Source: an uncultured Ectothiorhodospiraceae bacterium
GTDB lineage: Bacteria; Pseudomonadota; Gammaproteobacteria; Nitrococcales; Halorhodospiraceae
NCBI GenBank assembly: GCA_913055575.1
Contig: CAJXLI010000003.1
Span: 1-43,132 of the forward strand
Direction of reading: 5' to 3'
DNA length: 43,132 nucleotides
Below are positions 1 through 43,132 of the stretch, one piece after another. A program made the translations under genes and the position numbers. Positions within the stretch are counted from its first letter, which is position 1. Each line of letters opens with the position of its first letter. The notes beneath the pieces were generated by a model. It was not told the DNA's origin and searched no databases. It worked only from the letters and a program-made list of their open reading frames with translations.

Positions 1-215
1 GGCCGCCCCGACTTCGGCCGCGAGTGCAGCGCCTGCGCGCCGCCCTCGGCGTAGCGCTCCAGCCAGCGGTAGAGCGTCCGCAGGTGAACACCGAAGGTCT
101 CAGCGACCTCCGCGACCGGCCGGCCCTCGTGAACCGCCTGGACCGCACGCTGACGGATCGGGGCCATCGCGTTGCGGTCTACCTTGCGCGTGTCGTGGTT
201 GCGTTTCGCCTTCAT
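1..215 (-). CDS. IS630 family transposase, N-terminal fragment (runs off the window)
   Basis: This is the first 71 residues of a transposase starting at ATG 213-215 and continuing beyond base 1. The visible part is a helix-turn-helix DNA-binding domain of the kind that opens IS630/Tc1 transposases. It has an arginine-rich lead, then a helix pair with VAEVAETFGV, then LRTLYRWLERYAEGG and a basic turn LHSRPKSGR. This is the usual order before the DDE catalytic domain, which would lie to the left. The start follows the basic MKAKRNHDTRK segment. The gene points the same way as the interrupted DUF499 gene. Family assignment rests on the HTH only, because no catalytic residues are in view. Confidence 0.8.
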   Translation of the reverse strand, partial: MKAKRNHDTRKVDRNAMAPIRQRAVQAVHEGRPVAEVAETFGVHLRTLYRWLERYAEGGAQALHSRPKSGR

Positions 216-258
216 GCTGGCCAGGGTAACAAATGGCAATACTTAACGGAAAGTTAGT
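1..258 (-). mobile_element. IS630-type insertion sequence, 5' end only
   Basis: The window opens inside an insertion sequence whose transposase reads out of the left edge. The outer boundary is placed near 258. There the reading frame of the neighbouring DUF499 gene stops making family sense (GDEPTL is followed by unrelated residues), and TA dinucleotides lie at 255-256 and 258-259. IS630 elements insert at TA and duplicate it, which fits. The far end and the second inverted repeat are outside the window, so the element size is unknown. The boundary could be a few bases off. Confidence 0.7.
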
Positions 259-771
259 AAGGGTCGGTTCATCGCCGATCGCTCGCTTCCAGTCATCCTT
301 GGCCGGGGGCTTGGGACCGTCAGACCAGAATGGCCGCATGACTTGGTCTGCATCGGTGCCAAGCTGCTTTGCCAGCGAGCCCCAGAGGAACTCATCTGGG
401 CTTTCCCGTCCGTCGAAGATAGCCACCCGGGCGGCTTCGTTATCCACCCGGTCCTGAACATCTTCCGGAAGGACCTCGGCGCGCCGCTCGGGATGCCTGG
501 CTAATAGACCTAGGGCCGCCATGAGGTGAGTCTTTCCGCCACCCATGGCCTGTGCAAGCTGAAATACCGCTTGGTCGGTTCCGCCGGCCAAGCGGATAAG
601 CCCCTCCCGCAGTAGCTCTTCCATGCCGCGAGTCAAGTAGTTGCGCTGGAAGAAAGCTTGACCGCCGTCGGAAGTGTTAATGGTTTCGGTCAGATTCTCG
701 ACCCCGGTTGCCACGCCGTATTCGAGAGTACCTTCCTCCAACTCGCAAGCGTCTTTGACGGTTTTAAGCAT
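258..771 (-). pseudogene. DUF499 (AAA-like ATPase) protein, cut off by the IS630 element
   Basis: About 171 residues of a DUF499-type ATPase, a family often found in defence islands beside DUF1156 DNA methylases. The N-terminus reads as a typical family opening (KTVKDACELEEGTL), followed by a P-loop AMGGGKTH and then VAIFDGRES. The frame loses similarity after GDEPTL, exactly where the Walker B strand should begin, because the IS starts there. Intact members run to roughly 1000 residues, so most of the gene is missing or lies past the IS. I chose ATG 769-771 because AGGAG sits 8 bases upstream; the in-frame GTG at 778-780 touches that ribosome site. It lies 88 bases downstream of zorD on the same strand and could be co-transcribed with it. 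It is probably non-functional as it stands. Confidence 0.72.
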
Positions 772-789
772 CCAGCTCACTCCTATTAG

Positions 790-809
790 GGTCTGCCCAA
801 TCCCAGACC
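790..809 (-). promoter_or_regulatory. Hairpin between zorD and the DUF499 gene
   Basis: A perfect 6-bp inverted repeat (GGTCTG and CAGACC, 8-base loop) lies in the gap between zorD and the DUF499 gene, just before the latter's ribosome site. No T-run follows it, so it is not a classic terminator. It could modulate read-through or protect a processed mRNA end. Role unknown. Confidence 0.3.
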
Positions 810-859
810 GTTATTGCCAAGCGTGCAAAATTTTCAGGTTTCATAAGATGAACGATTTT

Positions 860-3751
860 TCATATTGAACCTTCGAGCAAGCTGGCTTGATCCTCCTTAC
901 TAAAGCCCACGGGGGCAAGTACGGCCCGGCTCAGCTCACGCTTTTTGGTCAGCAGGCGATGGAGGTTCAGGTCAAAGCTGTGGTCCTCGAACTCGGGGTG
1001 GACCGCCAACGGGTAATACACATGAACCTCCTGTTCCTGCCCGATGCGCAGGGCTCGATCGGTACATTGGTCCTCCACCGCCGGATTCCACCAGCGGGAC
1101 AGATGGATCACATGGTTAGCAGCAGTGAGGGTAATCCCAACGCCGCCGGCCTTGGGTGACAGCAGCATGACCTGGAATTCCCCTGCCGGAGAGGTCTGGA
1201 AAGCCTCCACCTGCGACTGGCGCTGGGTGGTGTTAGCTTGGCCGCTGATACGTTGCGGCGGATTCGGCATCTCATAGCGGCGCTGCAGATAATCCAGGAG
1301 GGCGGCCTGGATATCCAGGAACTCCAGGAAAACAAGGGCCTTCTCCCCGCGAGCATGGATCTCGTCCAAAATTCGGACGGCCTCTTTTAGCCGGGCCGAG
1401 CTCTCCACGAGATCATCGGTCAGTCCAGAATCGGCCAAGTCACCAGGCACCAGGGAGGTTTTGCGCATATGATGCAGGGCTTCCAGCGCAGAGCCTTTGC
1501 CGCCTTGGTTGGCCGTTGCCGTGGCCAATACGGCCTTGTAGGCCTCGGCTTGGGGGTCCGGCATGGTTTCCTCGAGCACATGCTCGCGCTTTTCGGGGAG
1601 CCCCTTAAGGTGGTCCTCTTTCATCCGGCGAAGCAACTTGGGCGGCATCCCATCCTGTTCGGCCTCGAGCAGATCCTTGACCGTCCGCGCAGCCTCAGGA
1701 TCCTCTTGGGCGGGCTTTTCATACCGCTTTTCGAAGTCTTTCTGAGCCCCCAAGAAGCCGGGGTGAATGGCGTCCACGATGCACCACAGCTCGGTCAGGC
1801 TGTTCTCTACGGGCGTCCCCGTCAGGGCCAGGCCGAGATCGCCCCCCACTGATTTGGCAATGTCCGTCCCCCGCGTGCCGGGATTTTTGATCTTTTGCAC
1901 CTCGTCAAAGACGATCACTGCCCAGTCGATATCGAGGAAATAGTCGTAGCGATCCCGCAAGGTTTCGTAGGTGGTCAGCACCCACCCCATCTGCTCTAAC
2001 TCATTACGCCGTTCCCGGCTGGTCCTATCTTTCAGCTGCTTTAAATCCCGTCCGTAGGCCCGAAACAGCGGCCCCAGGCCAGCCCCCTTAAGGTGCTTTT
2101 CGGCTTCCGCCTCCCAATTTCGCAACAGGCCCGTCGGGGCCACCACCAAAAACGGCTTGTCAGGGTGGGAGCCATTCTCCATCTGCTCCTGGACCCAGGC
2201 CATGAATCCCAAGGCCTGTATGGTCTTGCCGAGGCCCATATCATCGGCCAAAAGCCCGCCTGGAGAGCCACTCACCCAGTGGCGCTGGAGCCATTCCAGG
2301 CCTTCCTGCTGATGAGGGAAAAGCTGAACGTTGCCGAGAGCGGCCGGCAGTCCGCCTACCTGGCCCTGCGCCGGACGAGCCCGCGACTGATAGCCAACCA
2401 CATCGAGGTTGTCGTCGATGACGGGGACCAAATGGCTTCCCGCCTCTTCCGCTCCAGACTTTTCTTGAGAGGCATTTTGGGCCTTTTCCTGGCTGCCCTC
2501 GGCGGGCTTGACTTTGGGGGCTACCTGCTGGAAGGCCGCCAGGGTTTCCTCATCCGCCTGGATGGTTTGGCCCTTGTACTCGATAGTGGACCAGCCCTCC
2601 TCTTGGGCCTGCTGGATCTGCTCGACCACCTCGGGCAGATCCTGCGCCTCCACCTGGTAAAACTGGTTACGGGTGGGCACCCCCAGGATCAGCTCTTCCG
2701 GTGGAAACCAGGCCTGATCACTGGGTACCGTGAATGCCCGGGCCTTGGGCTTCCATTCCCCTAGGTACTTAACGCGCTCGCTGACGAAGAGGGGGGTCTC
2801 GTGGAAAAGGGATTCCAGCTCTTCGGAGCCCAGCTCGTTGCCAAGGCGCTCACGTAGGGCGCCCTGGGGATTGGCGATAAACGCGCTGCGCTCCTGCGGC
2901 GAACCCTTCTGGACATCCCGCACGACTTGGAGGGCTTTCTGGACTGGCTCCGGAACCACCACGTACCAGTTGCCTGACAGGGCGTAACGTTGATGGGCGC
3001 GGGGAAGCTCCCGGAAGCGCTCGGCAAAATCCCGCTGAGGGGTTTCTGGGAGAACCGGGTCGGGCTCCTCTTCCTCCCCGTCTTCGAAGCCCTCACCGGT
3101 TTGGTCCTTGGTCAATAACACGGGATCGAAGTCGTCCATCCCCTTCAAATCCAGGGACAAGGTATCCGCCCGGGCGATATGCATCGTGCGGAGCTGGTCG
3201 GAGACATCCGCGTCCTCCGGCAGCAGCTCCTTGAGCTCAGCCCAACGCAAGAACCGGCTGTCCAGGTCATCCGGCGGGAGGTGGTTGTAGGCCTCCATCC
3301 CTTCGATCAGCCGGTACAGGGGATCCAGAAGCAAATATTGATTTGCGCCCTGTCTAACGAGCGTTCCAGTTCGTTTAAGCCCCATGGCGGGCCGGCCATC
3401 CGTGCGGATGGGCTGCCACTGAAAGCGGAACCCGGGTTGACTGAGAATTCCTTCACCCTGAATCCGAAGGCGGTAAGGGGCGGCACTCGGCAGCCCTATC
3501 TGCCGGGCAGCAAGATCAGAAAACCGAGCCAACTGATCATGGCTCAGGGAAAGGATATCCTGACTGTCATTCAGCTCTGCCAGACCATCCTCGGTAACCG
3601 CCACAAGGGGACCAACAGAGCCAGCTCCATTCGGGGTCCGAACAGAATGGCGCCCCCACGCTTGGAAAGGGAGCAGCCGCCCGTCCGAAGCTTGGCACCA
3701 AAAACGGTAGCCTGATTCATCAACCTCCCAGTGCAGCTCTCCCTGGCTCAT
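860..3751 (-). CDS. zorD: ZorD, SNF2-family helicase/translocase of type I Zorya
   Basis: 963 residues. In type I Zorya, ZorD is the effector-side ATPase, thought to act on invading phage DNA once the ZorAB motor has been triggered. About 480 N-terminal residues have no domain I can name. A complete SNF2 motor follows: Walker A DDMGLGKT with Lys509, the DEVQ box near Asp616-Glu617, LTGTPVEN as motif III, and the C-terminal lobe with AGGVGITLTAANHVI and the motif VI arginines in DRALRIGQ near residue 900. The frame is intact. Its start ATG overlaps the zorC stop by 4 bases (ATGA), so translation is probably coupled. GC is lower than in the flanking chromosome. The other SNF2 defence candidate, DrmD of DISARM, is ruled out by the zorA/B/C neighbours. 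Confidence 0.9.
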   Translation of the reverse strand: MSQGELHWEVDESGYRFWCQASDGRLLPFQAWGRHSVRTPNGAGSVGPLVAVTEDGLAELNDSQDILSLSHDQLARFSDLAARQIGLPSAAPYRLRIQGEGILSQPGFRFQWQPIRTDGRPAMGLKRTGTLVRQGANQYLLLDPLYRLIEGMEAYNHLPPDDLDSRFLRWAELKELLPEDADVSDQLRTMHIARADTLSLDLKGMDDFDPVLLTKDQTGEGFEDGEEEEPDPVLPETPQRDFAERFRELPRAHQRYALSGNWYVVVPEPVQKALQVVRDVQKGSPQERSAFIANPQGALRERLGNELGSEELESLFHETPLFVSERVKYLGEWKPKARAFTVPSDQAWFPPEELILGVPTRNQFYQVEAQDLPEVVEQIQQAQEEGWSTIEYKGQTIQADEETLAAFQQVAPKVKPAEGSQEKAQNASQEKSGAEEAGSHLVPVIDDNLDVVGYQSRARPAQGQVGGLPAALGNVQLFPHQQEGLEWLQRHWVSGSPGGLLADDMGLGKTIQALGFMAWVQEQMENGSHPDKPFLVVAPTGLLRNWEAEAEKHLKGAGLGPLFRAYGRDLKQLKDRTSRERRNELEQMGWVLTTYETLRDRYDYFLDIDWAVIVFDEVQKIKNPGTRGTDIAKSVGGDLGLALTGTPVENSLTELWCIVDAIHPGFLGAQKDFEKRYEKPAQEDPEAARTVKDLLEAEQDGMPPKLLRRMKEDHLKGLPEKREHVLEETMPDPQAEAYKAVLATATANQGGKGSALEALHHMRKTSLVPGDLADSGLTDDLVESSARLKEAVRILDEIHARGEKALVFLEFLDIQAALLDYLQRRYEMPNPPQRISGQANTTQRQSQVEAFQTSPAGEFQVMLLSPKAGGVGITLTAANHVIHLSRWWNPAVEDQCTDRALRIGQEQEVHVYYPLAVHPEFEDHSFDLNLHRLLTKKRELSRAVLAPVGFSKEDQASLLEGSI

Positions 3752-5184
3752 CGAGGCATTAGCTCCCTAAAAGGGATGGAAAATCCGGTCTGCTGTCGGA
3801 TATGCGAGGACAAATTGCGCTGCCAGCCTCCCGATTCGGATCCCTGATGGCTCCCCTCGAAATCCGGGTTCCCCACAAGTTGATTTCTTCGATACTGGCG
3901 CTGGTAAAAGCGGGGGGCTTGGTTGTTTTCAGCATGCCAAACCCGATATTTGCCCATATGGCTCCACTCGGTAACCACCATGCCCCCAATCCGCAGCAAT
4001 AGGACGGCGTGATTGGCCTTTACGTTGCTCCCGGCCTGGAGCTCGGCGTAATCCTGGCCCATATCCTTGAGCCGGCGCTTGGCCTCACGCCATGCATCCG
4101 GGCCAAAAGCGACCCACGCTTCCTCAATGAGGCCGGCCTCAAAATAGGCCGTCCAAAAGGCCCGGCGATAGGTCCAGTGCCGATCCGCTTCTCGGTCAAA
4201 GCTGGCCACGTGGTCCAGGAACCGGAAGAAGTCCTCCAGGGTGGACTGAACCAACCACCGGTACATGACCGCCACTGCATCTCGGTCCACCCCCTGCCAC
4301 ATAGGCTTGGAGAGCCGCGGATCTCCGTAGTGGTCAAGAAAAAACCCTTTAATGGATTGCTGAATTTCTGGCCTCGGATTGGCTTGGGCGAAGGGGAGAA
4401 GCAACGCCTCAGCCAATTCCGTCCTGAGCGCCGGGAAGCGGAGAGCGCCTTTCTCATCGGACTCATCCATCGACCAAGCTATAAGCTGCTCCAGCGGACG
4501 GGCCTCCGCATTTTGGTTCGCCAGATGCGCATGCACTTGAGAAACCGCCAAGGTGTAGCTGTGGCGGGCAAAACCATGGGTGCTCAGGGCCCCCGCCAGG
4601 CAAAAATCTGCGAGAACCGCCCCGGAACTGCGGTCGGTTTCCATAACCTGGTCAGCCAGGATGTGAGGACCTTGCTGGTCAAACAGCCCTACCTGGTTAT
4701 CGCATTGGGAAAACCGCCTGGCCTGTGGGCTTCGGGAACCGTTCACCAACTCTTGAAGGGCCTGGCGTACGGCCTCAAAAAACGGATACTCGGTCGGGTA
4801 AAAGTACAGAAAACAATAAGCGAGAGTGCTAATGGTGCTGCCGGTGGCAGATTCGCGCACTCGCTTTAGGTAGGCATTTAATAACTGGGGGTTAGCAGCT
4901 AAAGGTTGGACGTCCTCTTCCTGCGGTTGGAAAAGGATCCAGGGAGCCCGCCGAATATGCTTGGAGGCCAGATGGGTTACAGAGTCGGGAGAACGGGTGG
5001 CAGCCTTGAACGCCCGATAGGTCTTTTCCAAGCTGTAGGTATCCGGCTCTTGGACCTTCACCTCCCCTAGCTCCCGTTTTACCCGTTCAGCGGCTTGGGC
5101 TAGCTGAGGAGTCTCAGGAAGATCCCGATGGAAAGCCTGAAGAACCTGGCGTTCACGGAGCGTGTCACGAAGACCTACCATCAA
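3748..5184 (-). CDS. zorC: ZorC, EH-signature protein of type I Zorya
   Basis: 478 residues, soluble and without membrane segments. ZorC proteins carry the 'EH signature' domain and are known only as Zorya components. They are thought to work with ZorD on DNA in the cytoplasm. The signature is visible near the C-terminus: VVTEWSHMGKYRVWH with Glu406 and His409, preceded by the aromatic-rich stretch WTYRRAFWTAYFEAG and an LLLRIGG strand. The gene overlaps zorB upstream and zorD downstream by 4 bases each, the compact layout normal for this system. Identification rests on the signature plus position between zorB and zorD. No enzymatic motif was found. Confidence 0.86.
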   Translation of the reverse strand: MMVGLRDTLRERQVLQAFHRDLPETPQLAQAAERVKRELGEVKVQEPDTYSLEKTYRAFKAATRSPDSVTHLASKHIRRAPWILFQPQEEDVQPLAANPQLLNAYLKRVRESATGSTISTLAYCFLYFYPTEYPFFEAVRQALQELVNGSRSPQARRFSQCDNQVGLFDQQGPHILADQVMETDRSSGAVLADFCLAGALSTHGFARHSYTLAVSQVHAHLANQNAEARPLEQLIAWSMDESDEKGALRFPALRTELAEALLLPFAQANPRPEIQQSIKGFFLDHYGDPRLSKPMWQGVDRDAVAVMYRWLVQSTLEDFFRFLDHVASFDREADRHWTYRRAFWTAYFEAGLIEEAWVAFGPDAWREAKRRLKDMGQDYAELQAGSNVKANHAVLLLRIGGMVVTEWSHMGKYRVWHAENNQAPRFYQRQYRRNQLVGNPDFEGSHQGSESGGWQRNLSSHIRQQTGFSIPFRELMPR

Positions 5185-5987
5185 TCCGCCCCGTGCTCTT
5201 TAAGGTCCCGGACCACCTCGTTATTTTCCAAAGACGGCGGCGCCATAATGAAGCGCAAATCGATCCTGCGGTTGGCTGGATCGTTCGTCGGGGAGGCATG
5301 AGGGTTGACCGGCCGACCGGACCCGTATCCGCTGACGCTGAATATGGGCTGCCCCTTCCCATTTTCCAAGTTTTCCAGCTTGGGATTGAAATCAATCAGC
5401 TGTCGATAAGTAAAAGCCGCCCGGGCGGTGGACAATTCCAAATTGTCCTCATACCGAGACTGGGGATGGACTCCCATATTGTCCGTATGCCCCTCAATGA
5501 AGGCGGCCTCAAGCTCCCCTTCTTTTGCCGAATCACACCCCTCGGGGGGATTCGCTGCATAGCAGGGAACAACCTGGGAAAGTACGCCAGCAATTACCTG
5601 AAGCCGTTCCAGTTCTTTGGGGGGGAGCTTCGCCTTCCCTGAAGGAAAGGTTAAGGCCTTTTCGGTGAGGCGAAGGATCCCGTGCTCCGTTTCCACCTTT
5701 ACTCGGACCCCATATTCATCTTTCAGGGTCTGCTGTATTTCCTGCAGCATCTGCTCACGCATGAGCTGAGCATCCGTCAACTGCCCAATAGCAGTCTGGG
5801 CTTTCTGGCGAGCTTGCTCAGCTTGGCTATGGGCCTGCTGGAACTCGTTGCGGGCCGCCTGGAAACTGATGATGAAAGCAGTAAGGGTGACGATAAAAAT
5901 AAACAGCAGTCCGGCCATCATGTCGCTCACGGACATGAGGTAACCGGCGCTATCCTCCTCCAAAGCATGGTCTTCTTCTTCCGCCAT
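5181..5987 (-). CDS. zorB: ZorB, MotB/OmpA-like stator subunit of Zorya
   Basis: 268 residues. ZorB pairs with ZorA to form a proton-driven inner-membrane motor anchored to peptidoglycan. A short acidic N-terminus leads into one membrane helix, SVSDMMAGLLFIFIVTL. Its Asp22 matches the proton-carrying aspartate of MotB-type subunits. A coiled-coil stretch rich in Gln and Ala (about 45-90) follows, then an OmpA-like peptidoglycan-binding domain with FIEGHTDNMG, NLELSTARA and NDPANRRIDL. Two cysteines near 141 and 150 lie in a loop of that domain and could form a periplasmic disulphide. The start ATG overlaps the zorA stop by one base (TGATG), and the stop overlaps zorC. Confidence 0.92.
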   Translation of the reverse strand: MAEEEDHALEEDSAGYLMSVSDMMAGLLFIFIVTLTAFIISFQAARNEFQQAHSQAEQARQKAQTAIGQLTDAQLMREQMLQEIQQTLKDEYGVRVKVETEHGILRLTEKALTFPSGKAKLPPKELERLQVIAGVLSQVVPCYAANPPEGCDSAKEGELEAAFIEGHTDNMGVHPQSRYEDNLELSTARAAFTYRQLIDFNPKLENLENGKGQPIFSVSGYGSGRPVNPHASPTNDPANRRIDLRFIMAPPSLENNEVVRDLKEHGAD

Positions 5988-7574
5988 CAGTCAGCCTTAC
6001 TGTTAGCTTCGGAGAGCTCTTCCACAGACTCTTTGAGCTCAGATACGGCGCCACTCAGATGGCCGACAATGTCGCTGGTATGGCGATCCAGCCCCTGGAC
6101 GAACTCCTGAACCGACTGGGTGTAACGGGATAGCCCCTCATCGATCTCCTGGAAAGTTCGAGCCAGGGATTGATCGACCTGCTCGAATCGCTCCTGGTAC
6201 GCCTCCCAACTATTTCGAACCTGCTCCTGTACCTGCTTAATTTCATCCACCGCCTGCACCATGGCACTGGTCCCGGAGTCGATCTGGTGACCGACTTCAT
6301 CCAAGGTTTCGCTAGTCTCTCCAAACTGTTTCGCCGTTTCTTGAAAAAGCTGTGCTGTATCCGCTAGCGCCCGTTGGCTTTCGTTCACCCCCTCCAGCAT
6401 CTGTTGGAGTTTGTCCGCGATGGCGCTGGAATCCGCGTTCAGCTGCTTCACCGACTCCAGGGTCTGGTTAAAACCGTCCATGGTCTGTTGAAGCTGAGAA
6501 ACCCCATCGTTGAAAACCTGCTGCATCTCCTGCATGGCCTTTGCCGAGGCTTCTTCGGTTTCCCGGTGGCGTTGCTCAGCGGTCTCAATCTGCTCCTGCA
6601 AACCCTGGTTAAGCTGCCCGAGAGTGTCCCCAAGCTGTTGCAGCTCAGTCCCCGCCGCCCCCGTGACGGATTCCGAGAACCGTTCCACCAACTCCTGCAG
6701 AACCGCTTCATTGGAGCTTTCCCGATCCTGCCGAAGCCCTTCTACCGCCTCGATAACCCGCTCAAGCATGGGCCCCATAGGCTGGGTAACTTTTTCGTCA
6801 ACCGCCTTGGAAATTTGAAAAGCTAGCTGCTCCGTGAAGCCTTCCATGACCCGAGTCTGCTGGCGGGCGGTGTTAAGGCTTTCCTGATGCAAATGCTCTG
6901 GCGTTACCCGCTCCAGACGCTCATCCAACCCCCGGTTCCATCGGGCGCATTGCTTATCGAAGTCATGAATATAATGCTTTTCAAACCAAGAAAAACTAAT
7001 AGAGGTAAAAAGACCAACAATTGAGGTGAAAAAGGCAAGCGCCGCCCCGCCAAGGAGTTGTTGGAGGGCTTCATGCTGCTTGGATATGTCCTCAGAGGCT
7101 AATCCCTGGCTAGCCAAACCAATCCCGGCTACCAAGCCGATAAAGGTGAACATGATGCCGCTGCCGGTAAGAATGTTCGGTAGAGCATTGTAAAAACGAA
7201 CATTCAACCCGCCCAGCAAGGAATTGCGATTAAAAAATCCCGTTGGTTTTTCAGTATTCCGGATCCTCTCGGCATCATCTTCAATACCTGGGAAGAGCAA
7301 GGTTTCCGAAAACTCCCGCCAAGCGTGCTTCATATAAGGGTTCGCACGCAGGGATTCGTCAATGTCATAGAAATTGGCGGCGAAACCCGCTTCCCCCCTC
7401 GGAGGCCTCTAGCTGTTCACAGGCTGACGCTACATGGGCAATCCTGGGCCGAATGGCCCGAAGGAATCGAACAGCATGGAAAAGAGCAAAGCCGACGATT
7501 AGTAGAGCTACCGTAATAATCCCCGACCAACTGGTCAGGGCTTCCCCCAAGACAACCAACCAAGGCCCTTGCAT
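5987..7574 (-). CDS. zorA: ZorA, MotA/TolQ-like motor subunit of Zorya; frame broken once
   Basis: ZorA forms the proton channel with ZorB and carries a long cytoplasmic tail needed to pass on the invasion signal. The gene lies in two frames. Piece one starts at ATG 7572-7574 (AAAGG 9 bases upstream) and gives 69 residues with a membrane helix near 12-36. Piece two is open from about 7408 to 5987, with a first ATG at 7331-7333. It holds two more membrane helices (NILTGSGIMFTFIGLVAGIG and GGAALAFFTSIVGLFTSI) and about 270 residues of Gln/Glu-rich coiled coil. The frames overlap at a C6 run (7393-7398). Removing one base there joins EASEG to EAGFAANFYDIDES in one plausible ORF of about 528 residues. 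This is shorter than the E. coli type I protein (roughly 700). As written, the two-frame gene would give no full ZorA. Confidence 0.85.
7393..7398. repeat. C6/G6 homopolymer at the zorA frame break
   Basis: A run of six C (G on the coding strand) sits exactly where the two zorA frames can be joined by a one-base change. Such runs are prone to slippage in replication, in transcription and in sequencing. The run itself is seen; whether it is a switch, a mutation or a read error cannot be told from one sequence. Confidence 0.6.
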
Positions 7575-7703
7575 AAATTAAAACCTTTGGTTTTGTATAA
7601 AGAAAAATTGTCCCAATAAGGCCTTCATATCACTTTTCGGTAACCCCAAAGTGGCGCTTTTCCTCTTCCTTGATCTTGCCCCTCAAAATTCCCGCCAAGG
7701 GAT
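7575..7703 (-). promoter_or_regulatory. AT-rich leader of the Zorya operon
   Basis: 129 bases between the C-terminus of the YhaN-like gene and zorA. The zorA-proximal half is much richer in A/T than the surrounding DNA, with TTTATAC and TTTTAATTT on the coding strand. This is the only place for the zorA promoter. I could not fix a confident -35/-10 pair. No operator palindrome stands out. Confidence 0.4.
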
Positions 7704-10358
7704 TCAACCGAGGTCCCCCACTCGGAATTCTGACGCCCCCAACGACAGATAATCCATGGGCCGGCAGGTCAGCACCAAGACCTGGTGCTTCTGGGCGGAG
7801 CGGGCCAGGAGGTGCTTCATGGTCTCGAAACGCTCCTGGTCGGCGTAGACCAGAGCGTCGTCGAGGATCACCGGCGGCGCCTCGCCGCCGGACTCGGCCA
7901 GGAGGTCGGCAAAGGCGAGGCGGGTGAGCACTGCCACCTGCTCGCGAGCGCCGATGCTGAGCTGGGTAAAGCTCTCTTCCTGGCCGGCCCGCTGGAGGCC
8001 CTGAACCTCCAGGGTGTCGGACAGCACCGGCTCGGCGTCGGGGAACAGGTAGCGCAGGTAGGGGATCAGGTGGCGGTTCAGGGGGGCGAGGTAGGCCTGG
8101 CGGGCTTCGCGGGCGGCCTCTTCCAGCACTTCGGCGGCCCGCCAGACGGCCGCCGCTTCCCGTTCCACGGCGGCGGCCTGTCGCCCGGCGGCTTCTTCCT
8201 CGCGGGCGAGGTCGGCCACCTCCTCGCTGAGGCCTTCCGCCCCGGTCTCGCGCAGGACCCGACGCAGGCCGTCCGCCTCCCGTTCCAGGGTTTCCTCGCG
8301 CTCTTTGGCCTTAGCCACGGCGGCGCGGGCGTTGGTCACGGCCATCTCAATGTCGTCGGGGTCCAGGGCCTCAAGGGCTTCCCGGGCCTGCCGGGCGGAG
8401 GCCGCGGCGGCCTCTTCCTGGCCCTGTTTGTCGTGCAGGGCCCGGGCGAGGGTGTCGTCGTCGGCCTCGGCGCGTGCGTCTTCTAGCTGGCGCTGCTGCC
8501 GCTCCCGGTTGCGCTGGAGCTCTTCCAGCCGGGTGCGGGCCTGGGTGAGCCGGGTCTCGGCCTCCTGGGCCGCTTTTTGCTGGGCATCAAAGGCCTGCTG
8601 GGCCTGCTTGCGGGTCGCCTCGGCCGCCTCCCGTTCCTGGCGGGCCCCGTCGCACGCCGCCGCCAGATTCTCTCCGACCGGGTCATCGTCCGCGGGCGCC
8701 GGCAGGCCTTCCAGCTCGGCGTCGAGCTGGTCCAGACGCTCGCGCAGACCCGGCGTCCCGCCCGCTTCCTCGGGGGCGAGGGCGGCGAGCCGCTGGGCCT
8801 GGTTGTCGGCTTCCTTCTCAAAGGCTTGCTTGCGGTCGAGCTGGTCCTCGGCCTCGGCCAGGGTAGCCACCCCCAATTCGGCGAGCGCGGCATCCCGCTC
8901 CCGGCGGGCCCGGCGCGCCTGCTCCTTTTGCTCCGGCAGCTCGGCCCCACCCGCCTGCACCTGGATGCGCCCTACCCCGTCCAGAGCCACTTCGGCCTCG
9001 CCGGTGACGCGATAGCCAACGTCATCGGCCTGGGCCTCGCCGGTGACCTGATGGCCCACGTTGACGTCGAGCCGGATCTGGGTGGCCGCCCCCTGTAGTC
9101 GGGCCTCCGCCTCGGCGAGGATTTGTTCCCGGCGGCGCAAGTCCTGGACGGCCTTGTCCGTGACGGCGAGGGCGCCGGCGGCCTTGCGCGCTTCGCGCAC
9201 GGCCGTCTCCGCGGCAGTGGCCTTGGCCAGGGTGTCGGCGACCCGGCTGCGCTCATCCTGGACGGTCTTGCGGCGGCGCAGGCCGTCGAGATGGCGCTCG
9301 CGTTCGCGGAGCCGCGCCAGGGCCCCGTCGGCCTCTTCCAGGGCCTGGGCCAATCGGTCCCGTTCGGCCACGGCCTGTTCGGCCTCGCCCTGCCGGGCGG
9401 CGACGGTTTCGGTGTGCTCGGTCTCTTGCTTCGCCAGCTCGGCGACGGCATCGCGCAATTCCTTGCGGCTCTGCCATTGGCTCTGGGCCTGGGCCCGTTC
9501 GGTGGCGGCGAGCTTGGCGTGCTGCTCGGCGTCGCGGACGGCCTGTTGCCGCTTGGCCAGTTCCTCCTGGCGGGCCTCGGCCTCCTGCAGGCGGGCCTCC
9601 AGGTCGGCCACCACCCCGTCCTGGCGCATGCGGGCCAGCTCCCCGTCCACCTGGGCGAGCCGGTCGCGGCGCCCGTCCTCCTCGGCGAGCTTCTTCTCCG
9701 CGTCCGCCCGCGCCTGGCGCGCCTGCTCGTGGGCCTCGCGGGCCGCCTTCAGATCGCCCCGGGGCTTGCCGGTCTTGGTCCAGAACCGGTCGCGCTGGTC
9801 GGTGAAGTGCTGGAGCAGCCGGGGGCCAACGTCGCCACCCAGGACTTCGCCCACTTCCGAATCCAGGACCCCGGCGAGGGAATCCCGGGCGGTGGCGTTG
9901 GGGTGCACCGCTTCGAAGGTCTCCCCCTGGGATACCCACAACAGGCCCCACAGGCCGTGATGCTCCACCTTGCTGCGCCCCTTGCCCGGTCGCTCGAAGC
10001 CGAGCAGGGCCTGGAGCTGATCCTCGGCCGCGTCGTCGGCCCAGGTCTGCCCCGCCCCGCGCAGCTCCGCCGCCGCCTTGCTCACGAAGCGCTTCCACAG
10101 GCGGTATTCCGTGCCGTCGACGGTGAAATCCAGCGCCACCTCGGGCGCCACGGCGGCGCCCAGGGGCTGCATGGCACGGGCAGCCTCACCGCCCAGGCCG
10201 TGCTTCTCGAACAGGACGGCGCGGATGGCTTCCAGGAGGGTGGATTTGCCCTCCTCGTTGGCCCCGCCGATAACGGCGAGGCCCGCCGGCAGATCGCCGA
10301 TCTCCACGGGGCCGGTAAGCTTGCGGAATTGGGTGACGCGGATGCGCTGGAGCTGCAT
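7704..10358 (-). CDS. YhaN/SbcC-like coiled-coil ATPase
   Basis: 884 residues with an SMC/Rad50-like plan. The head half at the N-terminus has P-loop GGANEEGKST (31-40). Long coiled-coil arms rich in Ala, Glu, Gln and Arg cover about 200-760. The second head half has signature QLSIGAREQ (about 799-807) and Walker B VILDD (830-834). It should be the ATPase partner of the adjacent phosphoesterase, opening DNA ends for nucleolytic processing. The arm tip lacks a CxxC zinc hook. A short strand-rich insert at about 430-472 (VGYRVTGEAEVAL, VGRIQVQAGG) occupies the middle, as in the YhaN-like branch and not SbcC proper. It starts 3 bases after the phosphoesterase stop, with GGGGAGG upstream. GC matches the chromosome, so the Zorya island begins just past its end. 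Confidence 0.83.
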   Translation of the reverse strand: MQLQRIRVTQFRKLTGPVEIGDLPAGLAVIGGANEEGKSTLLEAIRAVLFEKHGLGGEAARAMQPLGAAVAPEVALDFTVDGTEYRLWKRFVSKAAAELRGAGQTWADDAAEDQLQALLGFERPGKGRSKVEHHGLWGLLWVSQGETFEAVHPNATARDSLAGVLDSEVGEVLGGDVGPRLLQHFTDQRDRFWTKTGKPRGDLKAAREAHEQARQARADAEKKLAEEDGRRDRLAQVDGELARMRQDGVVADLEARLQEAEARQEELAKRQQAVRDAEQHAKLAATERAQAQSQWQSRKELRDAVAELAKQETEHTETVAARQGEAEQAVAERDRLAQALEEADGALARLRERERHLDGLRRRKTVQDERSRVADTLAKATAAETAVREARKAAGALAVTDKAVQDLRRREQILAEAEARLQGAATQIRLDVNVGHQVTGEAQADDVGYRVTGEAEVALDGVGRIQVQAGGAELPEQKEQARRARRERDAALAELGVATLAEAEDQLDRKQAFEKEADNQAQRLAALAPEEAGGTPGLRERLDQLDAELEGLPAPADDDPVGENLAAACDGARQEREAAEATRKQAQQAFDAQQKAAQEAETRLTQARTRLEELQRNRERQQRQLEDARAEADDDTLARALHDKQGQEEAAAASARQAREALEALDPDDIEMAVTNARAAVAKAKEREETLEREADGLRRVLRETGAEGLSEEVADLAREEEAAGRQAAAVEREAAAVWRAAEVLEEAAREARQAYLAPLNRHLIPYLRYLFPDAEPVLSDTLEVQGLQRAGQEESFTQLSIGAREQVAVLTRLAFADLLAESGGEAPPVILDDALVYADQERFETMKHLLARSAQKHQVLVLTCRPMDYLSLGASEFRVGDLG

Positions 10359-10361
10359 GCC

Positions 10362-11483
10362 TCAGCCCTCCCCGTGGCGGCGGTAAGCGGCCACGAGCAT
10401 CTCCAGGGCCGTGGCGTCCGCGCCCTCGCCCGCCTCGGCCCCCTGCCGCAGGCGCTCGGCGGCGGTGGCGACGAAGCCGGCGCCATTGAGGGCCGCCAGG
10501 TCGGCTTCCGTGGCGCGGGTGGTCAGCTCGGTGTCATCCACCCGCAGATGCCGCAGACGCCCCCGCCAGGATTCAATGGTCTCGTCCAGGGCGGCCTTGT
10601 CGTCGAGGGTCAGGGCGCCGTGGAGGGTGAGGTCCACCACCTGGTCGGGGGCGGGCTCGCCCAGGGCGGCCAGCCGGTCGGCCAGGGCCGTCACATCGGC
10701 CGACTCGTGCAGCGTCTGGCTCAGGCTGTGCCAGCGGTAACGGGTGGTAGCCCGGGTCGCCACCGTGGGTGCCCCGCCGTCGTCGGGCAGGGTCACCAGC
10801 AGGGCGTGACCGGGATTGGTGCTAGTGAAGCGGTCCGTCTCCGGGGTGCCGGCGTACCAGGTGCGCTCGTTGACTTGCAGGGTGCCGTGCCAGTCGCCCA
10901 GGGCGAGGTAGGCTAGGCCCGCGGTGGTGGCGCGGTCGTGGGCGATGGGGTTGGCTGCGTCCGCCTCGGCGGGCAGGAAGCCGGTGACGCTACCGTGGGC
11001 CAGGCCCACGGGGGTGTAGCCGGCGGGAATCTCGGCCTCGTCGAACCAGGCCGTCACATCAGCGGGCTCGTGGCGCCGCTGCAAAGGCCCCGGCAGGACG
11101 GCCAGGCCGGCCTCATCCAGGCGGACGGGGGCGGGCGCGGTCGCGAGGTGGACGTGCTCCGGCACCGCCCCCAGATGCTCGGCCCGGTCCCAGACGCTTT
11201 CGGCCACGGCGGCATCGTGGTTTCCGGGCAGCAGCACCCAAGGGCCGGGGAAGGCGCGAAGCCGCTCGAAGACCTGGCGGATGGTGCGATCCCCCACCGA
11301 CTGGGCATCGAACACGTCCCCGGCCACCAGCACGGCGTCCACCGCTTCCTCTCGGGCCAGCTCCGCCAGGGCGCTCACGGTTTCCAGACGCTGATTGCGC
11401 AGGGCGGCGCCGTCGTCGCCAGGGATCTGCCCGAAGCCTTTGCCGATCTGCCAGTCGGCGGTGTGGAGGAGGTGGAGGGTCAT
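10362..11483 (-). CDS. YhaO/SbcD-like DNA repair metallophosphoesterase
   Basis: 373 residues of the calcineurin-like nuclease fold, the catalytic partner of the coiled-coil ATPase encoded next. Metal-site motifs appear in order: HTADWQIG (Asp10, with Gln12 where SbcD/Mre11 has His), AGDVFD (Asp55), GNHD (Asn87-His88-Asp89), AHGS (His162) and GDWHG (His198). I believe the Gln at the first motif is common in this branch. The C-terminal part is an alpha/beta capping region. The start ATG at 11481-11483 has AGGAG five bases upstream. The pair forms a two-gene operon, probably for processing blocked DNA ends. True SbcD is a close alternative, but the partner's lack of a zinc hook argues for the YhaO/YhaN branch. 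Confidence 0.85.
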   Translation of the reverse strand: MTLHLLHTADWQIGKGFGQIPGDDGAALRNQRLETVSALAELAREEAVDAVLVAGDVFDAQSVGDRTIRQVFERLRAFPGPWVLLPGNHDAAVAESVWDRAEHLGAVPEHVHLATAPAPVRLDEAGLAVLPGPLQRRHEPADVTAWFDEAEIPAGYTPVGLAHGSVTGFLPAEADAANPIAHDRATTAGLAYLALGDWHGTLQVNERTWYAGTPETDRFTSTNPGHALLVTLPDDGGAPTVATRATTRYRWHSLSQTLHESADVTALADRLAALGEPAPDQVVDLTLHGALTLDDKAALDETIESWRGRLRHLRVDDTELTTRATEADLAALNGAGFVATAAERLRQGAEAGEGADATALEMLVAAYRRHGEG

Positions 11484-11678
11484 GACGCTCCTGGGTCGAT
11501 CGCTCCGAGGACCAGCCGTGGTCGAGCCGCTCAGCCGCGATCGGCACGTGCGCCGACGATGCCATCCGGGTGAGCTGGCGCCATCGTATCAACGAGGCGG
11601 CCACGCCGGCACGCCCGCAACGCGCGCCTCGGGCCCGCCCCGGGGATTGACCGCGCACCGGCGCGGCGGCACGATTCG

Positions 11679-11695
11679 ATGTATTGGCGATACAC
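11679..11695 (+). promoter_or_regulatory. NsrR-like operator upstream of hcp
   Basis: ATGTAT, five bases, then ATACAC: an inverted repeat with TGTAT/ATACA arms. It has the spacing and most of the bases of the gammaproteobacterial NsrR consensus (ATGYAT N5 ATRCAT). It ends 28 bases before the hcp start. NsrR is the nitric-oxide-sensing Fe-S repressor, and hcp is among its most conserved targets, which supports the reading. No nsrR gene is in the window. Confidence 0.55.
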
Positions 11696-11723
11696 GTTTT
11701 AAGCCGTCGAGGAGGCGCCCGCG

Positions 11724-13016
11724 ATGTACTGCAACCAGTGTGAGCAGGTCCGGCACCAGGAGGCGTGCGATCAGTCCCCCGGTGCCTGCGGCAAGGACGA
11801 GGACATCCACTCCGCCCAGGAGCTGCTGCTCTACGGGCTCAAGGGGATGGCGGCCTACGCCCACCACGCCCGCCGGCTCGGCTACCACGACCCGGAGGTG
11901 GCGGCGTTCATGGAGGAGGCGCTGCTCGCCACCATGACCAACGTCAACTTCGACCTCGACACGCTGCTCGAGCTGTGCCTGCGCTGCGGGCAGGTGAACC
12001 TGCGGGTCATGGAGCTGCTCGACCGGGCCCACGTCGAGACCTTCGGCGCCCCGGAGCCGGCCACCGTCCAGGAGGGCACCGAGGCGGGCCCCGGCATCCT
12101 CGTCAGCGGCCACGACCTGCTCGATCTCTGGCAGCTCCTCCAGCAGGTCGAGGGGACGGACATCCGGGTCTACACCCACGGCGAGATGCTGCCCGCCCAC
12201 ATGTACCCGAGCCTGCACCGGCACCCCAACCTCGCCGGCCACTACGGCGGCGCCTGGCACGAGCAGAAGCGGGAATTCCGGGACTTCCCCGGGCCGGTGC
12301 TGGTCACCACCAACTGCGTGGTGCCGCCGACGAGCCGCTACGCCGACCGGCTATTCACCACCCGGGCGACGGCGGTAAGCGAGGCGCGCCGCATCCCCGA
12401 GGACGGCGACTTCGCCGAGCTCATCGACACGGCCCGCCGCTGCGCACCGTGCGAGCAGGCCATCGAGGGCGAGTCGACGGTGGGCTTCCACCACAGCGTC
12501 ATCCTGCAGCACGCCGGGACCCTGCTCGACGCCTACCAGCAGGGGCAGATCAGCCAGTTCTACCTCATCGGCGGCTGCGACGGCGCCCACAAGAGCCGCG
12601 ACTACTTCCGCGACTACGCCGCCGCCACGCCGGCGGACAGCTTCGTGCTCACCCTCGGCTGCGGCAAGTTCCGCATCCGCGACCAGGCGTTCGGGACGCA
12701 CCTCGGCTTCCCGCGGCTGCTGGATATGGGCCAGTGCAACGACGCCTACGGCGCCATCCGCGTGGCCACCGCCCTGGCCGAGGCGCTGGACTGCAGCGTC
12801 AACGAGCTGCCGCTGACCCTGGTCATCAGCTGGTTCGAGCAGAAGGCGGTGGCGGTGCTGCTCACCCTGCTGAGCCTGGACGTGCGCGGCATCCACCTCG
12901 GCCCCAACCCGCCGGCGTTCCTCAGCGACAACCTCTTCCGGCTGCTGCAGGAGCGCTACGACCTGCGCCTGACCGGCAGCGAGCCGGAGCGGGACGCGGC
13001 AGCGGCGCTGGCCTAG
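11724..13016 (+). CDS. hcp: Hybrid-cluster protein (short form), NO/hydroxylamine-related reductase
   Basis: 430 residues. Hcp reduces nitric oxide or hydroxylamine in the cytoplasm and protects against nitrosative stress. The N-terminal Cys3, Cys6, Cys15 and Cys22 bind one Fe-S cluster. All hybrid-cluster ligands are present: His130 (VSGHD), Glu154 (HGEMLPA), Cys198 (TTNC), Cys285 (GGCDG), Cys313 (LGCGK), Cys338 (GQCND), Glu372 and Lys374 (FEQK). The common form is about 550 residues. This one lacks roughly 110 residues of the first helical domain, like the short class III proteins, so it is not truncated. An extra Cys240-x2-Cys243 pair is unusual. ATG 11724 follows GAGGAGG. The NsrR-like site upstream suggests NO-induced expression. 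No hcr reductase gene is adjacent. Confidence 0.92.
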   Translation: MYCNQCEQVRHQEACDQSPGACGKDEDIHSAQELLLYGLKGMAAYAHHARRLGYHDPEVAAFMEEALLATMTNVNFDLDTLLELCLRCGQVNLRVMELLDRAHVETFGAPEPATVQEGTEAGPGILVSGHDLLDLWQLLQQVEGTDIRVYTHGEMLPAHMYPSLHRHPNLAGHYGGAWHEQKREFRDFPGPVLVTTNCVVPPTSRYADRLFTTRATAVSEARRIPEDGDFAELIDTARRCAPCEQAIEGESTVGFHHSVILQHAGTLLDAYQQGQISQFYLIGGCDGAHKSRDYFRDYAAATPADSFVLTLGCGKFRIRDQAFGTHLGFPRLLDMGQCNDAYGAIRVATALAEALDCSVNELPLTLVISWFEQKAVAVLLTLLSLDVRGIHLGPNPPAFLSDNLFRLLQERYDLRLTGSEPERDAAAALA

Positions 13017-13143
13017 CCGCCCCCGCCGGCGAGGCGGCCCGCCCGGCCCCGGCCCAGGGAACGGGACCGGGCGCGCCTTGAGGGCGCTCCTATCCGGAGA
13101 ACGGGGGGCCTGTTGAGAAGGCCTGGAAGCTCCTCCCGTTCGC

Positions 13144-13575
13144 CTAGAGGTCGTTGCCACGGATGAGGATATAGATCCCCAGCAGCAGGAGCGTAACCTG
13201 GAAAGCCATGCCACCCATGGGGTGGCTCTCCGACGCCGCGAAGTGCCACTGACCCCAATGGACCATGACGATCGCGCCGATCAGGATGGGGATGCCGGCC
13301 AGAGCCCCGAGCCGGGTCACCCATTCCCCGAGCCGATTACCGAGCCAGGCTCCAGCAGGGACCAGGACACCCGCTGCCAGCTCACCCAGGGCCACCAGCA
13401 AGGCAACTGCGATCGGCAGTCCCATCATCTCGGCGAAGCCACTGATGCCGCCACCGAGGAACTTCGATACACCCATGTGCAGGAACACCGCCGCCCAGGC
13501 GATGCGCAGCAGCCAGTGGCTGTTTCCCACCAGCTGAGCTAAGCTCCCGTCGCCCATCATGGTCCGTCCCGTCAT
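13144..13575 (-). CDS. DoxX family membrane protein
   Basis: 143 residues with four hydrophobic helices, typical of the DoxX family. The first helix region reads LLRIAWAAVFLHMGVSKFLGG. The second covers MGLPIAVALLVALGELAAGVL, with the family's Gly-Glu near mid-helix. Then come IPILIGAIVMVHWGQWHF and a last helix AFQVTLLLLGIYILI. Members are small inner-membrane proteins tied to redox or sulphur metabolism, mostly of unproven function. ATG 13573-13575 is preceded by AGGGGAG at a good distance. A much longer upstream reading frame exists but runs through the divergent neighbour's promoter and is Arg/Gly-rich noise. The gene converges on hcp and diverges from the Rieske fusion gene. Confidence 0.82.
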   Translation of the reverse strand: MTGRTMMGDGSLAQLVGNSHWLLRIAWAAVFLHMGVSKFLGGGISGFAEMMGLPIAVALLVALGELAAGVLVPAGAWLGNRLGEWVTRLGALAGIPILIGAIVMVHWGQWHFAASESHPMGGMAFQVTLLLLGIYILIRGNDL

Positions 13576-13811
13576 GGATATCTCCCCTTCCGCCGACGCG
13601 TCGCACAAATGACGAGCAGCGGCAGGCTCCCGCAGGAACGCACTGCGCCACTGCTTACCCTTCAAGATAGAGCACACCGGGAGGATCGGATATGCGTGGT
13701 TACGTAGCGGGAACACCGGAGCGGGGCTTCCCCGTCGGCCCAGGTCTGCTAGCTTGGGCGTAGAGCCCTGTCGCCTACCCTGGAAAACCCGACGAACGGA
13801 GACGCCTGGCC

Positions 13812-15398
13812 ATGCCCGATTGGCAAACGGTCTGCGACCTCGACGACCTACCCGAGCGGGCCGGTCACGAGGTCTTCGTGAATAGCCGCCCCGTAGCCCT
13901 GTTCCGCGAGGGCCAGCAGGTCTTCGCCCTGGACGATCGCTGCCCCCACCGCGAGGGCCAGCTCTCCACCGGGCGGTGCCACGGCGGCAAGGCGATCTGC
14001 CCGCTGCACTGGTGGGACTTCGACCTGGCGACCGGGATCTCCCCCTACAACCCCCACGACGGCGTCGCCACCTATCCGGTCCGGCTGACCGAGGGCGGCC
14101 AGGTCCAGGTGGACGCCGCCGCGGTCCCGCCCCTGCCCGAGGAGACCTTCGCCGGCTACCAGGGCCGCTGGCGGCGCTGGGATCACAGCGGGGATCGCGG
14201 CCACGACGCGGTCCGGCGCCTGGCCAAGGGCAAGCCACCCCTGGTCGAGGCCATGGGCGCGGATCCGGACCCCCTGCCCAGCCGGCTCGACTGGTCCCAT
14301 CTCCAGCTGGCGGCGGCCCAGCTGGACCCGATGCCCCGGCTCGCCGAGGAGCCGGTCGACACCTCGACGACCCTGGCGCCGGGCGCTGACCGCCCCCTGG
14401 CCCTGGCGGTGCCCGCCTTCGTCTCCCACATGTCCTTCGGCGCCCTGTCGCGGGAGGCGAAGATCGCCCTCGCCCGGGGCGCGGCGGAGGCCGGGGTCGC
14501 CATCGGCTCCGGCGAGGGCGGCATGCTGCCCGCCGAGCGGGACGCCGCCGGCACCTACATCCTGGAGATGGCCAGCGGGTACTTCGGCTGGCAGGAGGCG
14601 AGCATGGCCCGGGCCGACGCCTTCGAGATCAAGCTCGGGCAATCCGCCAAGCCCGGCCTGGGCGGTGAGCTGCCGGCGGGCAAGCTGACCGAGGAGATCG
14701 CCGAGGTCCGGGGGGTGGCACCCGGCAAGGCCGCCCGGTCGCCGGCGCGCTTCCCCGATATCGACACGGCCTCCGCCCTGGGCGAGCGCATCGCCGAGAT
14801 CCGGGAGCGCTTCCCGGGCCGCCCGGTGGGCATCAAGATCGCCGCCAACCGGATCACCGCGGACACGGCCGCGGCGCTGGCGCTGGCGCCCGACTACATC
14901 ACCGTCGACGGCTTCGGGGGCGGCACGGGCGCCGCCCCGGTCCACGTCCGCGACCAGGTGGGCATGCCGCTGATACAGGCCCTGCCCGAGGCGCGGCGCC
15001 TGGTCGCCGCCCACAACGCCGACCCCGGCAACCGGCCGGTCAGCCTGGTAGCGGCCGGCGGCCTGCGCACGCCCGCCGACGTGACCAAGGCCCTGGCCCT
15101 GGGCGCCGATGCCTGCGCCCTGGCCACCGCCTCCCTCTTCGCCCTGGGCTGCGAGTACTACCGCGCCTGCAACAGCGGGCACTGCCCGGTCGGCATCGCC
15201 ACCCAGGACGCGCGGCTGCGCGCCCGGCTGGACGTGGACCAGGCCGGGCAGCAGGTGGCGCGCTTCTTCACCGGGCTGCAGGGCATGCTGGCGGACTATC
15301 TGCGGGCCATGGGCCACGCCGGGCCGGGCGCCCTGGGCCCGGAGGACCTCGTGCCCCTGTCCAGGGCGGCCGAGGACACGCTGCGCCGGCGCGGCTAG
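13812..15398 (+). CDS. Rieske [2Fe-2S] domain fused to a glutamate synthase-like FMN domain
   Basis: 528 residues with two parts. Residues 1-110 form a small Rieske ferredoxin-like domain of the NirD type, with Cys44-x-His46 and Cys63-x2-His66. Residues about 170-528 match the FMN/glutamate-binding domain of glutamate synthase large subunit (GltB). They include SHMSFGALS, the GSGEGG loop, EIKLGQSAKPG, ITVDGFGGGTGAAP, the AAGGLRTPADV FMN phosphate site, and 3Fe-4S cysteines 447, 453 and 458 in CEYYRACNSGHCPVGIATQD. The amidotransferase domain of GltB is absent. GltB-like FMN proteins of this size exist; the Rieske front could feed electrons to the FMN, but the substrate is unknown. ATG 13812 follows GGAG 10 bases upstream. 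It stands alone on the plus strand. Confidence 0.85.
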   Translation: MPDWQTVCDLDDLPERAGHEVFVNSRPVALFREGQQVFALDDRCPHREGQLSTGRCHGGKAICPLHWWDFDLATGISPYNPHDGVATYPVRLTEGGQVQVDAAAVPPLPEETFAGYQGRWRRWDHSGDRGHDAVRRLAKGKPPLVEAMGADPDPLPSRLDWSHLQLAAAQLDPMPRLAEEPVDTSTTLAPGADRPLALAVPAFVSHMSFGALSREAKIALARGAAEAGVAIGSGEGGMLPAERDAAGTYILEMASGYFGWQEASMARADAFEIKLGQSAKPGLGGELPAGKLTEEIAEVRGVAPGKAARSPARFPDIDTASALGERIAEIRERFPGRPVGIKIAANRITADTAAALALAPDYITVDGFGGGTGAAPVHVRDQVGMPLIQALPEARRLVAAHNADPGNRPVSLVAAGGLRTPADVTKALALGADACALATASLFALGCEYYRACNSGHCPVGIATQDARLRARLDVDQAGQQVARFFTGLQGMLADYLRAMGHAGPGALGPEDLVPLSRAAEDTLRRRG

Positions 15399-15411
15399 CC
15401 CCCGAGGGGGC
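15398..15411. terminator. GC hairpin between convergent genes
   Basis: GCCCC-CGAG-GGGGC forms a five-pair stem with a tetraloop, directly after the stop of the Rieske fusion gene and in the 27-base gap before the convergent capB-like stop. It has no T-run on either strand. It may act as a weak bidirectional terminator. Confidence 0.35.
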
Positions 15412-15425
15412 GCGGCTCCCCGGCA

Positions 15426-18400
15426 TCACCGTCCGCCGGCTGGCGGGTCCGCGCGGCCGGTCCACCGCTGCCAGCGCTGCGCCGCGGCCCGGTACAGCCA
15501 GCCGCCCTCCTGGCGCTTGGTCAGGTCGTGCAGGACGCGGCTGGCGCGCTCATAGCTGATCCGCTCGGCGACCATGTCGCGGTAGACGCGCTCGGCCACC
15601 CGCCGCCGGCGCACGGCGTCCCCGGCATCGAGGAAGGACTCCAGGAGATCCAGGGCGCGCCGCCAGGGGCCCGGCGGCTCGCCGCCGGCCGCGGCGCCGC
15701 CGGCCTGGTCCGGGCGCGCCGCCTCGGCCGCGTCCCGGATGGCGCACAGGTAGGCGTGGCGCACGTCGCTCTGCATCTCGGGGCGGGCCATGGCGTCCGC
15801 CACGGCCGCCTGCACGGTCTCGTAGGTCAACGCGCCGTGCTCGCGGAAGGCGTGCAGGCGCCGCAGGCCCTCCGCGGCCGCCTGCGGCTCGGGCGAGACC
15901 AGCCGCTCGCTGGCCGCGTACGCCTCCGCCCACGCCTGCCAGCGGTAGACGAAGTCGAGCCCGGCCCCCTTGATGTTCTGGATGCCCATGATGCGGTTCA
16001 GATGCCCCGGCGGGGTCACCGCCGTCAGGCGCTCGATGATGCCGTCGCCGGCGGCGTGGCTGTCGTGGATGACGACGAGCTTGTCGCGGAACGCCGCGGC
16101 CCACCAGCGGCGGAAGGCGTCGTCGAGGGCCGCGTCCGGGCCGCTGGCGCGGGCGAGCCGCGCCTGGAGATCCCTGTAGGCGTCCCGCTGCCCCCGCCAG
16201 CGGCGGACGTGATCGACGATCGACGCGGCGTGCGCCACGCCGTCCCGGGCCAGGGCCTCGTGGAGGCGCTCCGGCTCGTCCAGCAGCTCGAGGTAGGCCT
16301 GCGCCCCGCCCTCGCCCGGCAGGCACGCCGCGAGCTGCCCGGCAAGCTCGCCGTCGTCGCGGACCTGGCGCAGCCACGCCGCCGCCGAGGCCAGGATCGC
16401 CTCGGGCCCGCGGTCATCGGCGGCCCCCTGCGGCCAGAGGCTCAGCCCCGCCAGGTACGCCGCCAGCGCCTCCTCGATATAGCCCGTCAGCCCGGCCAGA
16501 TTGGTGCCGATGAGGACGTGCCGATCGGCGGACAGGTCCTGGACGAGCATGCTCGCGAAGACGCGCGAGCGTGCCACCCGGTCGGCGCGGTTGTTCACCA
16601 CGGTGCTGACCACGACCCCGGGCTCGCCCGCCGGGTCCTGGCGGTCGAAGCCCATCCGCGTCCAGTTGGCGAGGGTCCCGTACCGCTCGTTGGCGGACAT
16701 GCCGTTGACGAACTGGAGCCGCCGGCCGCGCACGGGGGCCGCCGGGAAGGTCTTCAGCACGCCCAGGTCCGGGACGACCCGGTCCGCCATCTCCTTGAGG
16801 GCGAAGTCCTGCGACACCCCGAGCTCCTCGGCCATGCGCATGACCAGGGCGATGTTGGCGGGGTGCTCCTCGTAGGGGAAGCGCGCCAGCACGTCCTCGG
16901 TGAGCAGGCCCGGCTCCCGCCAGCCCACGGCGGTGAAGCGCGTGCCCTTGGCGGCGCAGGCCTCGCGCAGGATCGGCGCCATCTGCTGCTCGCTCGTCAC
17001 CAGCCGCGAGCGGCGCGGGATGAAGGCGGTCATGGCGTAGGGGATATCCCGCCCGGCGGGCCCCTGCAGGTCCTCGTGGTCCGGGTACGTGTTGGTCAGC
17101 GTCGAGAGGTCGTCGCGCATCCACTGCTCCTGCAGGATCCGCGCGTAGGACGGCGTCAGCCCCATGCACTCCCACAGGAAGACGTCGCTGCCGAGCCGGT
17201 CCGCGAGCCGCGCGACGGCGGCCTGCTCCCAGATCGTCGCCTTGTCGTAGGGCCGGAAGAGGAAGAGCTCGCGCAGGGGCCGGTGCGCGGGGGCGTACAG
17301 GAACATCGCCTCGCAGCCGGTGGTCTTGGAGAACACGGCGTAGCCGAGGGCGTTCATCAGCCCGGCCTTGAGCCGCTCCGTGCCGGACTTGCCGCGCGTC
17401 CCCCAGCCGCCGAGGACCAGCGGCAGCCGCCGGCGGCTGCGCACCATGCGCCGGAACAGCTGCGCGCGCCGGAGGAGGAACAGGCCGCCCACGCCGACGA
17501 TGAACACGAGCAGGTCGCGCAGGCTGTTCTGGTAGACGGACAGGAAGTACGTCTGGAAGCGCTCGAGGAGCGTGCGGTCGAGGCCCAGGTACGCGAGGGG
17601 ACCGGCGGCGAAGAAGCGGGCCGCACGCGGCTCCGGCCGGGCCCCGCCGTAGCCCTCGAGCCGCACGCCGATGCGCGCCTGGCGTAGCATCTCCGCGTAG
17701 CGGCTCGCCGGCACGGCGGCGACGTGCGTCCAGTTCCGCGCCTCGGCGAAGCGCTGGAAGGCCCCGGTCAGCCGCAGCTTGGCGCGGAGCGACGGCACGA
17801 GCCCGCTGGGCGGCTCCACCGTCGTCACGCCCTCGGCCGTGAACAGCCTGAGCCGCCGGCCGGCGTCCACGGCCGATACCACGTGGTCGGGCAGCGGCAG
17901 GTACGGGCGCCACCCCTGCTCCTCCTCGATATGCAGCGGCTCGCCGGGCACCTTCGTCGGCGACACCTCGGCGAGGACGGCGGACGGCGCGAGCAATGCG
18001 CCGTGGAAGACGCGGCCGCGGGTGTGGCTGTGCCCCTGCCGCTTGTCCGAGGAGGGGCGGCGCATCTCGTAGAGGAAGCGCCAGAGCCGGAACCCGGCCC
18101 GCTCGCCCCGGCGCAGCCACGGACCCAGCACCCCCCAGCCGAGCTCGTAGCTGAAGTCGTCCTGGGCCAGGACCGCCAGGACGCGGCCGATCTGGGCCTC
18201 CGAGTAGCCGCGCACGAGGCGCCGCGGCAGGCGGCACCACCGGCCGTCCCGGAGCCTGGCCGCGCGCGCGCCGAGGCTCGCCGCCAGACCGCCCAGCTCC
18301 GGATCCCGGCGGACCCGGATGCGCTCGGCCGCCATCGCCGCCTCGCGCCGGACGGCGGTGGCCGCCGCGCCGGTGTGCAGCGCGTCCAGCGCGCCCAGGG

Positions 18401-19595
18401 CCAGCTCCGCGCCGCCGCCCGCCGCCCCAGCCGCGGCATCGCCCGCCTCGACCGCGTCGACCGCGTCACCGGCGAGCGTATCGACCAGGACCCGCAGCAC
18501 GAAGGGGTCGGTCTCGCGCCGGGTGGCCTCGGTGAGCACCGCGACGCTGGCGTGCGCCTCCTCGGGGCGCGTCTCGCGGCCCAGGGCGTGCGCGGCCGCT
18601 GCCCGGACCTGCGGCGTGGCGTCGTCCAGCAGGAGCTGGCGGCCGAGCGCCCGGCCCCGCTCGCCCTGGAGCCGGGGCAGCTCCCGGCAGACGCCCTGGC
18701 GGACGTAGGGGCTCGGATCCTCGGCGGCCGCCTCGACGAGCGCCAGGACCTCGGGATCCTCCGTCTCCGCGTACAGCTGCCGCAGGAGGCCGACCAGGCG
18801 CGCGCGCACGAACAGGTCCGGATCGGCGCCCGGCGCCGCCAGGCGCTGCCGGGCCACGCCCTTGAAGCCGCTGTCCGGGATCGTGGCCAGCAGGGCGAGG
18901 GCCTCGCACTGGGCCCAGACGTCGTGCTGCGGGTCCTGGGCCAGCTGGTACACCAGCCGCGCCGCGTTGTGGCCTACCAGCGGCTCGCGGCGCTCGACGG
19001 GGATCTCCCGGAGCCCGCGCACCAGGGCGGCGAAGGCCGCGCGCGGCACGCGCTCATCGCCGCCGTAGTAGAGGGCCGCGCCCAGGGTGCGCTCGAGATC
19101 GAGCCGTCGCCAGAGCTCGGTACGGGCATCGGTCGCCGCTGCGGCGAGGGCTGCGTCGGCGACGGCGCCGGCACGCTCGGCGAGCGTCGCCGCCCGCTTC
19201 TCCCCCTCGCCGATGCGGTTCCGGCAGCGCTCGGCGACGGCGTCGAGGTCGAGCCAGCGCCGGAACGCCAGCCGATCCCCCACGGCCACCCGCTGGCTGG
19301 TGTTGAGGGCAGCCACGAAGTCCAGGGTCACGCGGCGCCGCTCGGCGGCCGACCGGGCGCGCGCGTGGGCCGACTCGAAGCGGGCCAGCGTCTGCTGGAG
19401 CTCGGCGATGCGCGCCAGCGTCTGCTCCAGCTCCTGGCGGATGAAGGTCAGCACCGCCACCGGATCGTCCAGGTCGGCCGCCGCCGCGTGGGCCCGGTCC
19501 ATCAGGGCGTAGTCGACGGCCGCCTCGTAGCGGCGCCCGGCGCGCGCCCCCGGGCCCTCGGCGGGGCCCGCCCGTCCAACCGTGCCGAGCCTCAT
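15426..19595 (-). CDS. CapB/PgsB-like amide ligase with a large N-terminal extension
   Basis: 1389 residues. The ligase domain (about 725-1130) aligns by eye with Bacillus PgsB, the ATP-dependent ligase that links glutamates through gamma-carboxyls. Matching elements are P-loop GTRGKSGTERL (732-742), SKTTGCEAMFLY, WECMGLTPSYARILQEQ, NTYPDHEDLQGP, FVNGMSANERYGTLANWTRM and NNRADRVARSRVFA. PgsB is only about 390 residues. Here some 700 residues precede it: a coiled coil (about 55-110), HEAT-like helical repeats (about 200-450), a mixed region with a basic, Ser/His-rich loop, and one membrane helix (about 700-718) just before the P-loop, where PgsB also has its membrane segment. About 250 helical residues follow. 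ATG 19593-19595 overlaps the upstream stop by 4 bases (ATGA), with GGGAGG before it. It is last in the operon. The polymer made is unproven. Confidence 0.8.
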   Translation of the reverse strand: MRLGTVGRAGPAEGPGARAGRRYEAAVDYALMDRAHAAAADLDDPVAVLTFIRQELEQTLARIAELQQTLARFESAHARARSAAERRRVTLDFVAALNTSQRVAVGDRLAFRRWLDLDAVAERCRNRIGEGEKRAATLAERAGAVADAALAAAATDARTELWRRLDLERTLGAALYYGGDERVPRAAFAALVRGLREIPVERREPLVGHNAARLVYQLAQDPQHDVWAQCEALALLATIPDSGFKGVARQRLAAPGADPDLFVRARLVGLLRQLYAETEDPEVLALVEAAAEDPSPYVRQGVCRELPRLQGERGRALGRQLLLDDATPQVRAAAAHALGRETRPEEAHASVAVLTEATRRETDPFVLRVLVDTLAGDAVDAVEAGDAAAGAAGGGAELALGALDALHTGAAATAVRREAAMAAERIRVRRDPELGGLAASLGARAARLRDGRWCRLPRRLVRGYSEAQIGRVLAVLAQDDFSYELGWGVLGPWLRRGERAGFRLWRFLYEMRRPSSDKRQGHSHTRGRVFHGALLAPSAVLAEVSPTKVPGEPLHIEEEQGWRPYLPLPDHVVSAVDAGRRLRLFTAEGVTTVEPPSGLVPSLRAKLRLTGAFQRFAEARNWTHVAAVPASRYAEMLRQARIGVRLEGYGGARPEPRAARFFAAGPLAYLGLDRTLLERFQTYFLSVYQNSLRDLLVFIVGVGGLFLLRRAQLFRRMVRSRRRLPLVLGGWGTRGKSGTERLKAGLMNALGYAVFSKTTGCEAMFLYAPAHRPLRELFLFRPYDKATIWEQAAVARLADRLGSDVFLWECMGLTPSYARILQEQWMRDDLSTLTNTYPDHEDLQGPAGRDIPYAMTAFIPRRSRLVTSEQQMAPILREACAAKGTRFTAVGWREPGLLTEDVLARFPYEEHPANIALVMRMAEELGVSQDFALKEMADRVVPDLGVLKTFPAAPVRGRRLQFVNGMSANERYGTLANWTRMGFDRQDPAGEPGVVVSTVVNNRADRVARSRVFASMLVQDLSADRHVLIGTNLAGLTGYIEEALAAYLAGLSLWPQGAADDRGPEAILASAAAWLRQVRDDGELAGQLAACLPGEGGAQAYLELLDEPERLHEALARDGVAHAASIVDHVRRWRGQRDAYRDLQARLARASGPDAALDDAFRRWWAAAFRDKLVVIHDSHAAGDGIIERLTAVTPPGHLNRIMGIQNIKGAGLDFVYRWQAWAEAYAASERLVSPEPQAAAEGLRRLHAFREHGALTYETVQAAVADAMARPEMQSDVRHAYLCAIRDAAEAARPDQAGGAAAGGEPPGPWRRALDLLESFLDAGDAVRRRRVAERVYRDMVAERISYERASRVLHDLTKRQEGGWLYRAAAQRWQRWTGRADPPAGGR

Positions 19596-22500
19596 CGATC
19601 CGCCTCCCAGCCCGGCGCCCGGGCCTCGCGCAGGGTACGGAAGGCCTCGGCATCCGGCCGGAAATCGCGGAGCAGCCGGCCGTTGCCCAGCTCGTGGCGC
19701 CCCAGGGTCTGCCCGCCGCCGAAGTGCCACGTCAGGAACAGGCCGAACGAGGTCCGGGAGCGGCGCACATCGCGGCGGATCCGGCCGGTCGCCTCCACGC
19801 GGTCGCCCGCCGGGCGCCACAGGTCGTAGCCCACATCCAGGCCGAGGCGCCCCGTGTCCACGGCGTCGCCGCGATCGCCGTCGGCGAGGTAGCGCGTCGC
19901 CCGGTAGGAGAGGTCGAGCTGCACGCCCCCCAGGAACTGCCGGAGGCCGGCCTCGGCGTAGACGTTGTCGGGATCGCTGAGGCCCAGGTCCGCATTCGTC
20001 CGCCCACCGAGGCGGCCGTAGAGGGTGGTGTCCAGGAACGGCCGGTGCTCGATGCCGGCCCGCAGGCCCCAGCCGACGGGGTGGTCCGCCTTGTAGCGCG
20101 TGAAGACGTCGCTGTCGGCCGTCTCGCTGCCGGGCAGGCCGGCGTCCAGGGTCAGGTGGCGCGCGAAGGCGTCCAGGCGCCCGCTGAGCCAGGTGCGCTC
20201 GGCGACCTGGCGCCGGTGGCGGGCCGCGGCGCGCACGGTCAGCGCGGCCTCCGGGCCCTCGGCCTCGGTGCGCTGCACGAAGGCGCTGCCCCGCAGGGTC
20301 AGATCCAGGGGCCAGCCGTCGGCGGCGCCGAGCACCCGGTCCGGGAACAGGACGCGCGCCGTGCCGCCGAGGGTGGGCCGGCCGTCACCCCGCAGGCGCA
20401 AGCGCAGGCCCCCCTGGTCGAACCGATCCGCCACGGCGTCGTAGCGGCGCCGGTCGAGGCGCAGCTCTAGGAAGCCGTCGCGGTCGCCCGTCCCGCCGGG
20501 CTCGTCCTCCACCTGGTCGCGGAGGCGGTAGCCGCCGCCCACGCTGGTCGTGCCCTCGCCCTGGCCATGGAGCGGGCGCTCGCCGAGCGGCGCCGCCGTC
20601 TCCGGCACGCCCTCGACCGCCAGGGCGCGCTCGGGCGCCTCCTGCGGGCGGCTCAGCTCGTAGCGCGGGGCGCTCTCGGGGACCGCCCCGCGGTGGCGCA
20701 GGGCGTAGACCCGTACCAGCGCCTCCGAGCGGCCCGCCTCCGGGGTCACGCGGACCCGGGACTGATCCGCGGGCACCTCGCGGTAGGCGCTCACGATACC
20801 GTCCTCGCGGTAGCGGTCCACGCGCACCAGGGCCGGCCCGTCGACGGCGAAGCGGGCGGGCTCGGCGCGCGTGGCCACCTGGTACGACCGCTCGACCGGC
20901 GTGACGAGCGGCTCCAGGCCGTCCTGGCGGCGCTCCTGGACGGAGGCGATCAGGTAGCGCTCCTGGGTCGGGCGCTCGACGCGGAGGGCGATGGTGTGGC
21001 GGCCGGGCCCGATAGCCACCGCCACGCGCCGGCCGCCGGGCGGGACCTCGGCGCTGCGCCAGGGGCCGTCGTCCAGGCGGTAGTCGAGCGTAGCCGGCGG
21101 CTCGGCCGGGCGCGTGGGCATGTCGACGCTGCGCAGGTCGAGCACGAGGGTCGTCGCCTGGCGGTTCACGAAGTCGAGATAGAGGCGGCCGGGGCCGGAG
21201 AGCACGTGGTCGTTGCCGTCGAGCCGGCCCAGGAACGGCGTACGCGCCCGGAGCTGCGGGCTCTGCGGCTGCCAGCCCGCCACCTCCACCGTGCGCACGC
21301 CCGCGCTCGCCGCCACCTGCTCGACGCGCTCCCAGCCGAAGTACGGGCCGACCATGCCGCGCAGGCGGGTGAGCAGCGGCGAGGGATCGCCGCTCAGCGC
21401 CCGCGCGTAGATGCGCCGGCCGAGCCCGGGGCAGGCGCCGTAGGGCGCAGGGCACTGCGCCAGGGCGTCGGCGAGCGCGACCGCCGGGTCCTCGGCGGGC
21501 GCCAGCGCCACCCCGCCGGGCAGGGCGGAACCGGGGTCGTCGGGCAGCGGTGCCGCCAGGCCGGCCTCGGTGCCGCATACGCGGCGGACACGGCCGGAGG
21601 CCGGATCCGCCACGTCGACCTCGGCCCGGCAGGCCGCCGGCCCGTCCCGGTCCCGCTGCTCGAGCCCGGCGGCCATGACGCTCGGCCACGGCTCCGGGAG
21701 GACGGGCAGGCGCAGCGACGGCCGGCGCCACTCGACGCGCACGAGCATCGGCCGGTCGGGGGCGACGGTCACGCGCCCGGCGGTGCCCTCCAGCGCCACG
21801 GTATAGCGATTCCCCGGCCCCACCGCGGCGGCGCCGCCGAGCGGCACCAGGCCCGCGGCGGGCCCCGTGGCCGTCACCGGCAGCCGCCGCGTGCGGCCGC
21901 CGGCCGCCAGCCGGACCCAGCCGGACGCGTCCCGGGCGTCACTCGCCATCTGGAGCCGGAACGTGAGCCGCAGCTGCCCCGCCGGCGCCGTCAAATGGAC
22001 CGGCTGCTCCGGGGTCGCGAGGGCCATCGTGACCCGGGTATCCCGCCTGAGCGCACGCAGGGTGCGCGTGCCGGCGGCCCGGGAGACGAGCCGCTGGGCG
22101 GGCGCCCAGGCCCGGGGCCCGGGGTGGTCCTGGGCCCAGGCCGCCCAGGCGGCGGGGTCCGGCGGCGTGGCGGGGTCGCGGAGGTCGTCGGCCACCGCCT
22201 GCCCCCGCTGCAGCGCCTGCGCCCAGGGCGCGTTCGCCGCGTGCGCCTGCAGGATCTCCTGCGCCCCGGCCGTATCGCCGGCACGCAGGGCCTCGAGCGC
22301 CTCGAGCCGGGCGGCCCGGGCCGGCTCCAGGCGCTCCCCCGCGCGCGCCGCGGCGCGCGGCCAGCCGCCGGCGTAGAAGGCGCGGGCGCGCGCTGCATCC
22401 GGCACCGCCCCGGCCGGCAGCAGGGCCGCCAGGTCGCGTGCCAGCGCCTCCTGGCCGCGCTCCAGGAGCAGCTCCACAACACCCCCCAGCGGGGCGAGCT

Positions 22501-24829
22501 CGTCGGTCCGGAGCGCCTGGGCGACGTGGGCGCCGATCCACACCCCGCCCCCCTGGTCGGCGCCGCCCAGCGTCTGGCGCAGGCGCTGGAACGCGCGATC
22601 GCGCATGGACGGGTCATCGCTGTACAGGTGGAAGCCGCGGAGCAGCCGGTCCGCCAGCCCCGTGGCGCCGACCTGGCGCAGGGCGCGGATGCGGTCCATC
22701 TCGGCCTCGCGCCAGATCGCCCCGCCGGCGCGGCCGGCGAGCGTTCCCCAGGCCTCGGCCGCGGCCGCCCAATGGCCGTCGGCCTCGTAGCCGGCCGCCC
22801 GCCGCGCAAGCGCCCGCACATCGCGGCCGGTCGACCCCTTGCCCGGTGCCTGGAAGCGGTGGCCGCGCTCGTGGATCCCCACCGCGTAATCGGCGTAGCG
22901 GGCAGCGAGGAAATCGGCGAGCCGCGTCCAGTGGGCGGTGAGGGCCTCGGCGAACGGACTGTCGAGGCGGGACGGGTCCTCGCCCGCGACGCGGCGGCGC
23001 AGCTGCGCCCGGAACACCTGCCGCGCCGCATCGGGGCCGCCGAGGGCCTGGACCGCATGGGTGTAGGCGCGCTCGTCCAGCTCCAGGGCGTGCGGCTTGC
23101 GGTACGCGATCCCCACCGGCAGCCCCGGCCCCGAGCGGTGCTCGACGGTCACGCGCCGGACCGCCCGCGGCAGCTCGACGGTCGCCACGGCGCTGCGCAC
23201 CAGCGGCGCGGAGGTGCCGAGGGCGCTGAAGCGCGCGCCGAGCGTGCCCAGCAGGCCGCCGGCGGCAGGCCCGGCCCGTCCCTCCGGCGTCAGCTGGCGC
23301 AGGGCGGCCATGGCCGGCGCGGCCTCCGGCGCCGGCGCGGCGGGGGCGCCGGACGGCGTGATGCGCACGCGCCGCGTGGGCGCGCTATCGAAGTGCAGCG
23401 CCAGCGTCACCGGCCGGTCCAGGCGGCCGCGGGCCGCGTAGAGGCGGAGCTCGGCCGGGGCCTCGCGCTCCGGCAGGCGGTAGTGCAGGCGCGCCGGCGC
23501 GGTGCCGCCCAGCGCGCTGAGCGTCTGCGTGCGCAGCGCCGCGGCGCGGGCGGGGACCTCGTCGGTGGTCATCACGGGCCGCTCCTGGGGCCGGGCCAGG
23601 GGCCCGCGCAGCCCCCCGGGGCGGGCATAGACCGTGGACCAGGCCGCCTCGCCCGCATTGCGGGGCATCAGGTCGCGCCACGAGCTATGGCCGCCGCGGA
23701 GGTCCGAGGCGGCGCGGCGGACCGCGTCGGGGAACGGCGTGTCCTCGGCCTGCGCGCGCAGGGACGCCGCTGCGCCCAGGCCCGCGTCGGCCTGCCGCGC
23801 CGTGCGCAACCGGGCGCGCCAGGCGCGCGCCAGGCCGGGCACGGTCGTGGGGTCGTCCCGGATGTCGTCGCCCGGCCCGGTCGTGGCCAGCTCGCCGTAG
23901 AGGTCTCCAGGATCGGCGATCCAGTTCGCCGGGCGCGACAGCAGGTCGTCGTCGGCCGGGCGCCGCCGCACGCGCAGCAGCGTGCGCGCGCTGGCCTCGA
24001 CGGTGACCGTATGCTCCCCTTCCGGCACCTGGAGGTACGCCGTCTCGGCAGTGCTGACACGGGCGATGCGCCCGTCCAGCCGGGCCACGGCGCTGCGCTC
24101 AGTCCGCGTGCGGCCGCGGTAGACGCGCTGGCGCTGGCCGTCGATCCCCATCACCAGCCGGTACGGGCTCTGCAGGTCGGCGGACGGGCGGCGCGCCAGG
24201 CGGCGGTGGCGGAACGCCAGGCGCGTCGGCCCCGCCACCTCGATGGCAACGCGCTCGCCCGGCTCGAGCTCGCGGACGGCGGCGCGGCGCGCACCGATCC
24301 GCAGCCGGTGCCCCGGATCGGGCGTGATGTCGTAGCGGTAGAGCCGCTGCGTCGGCACCGGCACCGTCCGCGCGTGGAAGGCGGCGAGCCGGACCGGCCC
24401 GGACGCCGGGGCCTGCACCCGGGCGAGGTAGGCGTCGTTACCCGGGGCCGGCACCGCCCGGTGGCCGTCACCGCGCGGCTCGGGCTGGGCCGTGACCCAG
24501 GCGGCACCGTCCTGGGACAGGGCCACGCGGAGCCCGGCGAACGCGTCGGAATCGGCATCGCCCCGGTCGCGGAGCAACAGGTCGGCGCCGCCGGGCAGCA
24601 GCAGCGTCACCGCCTGCCCTGCGTCCAGGCGGAGCACCCGGTCGCCGCTGTCCGCATGCCCCGCCGCAGGGGGGCGGACCCAGGGGCGATCCGCCAGGCG
24701 ATCCCAGCGCTGCTGGGGGGATTGGCCCTCGTGGAGCCGGAACTGGAGCTCGTCCAGCTCGGCGCTCGCCCCGAGCGCAACCACCAGGGCGAGCAGCGCG
24801 ACGACCGCCGCCGGGATGCCCCACCTCAC
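19592..24829 (-). CDS. Very large helical-repeat and beta-barrel protein, candidate outer-membrane polymer exporter
   Basis: 1745 residues. GTG 24827-24829 overlaps the upstream stop (GTGA) and opens a clean signal peptide (GIPAAVVALLALVVALGASA). Beta-rich modules come next. A helical, TPR-like stretch (about 650-890) is rich in Ala/Arg pairs such as LARRAAGYEADGHWAAAAEAWGTLAG, and more beta modules follow. From about residue 1430 to the end come alternating strands with aromatic girdles (FLELRLDRRRYD, YAEAGLRQFLGGVQLDLSYRATRYL, SFGLFLTWHFGG), typical of a barrel. Signal peptide, repeats and barrel is the plan of PgaA, BcsC and PelB, which carry polysaccharides across the outer membrane. A similar job for the CapB/CapC product is inference. 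A roughly 40-residue tail after the last strand is odd for a barrel. No family name recognised. Confidence 0.66.
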   Translation of the reverse strand: MRWGIPAAVVALLALVVALGASAELDELQFRLHEGQSPQQRWDRLADRPWVRPPAAGHADSGDRVLRLDAGQAVTLLLPGGADLLLRDRGDADSDAFAGLRVALSQDGAAWVTAQPEPRGDGHRAVPAPGNDAYLARVQAPASGPVRLAAFHARTVPVPTQRLYRYDITPDPGHRLRIGARRAAVRELEPGERVAIEVAGPTRLAFRHRRLARRPSADLQSPYRLVMGIDGQRQRVYRGRTRTERSAVARLDGRIARVSTAETAYLQVPEGEHTVTVEASARTLLRVRRRPADDDLLSRPANWIADPGDLYGELATTGPGDDIRDDPTTVPGLARAWRARLRTARQADAGLGAAASLRAQAEDTPFPDAVRRAASDLRGGHSSWRDLMPRNAGEAAWSTVYARPGGLRGPLARPQERPVMTTDEVPARAAALRTQTLSALGGTAPARLHYRLPEREAPAELRLYAARGRLDRPVTLALHFDSAPTRRVRITPSGAPAAPAPEAAPAMAALRQLTPEGRAGPAAGGLLGTLGARFSALGTSAPLVRSAVATVELPRAVRRVTVEHRSGPGLPVGIAYRKPHALELDERAYTHAVQALGGPDAARQVFRAQLRRRVAGEDPSRLDSPFAEALTAHWTRLADFLAARYADYAVGIHERGHRFQAPGKGSTGRDVRALARRAAGYEADGHWAAAAEAWGTLAGRAGGAIWREAEMDRIRALRQVGATGLADRLLRGFHLYSDDPSMRDRAFQRLRQTLGGADQGGGVWIGAHVAQALRTDELAPLGGVVELLLERGQEALARDLAALLPAGAVPDAARARAFYAGGWPRAAARAGERLEPARAARLEALEALRAGDTAGAQEILQAHAANAPWAQALQRGQAVADDLRDPATPPDPAAWAAWAQDHPGPRAWAPAQRLVSRAAGTRTLRALRRDTRVTMALATPEQPVHLTAPAGQLRLTFRLQMASDARDASGWVRLAAGGRTRRLPVTATGPAAGLVPLGGAAAVGPGNRYTVALEGTAGRVTVAPDRPMLVRVEWRRPSLRLPVLPEPWPSVMAAGLEQRDRDGPAACRAEVDVADPASGRVRRVCGTEAGLAAPLPDDPGSALPGGVALAPAEDPAVALADALAQCPAPYGACPGLGRRIYARALSGDPSPLLTRLRGMVGPYFGWERVEQVAASAGVRTVEVAGWQPQSPQLRARTPFLGRLDGNDHVLSGPGRLYLDFVNRQATTLVLDLRSVDMPTRPAEPPATLDYRLDDGPWRSAEVPPGGRRVAVAIGPGRHTIALRVERPTQERYLIASVQERRQDGLEPLVTPVERSYQVATRAEPARFAVDGPALVRVDRYREDGIVSAYREVPADQSRVRVTPEAGRSEALVRVYALRHRGAVPESAPRYELSRPQEAPERALAVEGVPETAAPLGERPLHGQGEGTTSVGGGYRLRDQVEDEPGGTGDRDGFLELRLDRRRYDAVADRFDQGGLRLRLRGDGRPTLGGTARVLFPDRVLGAADGWPLDLTLRGSAFVQRTEAEGPEAALTVRAAARHRRQVAERTWLSGRLDAFARHLTLDAGLPGSETADSDVFTRYKADHPVGWGLRAGIEHRPFLDTTLYGRLGGRTNADLGLSDPDNVYAEAGLRQFLGGVQLDLSYRATRYLADGDRGDAVDTGRLGLDVGYDLWRPAGDRVEATGRIRRDVRRSRTSFGLFLTWHFGGGQTLGRHELGNGRLLRDFRPDAEAFRTLREARAPGWEADR

Positions 24830-25764
24830 GGCGCCGCCTCCAGGAGGCAGCGCCGGAGCCGGGCCTGCAGGGCGGGCTCTTCGAGCACGCGGCGGCGCAG
24901 CTCGCGCACCATCTCCACGTGGACGAAGCGGCGGAAGCCGATCCGCCGCAGCGCGGCGGCGTTCCGATTCGTGGTGGCGCCGAGCTCGAAGACGGACTCG
25001 CCGTAGCCGAGCACGACCGCGTCGAGCGCGCTGTCCAGGCACCGGTACACCGCCCGCGCCGGCCCCTGGAGCCGCCGCGTCCCGCTGGAGACGATCACCT
25101 CGGCGCGGCGCCCGGCCGAGGTATCGCGGTGGCCGCGAGCATAGCCGTGGAGCTGCACGACCGCGCCGTCGGGGTACGCCTCGGCGAAGGCGAGCGTAAA
25201 GGCGTTGAAGAGGCTGACATCCAGGTGCGCCACGTCGGAGCTACGATCGCTGCGGTCGTCCGGCGCCCACCGCGGCACGGTGTTCCAGGCCGCCGCGCGG
25301 AAGCCGCCCGCCGCGACAAGCTCGGTAGCGATCTCGCCGGTATCCAGGTCCTTGAACCGGTGCGGCGCCTGGAGGAGGACGTCGCTGGCGTCCGAGACCC
25401 CCTGGTTGAGGAGGTAGAAGCCGCGCCCCCGGACCTCCGCCGGCGGGTCGGAGATGGCGTGCACCCTGCCGGTGCCGATCCGGACCGTCCGCGCCACGAG
25501 GCCGAACGGCTCCAGGGCCGCGGCATCCGGCTCCGCCTCGCCCGCCAGGAGCCGGCGGAATACCGTCCGCGCCTCCTGCATCGTGCGCCAGGCGGGCGCC
25601 TGGAAGCCCGCCTCGGCCTGCACCGCCTCGAGCGCGGCCGCGAGCGGCACGGTCCGGCCCTCCTGGTCCTCGTCCTCGGCGCAGGCGGGCGCGCCGGCGC
25701 CGGCGATGGCGATGGCGAGCACCCCCCCCAAGATGCCCCCGGTGACCCCGTTAGCGCGCCTCAT
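24826..25764 (-). CDS. Periplasmic hydrolase-like protein, candidate polymer-trimming peptidase
   Basis: 312 residues. A signal peptide (to about APACA, 29) sends it to the periplasm. The mature part has polar motifs spaced like a zinc amidase/carboxypeptidase: APHRFKDLDTGEIA (His135, Asp139, Asp141, Glu144), NTVPRW, SSDVAHLDVSLFNAF (His180), VVQLHGY (His206) and a late FVHVEM (Glu284). This recalls the N-formylglutamate amidohydrolase, M14 and PghP-type polyglutamate hydrolase folds: two metal ligands early, a later His, a catalytic Glu near the end. That comparison is by eye. Two degenerate copies of the same domain are fused to the CapC-like protein encoded upstream. The start ATG lies 14 bases inside the preceding gene. 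Cleaving or editing the operon's polymer is the favoured role. Confidence 0.62.
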   Translation of the reverse strand: MRRANGVTGGILGGVLAIAIAGAGAPACAEDEDQEGRTVPLAAALEAVQAEAGFQAPAWRTMQEARTVFRRLLAGEAEPDAAALEPFGLVARTVRIGTGRVHAISDPPAEVRGRGFYLLNQGVSDASDVLLQAPHRFKDLDTGEIATELVAAGGFRAAAWNTVPRWAPDDRSDRSSDVAHLDVSLFNAFTLAFAEAYPDGAVVQLHGYARGHRDTSAGRRAEVIVSSGTRRLQGPARAVYRCLDSALDAVVLGYGESVFELGATTNRNAAALRRIGFRRFVHVEMVRELRRRVLEEPALQARLRRCLLEAAP

Positions 25765-28192
25765 CGCCAGCCCCCCGGCGGCTTACACCGCGCGCGTCGC
25801 TGCGTCCAGGCCTCGTCCTCGAGAGGCTGAGGTACGCCTCGCGCTCACCCGCGAGGCGCACCTCGACAGGGTAGCGGCCAGGCGGCAGATCGGCACCCAG
25901 CTCCAGGAAGAATCGCCGCGCCTCGCCGACCGTGTCGGCAGCGCCCAGGACGGGATAGCCCGCTCCCGGGGCATCGACGCGCACCTCGTACCGCCGGTGC
26001 GGGAGCGTCAAGCTGTCGTGCGGCGTGAGCCCGGCCGGCCGGGCCCCACCGACGGTCACCTCGACGGCGCGCCGCCCCGCGCTCGGCAGGACCGGATAGA
26101 GACGGAAGGACAAGAGCTCGGCCCCCTCGCTGGTCTTCTCGTACATGAAGCGGGTCGTCCCCGGCCGGAGCCGGTTGGCCAGCCGCAGGCCGAAGGGCCG
26201 CGCCGCGCCGGCGACGTTGGATAGGTAGAAGCGCGCCGCGGCGCCGCTGTCGATGCGGATCCGGTGGCGCCCGCGCGTCACGGCAGGCAGCGTCAGCCGC
26301 CCCGAGGCCGCGCCGAGGCGGCGCTCGAGGACCCGCTCGCCGTCGACCGTGACCCGGACGGAGGCGCGGCGCCCGGCATCGTGCCCGGCGAACACCAGGC
26401 GCGGCCGTACAGGGCGCGGGGCGGCCGCGTCGATACGCACGCGCCGCGTCTCGCCGGTCGGCAGCGGCGTATAGGTCGTGGCCAGCGCCTCGGGCCGCAC
26501 GGCCTCGTCGCCCGGCCTCGGCGTGAGGATCCGGCGCGCCGACCAGGCCCCCTCGGGCCGATACGCCTGCCAGTCGTAGTCGCCGGCAGCGATCGCCGGA
26601 TCGATCTCGGGGGGTCGCGCCTGGACCGCGACCGTCGATGTCGCCTCCGGGGTCGTCGCCACCTCGGCCGGCGGGAGGTAGAACCAGCTCCGCCGATCAC
26701 GCAGGGTGTCCGGCCGGGCGAAACGATCACCCGGGACGCGGACGGTCCGCCGCAAGCCGTCCGGCCGGTTGAACACCGCCGCGTGGACACGCGGCGGCCC
26801 CGAGACGCGCACGGCGGCCACCTCGGGCGGCAGGCGGAAGTAGAGGCGGCGTGGCTCGCTGATCAGCCGGTCCGCCTCCTCGCCCCGGAGCCGGTCGTAG
26901 GGCGAGGCGGGCCCGGCGGCCTGGACATCGATGCGCCTGATGACGGCGCCCGCGTCGTCGAGCAGCGCCACGCGGGCCGGGCCGGGCGCTACCCGCGCCC
27001 CGTCGGGGGCGAAGCAGGCGCAGCGCAGGTCGATGCGCAGCGGGGTCGGCGCGCCGTCGACGTGGCGCACACGCCAGCGCGGCTCGGCCGCGGCGCTGAA
27101 GACCCGCACGACGGCCGGATCCAGCGCGGGCGCGGCCGCCTCCGCATCGCCCTGGGGGAACAGGCGGGCGACGGCGGGGACGTCGCTCTGCAGCTCGAGG
27201 AGCCGCCCCTGCCACGTCCCCTCGATACGGACGGTCTCCGCCTCCCAGGGCGCAGCCACACGGCGCACCTCGCCCGGGCGATCGGCGAACACCCGCACGC
27301 GCGCCTCGCCGGCGGCCTCCTCCAGGGCCGTGAGCTGGATCTGGGCGGCGGCGCCCGCCTCCGGCAGCTGCACCGTCGCTCGCCGGTGGGGGCCGACGCG
27401 CACGCCCTGCGGGGTCACGGGCGGCACGATCGGCTCCACCTCGCTGCTGTCGCGGATGTAGAGCGTGCGCTCCACGTAATCGCGACCCGGCACCCCGGCA
27501 GGGCCGATACGGTGCCAGCGCACCGCGGCGAGGTGGCTGCGCTCGGTCCGGGTCAGCAGCCCGGCCGGATAGACGTTGCCCTCGGCCAGGCGGGTGCGCT
27601 GCTCGCCGCTGAGCCGCGGCCAGCGGGCGGCGACCTGGGCGCCGCTCAACCGCTCGGGGATGTAGAGCCTGGCGTTCACGGTAGTGACCTCCGGCCCCAG
27701 CACCGCCGCGCGGAGCCGCAGCCGGTCGATCCGCGGAGACTCCGGCAGGCTCAGGACGGCCAGCTGGCTATCCGTGGGCACGGCGTCCGATCCCGCGTAC
27801 GCCTTGCCCGGGCGCGTCCCGCCATCGGCGGCTGGATAGCGCGTCACGCCCGTGCGGAAGTGGTGCAGGCGCTCGAAGACGACCTCCCCCGCCTGATCGA
27901 CCCCCTGCACCTCGACGGCGAAGCGTAGCGGCGCCGAGCGATCCGGCTGGACCGCACCCGGGGGCACATCGCCGTGCACGAGCAGGCGTACCCGCGGCAC
28001 GGGCCGCGGCAGCGGGAAGCGCGTCCAGGCGTCCCGATCCAGCTGGTACGCCGTGCTCGTCCGCCCCTCGCCCTGGGGCAGCAACCCCGCGCCACCGGCA
28101 CCGGGCAGGGCGGCGTAGATCCCGTAGCCGAGGGCCGCTACGGCCGTGACGATCACGGCGACGACACTGATGTGGCCGATCCGGCGTAGCAC
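25751..28192 (-). CDS. Membrane-anchored beta-rich periplasmic protein, function unknown
   Basis: 813 residues. A single N-terminal membrane helix (about 8-30, ISVVAVIVTAVAALGYGIYAAL) is followed by a long periplasmic region that is almost all beta strands, with no catalytic motif found. Several segments look like repeated sandwich modules of the kind that bind carbohydrate or scaffold envelope machines. Strands such as YFRLPPEVAAVRVSGPPRV resemble modules in the 1745-residue exporter candidate (FAVDGPALVRVDRY). That suggests shared ancestry or a joint complex bridging the two membranes. The start is GTG 28190-28192, three bases after the capC-like stop, with GGGAGGA upstream. The 3' end overlaps the hydrolase gene by 14 bases. 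A periplasmic adaptor role is inference. Confidence 0.6.
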   Translation of the reverse strand: MLRRIGHISVVAVIVTAVAALGYGIYAALPGAGGAGLLPQGEGRTSTAYQLDRDAWTRFPLPRPVPRVRLLVHGDVPPGAVQPDRSAPLRFAVEVQGVDQAGEVVFERLHHFRTGVTRYPAADGGTRPGKAYAGSDAVPTDSQLAVLSLPESPRIDRLRLRAAVLGPEVTTVNARLYIPERLSGAQVAARWPRLSGEQRTRLAEGNVYPAGLLTRTERSHLAAVRWHRIGPAGVPGRDYVERTLYIRDSSEVEPIVPPVTPQGVRVGPHRRATVQLPEAGAAAQIQLTALEEAAGEARVRVFADRPGEVRRVAAPWEAETVRIEGTWQGRLLELQSDVPAVARLFPQGDAEAAAPALDPAVVRVFSAAAEPRWRVRHVDGAPTPLRIDLRCACFAPDGARVAPGPARVALLDDAGAVIRRIDVQAAGPASPYDRLRGEEADRLISEPRRLYFRLPPEVAAVRVSGPPRVHAAVFNRPDGLRRTVRVPGDRFARPDTLRDRRSWFYLPPAEVATTPEATSTVAVQARPPEIDPAIAAGDYDWQAYRPEGAWSARRILTPRPGDEAVRPEALATTYTPLPTGETRRVRIDAAAPRPVRPRLVFAGHDAGRRASVRVTVDGERVLERRLGAASGRLTLPAVTRGRHRIRIDSGAAARFYLSNVAGAARPFGLRLANRLRPGTTRFMYEKTSEGAELLSFRLYPVLPSAGRRAVEVTVGGARPAGLTPHDSLTLPHRRYEVRVDAPGAGYPVLGAADTVGEARRFFLELGADLPPGRYPVEVRLAGEREAYLSLSRTRPGRSDARGVSRRGAGDEAR

Positions 28193-28195
28193 GGC

Positions 28196-31100
28196 TCAAT
28201 CCTCCCGGCCGGGCGCCAGCGCGCCGCCGCGGGCGCGCACGAAGGACTCGACGCGCGACGCGCCGAGCGTATCGGTGCCGACGCGCGTGATCGACCACGG
28301 CGTCCCCGGCGCCAGGCTCGCCGCCAGGGCCAGCTCGTCCGCCCCGGTCCACACGAGCAGGAAGGACTGGCGGGTCTCCGGGTCCACGCGGCGCTCGTAG
28401 CGGTACGACGGCCACCGCTGCCGGATCTGCGCGAGCGCCAGGATATCCCTGGACGCGGCGTACTGCCGGACCGCCGCCACGAGCCCGGGATCGGGCGGCG
28501 CGGCCAGGGGCACGCCCGCCAGGGAGGCGCTCACCCCGGCCCGGGTCTCGGGCATATCGAGGGCGACGAAGTGGGCCGCCTCGAGCGCATCCGCCGTCTT
28601 GTCCGTATAGCCGGCGCGCAGGGCGGACGAGACCCAGGCCACCAGGAAGGCGTCGTCCTCCGCCTGGTCGAGGTAGGCGGCCTGCGGCGTCCGTCCCACG
28701 TCCAGGCCCGCCACCGCCGGGCTGCCGTCCGCGAAGGCGACCCCCTCGCCGTCCGCCAGCAGGTCGACCAGGTAGCGCTGCTCGGCGGACAGATCCCCAC
28801 GACGGGTGGCGCCGTCCGCGGTGGCGATCACCACGCGCGGCTGCGCCTCGGCGCCCGCCCGCGGGGTGAAGCCCCGGACCTGCACCCCTGTGAAGGCCGC
28901 ACTGCCGCTCTCCCGGTAGAGGACCTGGCTCACCAGGTTGAAGGCGTTGGCCGCGTTACTGCGCCGCAGCACGTCGGCGCGCCGCTCGGGCACCGCCCGG
29001 GGGTGGGCGCCGGCTACCAGGAGCGCCCGGGCCCGGCTGCGCCGGAAGAGATCGCGCGCCGTGGCCAGGGTCCCCGGCTCGGCGAGCGGCCGCGGCGCCT
29101 GGATGCCCAGCGGCGCGGCCGCTCCGACCCGGAGCACGAAGGTCCCCCACGACCGGCTCCCGCCCCCCTCCTCGGCGAGGACGACGAGCTCGTGCTCGCC
29201 GTCGCTGTGGGACAGGAGCTGGTAGCCGACGGCATCCGCCGCGGAGCGGATGCGGGTCAGGGCCCGCCGCGCCGCCGGGGTCCACGCGCCGTCCCGGAGG
29301 CCGGTCTCGGCGACCTGCAGCAGCGGCTTCAGGACCTCGGTATCCAGGTAGAGCAGCTCGGCCAGGCTGGGGGCGCGGTAGGCGCCGCTACCCTCGGGCG
29401 CCACCGCGCCCGCGCCGTCGAACAGGGCCGCGAGGCTCCGGCCCGCCACCTCCGGTAGCGGGCCGGACGGGACGCCGCCCGCCTGCCCGTCCCGCGCCGC
29501 CAGCAGCCGGGCGACCCCGTCCGGGGTAACGAACAGCTCGCCGAAGCCGTGCCACATCGACGCCCGCTGGACGTTCTGGCCGGGCCCGCGGGCGAAGCGC
29601 ACGTCGAGGCGCGGCAGCAGGCCCTCGAGCTGCTCCGCGGAGACCCCCTCGGGCAGCCTCGACTTGACGTACAGGGCCTCCCCGGCCGGGGCGTCTTCGG
29701 CGCCCGGCGCGCCCCGCAGCTGGATCACGTTGCGCACGGCGGCCGCCCGGTGGAACGCGTGGAAGGCGGACTGCCGGTGGCGGAGCGGGTCGAGCCCGGG
29801 CGTCGAGCGCGTTGACCGCGCCGACCGGCTGCTGCCGGCCAGGATCATCACGCGGGCACGCTTGGCACGGTAGAGGCTGAGCCCGGCCTCGGCCAGCTGC
29901 GGGGTCTCCAGCGGGTCCGGGATCTCGAGGACGAGGTCGGTGGCCGGCCCCGTCCGCACGATCAGGCTGCTCCAGGCGCGCCCCGGCCGATCATCGATCG
30001 CGGCGAGGTGCGTCTCGTCGAGCCGGTGGAGCCGATACCCCGTCCTGGCGAACAGGCGCCGCAGGCGCTCGAGATCGACCGTGCCGTCGCCCCGGGCGTA
30101 GTCGATCAGCGCCTCGCCGGCGCGCTGCAGGTCAGCGACCTCGGCCGGCGTGGGTCGGGTCAGCGCTTGCTCCAGCCCGGCCCCGTACGCCTCGATCGCC
30201 GCCCGGTCGACGTAGTCCGCGGGGCTCGGGCCGCTGGCGACGGCGGGCGCCTCCGACCCGGCAGCGCCCTCGGCTCGCTGTCCCACTTCCGGCATGAACG
30301 TCAACGCGAACCCCAGGACGCTCGCCAGCGCGACGCCGGTCAGCGAGGTCTGGAGCGTCGCCCGGGTCAGGCGCGCCGGGATCGCCTTGTCGTGCATCTT
30401 GATCGCGAGCAGCGTCGACAGGAGGTAGCCGAAGGCGAAGTAGTCCGTCACCTTCACAGCGGGGGCGAGGATGGCCAGCCCCCAGCCGAGGGCGAGCTTG
30501 TAGGCGAAGCCGACGTTGAAGAAGACGAACAGCTTGCGCGCGCCCTGCACCGAGATCTTCGCGAAGACGGGCAAGGACAGCAGCAAGGCCGCGAGCCCGT
30601 AGATGATGAACGCCTCCACGAACGACGCCGCGACCTTCTCCGGCTGCCACCACTGCAGGGCGATCAGGGCCGGGATCAGGATGCCGCTGAAGTCCCAGCC
30701 GTAGATGAGGTTCATGCGGGAGGCCAGGAACGCCGTCACGACCAGCACGATGTAGGCCTTCGGCGTCGCCAGGAGCGACGAGGCGAGCTCGGCGTACATG
30801 AACCGCAGGTCCGACATGCGGAAGTTGGTGAACTCGATGAGCCCGTAGCGCACGATCAGGTAGGTCAGGCCCACCGTCACCACGGTCGGGAGCACGCTGC
30901 GCAGCAGGCCCGGCTTCCAGAACTGGTTCGCCATGAGGGCGACGATGACCAGGCCGAAGCTGTGCAGCTCGTTGCGGTAGTCGAAGGCGATCCCGAGGGT
31001 GTCGTTCAGCGCGGCCCCGAAAAGCGGCAGCAGCCACGCGTCGAAGAGCAGGCGCACCCCGATCGAGGCCAGGATGATGGCGAAGAAGCGATCCCGGCCG

Positions 31101-31360
31101 AAGAAGCTGTTCCAGGCGCCGAGCGCCGAGAGGCGCTCGGACAGCGTGTACACGATCAGGTAGGTGGCCACGGCCTCGGCCGTGATGACGGCCACCGCCC
31201 AGGGCTTCACCAGCAGCAGCGGGACCAGGTAGCCGGGGACCACAATGCCCGACAGCACCCAGCCCAGGCGCAGGTTGAGGAAGCACAGGACGAAGACGCT
31301 GATCCAGGTCGTCGTGACGACCGAGCTGACCAGGCTCCCCTCGGGGAAGATGGGCAGCAC
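28196..31360 (-). CDS. CapC/PgsC-like polyglutamate synthesis membrane protein, doubled and fused to a degenerate hydrolase region
   Basis: 1054 residues. The N-terminal 175 residues follow Bacillus PgsC: RLGWVLSGIVVPGYLVPLL, then LIVYTLSERLSALG, FFAIILASIGVRLLFD and SFGLVIVALMANQFWKPGL. A second, looser copy covers about 190-370 (YGWDFSGILIPALIALQWW, FVFFNVGFAYKLALGWGL). PgsC itself is about 149 residues. From about 375 on, the protein is periplasmic. It carries two segments (about 460-545 and 735-825) resembling the operon's hydrolase but with key His residues lost (LHG becomes LRG and VRG). PgsC is the membrane partner of the PgsB ligase, so pairing with the CapB-like protein is expected. 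The start is GTG 31358-31360 behind GGGGGGA, 12 bases after the receiver gene. Confidence 0.78.
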   Translation of the reverse strand: MLPIFPEGSLVSSVVTTTWISVFVLCFLNLRLGWVLSGIVVPGYLVPLLLVKPWAVAVITAEAVATYLIVYTLSERLSALGAWNSFFGRDRFFAIILASIGVRLLFDAWLLPLFGAALNDTLGIAFDYRNELHSFGLVIVALMANQFWKPGLLRSVLPTVVTVGLTYLIVRYGLIEFTNFRMSDLRFMYAELASSLLATPKAYIVLVVTAFLASRMNLIYGWDFSGILIPALIALQWWQPEKVAASFVEAFIIYGLAALLLSLPVFAKISVQGARKLFVFFNVGFAYKLALGWGLAILAPAVKVTDYFAFGYLLSTLLAIKMHDKAIPARLTRATLQTSLTGVALASVLGFALTFMPEVGQRAEGAAGSEAPAVASGPSPADYVDRAAIEAYGAGLEQALTRPTPAEVADLQRAGEALIDYARGDGTVDLERLRRLFARTGYRLHRLDETHLAAIDDRPGRAWSSLIVRTGPATDLVLEIPDPLETPQLAEAGLSLYRAKRARVMILAGSSRSARSTRSTPGLDPLRHRQSAFHAFHRAAAVRNVIQLRGAPGAEDAPAGEALYVKSRLPEGVSAEQLEGLLPRLDVRFARGPGQNVQRASMWHGFGELFVTPDGVARLLAARDGQAGGVPSGPLPEVAGRSLAALFDGAGAVAPEGSGAYRAPSLAELLYLDTEVLKPLLQVAETGLRDGAWTPAARRALTRIRSAADAVGYQLLSHSDGEHELVVLAEEGGGSRSWGTFVLRVGAAAPLGIQAPRPLAEPGTLATARDLFRRSRARALLVAGAHPRAVPERRADVLRRSNAANAFNLVSQVLYRESGSAAFTGVQVRGFTPRAGAEAQPRVVIATADGATRRGDLSAEQRYLVDLLADGEGVAFADGSPAVAGLDVGRTPQAAYLDQAEDDAFLVAWVSSALRAGYTDKTADALEAAHFVALDMPETRAGVSASLAGVPLAAPPDPGLVAAVRQYAASRDILALAQIRQRWPSYRYERRVDPETRQSFLLVWTGADELALAASLAPGTPWSITRVGTDTLGASRVESFVRARGGALAPGRED

Positions 31361-31372
31361 GATCAGTCCCCC

Positions 31373-31747
31373 CTACGGCCCGCGGGGGGCATGCAGGGCC
31401 TCGTCGAGCCGCGCCTTGAGCGCCGGGAGGCCGACAGGCTTGTGGATCAGGTCGTAGGCGCCGAGCTCGCGCACCTGCTGGCGCAGCTCCGCGTCCATCG
31501 AGCCGGAGAGGACGATGGCGCGCGGCGGATCGGTGAATCGGCTGCGCACCTCGGTGAGGAAGCGGATGCCGTCCATGACGGGCATATAGAGGTCGACGAA
31601 CATGAGGTCGAAGGACTCGCCCTCGAGCCGTTCCAGGGCCCGCTGGCCGTCCGACACCACCGTGGCGCTGTGCCCCTCCACCTCCAGGGCGAACTGGATG
31701 AGCTCCTGCGTGAACTCGTCGTCGTCAATCACCAGGATCCGGGCCAT
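31373..31747 (-). CDS. Single-domain response regulator (receiver)
   Basis: 124 residues, one CheY-like receiver and nothing else. The acidic pocket (DDD, 8-10), phospho-acceptor Asp52 in FVDLYMPVMDG, Ser81 in VLSGS and Lys103 in HKPVG are all present, so it should be phosphorylatable. The start ATG shares one base with the stop of the sensor gene (TAATG), so the two are translationally coupled. With no output domain it must act by protein contact, possibly on the CapB/CapC machinery or on KaiC. Because the coupled sensor lacks a normal phospho-donor His, the phosphate source is unclear. Confidence 0.9.
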   Translation of the reverse strand: MARILVIDDDEFTQELIQFALEVEGHSATVVSDGQRALERLEGESFDLMFVDLYMPVMDGIRFLTEVRSRFTDPPRAIVLSGSMDAELRQQVRELGAYDLIHKPVGLPALKARLDEALHAPRGP

Positions 31748-34395
31748 TACGTCGCCTCCGCGGTCTCGCTCGCTCGAAGGGCGCGGCGCAGGACGACGGT
31801 GACGCGCGCCCCCTCGCCGACACCGGCATGCGCGTCCAGCTCGCCGCCCCACTCGCTCAGCTGGCGCTTGCCCGCACGCAGGATCCGCGCGACCTCGGGC
31901 TCGTCGCGCTCCGGGTGCTCGAGCACCTGCTGCAGGCGGTCATTGGACATGCCGAAGCCCGGCGCCTCGAGCGTGATGCGTGCGACACGGCTGTCCTCAT
32001 CGTACCGGACGGCCATCTCCGCGCCGGGGCGCGCGGCATCGATGACGAGCGCCGCGGCGGCACGCAGCACGGCGTGCAGCTCCTCCGGCAAGGCCATCGC
32101 CGGCGCGCTCAAGGCCGGCGGCTCGAAGCGGACGGCGACGCTCCGCTCGGCCGCCTCCGGCTGGACCGCCTCGAGGGCGCGCCTCAGCACCAGGACCGGG
32201 TCGAGCGGATACGCGCTAGCCTGCTCATCCGAGGCGGCTTGGACAAACTGGTAGTCGAGCATCTCCAGCTCGTCATCGGCCCGCTGGATAGCGCGGGTGA
32301 TGAGATCGGCCGCGTGCTCACGCCGCTCCGGTGACAGGCGCGGGTCGACGAGCAGGCCGCTGGCGAGCTGGATATTCCCCAGGTCGTTGCGCAGCCGGGT
32401 GTTCACGAAGCGCCCGAGGGCCTCGGTGAGCTGGAACAGATTGGCAGCGCTCGTGTAGTCGCTGAGGGCGATGAGCACGCCCGCCATCCGGGAGGCCGGC
32501 GCGGCCTCGACGCCGCTGCCGTCCTCGCCGCCGAGCTCGTCGATCGCCAGGCCCGTGACCGAGAGCATGTAGCGCTTGCCGGCGATCTCGGTAGCCAGCG
32601 GCTCGTAGACGTCCTCGGCCCCCATGGCGGCCTGGCGGTGGAACGCCCGCGCCCGCTCCCGGGAGAACCCGCCGAGCGCCACCAGCAGGTCCGTCGCCGT
32701 GCCGCGGTAGGGCTGGAAGCCGCGCTCGTGGCCGAGATCCGCCATGGCCCGGTTGGCATGCATGGGGCGCCCGTAGATGTCGAAAACCGCCACGGCGGTG
32801 GTGAGCCGGGCCAGGACGGCCTCGAGGAGGGTCGTCTGCCGCTCCGTGACGCGCAGGCTCTGGGCCAGCTCGGTGCTCAGCGGCTTCTGGCCGGCGCCGG
32901 CGAGCCAGCGGCGCCATCCCCGCTGGTCCCGGGCCGGATCACGCTCCAGGTAGAGGAGCTCCGCGGCGCGCTCGGCGAATACGGGCACAGCGGCGAGCGT
33001 GCCCTCCTCGGCCGGGTCCGTGCCGGCCGGCGTGGCGAACGCCCAGAACCCCAGGGTCCGCCCGCCGAAGGAGAGCGGCACCAGGAACTGCCGCTCCGCG
33101 TCGTCCGCCGCGCTCAGGTACGGGTAGGCCACCTCCATGGGGGCGTTCGGCGTCGTCGCCTCCGTATAGGGCCGCCGCCGGACATCCCGCCGGCGCTCCG
33201 CGATGGCGCTACCGTCGGCGTTCACGCCCGCGATGGAGTGGAGGTGGGTACCGTCCTGGGGCAGCTCGAGGAAGACCGCCCGCGACATGTTGAGATTCTC
33301 CGCGACGAGCCGGGCGATAAGCTGCCAGGCGCCCTCGTCGTCCTCCTGGGCCGAGCGGTCGCGCTCACGCGCCCGGGTACGGGCCGCGCCGACAAGGCGC
33401 GCCAGGAGGCGATCCTCATCGCGCTCGCGCCGGATGGCGACGGCCACCGCCGGCAGGATCAGCGCGACAGCGAGCTCGACCCCGGGGATCACCAGCCCGA
33501 GCGCGACGAACGCGCCCACGGTAGCCGCCACGGCCACCCCCAGCAGGCCGAGCATGTAGAGCGGCTGTACCCGGCCGCCGAGGAGCACGGCGAGCCCGCC
33601 GGCGAGGATGCCGCCCCCCAGCAGCCCGAGCGCTGCGAGCCACGCCGGGAGCACCCCGAGCGGCCGGCCTTCCAGGAGCGTGCGCAGGGCCAGGGCGTGG
33701 ACTTGCGCCCCCGTCAGGCCGGCCCCCGCGACCGGCGCCTGCAGCAAGGGCGCGGTCCAGGCCCCGGTGGTCGCGATCAGGGCCGTGCGGCCTTGCACGA
33801 CGGAAGCCAGCAGATCGCCGCGAGCGGCCTCGGACAGCGGGATCTGGGGCAGGCGGGCGGAGCCGCCGCGGTAGTCGATGTAGTAGCGCCCGGCGCCCTC
33901 GCCCGCCACGCCAGCCAGGGCCGCCTCCAGGGTCAGCCGCGTCTCCCGGCGCGTCGTGATCGCCAGGGGCTGGGTGCGGTAGGGCGGCCCGGCCCCGGCA
34001 GCGAGCGCGAAGGCCGGCGCTCCCGGCGCCGCGCCGCTGGGCACCTCCCACCGCCCGGCGACATCGCCGGCCCGGCGCGCGGGCCAGGCCACCACGACGG
34101 CCGCCTCGTCCGCGAAGATGCGCTCGAGCTGCCGCGCCTGCGCCGGCCCGGCCATGATCCCCACCTGCCGGACGCCAGCCGCCCGCAGAGATCGCGCCGC
34201 AGCGGCAATCTTGTCGATCTCGACGGCCGTATCGCCCTCTACGAGCACCACCGGGGCGTGCGTCTCGGATCGCGGCACGGCCTGGTGCAGTCCATCCTGC
34301 CAGGCGCCGTTGACGGCCTGGCTGACCCCGAGCTCGATCGAGGCGTAGCCGCCGAGGGCGCAAGCGAGCGCCACGAGGAGCACGGTACGCAGCAT
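31747..34395 (-). CDS. CHASE2 sensor protein with GAF-like and PAS-like regions and a degenerate histidine kinase core
   Basis: 882 residues. An N-terminal membrane helix, an extracytoplasmic CHASE2 domain (about 25-260, with YYIDYRGG and a final LTGAQVHALALRTLLEG) and three further membrane helices (about 262-340) give the classic CHASE2 layout. A GAF-like region (about 370-525) and a PAS-like region (about 550-660) follow. In the dimerisation helix the H-box reads RFVNTRLRNDLGN, with Thr666 where the phospho-accepting His belongs. In the ATPase lobe the N-box Asn is missing (LVIDAA), while APGFGMSND keeps part of the G1 box. I expect no normal autophosphorylation. It may be a signalling scaffold, or a phosphatase for the coupled receiver. 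The GAF-like segment is assigned by position and strand pattern only. Confidence 0.75.
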   Translation of the reverse strand: MLRTVLLVALACALGGYASIELGVSQAVNGAWQDGLHQAVPRSETHAPVVLVEGDTAVEIDKIAAAARSLRAAGVRQVGIMAGPAQARQLERIFADEAAVVVAWPARRAGDVAGRWEVPSGAAPGAPAFALAAGAGPPYRTQPLAITTRRETRLTLEAALAGVAGEGAGRYYIDYRGGSARLPQIPLSEAARGDLLASVVQGRTALIATTGAWTAPLLQAPVAGAGLTGAQVHALALRTLLEGRPLGVLPAWLAALGLLGGGILAGGLAVLLGGRVQPLYMLGLLGVAVAATVGAFVALGLVIPGVELAVALILPAVAVAIRRERDEDRLLARLVGAARTRARERDRSAQEDDEGAWQLIARLVAENLNMSRAVFLELPQDGTHLHSIAGVNADGSAIAERRRDVRRRPYTEATTPNAPMEVAYPYLSAADDAERQFLVPLSFGGRTLGFWAFATPAGTDPAEEGTLAAVPVFAERAAELLYLERDPARDQRGWRRWLAGAGQKPLSTELAQSLRVTERQTTLLEAVLARLTTAVAVFDIYGRPMHANRAMADLGHERGFQPYRGTATDLLVALGGFSRERARAFHRQAAMGAEDVYEPLATEIAGKRYMLSVTGLAIDELGGEDGSGVEAAPASRMAGVLIALSDYTSAANLFQLTEALGRFVNTRLRNDLGNIQLASGLLVDPRLSPERREHAADLITRAIQRADDELEMLDYQFVQAASDEQASAYPLDPVLVLRRALEAVQPEAAERSVAVRFEPPALSAPAMALPEELHAVLRAAAALVIDAARPGAEMAVRYDEDSRVARITLEAPGFGMSNDRLQQVLEHPERDEPEVARILRAGKRQLSEWGGELDAHAGVGEGARVTVVLRRALRASETAEAT

Positions 34396-34415
34396 ACGTG
34401 CCTAATACGTGCCTA
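34394..34415. repeat. Tandem 11-bp repeat over the CHASE2 gene start
   Basis: Two exact copies of ATACGTGCCTA lie head to tail. On the coding strand the unit is TAGGCACGTAT, and the downstream copy supplies the AGG ribosome site and the first bases of the ATG. A recent slippage duplication or a two-site operator would both look like this. Confidence 0.55.
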
Positions 34416-34478
34416 GCGGTTACGCCGGATATGGCGCCGAAGATAGCCGACGCGGCCCCGCCGAGGCCAGCGGTGCCC

Positions 34479-34769
34479 TCAAGGCGCATCACCCTTCAGA
34501 TCGAGCCCGACCAGGACCTTCTCCTGCTCCGAGAGGTCGCCGACGACGCGGCGCACCGGCGGCGGGAGCTGCTTGATGACCACGGGGGTGGCCAGGATGC
34601 GCTGGTCCTCGGCGAGCTGGGGGTTCTCGAGGATGTCGATGACCTTGAGCTCGTAGGCGGCCGCCTCGCCCGAGGCCTCCTTGAGGAGCTCTTTGAGGTT
34701 CTCGATGGCGCGCTCCGCCGCGGGCGTCCGGCCGGCGATATAGAGGTGCAGCACGTAGTTATCGGCCAT
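34479..34769 (-). CDS. kaiB: KaiB, fold-switching clock protein
   Basis: 96 residues. In cyanobacteria KaiB binds phosphorylated KaiC late in the daily cycle and turns its activity round. The family pattern is complete: YVLHLYIAGRTPAAERAIENL as the opening strand-helix, then LKVIDILENPQLAEDQRILATPVVIK, LPPPVRRVVGDL and VLVGLDL. Length is near the usual 100. The start ATG lies 14 bases after the kaiC stop. kaiA is absent, as is normal outside cyanobacteria. A short DNA remnant resembling the helix-one region of this gene occurs near 37.75 kb. Confidence 0.95.
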   Translation of the reverse strand: MADNYVLHLYIAGRTPAAERAIENLKELLKEASGEAAAYELKVIDILENPQLAEDQRILATPVVIKQLPPPVRRVVGDLSEQEKVLVGLDLKGDAP

Positions 34770-34783
34770 GTTCCACCCGTGCG

Positions 34784-36253
34784 TCAGGGCCCTTCTTGGA
34801 CGTGGATGCCATCCTTGCGAATGTAGAATTCCTGGATGCGCTCCGAGGTCGGCAAGCCGCGCGCCTTGACGACATTGAGCAAGCGGTGCAGCTGCCCCCC
34901 GCGCTCATCGCGGCGGAGCTTGATCCAGGTATCGACGATCGAGGAGACATCCATCGTGCTCATCCCGTCGCTGTAGTCCGGGAGCAGCTCCGTGGCGAAG
35001 GCCGTCACGCCCTCGCGCTTGAGCATGTAGAACAGCCGCAGGAGCATCTCCTTGCCGTACTGCACGGAATGGCGATCCGCGAGCGCGCTCGCCGGGTCCA
35101 GGATGACGATATCCGGCTGAGAGGTCTGCACCGAGCGCATCACGCGCAGCAGGTGCGCCTCCCAGCCAAGCTGCACGGCGAGCAGGGGGTGGAAGATGAG
35201 CCGGCCGCTGCCGCCCTCCTCCGCCAGGTGCTCGAGCAGGTCGATCCCCGCGGCGCGCTGGTTGCGCAGGATCTCCTTGGTCGCCTCCTCGAAGCTCAGG
35301 TAGAGGACCTGATCCCCCGCGCGGCAGGCGGCGTCGGCGAAGGCGGCGGCGAAGGTCGTCTTGCCCGTGCCGGACTGGCCCGAGAGCATCAGCGCCGAGC
35401 CACGGTACGGGCCGGCACCGCCCATCATGGCATCCAGCCCGGAGACGCCGGTGCTGTGGCGGTCCGTAGGGGCGCCCCCCTCCAGGCGCGTCCCGGTAAC
35501 CGGGGCGATGAAGATCCCCTCCTCATCGAGCAGGAAGGGGAACTCGTTGGTGCCGTGGCCGCCGCCGCGGCGCTTGAGGATGCGCAGCAGCCGCGTCATG
35601 CGCCGATGCTCGATCTCCTGGCTGAGGAGGATGACGCAGTCGGCGATGTACTCCTCCAGCCCGTAGCGCCTGGAGAAGTCCGTCTGCTCGCCCGAGGTGA
35701 TGACCGTCGTGGCATCGCGCTCGCGGATCCAGTCGAAGACGCGGGTCAGCTCGGCGCGCAGGCCCGTCTGGGCATCGAAGCTCTCCTCCATGCCGTCGAT
35801 GGCGTCGATGACGAGCAGATGGGCGTCCAGCTGGTCCAGCGCGTGGCCGAGCCGCGCCAGCACGGCGGTCAGCTCGACGATCTCGCCGGCTACCAGGTCG
35901 GCGCGGCTGGGCCGCATGTCGAGCACCCGTGCCTGGCCCGCGTCGATGTGCTCGCCGAGCGGGAAGCCGAGGGACTCGGCGTGGCGGATCAGCGCCTCCG
36001 GGCCCTCGTCGAAGGTCACCAGCACCCCGGGCTCTCCGCGGGCGAGCCCACGGCAGAGGAACGTCAGGGCGATGGCCGTCTTCCCTGTACCCGGCCCGCC
36101 GCGCATCAGCGTGGGCTGCCCCCGCGGGAGACCGCCCTCGAGCACGAAGTCGAGCCCGGCAATCCCCGTGGGCGTCGTGCCGGCGTCGGGCCGGGGCTGC
36201 GCCGCCTGGCCGGGCAGGACCTCCGGGTCCGCCGGCTTTTCCTCCTGTGCCAT
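34784..36253 (-). CDS. kaiC: KaiC, double-domain clock ATPase/autokinase
   Basis: 489 residues, two RecA-like domains. CI has Walker A GGPGTGKT (52-59) and catalytic TFDE (Asp82-Glu83). CII has Walker A GQSGTGKT (292-299) and FEEATKEIL. Near the end, STMDVSSIVDTW aligns with the cyanobacterial phosphosites, placing Ser437-Ser438 at the Ser431-Thr432 positions, so autophosphorylation is plausible. The C-terminal tail is short, and the KaiA-binding A-loop region is not obviously kept. It heads the nine-gene operon. ATG 36251-36253 has AGGG about ten bases upstream. The likely role is to time or gate the downstream polymer machinery through KaiB and the sensor/receiver pair. KaiC homologues outside cyanobacteria can serve stress roles instead of a true circadian clock. 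Confidence 0.93.
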   Translation of the reverse strand: MAQEEKPADPEVLPGQAAQPRPDAGTTPTGIAGLDFVLEGGLPRGQPTLMRGGPGTGKTAIALTFLCRGLARGEPGVLVTFDEGPEALIRHAESLGFPLGEHIDAGQARVLDMRPSRADLVAGEIVELTAVLARLGHALDQLDAHLLVIDAIDGMEESFDAQTGLRAELTRVFDWIRERDATTVITSGEQTDFSRRYGLEEYIADCVILLSQEIEHRRMTRLLRILKRRGGGHGTNEFPFLLDEEGIFIAPVTGTRLEGGAPTDRHSTGVSGLDAMMGGAGPYRGSALMLSGQSGTGKTTFAAAFADAACRAGDQVLYLSFEEATKEILRNQRAAGIDLLEHLAEEGGSGRLIFHPLLAVQLGWEAHLLRVMRSVQTSQPDIVILDPASALADRHSVQYGKEMLLRLFYMLKREGVTAFATELLPDYSDGMSTMDVSSIVDTWIKLRRDERGGQLHRLLNVVKARGLPTSERIQEFYIRKDGIHVQEGP

Positions 36254-36493
36254 ACGCTACGCACCCTGGTTACGAGCAGCTCTCCTCGGGTCAGTGTGGC
36301 AGAGATGAGCCCAGCACAGGTGTGTTTGAATCCGATGGAGCGCCAAGCGCGCTAGCCGGCCACACACGTGCCCGGGCGTGACACCGTCCGGCAGCACCAG
36401 CTACGGCCCGAGAGCCCCGGCAGCTCCTCTTCAGCCCCATTTCAGCGTGCCGCGCTAGGCTGTCCTCGACATTCGAGCACTGAGGGACGAGCC
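36254..36493. promoter_or_regulatory. Divergent promoter region between kaiC and the b561-type cytochrome gene
   Basis: 240 bases from which both transcription units must start, including the whole nine-gene kaiC operon unless an internal promoter exists. No strong sigma-70 hexamers or clear palindromic operator stood out. An open frame across part of it on the plus strand lacks protein-like features. Confidence 0.4.
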
Positions 36494-37213
36494 ATGGCAG
36501 AGACAGCGGGTGACACCGAGCGCAGCGTAGCGGTCTGGGACCGCTGGGTACGGATCTCCCACTGGCTGGTGGCCGGCGCCTTCGCGGCGGCCTATCTCAG
36601 CGCCGAGGCGGTCATGCCGCTGCACACCTGGGCGGGCTACCTCATCGGCGCCCTGCTGGCGATCCGCATCGCCTGGGGCTTCCTCGGGCCGCAGCCCGCC
36701 CGGTTCCGCGACTTCTGGCCGACACCCAGCCGGATGATCGGCTACTTCCGCGAGCTGGTGCGGGGTGAGGCGCCGCGCTACCTCGGCCACAACCCGCTCG
36801 GCGCCGTCATGATCGTGGCCCTCATGGCGAGCCTCGCCGTGACGGTCGGCTCCGGGCTGGTCACCTACGGCGCCGAGGAGCAGGCGGGCCCGCTCGGTAG
36901 CTTTTACGCTGACCGGGAGGCAGCCGGGCTCTCGATACCGGCGCCGCTGGCCGCGGCCCACGCCGATGACGATGCGGACGAGGGATACGAGGAAGAGGAG
37001 GCCGTGGACGGCGAGGCGCAGGAAGCCGCCGATGGCCACGAGGCTAGCGAGCATCCCCACGCCGAGACGGCCGAGGAGGTCCACGAGGTGGCGGCCAATC
37101 TGACCCTGGCCCTGGTGGTTCTGCACCTGCTCGGCGTCGGCCTGAGCAGCTGGCACGAGCGCCAGAATCTGGTGCGGGCCATGATCGACGGCCGCAAGCG
37201 GCCGGAGGCGTGA
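36494..37213 (+). CDS. Cytochrome b561-type di-haem membrane protein
   Basis: 239 residues with four membrane helices, of the bacterial b561/hydrogenase cytochrome b type that passes electrons between quinones and periplasmic partners. Candidate haem ligands are His23 (RISHWLV), His44 (MPLHTWAGY), His99 (GHNPLGA) and His197 or His211 in the last helix region. The loop between helices three and four (about 133-198) is extended and very acidic with scattered His, which could bind metal or suit a salty periplasm. ATG 36494 follows AGGGACGA. An upstream in-frame extension is not protein-like. Its stop overlaps the region of the PepSY gene start, so the two form an operon. Confidence 0.88.
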   Translation: MAETAGDTERSVAVWDRWVRISHWLVAGAFAAAYLSAEAVMPLHTWAGYLIGALLAIRIAWGFLGPQPARFRDFWPTPSRMIGYFRELVRGEAPRYLGHNPLGAVMIVALMASLAVTVGSGLVTYGAEEQAGPLGSFYADREAAGLSIPAPLAAAHADDDADEGYEEEEAVDGEAQEAADGHEASEHPHAETAEEVHEVAANLTLALVVLHLLGVGLSSWHERQNLVRAMIDGRKRPEA

Positions 37214-37218
37214 CGGGG

Positions 37219-37674
37219 ATGCACAGGCAGCGGCTCGTCGCCATCCTGGGTGCGGCCCTGCTTACCGCCGGGGCCGCCGCGGCCCTGGCCAGCGGTGAGG
37301 CGGGCCCGGAGGCGCGGCACCACGGCAAGGCGCCCGGGCAGCTCCACGAGCTCCGTGAACGCGGCGAGATCCGCCCCCTGGAGGCGGTCCTGGCCACGGC
37401 GCGCGAGGCGCATCCCCAGGGCCGGCTCATCGAGGCGGAGCTCTTCGCCTACGGGCAGCGGCTCGTCTACGAGGTGGAGATGCTCGAGGCCGGCTCGGGG
37501 CTGGTCCGTGAGCTCTACTTCGACGCCCGGACGGGGCAGCGCATCGAGGACGACGCCGCCATCGACCGCGTGCACCACCACGGCCACCGCGGTCGCCACC
37601 CGGGCGGCCCGGAAGCCGGGGACGGGCCCCGCTCGCCGGCGGACGCCCCGGACGGCTCCCCGAGGCGGGAGTGA
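37219..37674 (+). CDS. Periplasmic PepSY-domain protein
   Basis: 151 residues. Signal peptide (LVAILGAALLTAGAAAALA), then one PepSY domain: LRERGEIRPLEAVLATAREAH as helix, then GRLIEAELF, RLVYEVEMLE and VRELYFDARTGQRI as the beta hairpin set. A His/Gly/Pro-rich tail (HHHGHRGRH) could bind metal. PepSY proteins next to b561 cytochromes are common and are thought to serve redox or metal handling at the membrane. ATG 37219 has GGAGG about 11 bases upstream. The GTG at 37210 overlaps the previous stop and is the alternative start. The tail coding region is Pro/Gly-rich and may be disordered. Confidence 0.8.
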   Translation: MHRQRLVAILGAALLTAGAAAALASGEAGPEARHHGKAPGQLHELRERGEIRPLEAVLATAREAHPQGRLIEAELFAYGQRLVYEVEMLEAGSGLVRELYFDARTGQRIEDDAAIDRVHHHGHRGRHPGGPEAGDGPRSPADAPDGSPRRE

Positions 37675-37722
37675 CATGCGGCTGTAGAGGCCGATCGGAT
37701 GCTGGACCCCGAGGCGTGGCAG

Positions 37723-37777
37723 GCCGCCTCGAGGATCCTCTCGAGCCTCTCGATGGCGCGCTCCGCCATGGGCGTCC
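37723..37777 (-). pseudogene. Decayed kaiB-like fragment
   Basis: Minus-strand bases here translate as TPMAERAIERLERILEAA, close to TPAAERAIENLKELLKEA in the intact KaiB. At DNA level 20 bases are identical (37748-37767 against 34700-34719), with scattered matches on both sides. The rest of kaiB is missing. It looks like the scar of a duplicated or former kaiB on the far side of the cytochrome genes. Chance similarity is possible but unlikely at this length. Confidence 0.5.
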
Positions 37778-37850
37778 AGCGAGAGGCTCTCTCTCTTGCC
37801 AGTTGGCCAAGAAAAGCCCGGCGCAGCACAGATACGGGCGCGTCCCCGGT

Positions 37851-37870
37851 GCCTGATAGGCCGCTCAGGC
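37851..37870 (+). promoter_or_regulatory. Palindrome upstream of ettA
   Basis: GCCTGA and TCAGGC form a perfect 6-bp inverted repeat with an 8-base spacer, just upstream of a possible -10 (TAGAAT, 37873-37878). It lies about 70 bases before the ettA start. It could be an operator or an mRNA leader hairpin, depending on the true transcription start. Confidence 0.3.
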
Positions 37871-37939
37871 TGTAGAATCGAGGAGATACGATAAGCCCAC
37901 TCACGGCTCGAGCCCCGAGATCGAGATAGCGACCGAGAT

Positions 37940-39607
<1,668 letters not shown>

Positions 39608-39618
39608 GGGCAGGCCGG

Positions 39619-41169
39619 GTGCGCAGCGTCAGCCTGCGAGCGGTCCTGGCGGCGACGGTCATCGCCGTCGCCCTGGCGACCTTCGCCGGGGTGGAGGCCC
39701 TGTCCTCCTCAGTCTACGAGGGCGCCCTGCGCGACCAGGCCGAGCAGACCGCGGACGCCACCGCGGAGCAGACCTTCAGCTCCATGTACCAGGTCATGCG
39801 TCGCGGCTGGGATCGCTCGGACCTCGAGGCCTTCATCGCCGCGCTGGAGGACAGCTACGAGGAGGCCCCGCTGCAGGTCACGATCTACCGCGGCGAGCGG
39901 GTCGATGCCCTCTACGGCGCCATCGAGGATGCTGCCGAGCCCGATCCCGCCGTCGAGCGGGCCTTCGCGACGGGCGAGGAGCAGCACTGGGCGGAGGGGA
40001 CCCGGCAGCGGTACCTCATGCCCGTGGCGGCGCGGCCGGAGTGCCTGGCGTGCCACACCAACGCCGAGGCCGGGGACGTGCTCGGCGTCATCGAGGTCTC
40101 CCAGGATCTCGCACCCGTCCTCGCCCAGGCGCGCAAGGGCTACGACTGGCTCTTCCTCGCCCTCCTGCCGCTCGCCATCCTCGCTGCGGCGGGGGCCGCC
40201 CACCTGCTCAACCGCCGGCTGACCCGATCCCTGGCCCATTTCCGCGATCAGGTCGAGCGGGTCAATGCCGTCCGGGACCTGCAGGATTTCCGCCCCCGGC
40301 GGATCAACCTCGGCTTCACCGAGCTCAACCAGGTCATGACCCACGTCGAGCGGCTCATCGGGCGGCTACGCACGATCGCGGCGGACCGGGCCGTCCTCGA
40401 CGCCCACCAGCGCCGGCTCGAGGCGGAGCAGGAGACAGCGGAGCGCATCGTCGACCGCGCCACGGCCTCCGAGGCCCTAGAGACACCGGGGCTGCGCCAC
40501 AGCTACCAGCCGGCGGCCATCCTCGGCGGCGACGTCTTCCTGGCCGAGCGCTGCCGCAGCGGCCGGTTCTGCCTGTTGCTCGGCGACTTCACGGGCCACG
40601 GCATCGGCTCCGCCGTCGGGGTGCCGGCCCTGGCCACCCTCTTCCACGACCAGATCAGGCGCGGCGCAACGCCCGCGGAGCTGCTGGAGACCCTCAACGA
40701 GCAGCTCTACCGCCACCTGCCGCCGGAGATCTTCCTGACGGCCACTCTGCTGGAGATCGACCTCGAGCAGGGCCGCCTGGGGCTATGGAACGGCGGCATG
40801 CCGCCGGTCTGGCTCCTGCGCCAGGGCGCCGTCCAGGAGCGGATCCCCTCCGAGGGCCTACCCCTGGCGGCCGTGCCCGGGTCAGCCGGCGGCCGCCCGG
40901 CGCTGACGTACCGCTCGATCGAGCCGGGCCTGGAGGTCTTCACCTGCTCGGACGGGGCCATCGAGGCCCCTGCCGCGGACGGCACGCGCTACGGGGTCGA
41001 GGGCCTCGAGGCCACGCTGGCGCAGGCGCCGCCGGGCCAGGCCCTGGATACCGTGCTGGCCGCGCTCGAGCGCCTGGGCGCGGGGACGGCGCCGAGCGAC
41101 GATACCAGCCTGGTCGCCGTGGACCTCGACCGGCTCGCCGCCGGCGATGCCGCCGATCACCCCGGCTGA
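39619..41169 (+). CDS. Haem-motif sensor fused to a SpoIIE/RsbU-type serine phosphatase
   Basis: 516 residues. A membrane helix (about 8-25) is followed by a periplasmic DUF3365-like domain ending in CLACH (Cys142, Cys145, His146), a c-type haem site. A second helix (about 177-196) leads into a HAMP-like linker and coiled coil (about 197-285). The C-terminal PPM/SpoIIE phosphatase has its metal aspartates in LGGDVFL, LLGDFTGHG, FTCSDGAIE and PSDDTSLV. It probably senses redox state or a gas through haem and dephosphorylates an anti-sigma-factor antagonist or a similar protein. No such partner is in the window. It starts at GTG 39619, 11 bases after ettA, and is likely co-transcribed. The 3' end overlaps convergent metY by 13 bases. 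Confidence 0.87.
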   Translation: MRSVSLRAVLAATVIAVALATFAGVEALSSSVYEGALRDQAEQTADATAEQTFSSMYQVMRRGWDRSDLEAFIAALEDSYEEAPLQVTIYRGERVDALYGAIEDAAEPDPAVERAFATGEEQHWAEGTRQRYLMPVAARPECLACHTNAEAGDVLGVIEVSQDLAPVLAQARKGYDWLFLALLPLAILAAAGAAHLLNRRLTRSLAHFRDQVERVNAVRDLQDFRPRRINLGFTELNQVMTHVERLIGRLRTIAADRAVLDAHQRRLEAEQETAERIVDRATASEALETPGLRHSYQPAAILGGDVFLAERCRSGRFCLLLGDFTGHGIGSAVGVPALATLFHDQIRRGATPAELLETLNEQLYRHLPPEIFLTATLLEIDLEQGRLGLWNGGMPPVWLLRQGAVQERIPSEGLPLAAVPGSAGGRPALTYRSIEPGLEVFTCSDGAIEAPAADGTRYGVEGLEATLAQAPPGQALDTVLAALERLGAGTAPSDDTSLVAVDLDRLAAGDAADHPG

Positions 41170-42437
41170 GCCGCCGCCAGGGCCTGGTCGATATCCGCCA
41201 GGATGTCGTCCGCGTGCTCCAGGCCGATGGAGAGCCGGACCAGGTCCTGCGTGACCCCGGCGCTGGCCAGCTCCTCCTCGTTGAGCTGCCGGTGGGTGGT
41301 GCTCGCCGGGTGGCAGGCCAGCGACTTGGCGTCGCCGATATTCACCAGCCGGGTGATCAGCTGCAGCGCGTCGATAAAGCGGGCCCCCGCCTCGAAGCCG
41401 CCCTGGACGCCGAAGCTGAGGATGCTCGCCGCGCGCCCGCCCATGTAGCGGTCGGCGAGCGGCCTGTAGGGGCTGTCCTCGAGCCCGGCGAACTTCACCC
41501 AGTCGACCTGCGGATGGGCCTGGAGGTGCTCGGCCACGCGCTGGGCGTTGTCGCAGTGGCGGTCCATGCGCACCGGCAGGGTCTCGATGCCCTGCAGGAG
41601 CTGGAAGGCGCTGAGCGGCGATAGCGCCGCCCCCATGTTGCGCAGCGGCACCACGCGGCAGCGGGTGATGTAGGCCGCCTCCCCCATGTCCTCGGTGTAG
41701 CTCACCCCGTGGTAGGCGGGATCGGGCTCGACCATCATCGGGAAGCGGTCGCCGTGCTCGGCCCACGGGAACTTGCCGGAGTCGACGATGAGCCCGCCCA
41801 GCGTCGTGCCGTGGCCGCCCATGTACTTGGTCAGCGAGTGGACGACGATATCGGCGCCGTCCTCGATGGGCCGCCACAGGTACGGCGTGGCCACGGTGTT
41901 GTCGGCGATCAGGGGGATGCCGTTGCGGTGGGCGATCTCGGCGAGGCGCTCGAGGTCCACCACCTCGCCGGACGGATTGCCTATGGTCTCGCAGTACAGC
42001 GCCTTGGTGCGCCCGTCGATCTGCGCCTCGAGGCGCTCGTAGTCGTCCTGGGCGGCGAAGCGCACCTCGACCCCGTGAAGGGGCAGGGAGTGGGCGAAGA
42101 GGTTGTAGGTGCCGCCGTAGAGCCGCGAGGTGGAGACGATGTTATCGCCGGCCTGGGTGATGGCCTGGATGGCGTAGGTGATCGCCGCCATGCCGGAGGC
42201 CACCGCCAGCCCGCCGATGCCCCCCTCCAGCGCCGCCACGCGCTGCTCGAGCACGGCGTTGGTGGGGTTCATGATGCGGGTGTAGATGTTGCCCTCGACC
42301 TTGAGATCGAACAGGTCGGCCCCGTGCTGGGTGTCGTCGAAGGCGTAGGAGGTCGTCTGGTAGATGGGCACCGCCACGGCGTTGGTGGTCGGGTCGGGGG
42401 CGTAGCCGGCATGCACGGCCTGGGTCTCGAGCCTCAC
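41157..42437 (-). CDS. metY: O-acetylhomoserine sulfhydrylase
   Basis: 426 residues. A PLP enzyme that makes homocysteine (or methionine) from O-acetylhomoserine and sulphide or methanethiol in the cytoplasm. Cys/Met-metabolism PLP fold: TQAVHAGY opening, YTRIMNPTNAVLEQRVAALEGG, SGMAAITYAI, ETIGNPSGEVVD, IADNTVATPYLWRP, and PLP lysine Lys204 in VHSLTKYMGGHGTTLGG. Length and motifs fit MetY better than MetB or MetC. GTG 42435-42437 is chosen because GAGGAGGAG lies just upstream and the protein then opens as family members do. It is divergent from metH, which uses its product, so the two genes form a methionine-synthesis locus. Confidence 0.93.
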   Translation of the reverse strand: MRLETQAVHAGYAPDPTTNAVAVPIYQTTSYAFDDTQHGADLFDLKVEGNIYTRIMNPTNAVLEQRVAALEGGIGGLAVASGMAAITYAIQAITQAGDNIVSTSRLYGGTYNLFAHSLPLHGVEVRFAAQDDYERLEAQIDGRTKALYCETIGNPSGEVVDLERLAEIAHRNGIPLIADNTVATPYLWRPIEDGADIVVHSLTKYMGGHGTTLGGLIVDSGKFPWAEHGDRFPMMVEPDPAYHGVSYTEDMGEAAYITRCRVVPLRNMGAALSPLSAFQLLQGIETLPVRMDRHCDNAQRVAEHLQAHPQVDWVKFAGLEDSPYRPLADRYMGGRAASILSFGVQGGFEAGARFIDALQLITRLVNIGDAKSLACHPASTTHRQLNEEELASAGVTQDLVRLSIGLEHADDILADIDQALAAAQPG

Positions 42438-42729
42438 GGCGTGTCTCCTCCTCGTGGTGCCCCCTTCCGGGGGTTTGCTGCGTACGCGGCCAATTTGACA
42501 TTCCGCATGCGGGGGCTCAAGCGCCCCCGGGCGGGCGCGTTGCAACCGGGACGGCTTCCTGTCATCCTGTCGGGCTATTGCGTGCAAGCCGACAGCAACG
42601 GCGCTCGCCGCCACCCGCCTGAGTGATCAGCGCACCCCCGAGTCTTGAGCAGCGCGCCGGGCGCGAGCCGCGATGCGGCTGGCGGGCGAGTGCACGCAAC
42701 CACCCTGGGCCGAAGAGGGTACGAAAAGC
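42438..42729. other. metY-metH divergent intergenic region
   Basis: 292 bases holding the promoters of both methionine genes. I looked for SAM, SAH and cobalamin riboswitch cores on both strands and saw no convincing match. Two strong GC hairpins lie on the metY side (see separate entry). The metH side has AGAGGG about 12 bases before its ATG. No open frame here looks like a protein. Confidence 0.4.
42460..42528 (-). promoter_or_regulatory. Two GC hairpins in the metY leader
   Basis: On the metY strand, GGGGGC/GCCCCC (42511-42528, six-base loop) is followed by CCCCC-GGAA-GGGGG (42460-42473, GNRA-type loop), the latter only a few bases before the ribosome site. The C-run of one could pair with the G-run of the other, so mutually exclusive folds are possible. 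Attenuation or a structured leader is inference. Confidence 0.4.
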
Positions 42730-43132
42730 ATGACCGATCGCAGCCAACGCATCCACGAGCAACTCGCCGAGCGGATCCTCCTCCTCGATTGCGGCATGGG
42801 GACGGAGATCCAGAAGTACCCCCTCGAGGAGCAGGACTTCCGCGGCGACCGCTTCCAGGACCACCCCAGCGAGCTGCAGGGCAACAACGACCTGCTCAAC
42901 CTGACCCGGCCGGACGTCATCGAGGAGATCACGCGCGCCAACCTCGAGGCCGGCGCCGACATCGTCGAGAGCAACACCTTCAACTCCCAGGTCCTGTCCC
43001 AGGCGGACTACCAGACCGAGGCGCTCGTCGACGAGCTCAACCGCGAGGGCGCACGGCTCGCGCGGCGGCTGTGCGACGAGTACGAGCAGGCCGACGGCCG
43101 GCCGCGCTTCGTCGCCGGGACCATGGGGCCGA
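42730..43132 (+). CDS. metH: Cobalamin-dependent methionine synthase, N-terminal part (runs off the window)
   Basis: 134 residues of the homocysteine-binding barrel of MetH, which methylates homocysteine using methylcobalamin and methyl-tetrahydrofolate. Visible family elements are [14 protein letters not shown] near the start, [26 protein letters not shown], the helix [25 protein letters not shown] and FVAGTMGP at the window edge. The zinc-binding cysteines and the folate, cobalamin and activation domains lie beyond. The typical protein is about 1230 residues. A stand-alone BHMT-type methylase is the alternative, but this opening is characteristic of MetH. ATG 42730 has AGAGGG upstream. Confidence 0.92.

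Follow-up and report, generated by a model that had tools for sequence, protein, structure and literature searches.

Nine minus-strand genes in the window (the whole 43,132-nucleotide stretch of DNA analysed here, from a draft genome that is 84% complete) form two things, not a fused module: a tight, conserved cluster of seven cap genes at 34395-15426, and a kaiC-kaiB pair that is seen beside it in this genome alone and is most likely a chance or lineage-specific neighbour. The cap genes quite likely encode a Gram-negative, envelope-spanning amide-polymer secretion system of the CapB/CapC (PgsB/PgsC) type, with a ligase, export, trimming and CHASE2/REC control; the polymer that this seven-gene machine probably synthesises, trims and carries across both membranes would resemble polyglutamate, and the machine itself is, as far as could be found, widespread but undescribed. 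From gene content, gene order, homology, two predicted folds and the loss of catalytic residues we infer the polymer, the direction of its transport and its regulation. Most of what is known of polyglutamate machinery comes from Gram-positives, and to our knowledge the route of such a polymer across an outer membrane is an open question; conserved in several phyla, the cap cluster supplies concrete candidate parts for that crossing, and the named strains among its carriers make the machine directly testable.

Table 1. Positions in the window of the kaiBC pair, the seven cap genes and the gap between them, with the basis of each assignment.
Feature	Coordinates	Strand	Basis
kaiC, double-domain KaiC, 489 aa; second copy in genome	34784..36253	-	family profiles, motifs, tree
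kaiB, 96 aa	34479..34769	-	family profiles
83-bp gap, kaiB to cap operon	34396..34478	.	pattern scan for promoter/terminator
CHASE2-PAS-HATPase-like sensor, 882 aa	31747..34395	-	domain profile, alignment
stand-alone receiver domain (REC), 124 aa	31373..31747	-	domain profile; phospho-Asp kept
CapC-like protein, 1054 aa, two CapC and two degenerate hydrolase-like domains	28196..31360	-	
anchored 813-aa protein	25751..28192	-	N-terminal membrane anchor from sequence
zinc-hydrolase-like protein, 312 aa	24826..25764	-	predicted fold, invariant residues
1745-aa barrel protein	19592..24829	-	signal-peptide-like N-terminus, predicted C-terminal outer-membrane barrel
CapB/PgsB-like Mur-ligase-type amide ligase, 1389 aa, N-terminal HEAT repeats	15426..19595	-	

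An ORF check of the window returns all nine minus-strand ORFs at the coordinates that the first-pass annotation had given them, with lengths taken from the starts at the overlaps named there. The gene ends had been described as near-touching; this stands for the named overlaps and for gaps of 3-14 bp elsewhere, but it passes over the kaiB-CHASE2 junction, which at 83 bp is the sole sizeable gap among the nine genes. kaiC and kaiB are 14 bp apart, and the cap-gene gaps, in order from CHASE2/REC, are -1, 12, 3, -14, -4 and -4 bp; this tight packing points to one operon, with kaiBC set off from it by the 83 bp. No promoter or terminator is detected in this gap by a pattern scan that covers the sigma-70 type only and is weakly informative in a window of ~70% G+C.

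No fewer than 80 genomes, spread over several phyla, carry relatives of the cap cluster. Run over 84,980 species genomes, a six-sequence CapC-like profile returned 250 relatives; the analysis used the best 80 of these, each with up to 10 kb of flank; by record titles the taxa are Gamma-, Beta- and Zetaproteobacteria, delta-type sulfate reducers, Campylobacterota, Acidobacteriota, Planctomycetota and Verrucomicrobiota, and named carrier strains include Pseudidiomarina, Vreelandella, Lysobacter, Desulfocicer and Legionella. Among these best 80 of 250 loci, the six core genes are colinear in all 33 that have every one of them in view, and pairwise neighbour order along the core genes is kept at 66/66, 69/69, 53/54, 43/43 and 38/40 loci; capC is adjoined by the gene of the 813-aa protein in 69 of 69, and REC is seen at 33 of the 80. 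Neither kaiC nor kaiB is in view at any of the same 80 loci, where 57 have a complete CHASE2 gene, 39 of those with 5 kb or more of visible upstream sequence. Nine further neighbourhoods from whole genomes (some of the genomes shared with the scan) are likewise free of kaiBC, and kaiB is absent altogether from 38 of the 40 carrier genomes tested; the other two do not have it near the cap locus: in the first, kaiB is on a contig much larger than that of the cap locus, and in the second it lies ~100 kb off on the cap contig. The linkage of the seven cap genes is beyond chance and that of kaiBC is not. The first-pass annotation had proposed an operon-level fusion of a KaiC module to the polymer genes and had named kaiC/kaiB unlinked in relatives as the observation to set against it; that observation is the one made at the best 80 of 250 loci, and with the carriers that have no kaiB it leads us to reject KaiC-cap fusion as a general module. 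The window pair is also an extra, lineage-specific copy, separated from the cap genes by 83 bp. The case illustrates how, with a single genome to hand, a clock-gene pair may be taken for a component of a module.

The kaiBC pair itself is intact. In a profile search KaiC and KaiB exceed the PRK09302 and PRK09301 cut-offs, and the window KaiC is a double-domain KaiC, encoded with KaiB, in which Walker A/B, the catalytic Glu and the SS phosphosite region are preserved; a degenerate kaiC is rejected on these motifs. Congeners have one closely related kaiBC each, which in the examined ones is flanked by fmdB-like and aspS genes, and their KaiC is 63-74% identical to the window KaiC. The host genome also contains a native pair at this usual genus site, in the order fmdB-kaiC-kaiB-aspS on another contig (C110), to whose KaiC the window KaiC is 75% identical; in the tree the window KaiC falls within the genus clade (support 100/99) on a branch of its own. 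Judged by sequence, the window kaiBC is a duplicate of the native pair or a copy acquired from a congener, and its likeness to the native copies stops at the gene ends.

The flanking genes hcp and ettA match those of the nearest congener (94% and 99%, respectively) in the same order, and the contig therefore belongs to the genus; with the second kaiBC at the usual genus site, this match leads us to reject a chimeric or contaminated contig. The hcp-ettA interval of the nearest congener holds other genes, with neither cap nor kai genes among them, so that the region in the window is an insertion or replacement; the PepSY gene adjoining ettA lies in the opposite orientation in that nearest relative, and this, with the lack of both kaiBC and cap there, indicates that the site has been rearranged. 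The CapC-like gene is found in 0 of 8 congeners and 0 of 50 other relatives searched, and in ~2% of sampled Gammaproteobacteria and Pseudomonadota; 72,556 plasmid records contain no match, and spread on plasmids is rejected. The balance of evidence favours kaiBC and the cap operon being chance neighbours, brought together by insertion and rearrangement in the variable hcp-ettA region, an account that covers the linkage alone and is compatible with a secretion system encoded by the cap genes. It agrees with the hcp-ettA interval of the nearest relative and its flipped PepSY gene, with the end of kaiBC likeness at the gene ends, and with a linkage that is not conserved; the same orientation and short distance of the two units count against it, as does the fact that the second kaiC and kaiB, though markedly diverged, have stayed intact, which suggests use.

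The CapB-like ligase is expected from its family to be a cytoplasmic enzyme that uses ATP to link amino acids, probably glutamate, through amide bonds. The ligase domain sits behind HEAT repeats and matches TIGR04012 (PgsB) with an E-value of 5e-60, at 203.2 bits against a cut-off of 222.7; the ligases of five relatives score 159-210 bits, also under 222.7. Going by its sequence and the TIGR04012 rule, the window ligase is a PgsB homologue and not an equivalog. The CapC-like protein matches PF14102 at 8e-36 (123.5 bits vs a cut-off of 27) through two CapC domains of 86 and 57 bits, each above the cut-off, and fails the TIGR04011 equivalog (56.7 vs 96.45 bits); this doubled protein would be the inner-membrane partner of the ligase, conducting or supporting the chain. 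Its C-terminal part holds two soluble domains, which by hhalign are homologues of one another (E 2e-28) and of the 312-aa hydrolase (~99%, E ~1e-18); a separate profile search also finds the hydrolase (E 4e-6). The first His is replaced mostly by Ala in domain 1 (45/74) and by Arg in domain 2 (62/74), and the second by Arg in both (66/74 and 73/74, respectively); because the metal histidines are lost, the two domains are most likely pseudo-enzymes, and they may bind or grip the emerging chain.

The 312-aa protein is predicted to have the fold of N-formylglutamate amidohydrolases and poly-gamma-glutamate (PGA) hydrolases, and it would trim or free the chain as PGA hydrolases do. The model (pLDDT 90) matches the N-formylglutamate amidohydrolases 2odf and 2q7s at Z 13.9 and 12.8, and the PGA hydrolases at 12.5 for phage PghP (3a9l) and 12.2 for both a second phage enzyme and YndL/PghL (5onj); all of these rank above classical carboxypeptidases. 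All 49 members compared share P134-H135, D139, T142, Q204, H206-G207, H282 and E284 without variation. In PghL the zinc ligands are His41, Glu46 and His102, with Glu165 considered catalytic by comparison with carboxypeptidase A (PMC6506827); H135, D139, H206 and E284 of the window protein correspond to these in order, a match drawn from their succession in the sequence and from the predicted fold. The predicted protein thus combines a carboxypeptidase-like fold (Z 12-14) with the His/acid/His/Glu pattern common to PghP, PghL (YndL) and the N-formylglutamate amidohydrolases; unlike PghL, it has Asp at the metal-binding Glu, and it is encoded with the synthase and not by a phage. PF05908 does not match the window hydrolase and gives one weak match (E 0.079) among the 49 members. 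A search by sequence for solved relatives of CapB, CapC and the hydrolase yielded none that is meaningful. The fold also fits cell-wall peptidases, and this, with its fit to the N-formylglutamate amidohydrolases, counts against the machine reading.

As both CapB and CapC score under the PgsB/PgsC equivalog cut-offs, the monomer may not be glutamate. It is conceivable, if doubtful, that the cluster builds a different polymer of amino acids or links amino acids to a glycan or peptide of the envelope: the scores of the window ligase and CapC, and of the ligase in the five relatives, fit such a product, and so does a hydrolase equally close to N-formylglutamate amidohydrolases and PGA hydrolases; however, the nearest characterised relatives of CapB, CapC and the hydrolase fold belong to gamma-glutamyl polymer or glutamate-amide metabolism.

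In the polyglutamate-like secretion system that we prefer, the polymer would exit through the 1745-aa protein, whose last 360 residues are predicted to form a barrel of 14 β-strands (pLDDT 85). The protein begins with a signal-peptide-like stretch; its long middle has no family match, and a profile search finds no Pfam TPR match in this protein or in two relatives, the middle part being known from sequence alone. The best matches of the barrel model are OmpG and CymA (Z ~19), followed among exporters by BcsC (15.0), PelB (14.9) and the polysaccharide outer-membrane pore 4y25 (14.5). This better fit to the general porins than to polymer exporters counts against the machine reading, as does the draft state of the 84%-complete host genome. 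The predicted model is a C-terminal outer-membrane β-barrel such as BcsC/PgaA/PelB-type exporters have (Z 14.5-15.0 to the exporters), and as in BcsC, PgaA and PelB it belongs to a large protein encoded with an inner-membrane synthase; unlike these, the predicted barrel is 14-stranded and nearest to OmpG/CymA, its expected cargo is a polyamide, and it has no Pfam exporter match. The 813-aa protein has no Pfam or NCBIfam match and, like the middle of the 1745-aa protein, no assigned fold, which likewise counts against the machine reading; together with the long part of the 1745-aa protein it may bridge the periplasm.

The cluster shares with Bacillus PgsBCA(E)/CapBCA(D)E a CapB-type, Mur-ligase-like ligase and CapC in one operon; unlike in Bacillus, CapB is fused to HEAT repeats, two CapC domains are joined in one protein with two dead hydrolase domains, and a barrel, the 813-aa protein, CHASE2, a receiver and a hydrolase are added, while CapA (PF09587) is not found anywhere in the 84%-complete genome. 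The first-pass family calls hold for KaiC, KaiB, CapC and CHASE2, and for the PgsB-like ligase at a level below the equivalog; its suggestion that what looks like an envelope-spanning export set replaces PgsA/PgsE in a CapB/CapC synthesis system is borne out by the predicted barrel, the PGA-hydrolase-like fold and the missing CapA. Genome surveys have already recorded CapB/CapC pairs in many phyla, among them Gram-negatives (PMC5542703; PMC4497714). The 'PGA capsule' class of CapsuleFinder has CapB and CapC as its mandatory pair, present here, and is reported from most phyla; within the accessible part of that source, its model, built from the Bacillus anthracis operon, is described with no outer-membrane exporter, CapC-hydrolase fusion or CHASE2 gene (PMC5542703). 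A description of the cluster architecture was not found in the openly accessible literature. What is new here is the doubled CapC with two degenerate hydrolase domains, the hydrolase fold with invariant H/D/H/E, and the predicted 14-strand barrel of the 1745-aa protein.

The CHASE2-PAS-HATPase protein seems to be a contact-acting sensor rather than a classical two-component kinase. Its CHASE2 domain is just below the cut-off in the window protein and well above it in relatives; its ATPase motifs are degenerate, and an alignment of 48 members has no conserved phospho-acceptor His at the expected helix. The receiver keeps its phospho-Asp, and the CHASE2 pseudo-kinase and this lone receiver may set the activity of the machine post-translationally. 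The lack of the phospho-acceptor His also weakens the idea of a Kai output kinase. Clock control of the polymer genes, with KaiBC duplicated, recruited to a place upstream of an acquired cap operon and timing either the transcription of that operon or the CHASE2/REC module, is possible but unsupported, and we regard it as unlikely: the two units share a strand 83 bp apart with no pattern-detected terminator between them, the KaiC motifs and phosphosite region are intact, and in one congener (L152) a PAS kinase gene directly follows the native kaiBC, in parallel to kaiBC-CHASE2; against this, the linkage occurs only in this genome (none of the best 80 of 250 loci, and 38 of 40 carriers without kaiB), the CHASE2 protein has no phospho-acceptor His as needed by the classical Kai output kinase, and a separate native kaiBC copy is present. 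A combined proposal, in which a distinct polyamide secretion class (HEAT-CapB, doubled CapC, PGA-type hydrolase and BcsC-like barrel) captured a duplicated KaiBC that gates the polymer by the day-night or energy cycle, is likewise improbable. The extra genus copy of kaiBC directly upstream may or may not affect cap expression. The arrangement shares with purple-bacterial kaiBC operons (kaiBC with a PAS-domain gene) the kaiC-kaiB order, the intact ATPase motifs and an adjoining sensor gene; unlike in those operons, the sensor is the CHASE2 pseudo-kinase of the cap operon and a second, native kaiBC is present.

Converging on capB, with 27 bp left to the capB 3' end, is a single fused gene for a Rieske ferredoxin domain and a glutamate-synthase-like FMN domain; it has no match within the hcp-ettA interval of the nearest congener, and among 80 other cap loci (the best 80 of 250 CapC-like relatives) just one shows a match, a weak one. 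On the kaiBC upstream side, the PepSY gene is reversed relative to ettA when compared with the nearest congener (locus L147), and this flip is a sign of local rearrangement. The CHASE2 start codon is immediately preceded by a short direct repeat, TAGGCACGTAT TAGGCACGTAT (34396-34420), and no obvious ribosome-binding site is seen in this segment.

Coordinates of features in the window
Feature	Position	Strand	PADLOC E
Rieske/FMN fusion gene	13812-15398	+	
ZorD	within 860-7333		5e-299
ZorC	within 860-7333		4e-138
ZorB	within 860-7333		1e-85
ZorA	within 860-7333		2e-53
Cytochrome-b-like and PepSY genes	36368-37674		

The second kaiBC pair of the genome, on contig C110, is flanked by an fmdB-like gene and aspS, the interval that is the usual kaiBC site of the genus. 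In other genomes, four loci (L071, L073, L088 and L093, from one gammaproteobacterial MAG and Acidobacteriota-type genomes) carry a rearranged version of the cap cluster, in which capB precedes the CHASE2 gene rather than following the barrel gene.

PADLOC identifies a complete Zorya type I anti-phage system near the window start, in the order ZorD, ZorC, ZorB, ZorA; G+C is reduced (54-61%) in the stretch holding these genes.

Follow-up and report, generated by a model that had tools for sequence, protein, structure and literature searches.

A PgsB-like ligase with an N-terminal HEAT half and its conserved operon: a probable gamma-glutamyl polymer module of diderm bacteria

A PgsB-like ligase of 1389 aa was identified in the window analyzed here, a stretch of 43,132 nucleotides from an uncultured Ectothiorhodospiraceae bacterium. 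Approximately 720 extra N-terminal residues, with a HEAT-repeat half, precede its ligase core, and these residues are confirmed as real. In diderm bacteria, the enzyme probably serves as the polymerase of a conserved envelope module for synthesis, export and trimming of a gamma-glutamyl polymer, either poly-gamma-glutamate itself or something closely related. It is mainly from Gram-positives, with their small PgsBCA proteins, that poly-gamma-glutamate is known.

Architecture of the ligase

The gene occupies positions 15426-19595, as given in the preliminary description, and is open for 1389 aa on the minus strand; a plus-strand reading of the same interval was rejected, as it contains no single open frame. 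The ligase ATG and the stop of the upstream gene overlap by 4 bases. The following features were assigned.

15426-19595, minus: HEAT-PgsB-like ligase P0001, 1389 aa (open frame, Pfam/NCBIfam matches, relatives, AlphaFold2 model)
18258-19082, minus: HEAT/alpha-solenoid, residues 172-446 (PF13646, helices of the AlphaFold2 model, profile matches to alphaRep and PP2A scaffold)
17613-18245, minus: alpha/beta module, residues 451-661 (conservation in relatives, predicted secondary structure)
17427-17522, minus: hydrophobic helix just before the P-loop, residues 692-723 (AlphaFold2 model, hydrophobicity)
15930-17420, minus: Mur-ligase-fold core and C-terminal domain strand, residues 726-1222 (VIA-align, short-PgsB alignment)
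17382-17411, minus: P-loop GGWGTRGKSG, residues 729-738 (conservation, alignment with short PgsBs)
16026-16448, minus: poorly conserved helical insertion within the C-terminal Mur domain, approximately residues 1050-1190 (conservation, AlphaFold2, alignment)
15426-15929, minus: helical C-terminal end, residues 1223-1389, in which DAGDAVxRRK and RQKGGWL are kept (conservation)

The N-terminal residues are considered real because the match to TIGR04012 (NCBIfam PgsB; residues 719-1040, E 4.5e-60, 203.4 bits) starts only at residue 719 and because HEAT_2 (PF13646) was detected above its Pfam cut-off (residues 285-374, E 6.1e-10, 39.7 bits vs 27.7). PDB profile matches of this half were to HEAT proteins, including alphaRep and the PP2A scaffold. 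An AlphaFold2 model spanning residues 172-1371 (pLDDT 87.6, pTM 0.88) predicted an alpha-solenoid at residues 182-446, longer than the Pfam match. The extension of about 700 residues with HEAT-like repeats, first read from the sequence, was thus recovered by both Pfam and structure prediction. The alpha/beta module contains the conserved motifs WRxxxE, DKRQ, HxxGR, TKVPGEP, RPYLPLxD and RNW and is joined through a low-confidence linker to one long hydrophobic helix before the ligase, where a membrane helix had also been proposed.

The core was predicted to have a Mur/FPGS/cyanophycin-synthetase fold, with VIA Z of 16-19.5 over model 521-1090 and a Foldseek E of 4.4e-6; the fold-search matches listed covered model 524-1086, within the ligase part. 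GxRGKS, ECM, NxRxDR and a terminal NI motif are shared with short PgsBs in the alignment, in which IMGIQNIKG is placed opposite their 'GNIHG'-type end. Mur-ligase fold, P-loop and common catalytic blocks are therefore those of PgsB/CapB, and the earlier statement that P-loop and signature blocks are well kept agrees with the alignment of GGWGTRGKSG, ECM and NxRxDR. The 'helical tail' placed after the core was correct as to a helical end, but part of this region completes the Mur C-terminal domain, since it holds the C-terminal strand with the motif IMGIQNIKG.

The score of 203.4 bits is below the curated TIGR04012 cut-off of 222.7, so the ligase falls outside the PgsB/CapB equivalog and another amino acid or acceptor is possible. 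This score, a P-loop that differs from the NGIRGKST/S of short PgsBs, and the fact that cyanophycin synthetase and FPGS fit the fold to about the same degree as Mur ligases would be consistent with a product other than gamma-PGA: either another polyamide or an amino acid joined to a carrier (a cyanophycin-like or other substrate). However, a CapC partner and a hydrolase of predicted gamma-PGA/N-formylglutamate fold are encoded in the same operon, and we regard such a product as unlikely.

The hydrophobic helix was assessed in 74 ligase sequences. K and R were richer after than before it in 71 of these, and it sits where short PgsBs carry their N-terminal anchor, suggesting a true single-pass anchor with the ligase inside; a periplasmic HEAT half could then bind the CapC tails and the 813-aa and 1816-aa proteins of the operon for polymer hand-over. 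On the other hand, the 74 sequences showed neither a signal peptide nor any further consistent hydrophobic segment, 17 of them had no hydrophobicity window above 1.6, and the pTM of the model suggests that both halves pack together. Export of an N-terminal tail of ~690 residues without a signal peptide is also unusual. We therefore consider this topology a minority reading, with perhaps a modest chance of being correct.

Distribution and operon context

Full-length relatives of the ligase had 39-43% identity, and frames longer than 1270 aa were present in 73 of the 80 ligase loci found in one genome scan covering many phyla. Because of these relatives and long frames, the architecture is not a chance product; homologs carry a similar extension, which is a family trait. 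Carriers include Methylovulum miyakonense and Marinobacter daqiaonensis. Within 398 genomes sampled from the phylum, only the long form was represented among strong PgsB-type ligases (seven matches, each within a long frame), and none of these genomes had a ligase over the TIGR04012 cut-off. Thirteen plasmid records matched the ligase part only (at most 22% of the query), and a search of viral contigs for the ligase yielded one candidate stretch and no loci.

The ligase is the last gene of an operon on the minus strand, in the order CHASE2 pseudokinase sensor, (receiver), CapC, 813-aa protein, 312-aa protein, 1816-aa protein and ligase. Genes upstream of the ligase in the window were as follows.

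19592-25042, minus: ORF of 1816 aa whose start is uncertain (predicted to be exported; middle part TPR-like; last 300 aa beta-rich and outer-membrane barrel-like)
24826-25764, minus: 312-aa protein with signal-peptide-like N-terminus and predicted gamma-PGA-hydrolase/N-formylglutamate-amidohydrolase fold (fold search)
25751-28192, minus: 813-aa protein with N-terminal hydrophobic stretch, no known family matched (Pfam scan, relatives)
28196-31360, minus: CapC-like membrane protein of 1054 aa; its two tail domains are relatives of the 312-aa protein (PF14102, E 8.2e-36)
31373-31747, minus: stand-alone receiver domain, start taken at ATG 31747 (PF00072)
31747-34395, minus: CHASE2 sensor, degenerate kinase domain without the H-box histidine (sequence)
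34479-34769, minus: KaiB (PF07689, E 1e-25)
34784-36253, minus: KaiC (PF06745, E 3e-88)

Among 52 loci with at least 8.9 kb of upstream sequence, same-strand matches were detected to the 1816-family in 40, the 312-family in 42, the 813-family in 44 and the CapC-family in 43. Together with PF14102 in the window, the last figure indicates that the ligase, like PgsB/CapB, is encoded with CapC. Of 31 far-upstream sequences, 29 had the sensor as the next gene upstream of CapC. This operon is conserved across many unrelated bacteria.

According to the preliminary description, the receiver, KaiB or KaiC would probably dock on the HEAT half. In this window KaiC, KaiB, sensor, receiver and ligase do follow in close order on one strand; stand-alone receivers have to work by contacting other proteins, and HEAT solenoids are protein-binding, so a cytoplasmic dock could allow the clock or a phosphorelay to gate polymer synthesis. 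However, no KaiB/KaiC match was detected in 82 locus sets, nor in 44 sets extended further upstream, and a KaiC search in 51 genomes gave a strong match on the ligase contig in only one, 39 kb away. Of 29 genomes in which the sensor precedes CapC, 15 had a receiver gene between the two; in the other 14 it was absent, with no room for one, although all 29 had the long ligase. The sensor also lacks the phospho-acceptor His. Were the hydrophobic helix to cross the membrane, the HEAT half would moreover, by the charge bias, lie outside the cytoplasm, away from receiver, KaiB and KaiC. As KaiB/KaiC were not found beside the relatives examined and the receiver is often missing, clock docking was rejected as the reason for the extension, and such a dock is highly improbable here. 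The HEAT half is most likely a built-in scaffold instead.

Predicted partner proteins

The five best VIA matches of the 312-aa model were an FGase-like protein, N-formylglutamate amidohydrolase and three gamma-PGA hydrolases (Z 12.0-13.8), and the gamma-PGA hydrolase fold was represented by 3a9l, 5onj and 21dc (Z 12.0-12.3). In the best 50 Foldseek matches, carboxypeptidases ranked first and PghP was absent. The PH and QxHG histidines are invariant in the 312-aa family (A2). In these histidines and in predicted fold, the protein resembles PghP/YndL (PF05908) and N-formylglutamate amidohydrolase (PF05013). It differs from both in having no sequence-level match: PF05908 was not matched in the family at E <=1 in Pfam (25 members, one entered twice), the family profile had no PDB match, and HHalign against one PF05908 and six FGase sequences gave nothing significant. 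It is also predicted to be exported, and its relatives include the CapC tail domains. None of the 33 CapC tail copies in which the site was aligned kept the PH histidine, the first metal-site histidine; the tails are relatives of the 312-aa protein that have lost it.

In the 1816-family, TPR_2 was detected in 5 of 22 members (best E 0.008), the family profile matched designed TPRs (E 0.0056), and NfrA_C was found in one of the 22 (E 0.022). Strand-like alternation (z>2) in 16 of the 22 points to a beta-rich C-terminus. Beyond the single NfrA_C match, this C-terminus gave no result against Pfam and had no PDB match by profile, and the whole length gave no result against NCBIfam.

Several observations count against the module as proposed below: the 312-aa family has no sequence-level hydrolase match and the putative 1816-aa barrel no PDB match, the 1816 gene was not directly upstream of the ligase in 13 of 70 loci, and a Pfam scan of nine proteins of the operon detected no CapA/PgsA family.

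Proposed function and comparison with known systems

Starting from the predicted ligase and hydrolase folds, the architecture, the operon and the histidine loss in the CapC tails, we infer substrate, polymer, transport direction, partners of the HEAT half and localization as follows. With ATP used at GGWGTRGKSG, the Mur-fold core would convert the terminus of the growing chain to an acyl phosphate and then, as PgsB/CapB do, attach an amino acid, for which glutamate is the likeliest candidate. The CapC-like membrane protein may provide the passage route, and its metal-less, hydrolase-like tails may retain the chain on the periplasmic side. Transfer over the outer envelope would fall to the 813-aa protein and to the 1816-aa protein with its TPR and beta-barrel-like parts, the 312-aa metallo-hydrolase would trim or clear the polymer, and activity may be set by the CHASE2 pseudokinase sensor, which a receiver accompanies in roughly half of the operons. 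The HEAT half and alpha/beta module would be permanent components of the synthase and most probably serve as a scaffold orienting the ligase on CapC at the membrane. A membrane-spanning helix, which would put HEAT half and ligase on opposite sides, would count against a cytoplasmic scaffold.

If this is true, building and export of glutamate polymers by diderms such as methanotrophs, sulfur bacteria and bivalve symbionts becomes directly testable. HEAT-fused PgsB or its operon was not found as a topic in the open PMC literature by title or start of abstract. An annotation in one account of lucinid symbionts reads 'Gamma-polyglutamate synthase CapB / CapC, storage compounds' (PMC11168628), and under the proposed model annotations of this kind would need a second look.

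The ligase resembles PgsB/CapB (TIGR04012) in its Mur-ligase fold, GxRGKS P-loop, ECM and NxRxDR blocks, the hydrophobic segment ahead of the P-loop and the CapC partner. It differs in length (1389 aa vs 376-448 aa in three short forms translated), in the added HEAT half, alpha/beta module, helical insertion and extra C-terminus, in its P-loop (GGWGTRGKSG vs NGIRGKST/S), in scoring under the curated cut-off and in an operon in which no CapA was found. Folylpoly-gamma-glutamate synthetase and cyanophycin synthetase share the fold (VIA Z 16-19); however, these are soluble enzymes that are not known to have a HEAT half or a CapC partner.

At the level of the operon, an inner-membrane synthase, a hydrolase and a TPR-/barrel-like protein are combined as in synthase-dependent exopolymer secretion (Bcs, Pga, Alg; NfrA). 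In Bcs, Pga and Alg secretion, which includes a TPR/outer-membrane-barrel protein, the synthase is a glycosyltransferase, whereas here it is a peptide ligase and the barrel is a putative one. We tentatively raise the possibility, in which we place somewhat less than even confidence, of an undescribed and widespread class of diderm trans-envelope secretion, a polyamide (gamma-glutamyl) counterpart of synthase-dependent cellulose and PNAG export. Its synthase would be a HEAT-fused peptide ligase and its channel a CapC protein with dead, chain-holding hydrolase domains, and an active hydrolase in the periplasm and an exit protein of TPR/beta-barrel type would complete the system.

Architecture and predicted structure of the ligase

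The ligase is encoded by one long frame, and its start ATG shares four bases with the stop of the preceding gene:

15426-19595, minus strand: ligase ORF, 1389 codons, open throughout

The second half of the protein is related to PgsB (TIGR04012, residues 719-1040, 203.4 bits; curated cut-off, 222.7 bits), and HEAT repeats are present in the first half (PF13646, residues 285-374, 39.7 bits; cut-off, 27.7 bits). An AlphaFold2 model built with 71 relatives covers residues 172-1371 (model residue + 171 = protein residue; pLDDT 87.6, pTM 0.88) and predicts the following elements:

residues 182-446: paired-helix run
residues 451-661: alpha/beta module
residues 664-691: low-confidence linker
residues 692-723: single long helix, just ahead of the ligase part

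A PDB search with the ligase alignment profile matched HEAT solenoids, namely the PP2A scaffold at E about 4e-4 and alphaRep designs at E values as low as about 1e-12. Conservation is high in the alpha/beta module (DKRQ, TKVPGEP, RPYLPLVD and RNW). Resemblance to MurC, MurE, MurF, FPGS and cyanophycin synthetase was detected with Foldseek (E 4.4e-6) and VIA-align (Z 16.0-19.5, rmsd 2.9-6.2); these matches concern only the ligase part (model residues 521-1090), and the alpha/beta module lies outside their range. The preliminary description of a PgsB-like ligase with a HEAT-bearing N-terminal extension was confirmed by the TIGR04012 and PF13646 matches, the model and the long frames in relatives, while its interpretation was partly supported overall. 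The helical tail that it placed behind the ligase has to be redrawn: part of it falls inside the Mur-type fold match, and IMGIQNIKG, which follows an inserted segment of some 130 residues, aligns with the terminal VGNIHG-type motif of short PgsBs (n = 3).

Across the ligase family, the best hydrophobic window (mean 1.65) begins at residue 695. Among 74 sequences, 41 had one window over 1.6, 17 had none and 16 had two or more. If this helix crosses the membrane, the HEAT half would lie outside, and the higher K/R content behind than ahead of the hydrophobic window in 71 of the 74 sequences is consistent with this orientation. However, neither the family profile nor the 13 N-termini inspected revealed a signal peptide, and the high pTM of the model would also argue against an external HEAT half.

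Distribution of the long form

No ligase gene was found in 58 related genomes, 8 of them of the same genus. Other genes in the window, including the one adjacent to the ligase, are:

860-7333, minus strand: Type I Zorya anti-phage system (PADLOC)
860-3751, minus strand: ZorD (PADLOC)
3748-5184, minus strand: ZorC (PADLOC)
5181-5987, minus strand: ZorB (PADLOC)
5987-7333, minus strand: ZorA (PADLOC)
7704-10358, minus strand: SbcC/SMC-like ATPase
10362-11483, minus strand: calcineurin-like phosphoesterase, forming with the ATPase an SbcCD-like pair adjoining Zorya
13812-15398, plus strand: fusion of a Rieske and a glutamate-synthase-like domain, its gene convergent with that of the ligase
37940-41169, plus strand: ABC-F-like two-domain ABC ATPase adjoining a SpoIIE-type phosphatase

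The Rieske fusion gene has a 78% identical counterpart in one same-genus genome, and no operon protein was found beside it on its short contig. Together with the missing ligase in relatives, this implies either a gain of the operon in the window's genome or its loss in the relatives.

The ligase matched 8 of 249 phylum genomes: the window's own, five covering nearly all of the query, one split over two contigs and one weak and short. Scanning genome contigs yielded 328 confirmed stretches, of which 80 were kept; the seven with shorter frames were set aside. Carriers, by record title, include gamma-, alpha- and betaproteobacterial genera, Desulfobulbaceae, other Deltaproteobacteria, Nitrospirae, Planctomycetota, Verrucomicrobiia, Campylobacteraceae, Hydrogenedentes and Sulfidibacter (phylum Acidobacteriota). 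Two long-ligase copies occur in one Vreelandella massiliensis genome (loci L035 and L082), and likewise in the Sulfidibacter genome (G363).

A TIGR04012 search of 398 phylum genomes gave matches in 43 at E up to 1e-3. Seven of these had E below 1e-50, and every one lies within a long frame (1109-1652 aa; the shortest frame stops at a contig edge); the other 36 were weak (E 2e-6 or worse) and are probably other Mur-type ligases. Given that frames exceed 1270 aa in 73 of the 80 kept loci, and that all seven strong phylum matches lie in long frames, the N-terminal extension is shared by homologues and is normal for the family rather than peculiar to the window's genome.

In an earlier BLAST census, 250 bacterial species from 58 genera were reported to have both PgsB and PgsC homologues, and many of these species were not known producers; long PgsB forms are not mentioned in the available part of its text (PMC4497714). 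Some of the present ligase relatives were probably already counted there.

Operon and partner proteins

The minus-strand gene order in the window is KaiC, KaiB, CHASE2 sensor, receiver, CapC-like protein (1054 aa), 813-aa protein, 312-aa protein, 1816-aa protein and ligase:

34479-36253, minus strand: KaiB and KaiC, directly upstream of the sensor and not beside the relatives examined
31747-34395, minus strand: CHASE2 sensor

Where 8.9 kb or more of sequence precedes the ligase (52 loci), same-strand upstream relatives were detected for the 1816-aa (40), 312-aa (42), 813-aa (44) and CapC-like (43) proteins; some partners not seen there sit elsewhere in the same locus. The 1816-family gene ends within 1.5 kb of the ligase in 57 of the 70 loci that extend 600 bases or more upstream. 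The sensor stood just before CapC in 29 of 31 far-upstream stretches (nothing in two), with a receiver between them in 15 and no receiver in 14, where sensor and CapC genes nearly touch.

Among 43 aligned sensor rows, three were ordinary kinases with SHELRTP and two were gapped at the H-box; visual inspection of the remaining 38 showed the H-box histidine in none. Lacking this phospho-acceptor in the window and in relatives, the CHASE2 sensor is, judged from sequence, a conserved pseudokinase.

KaiB and KaiC gave no match in 82 locus sets, or in 44 sets with added upstream sequence, some not reaching far upstream. In a KaiC search, 44 of 51 genomes matched at E up to 1e-3, mostly by short and weak hits; strong matches (E 1e-19 or better) occurred in about ten, only one being on the ligase contig, 39 kb away. 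A clock link may be particular to the window's genome.

The 312-aa protein has, by eye, a signal-peptide-like N-terminus, and PH, QxHG and HxE are kept in all 25 family rows (one a duplicate). The five best VIA rows for its model (pLDDT 90, pTM 0.88) were an FGase-like protein, N-formylglutamate amidohydrolase and three gamma-PGA hydrolases (Z 13.8, 12.5, 12.3, 12.0 and 12.0), with succinylglutamate desuccinylases and carboxypeptidases lower (Z 10-11). Foldseek alone puts a carboxypeptidase first, and PghP was not among its best 50; sequence methods found no link between the 312-aa family and the gamma-PGA hydrolase or N-formylglutamate amidohydrolase families. Two tail domains of the CapC-like protein are related to the 312-aa protein. 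These tails probably serve in binding, since none of 33 copies retains the histidine at the PH site and 1 of 9 retains it at the QLHG site.

Weak TPR signals come from the middle of the 1816-aa family proteins. Their C-terminus, with one weak NfrA_C match, is rich in alternating hydrophobic residues (z exceeds 2 in 16 of the 22 members; in four other regions it does so in 2, 2, 3 and 8 of 22) and is a likely candidate for an outer-membrane barrel.

Relation to PgsB/CapB

No description of a HEAT-fused PgsB ligase or its operon was found in the open full-text literature searched. In the best reading, the ligase is the predicted polymerase of a gamma-glutamyl polymer module that is conserved and widespread in diderm bacteria. 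The ligase is not filed as PgsB/CapB because its score falls under the curated cut-off and CapA was not found; however, it is predicted to work in the same way as PgsB/CapB.
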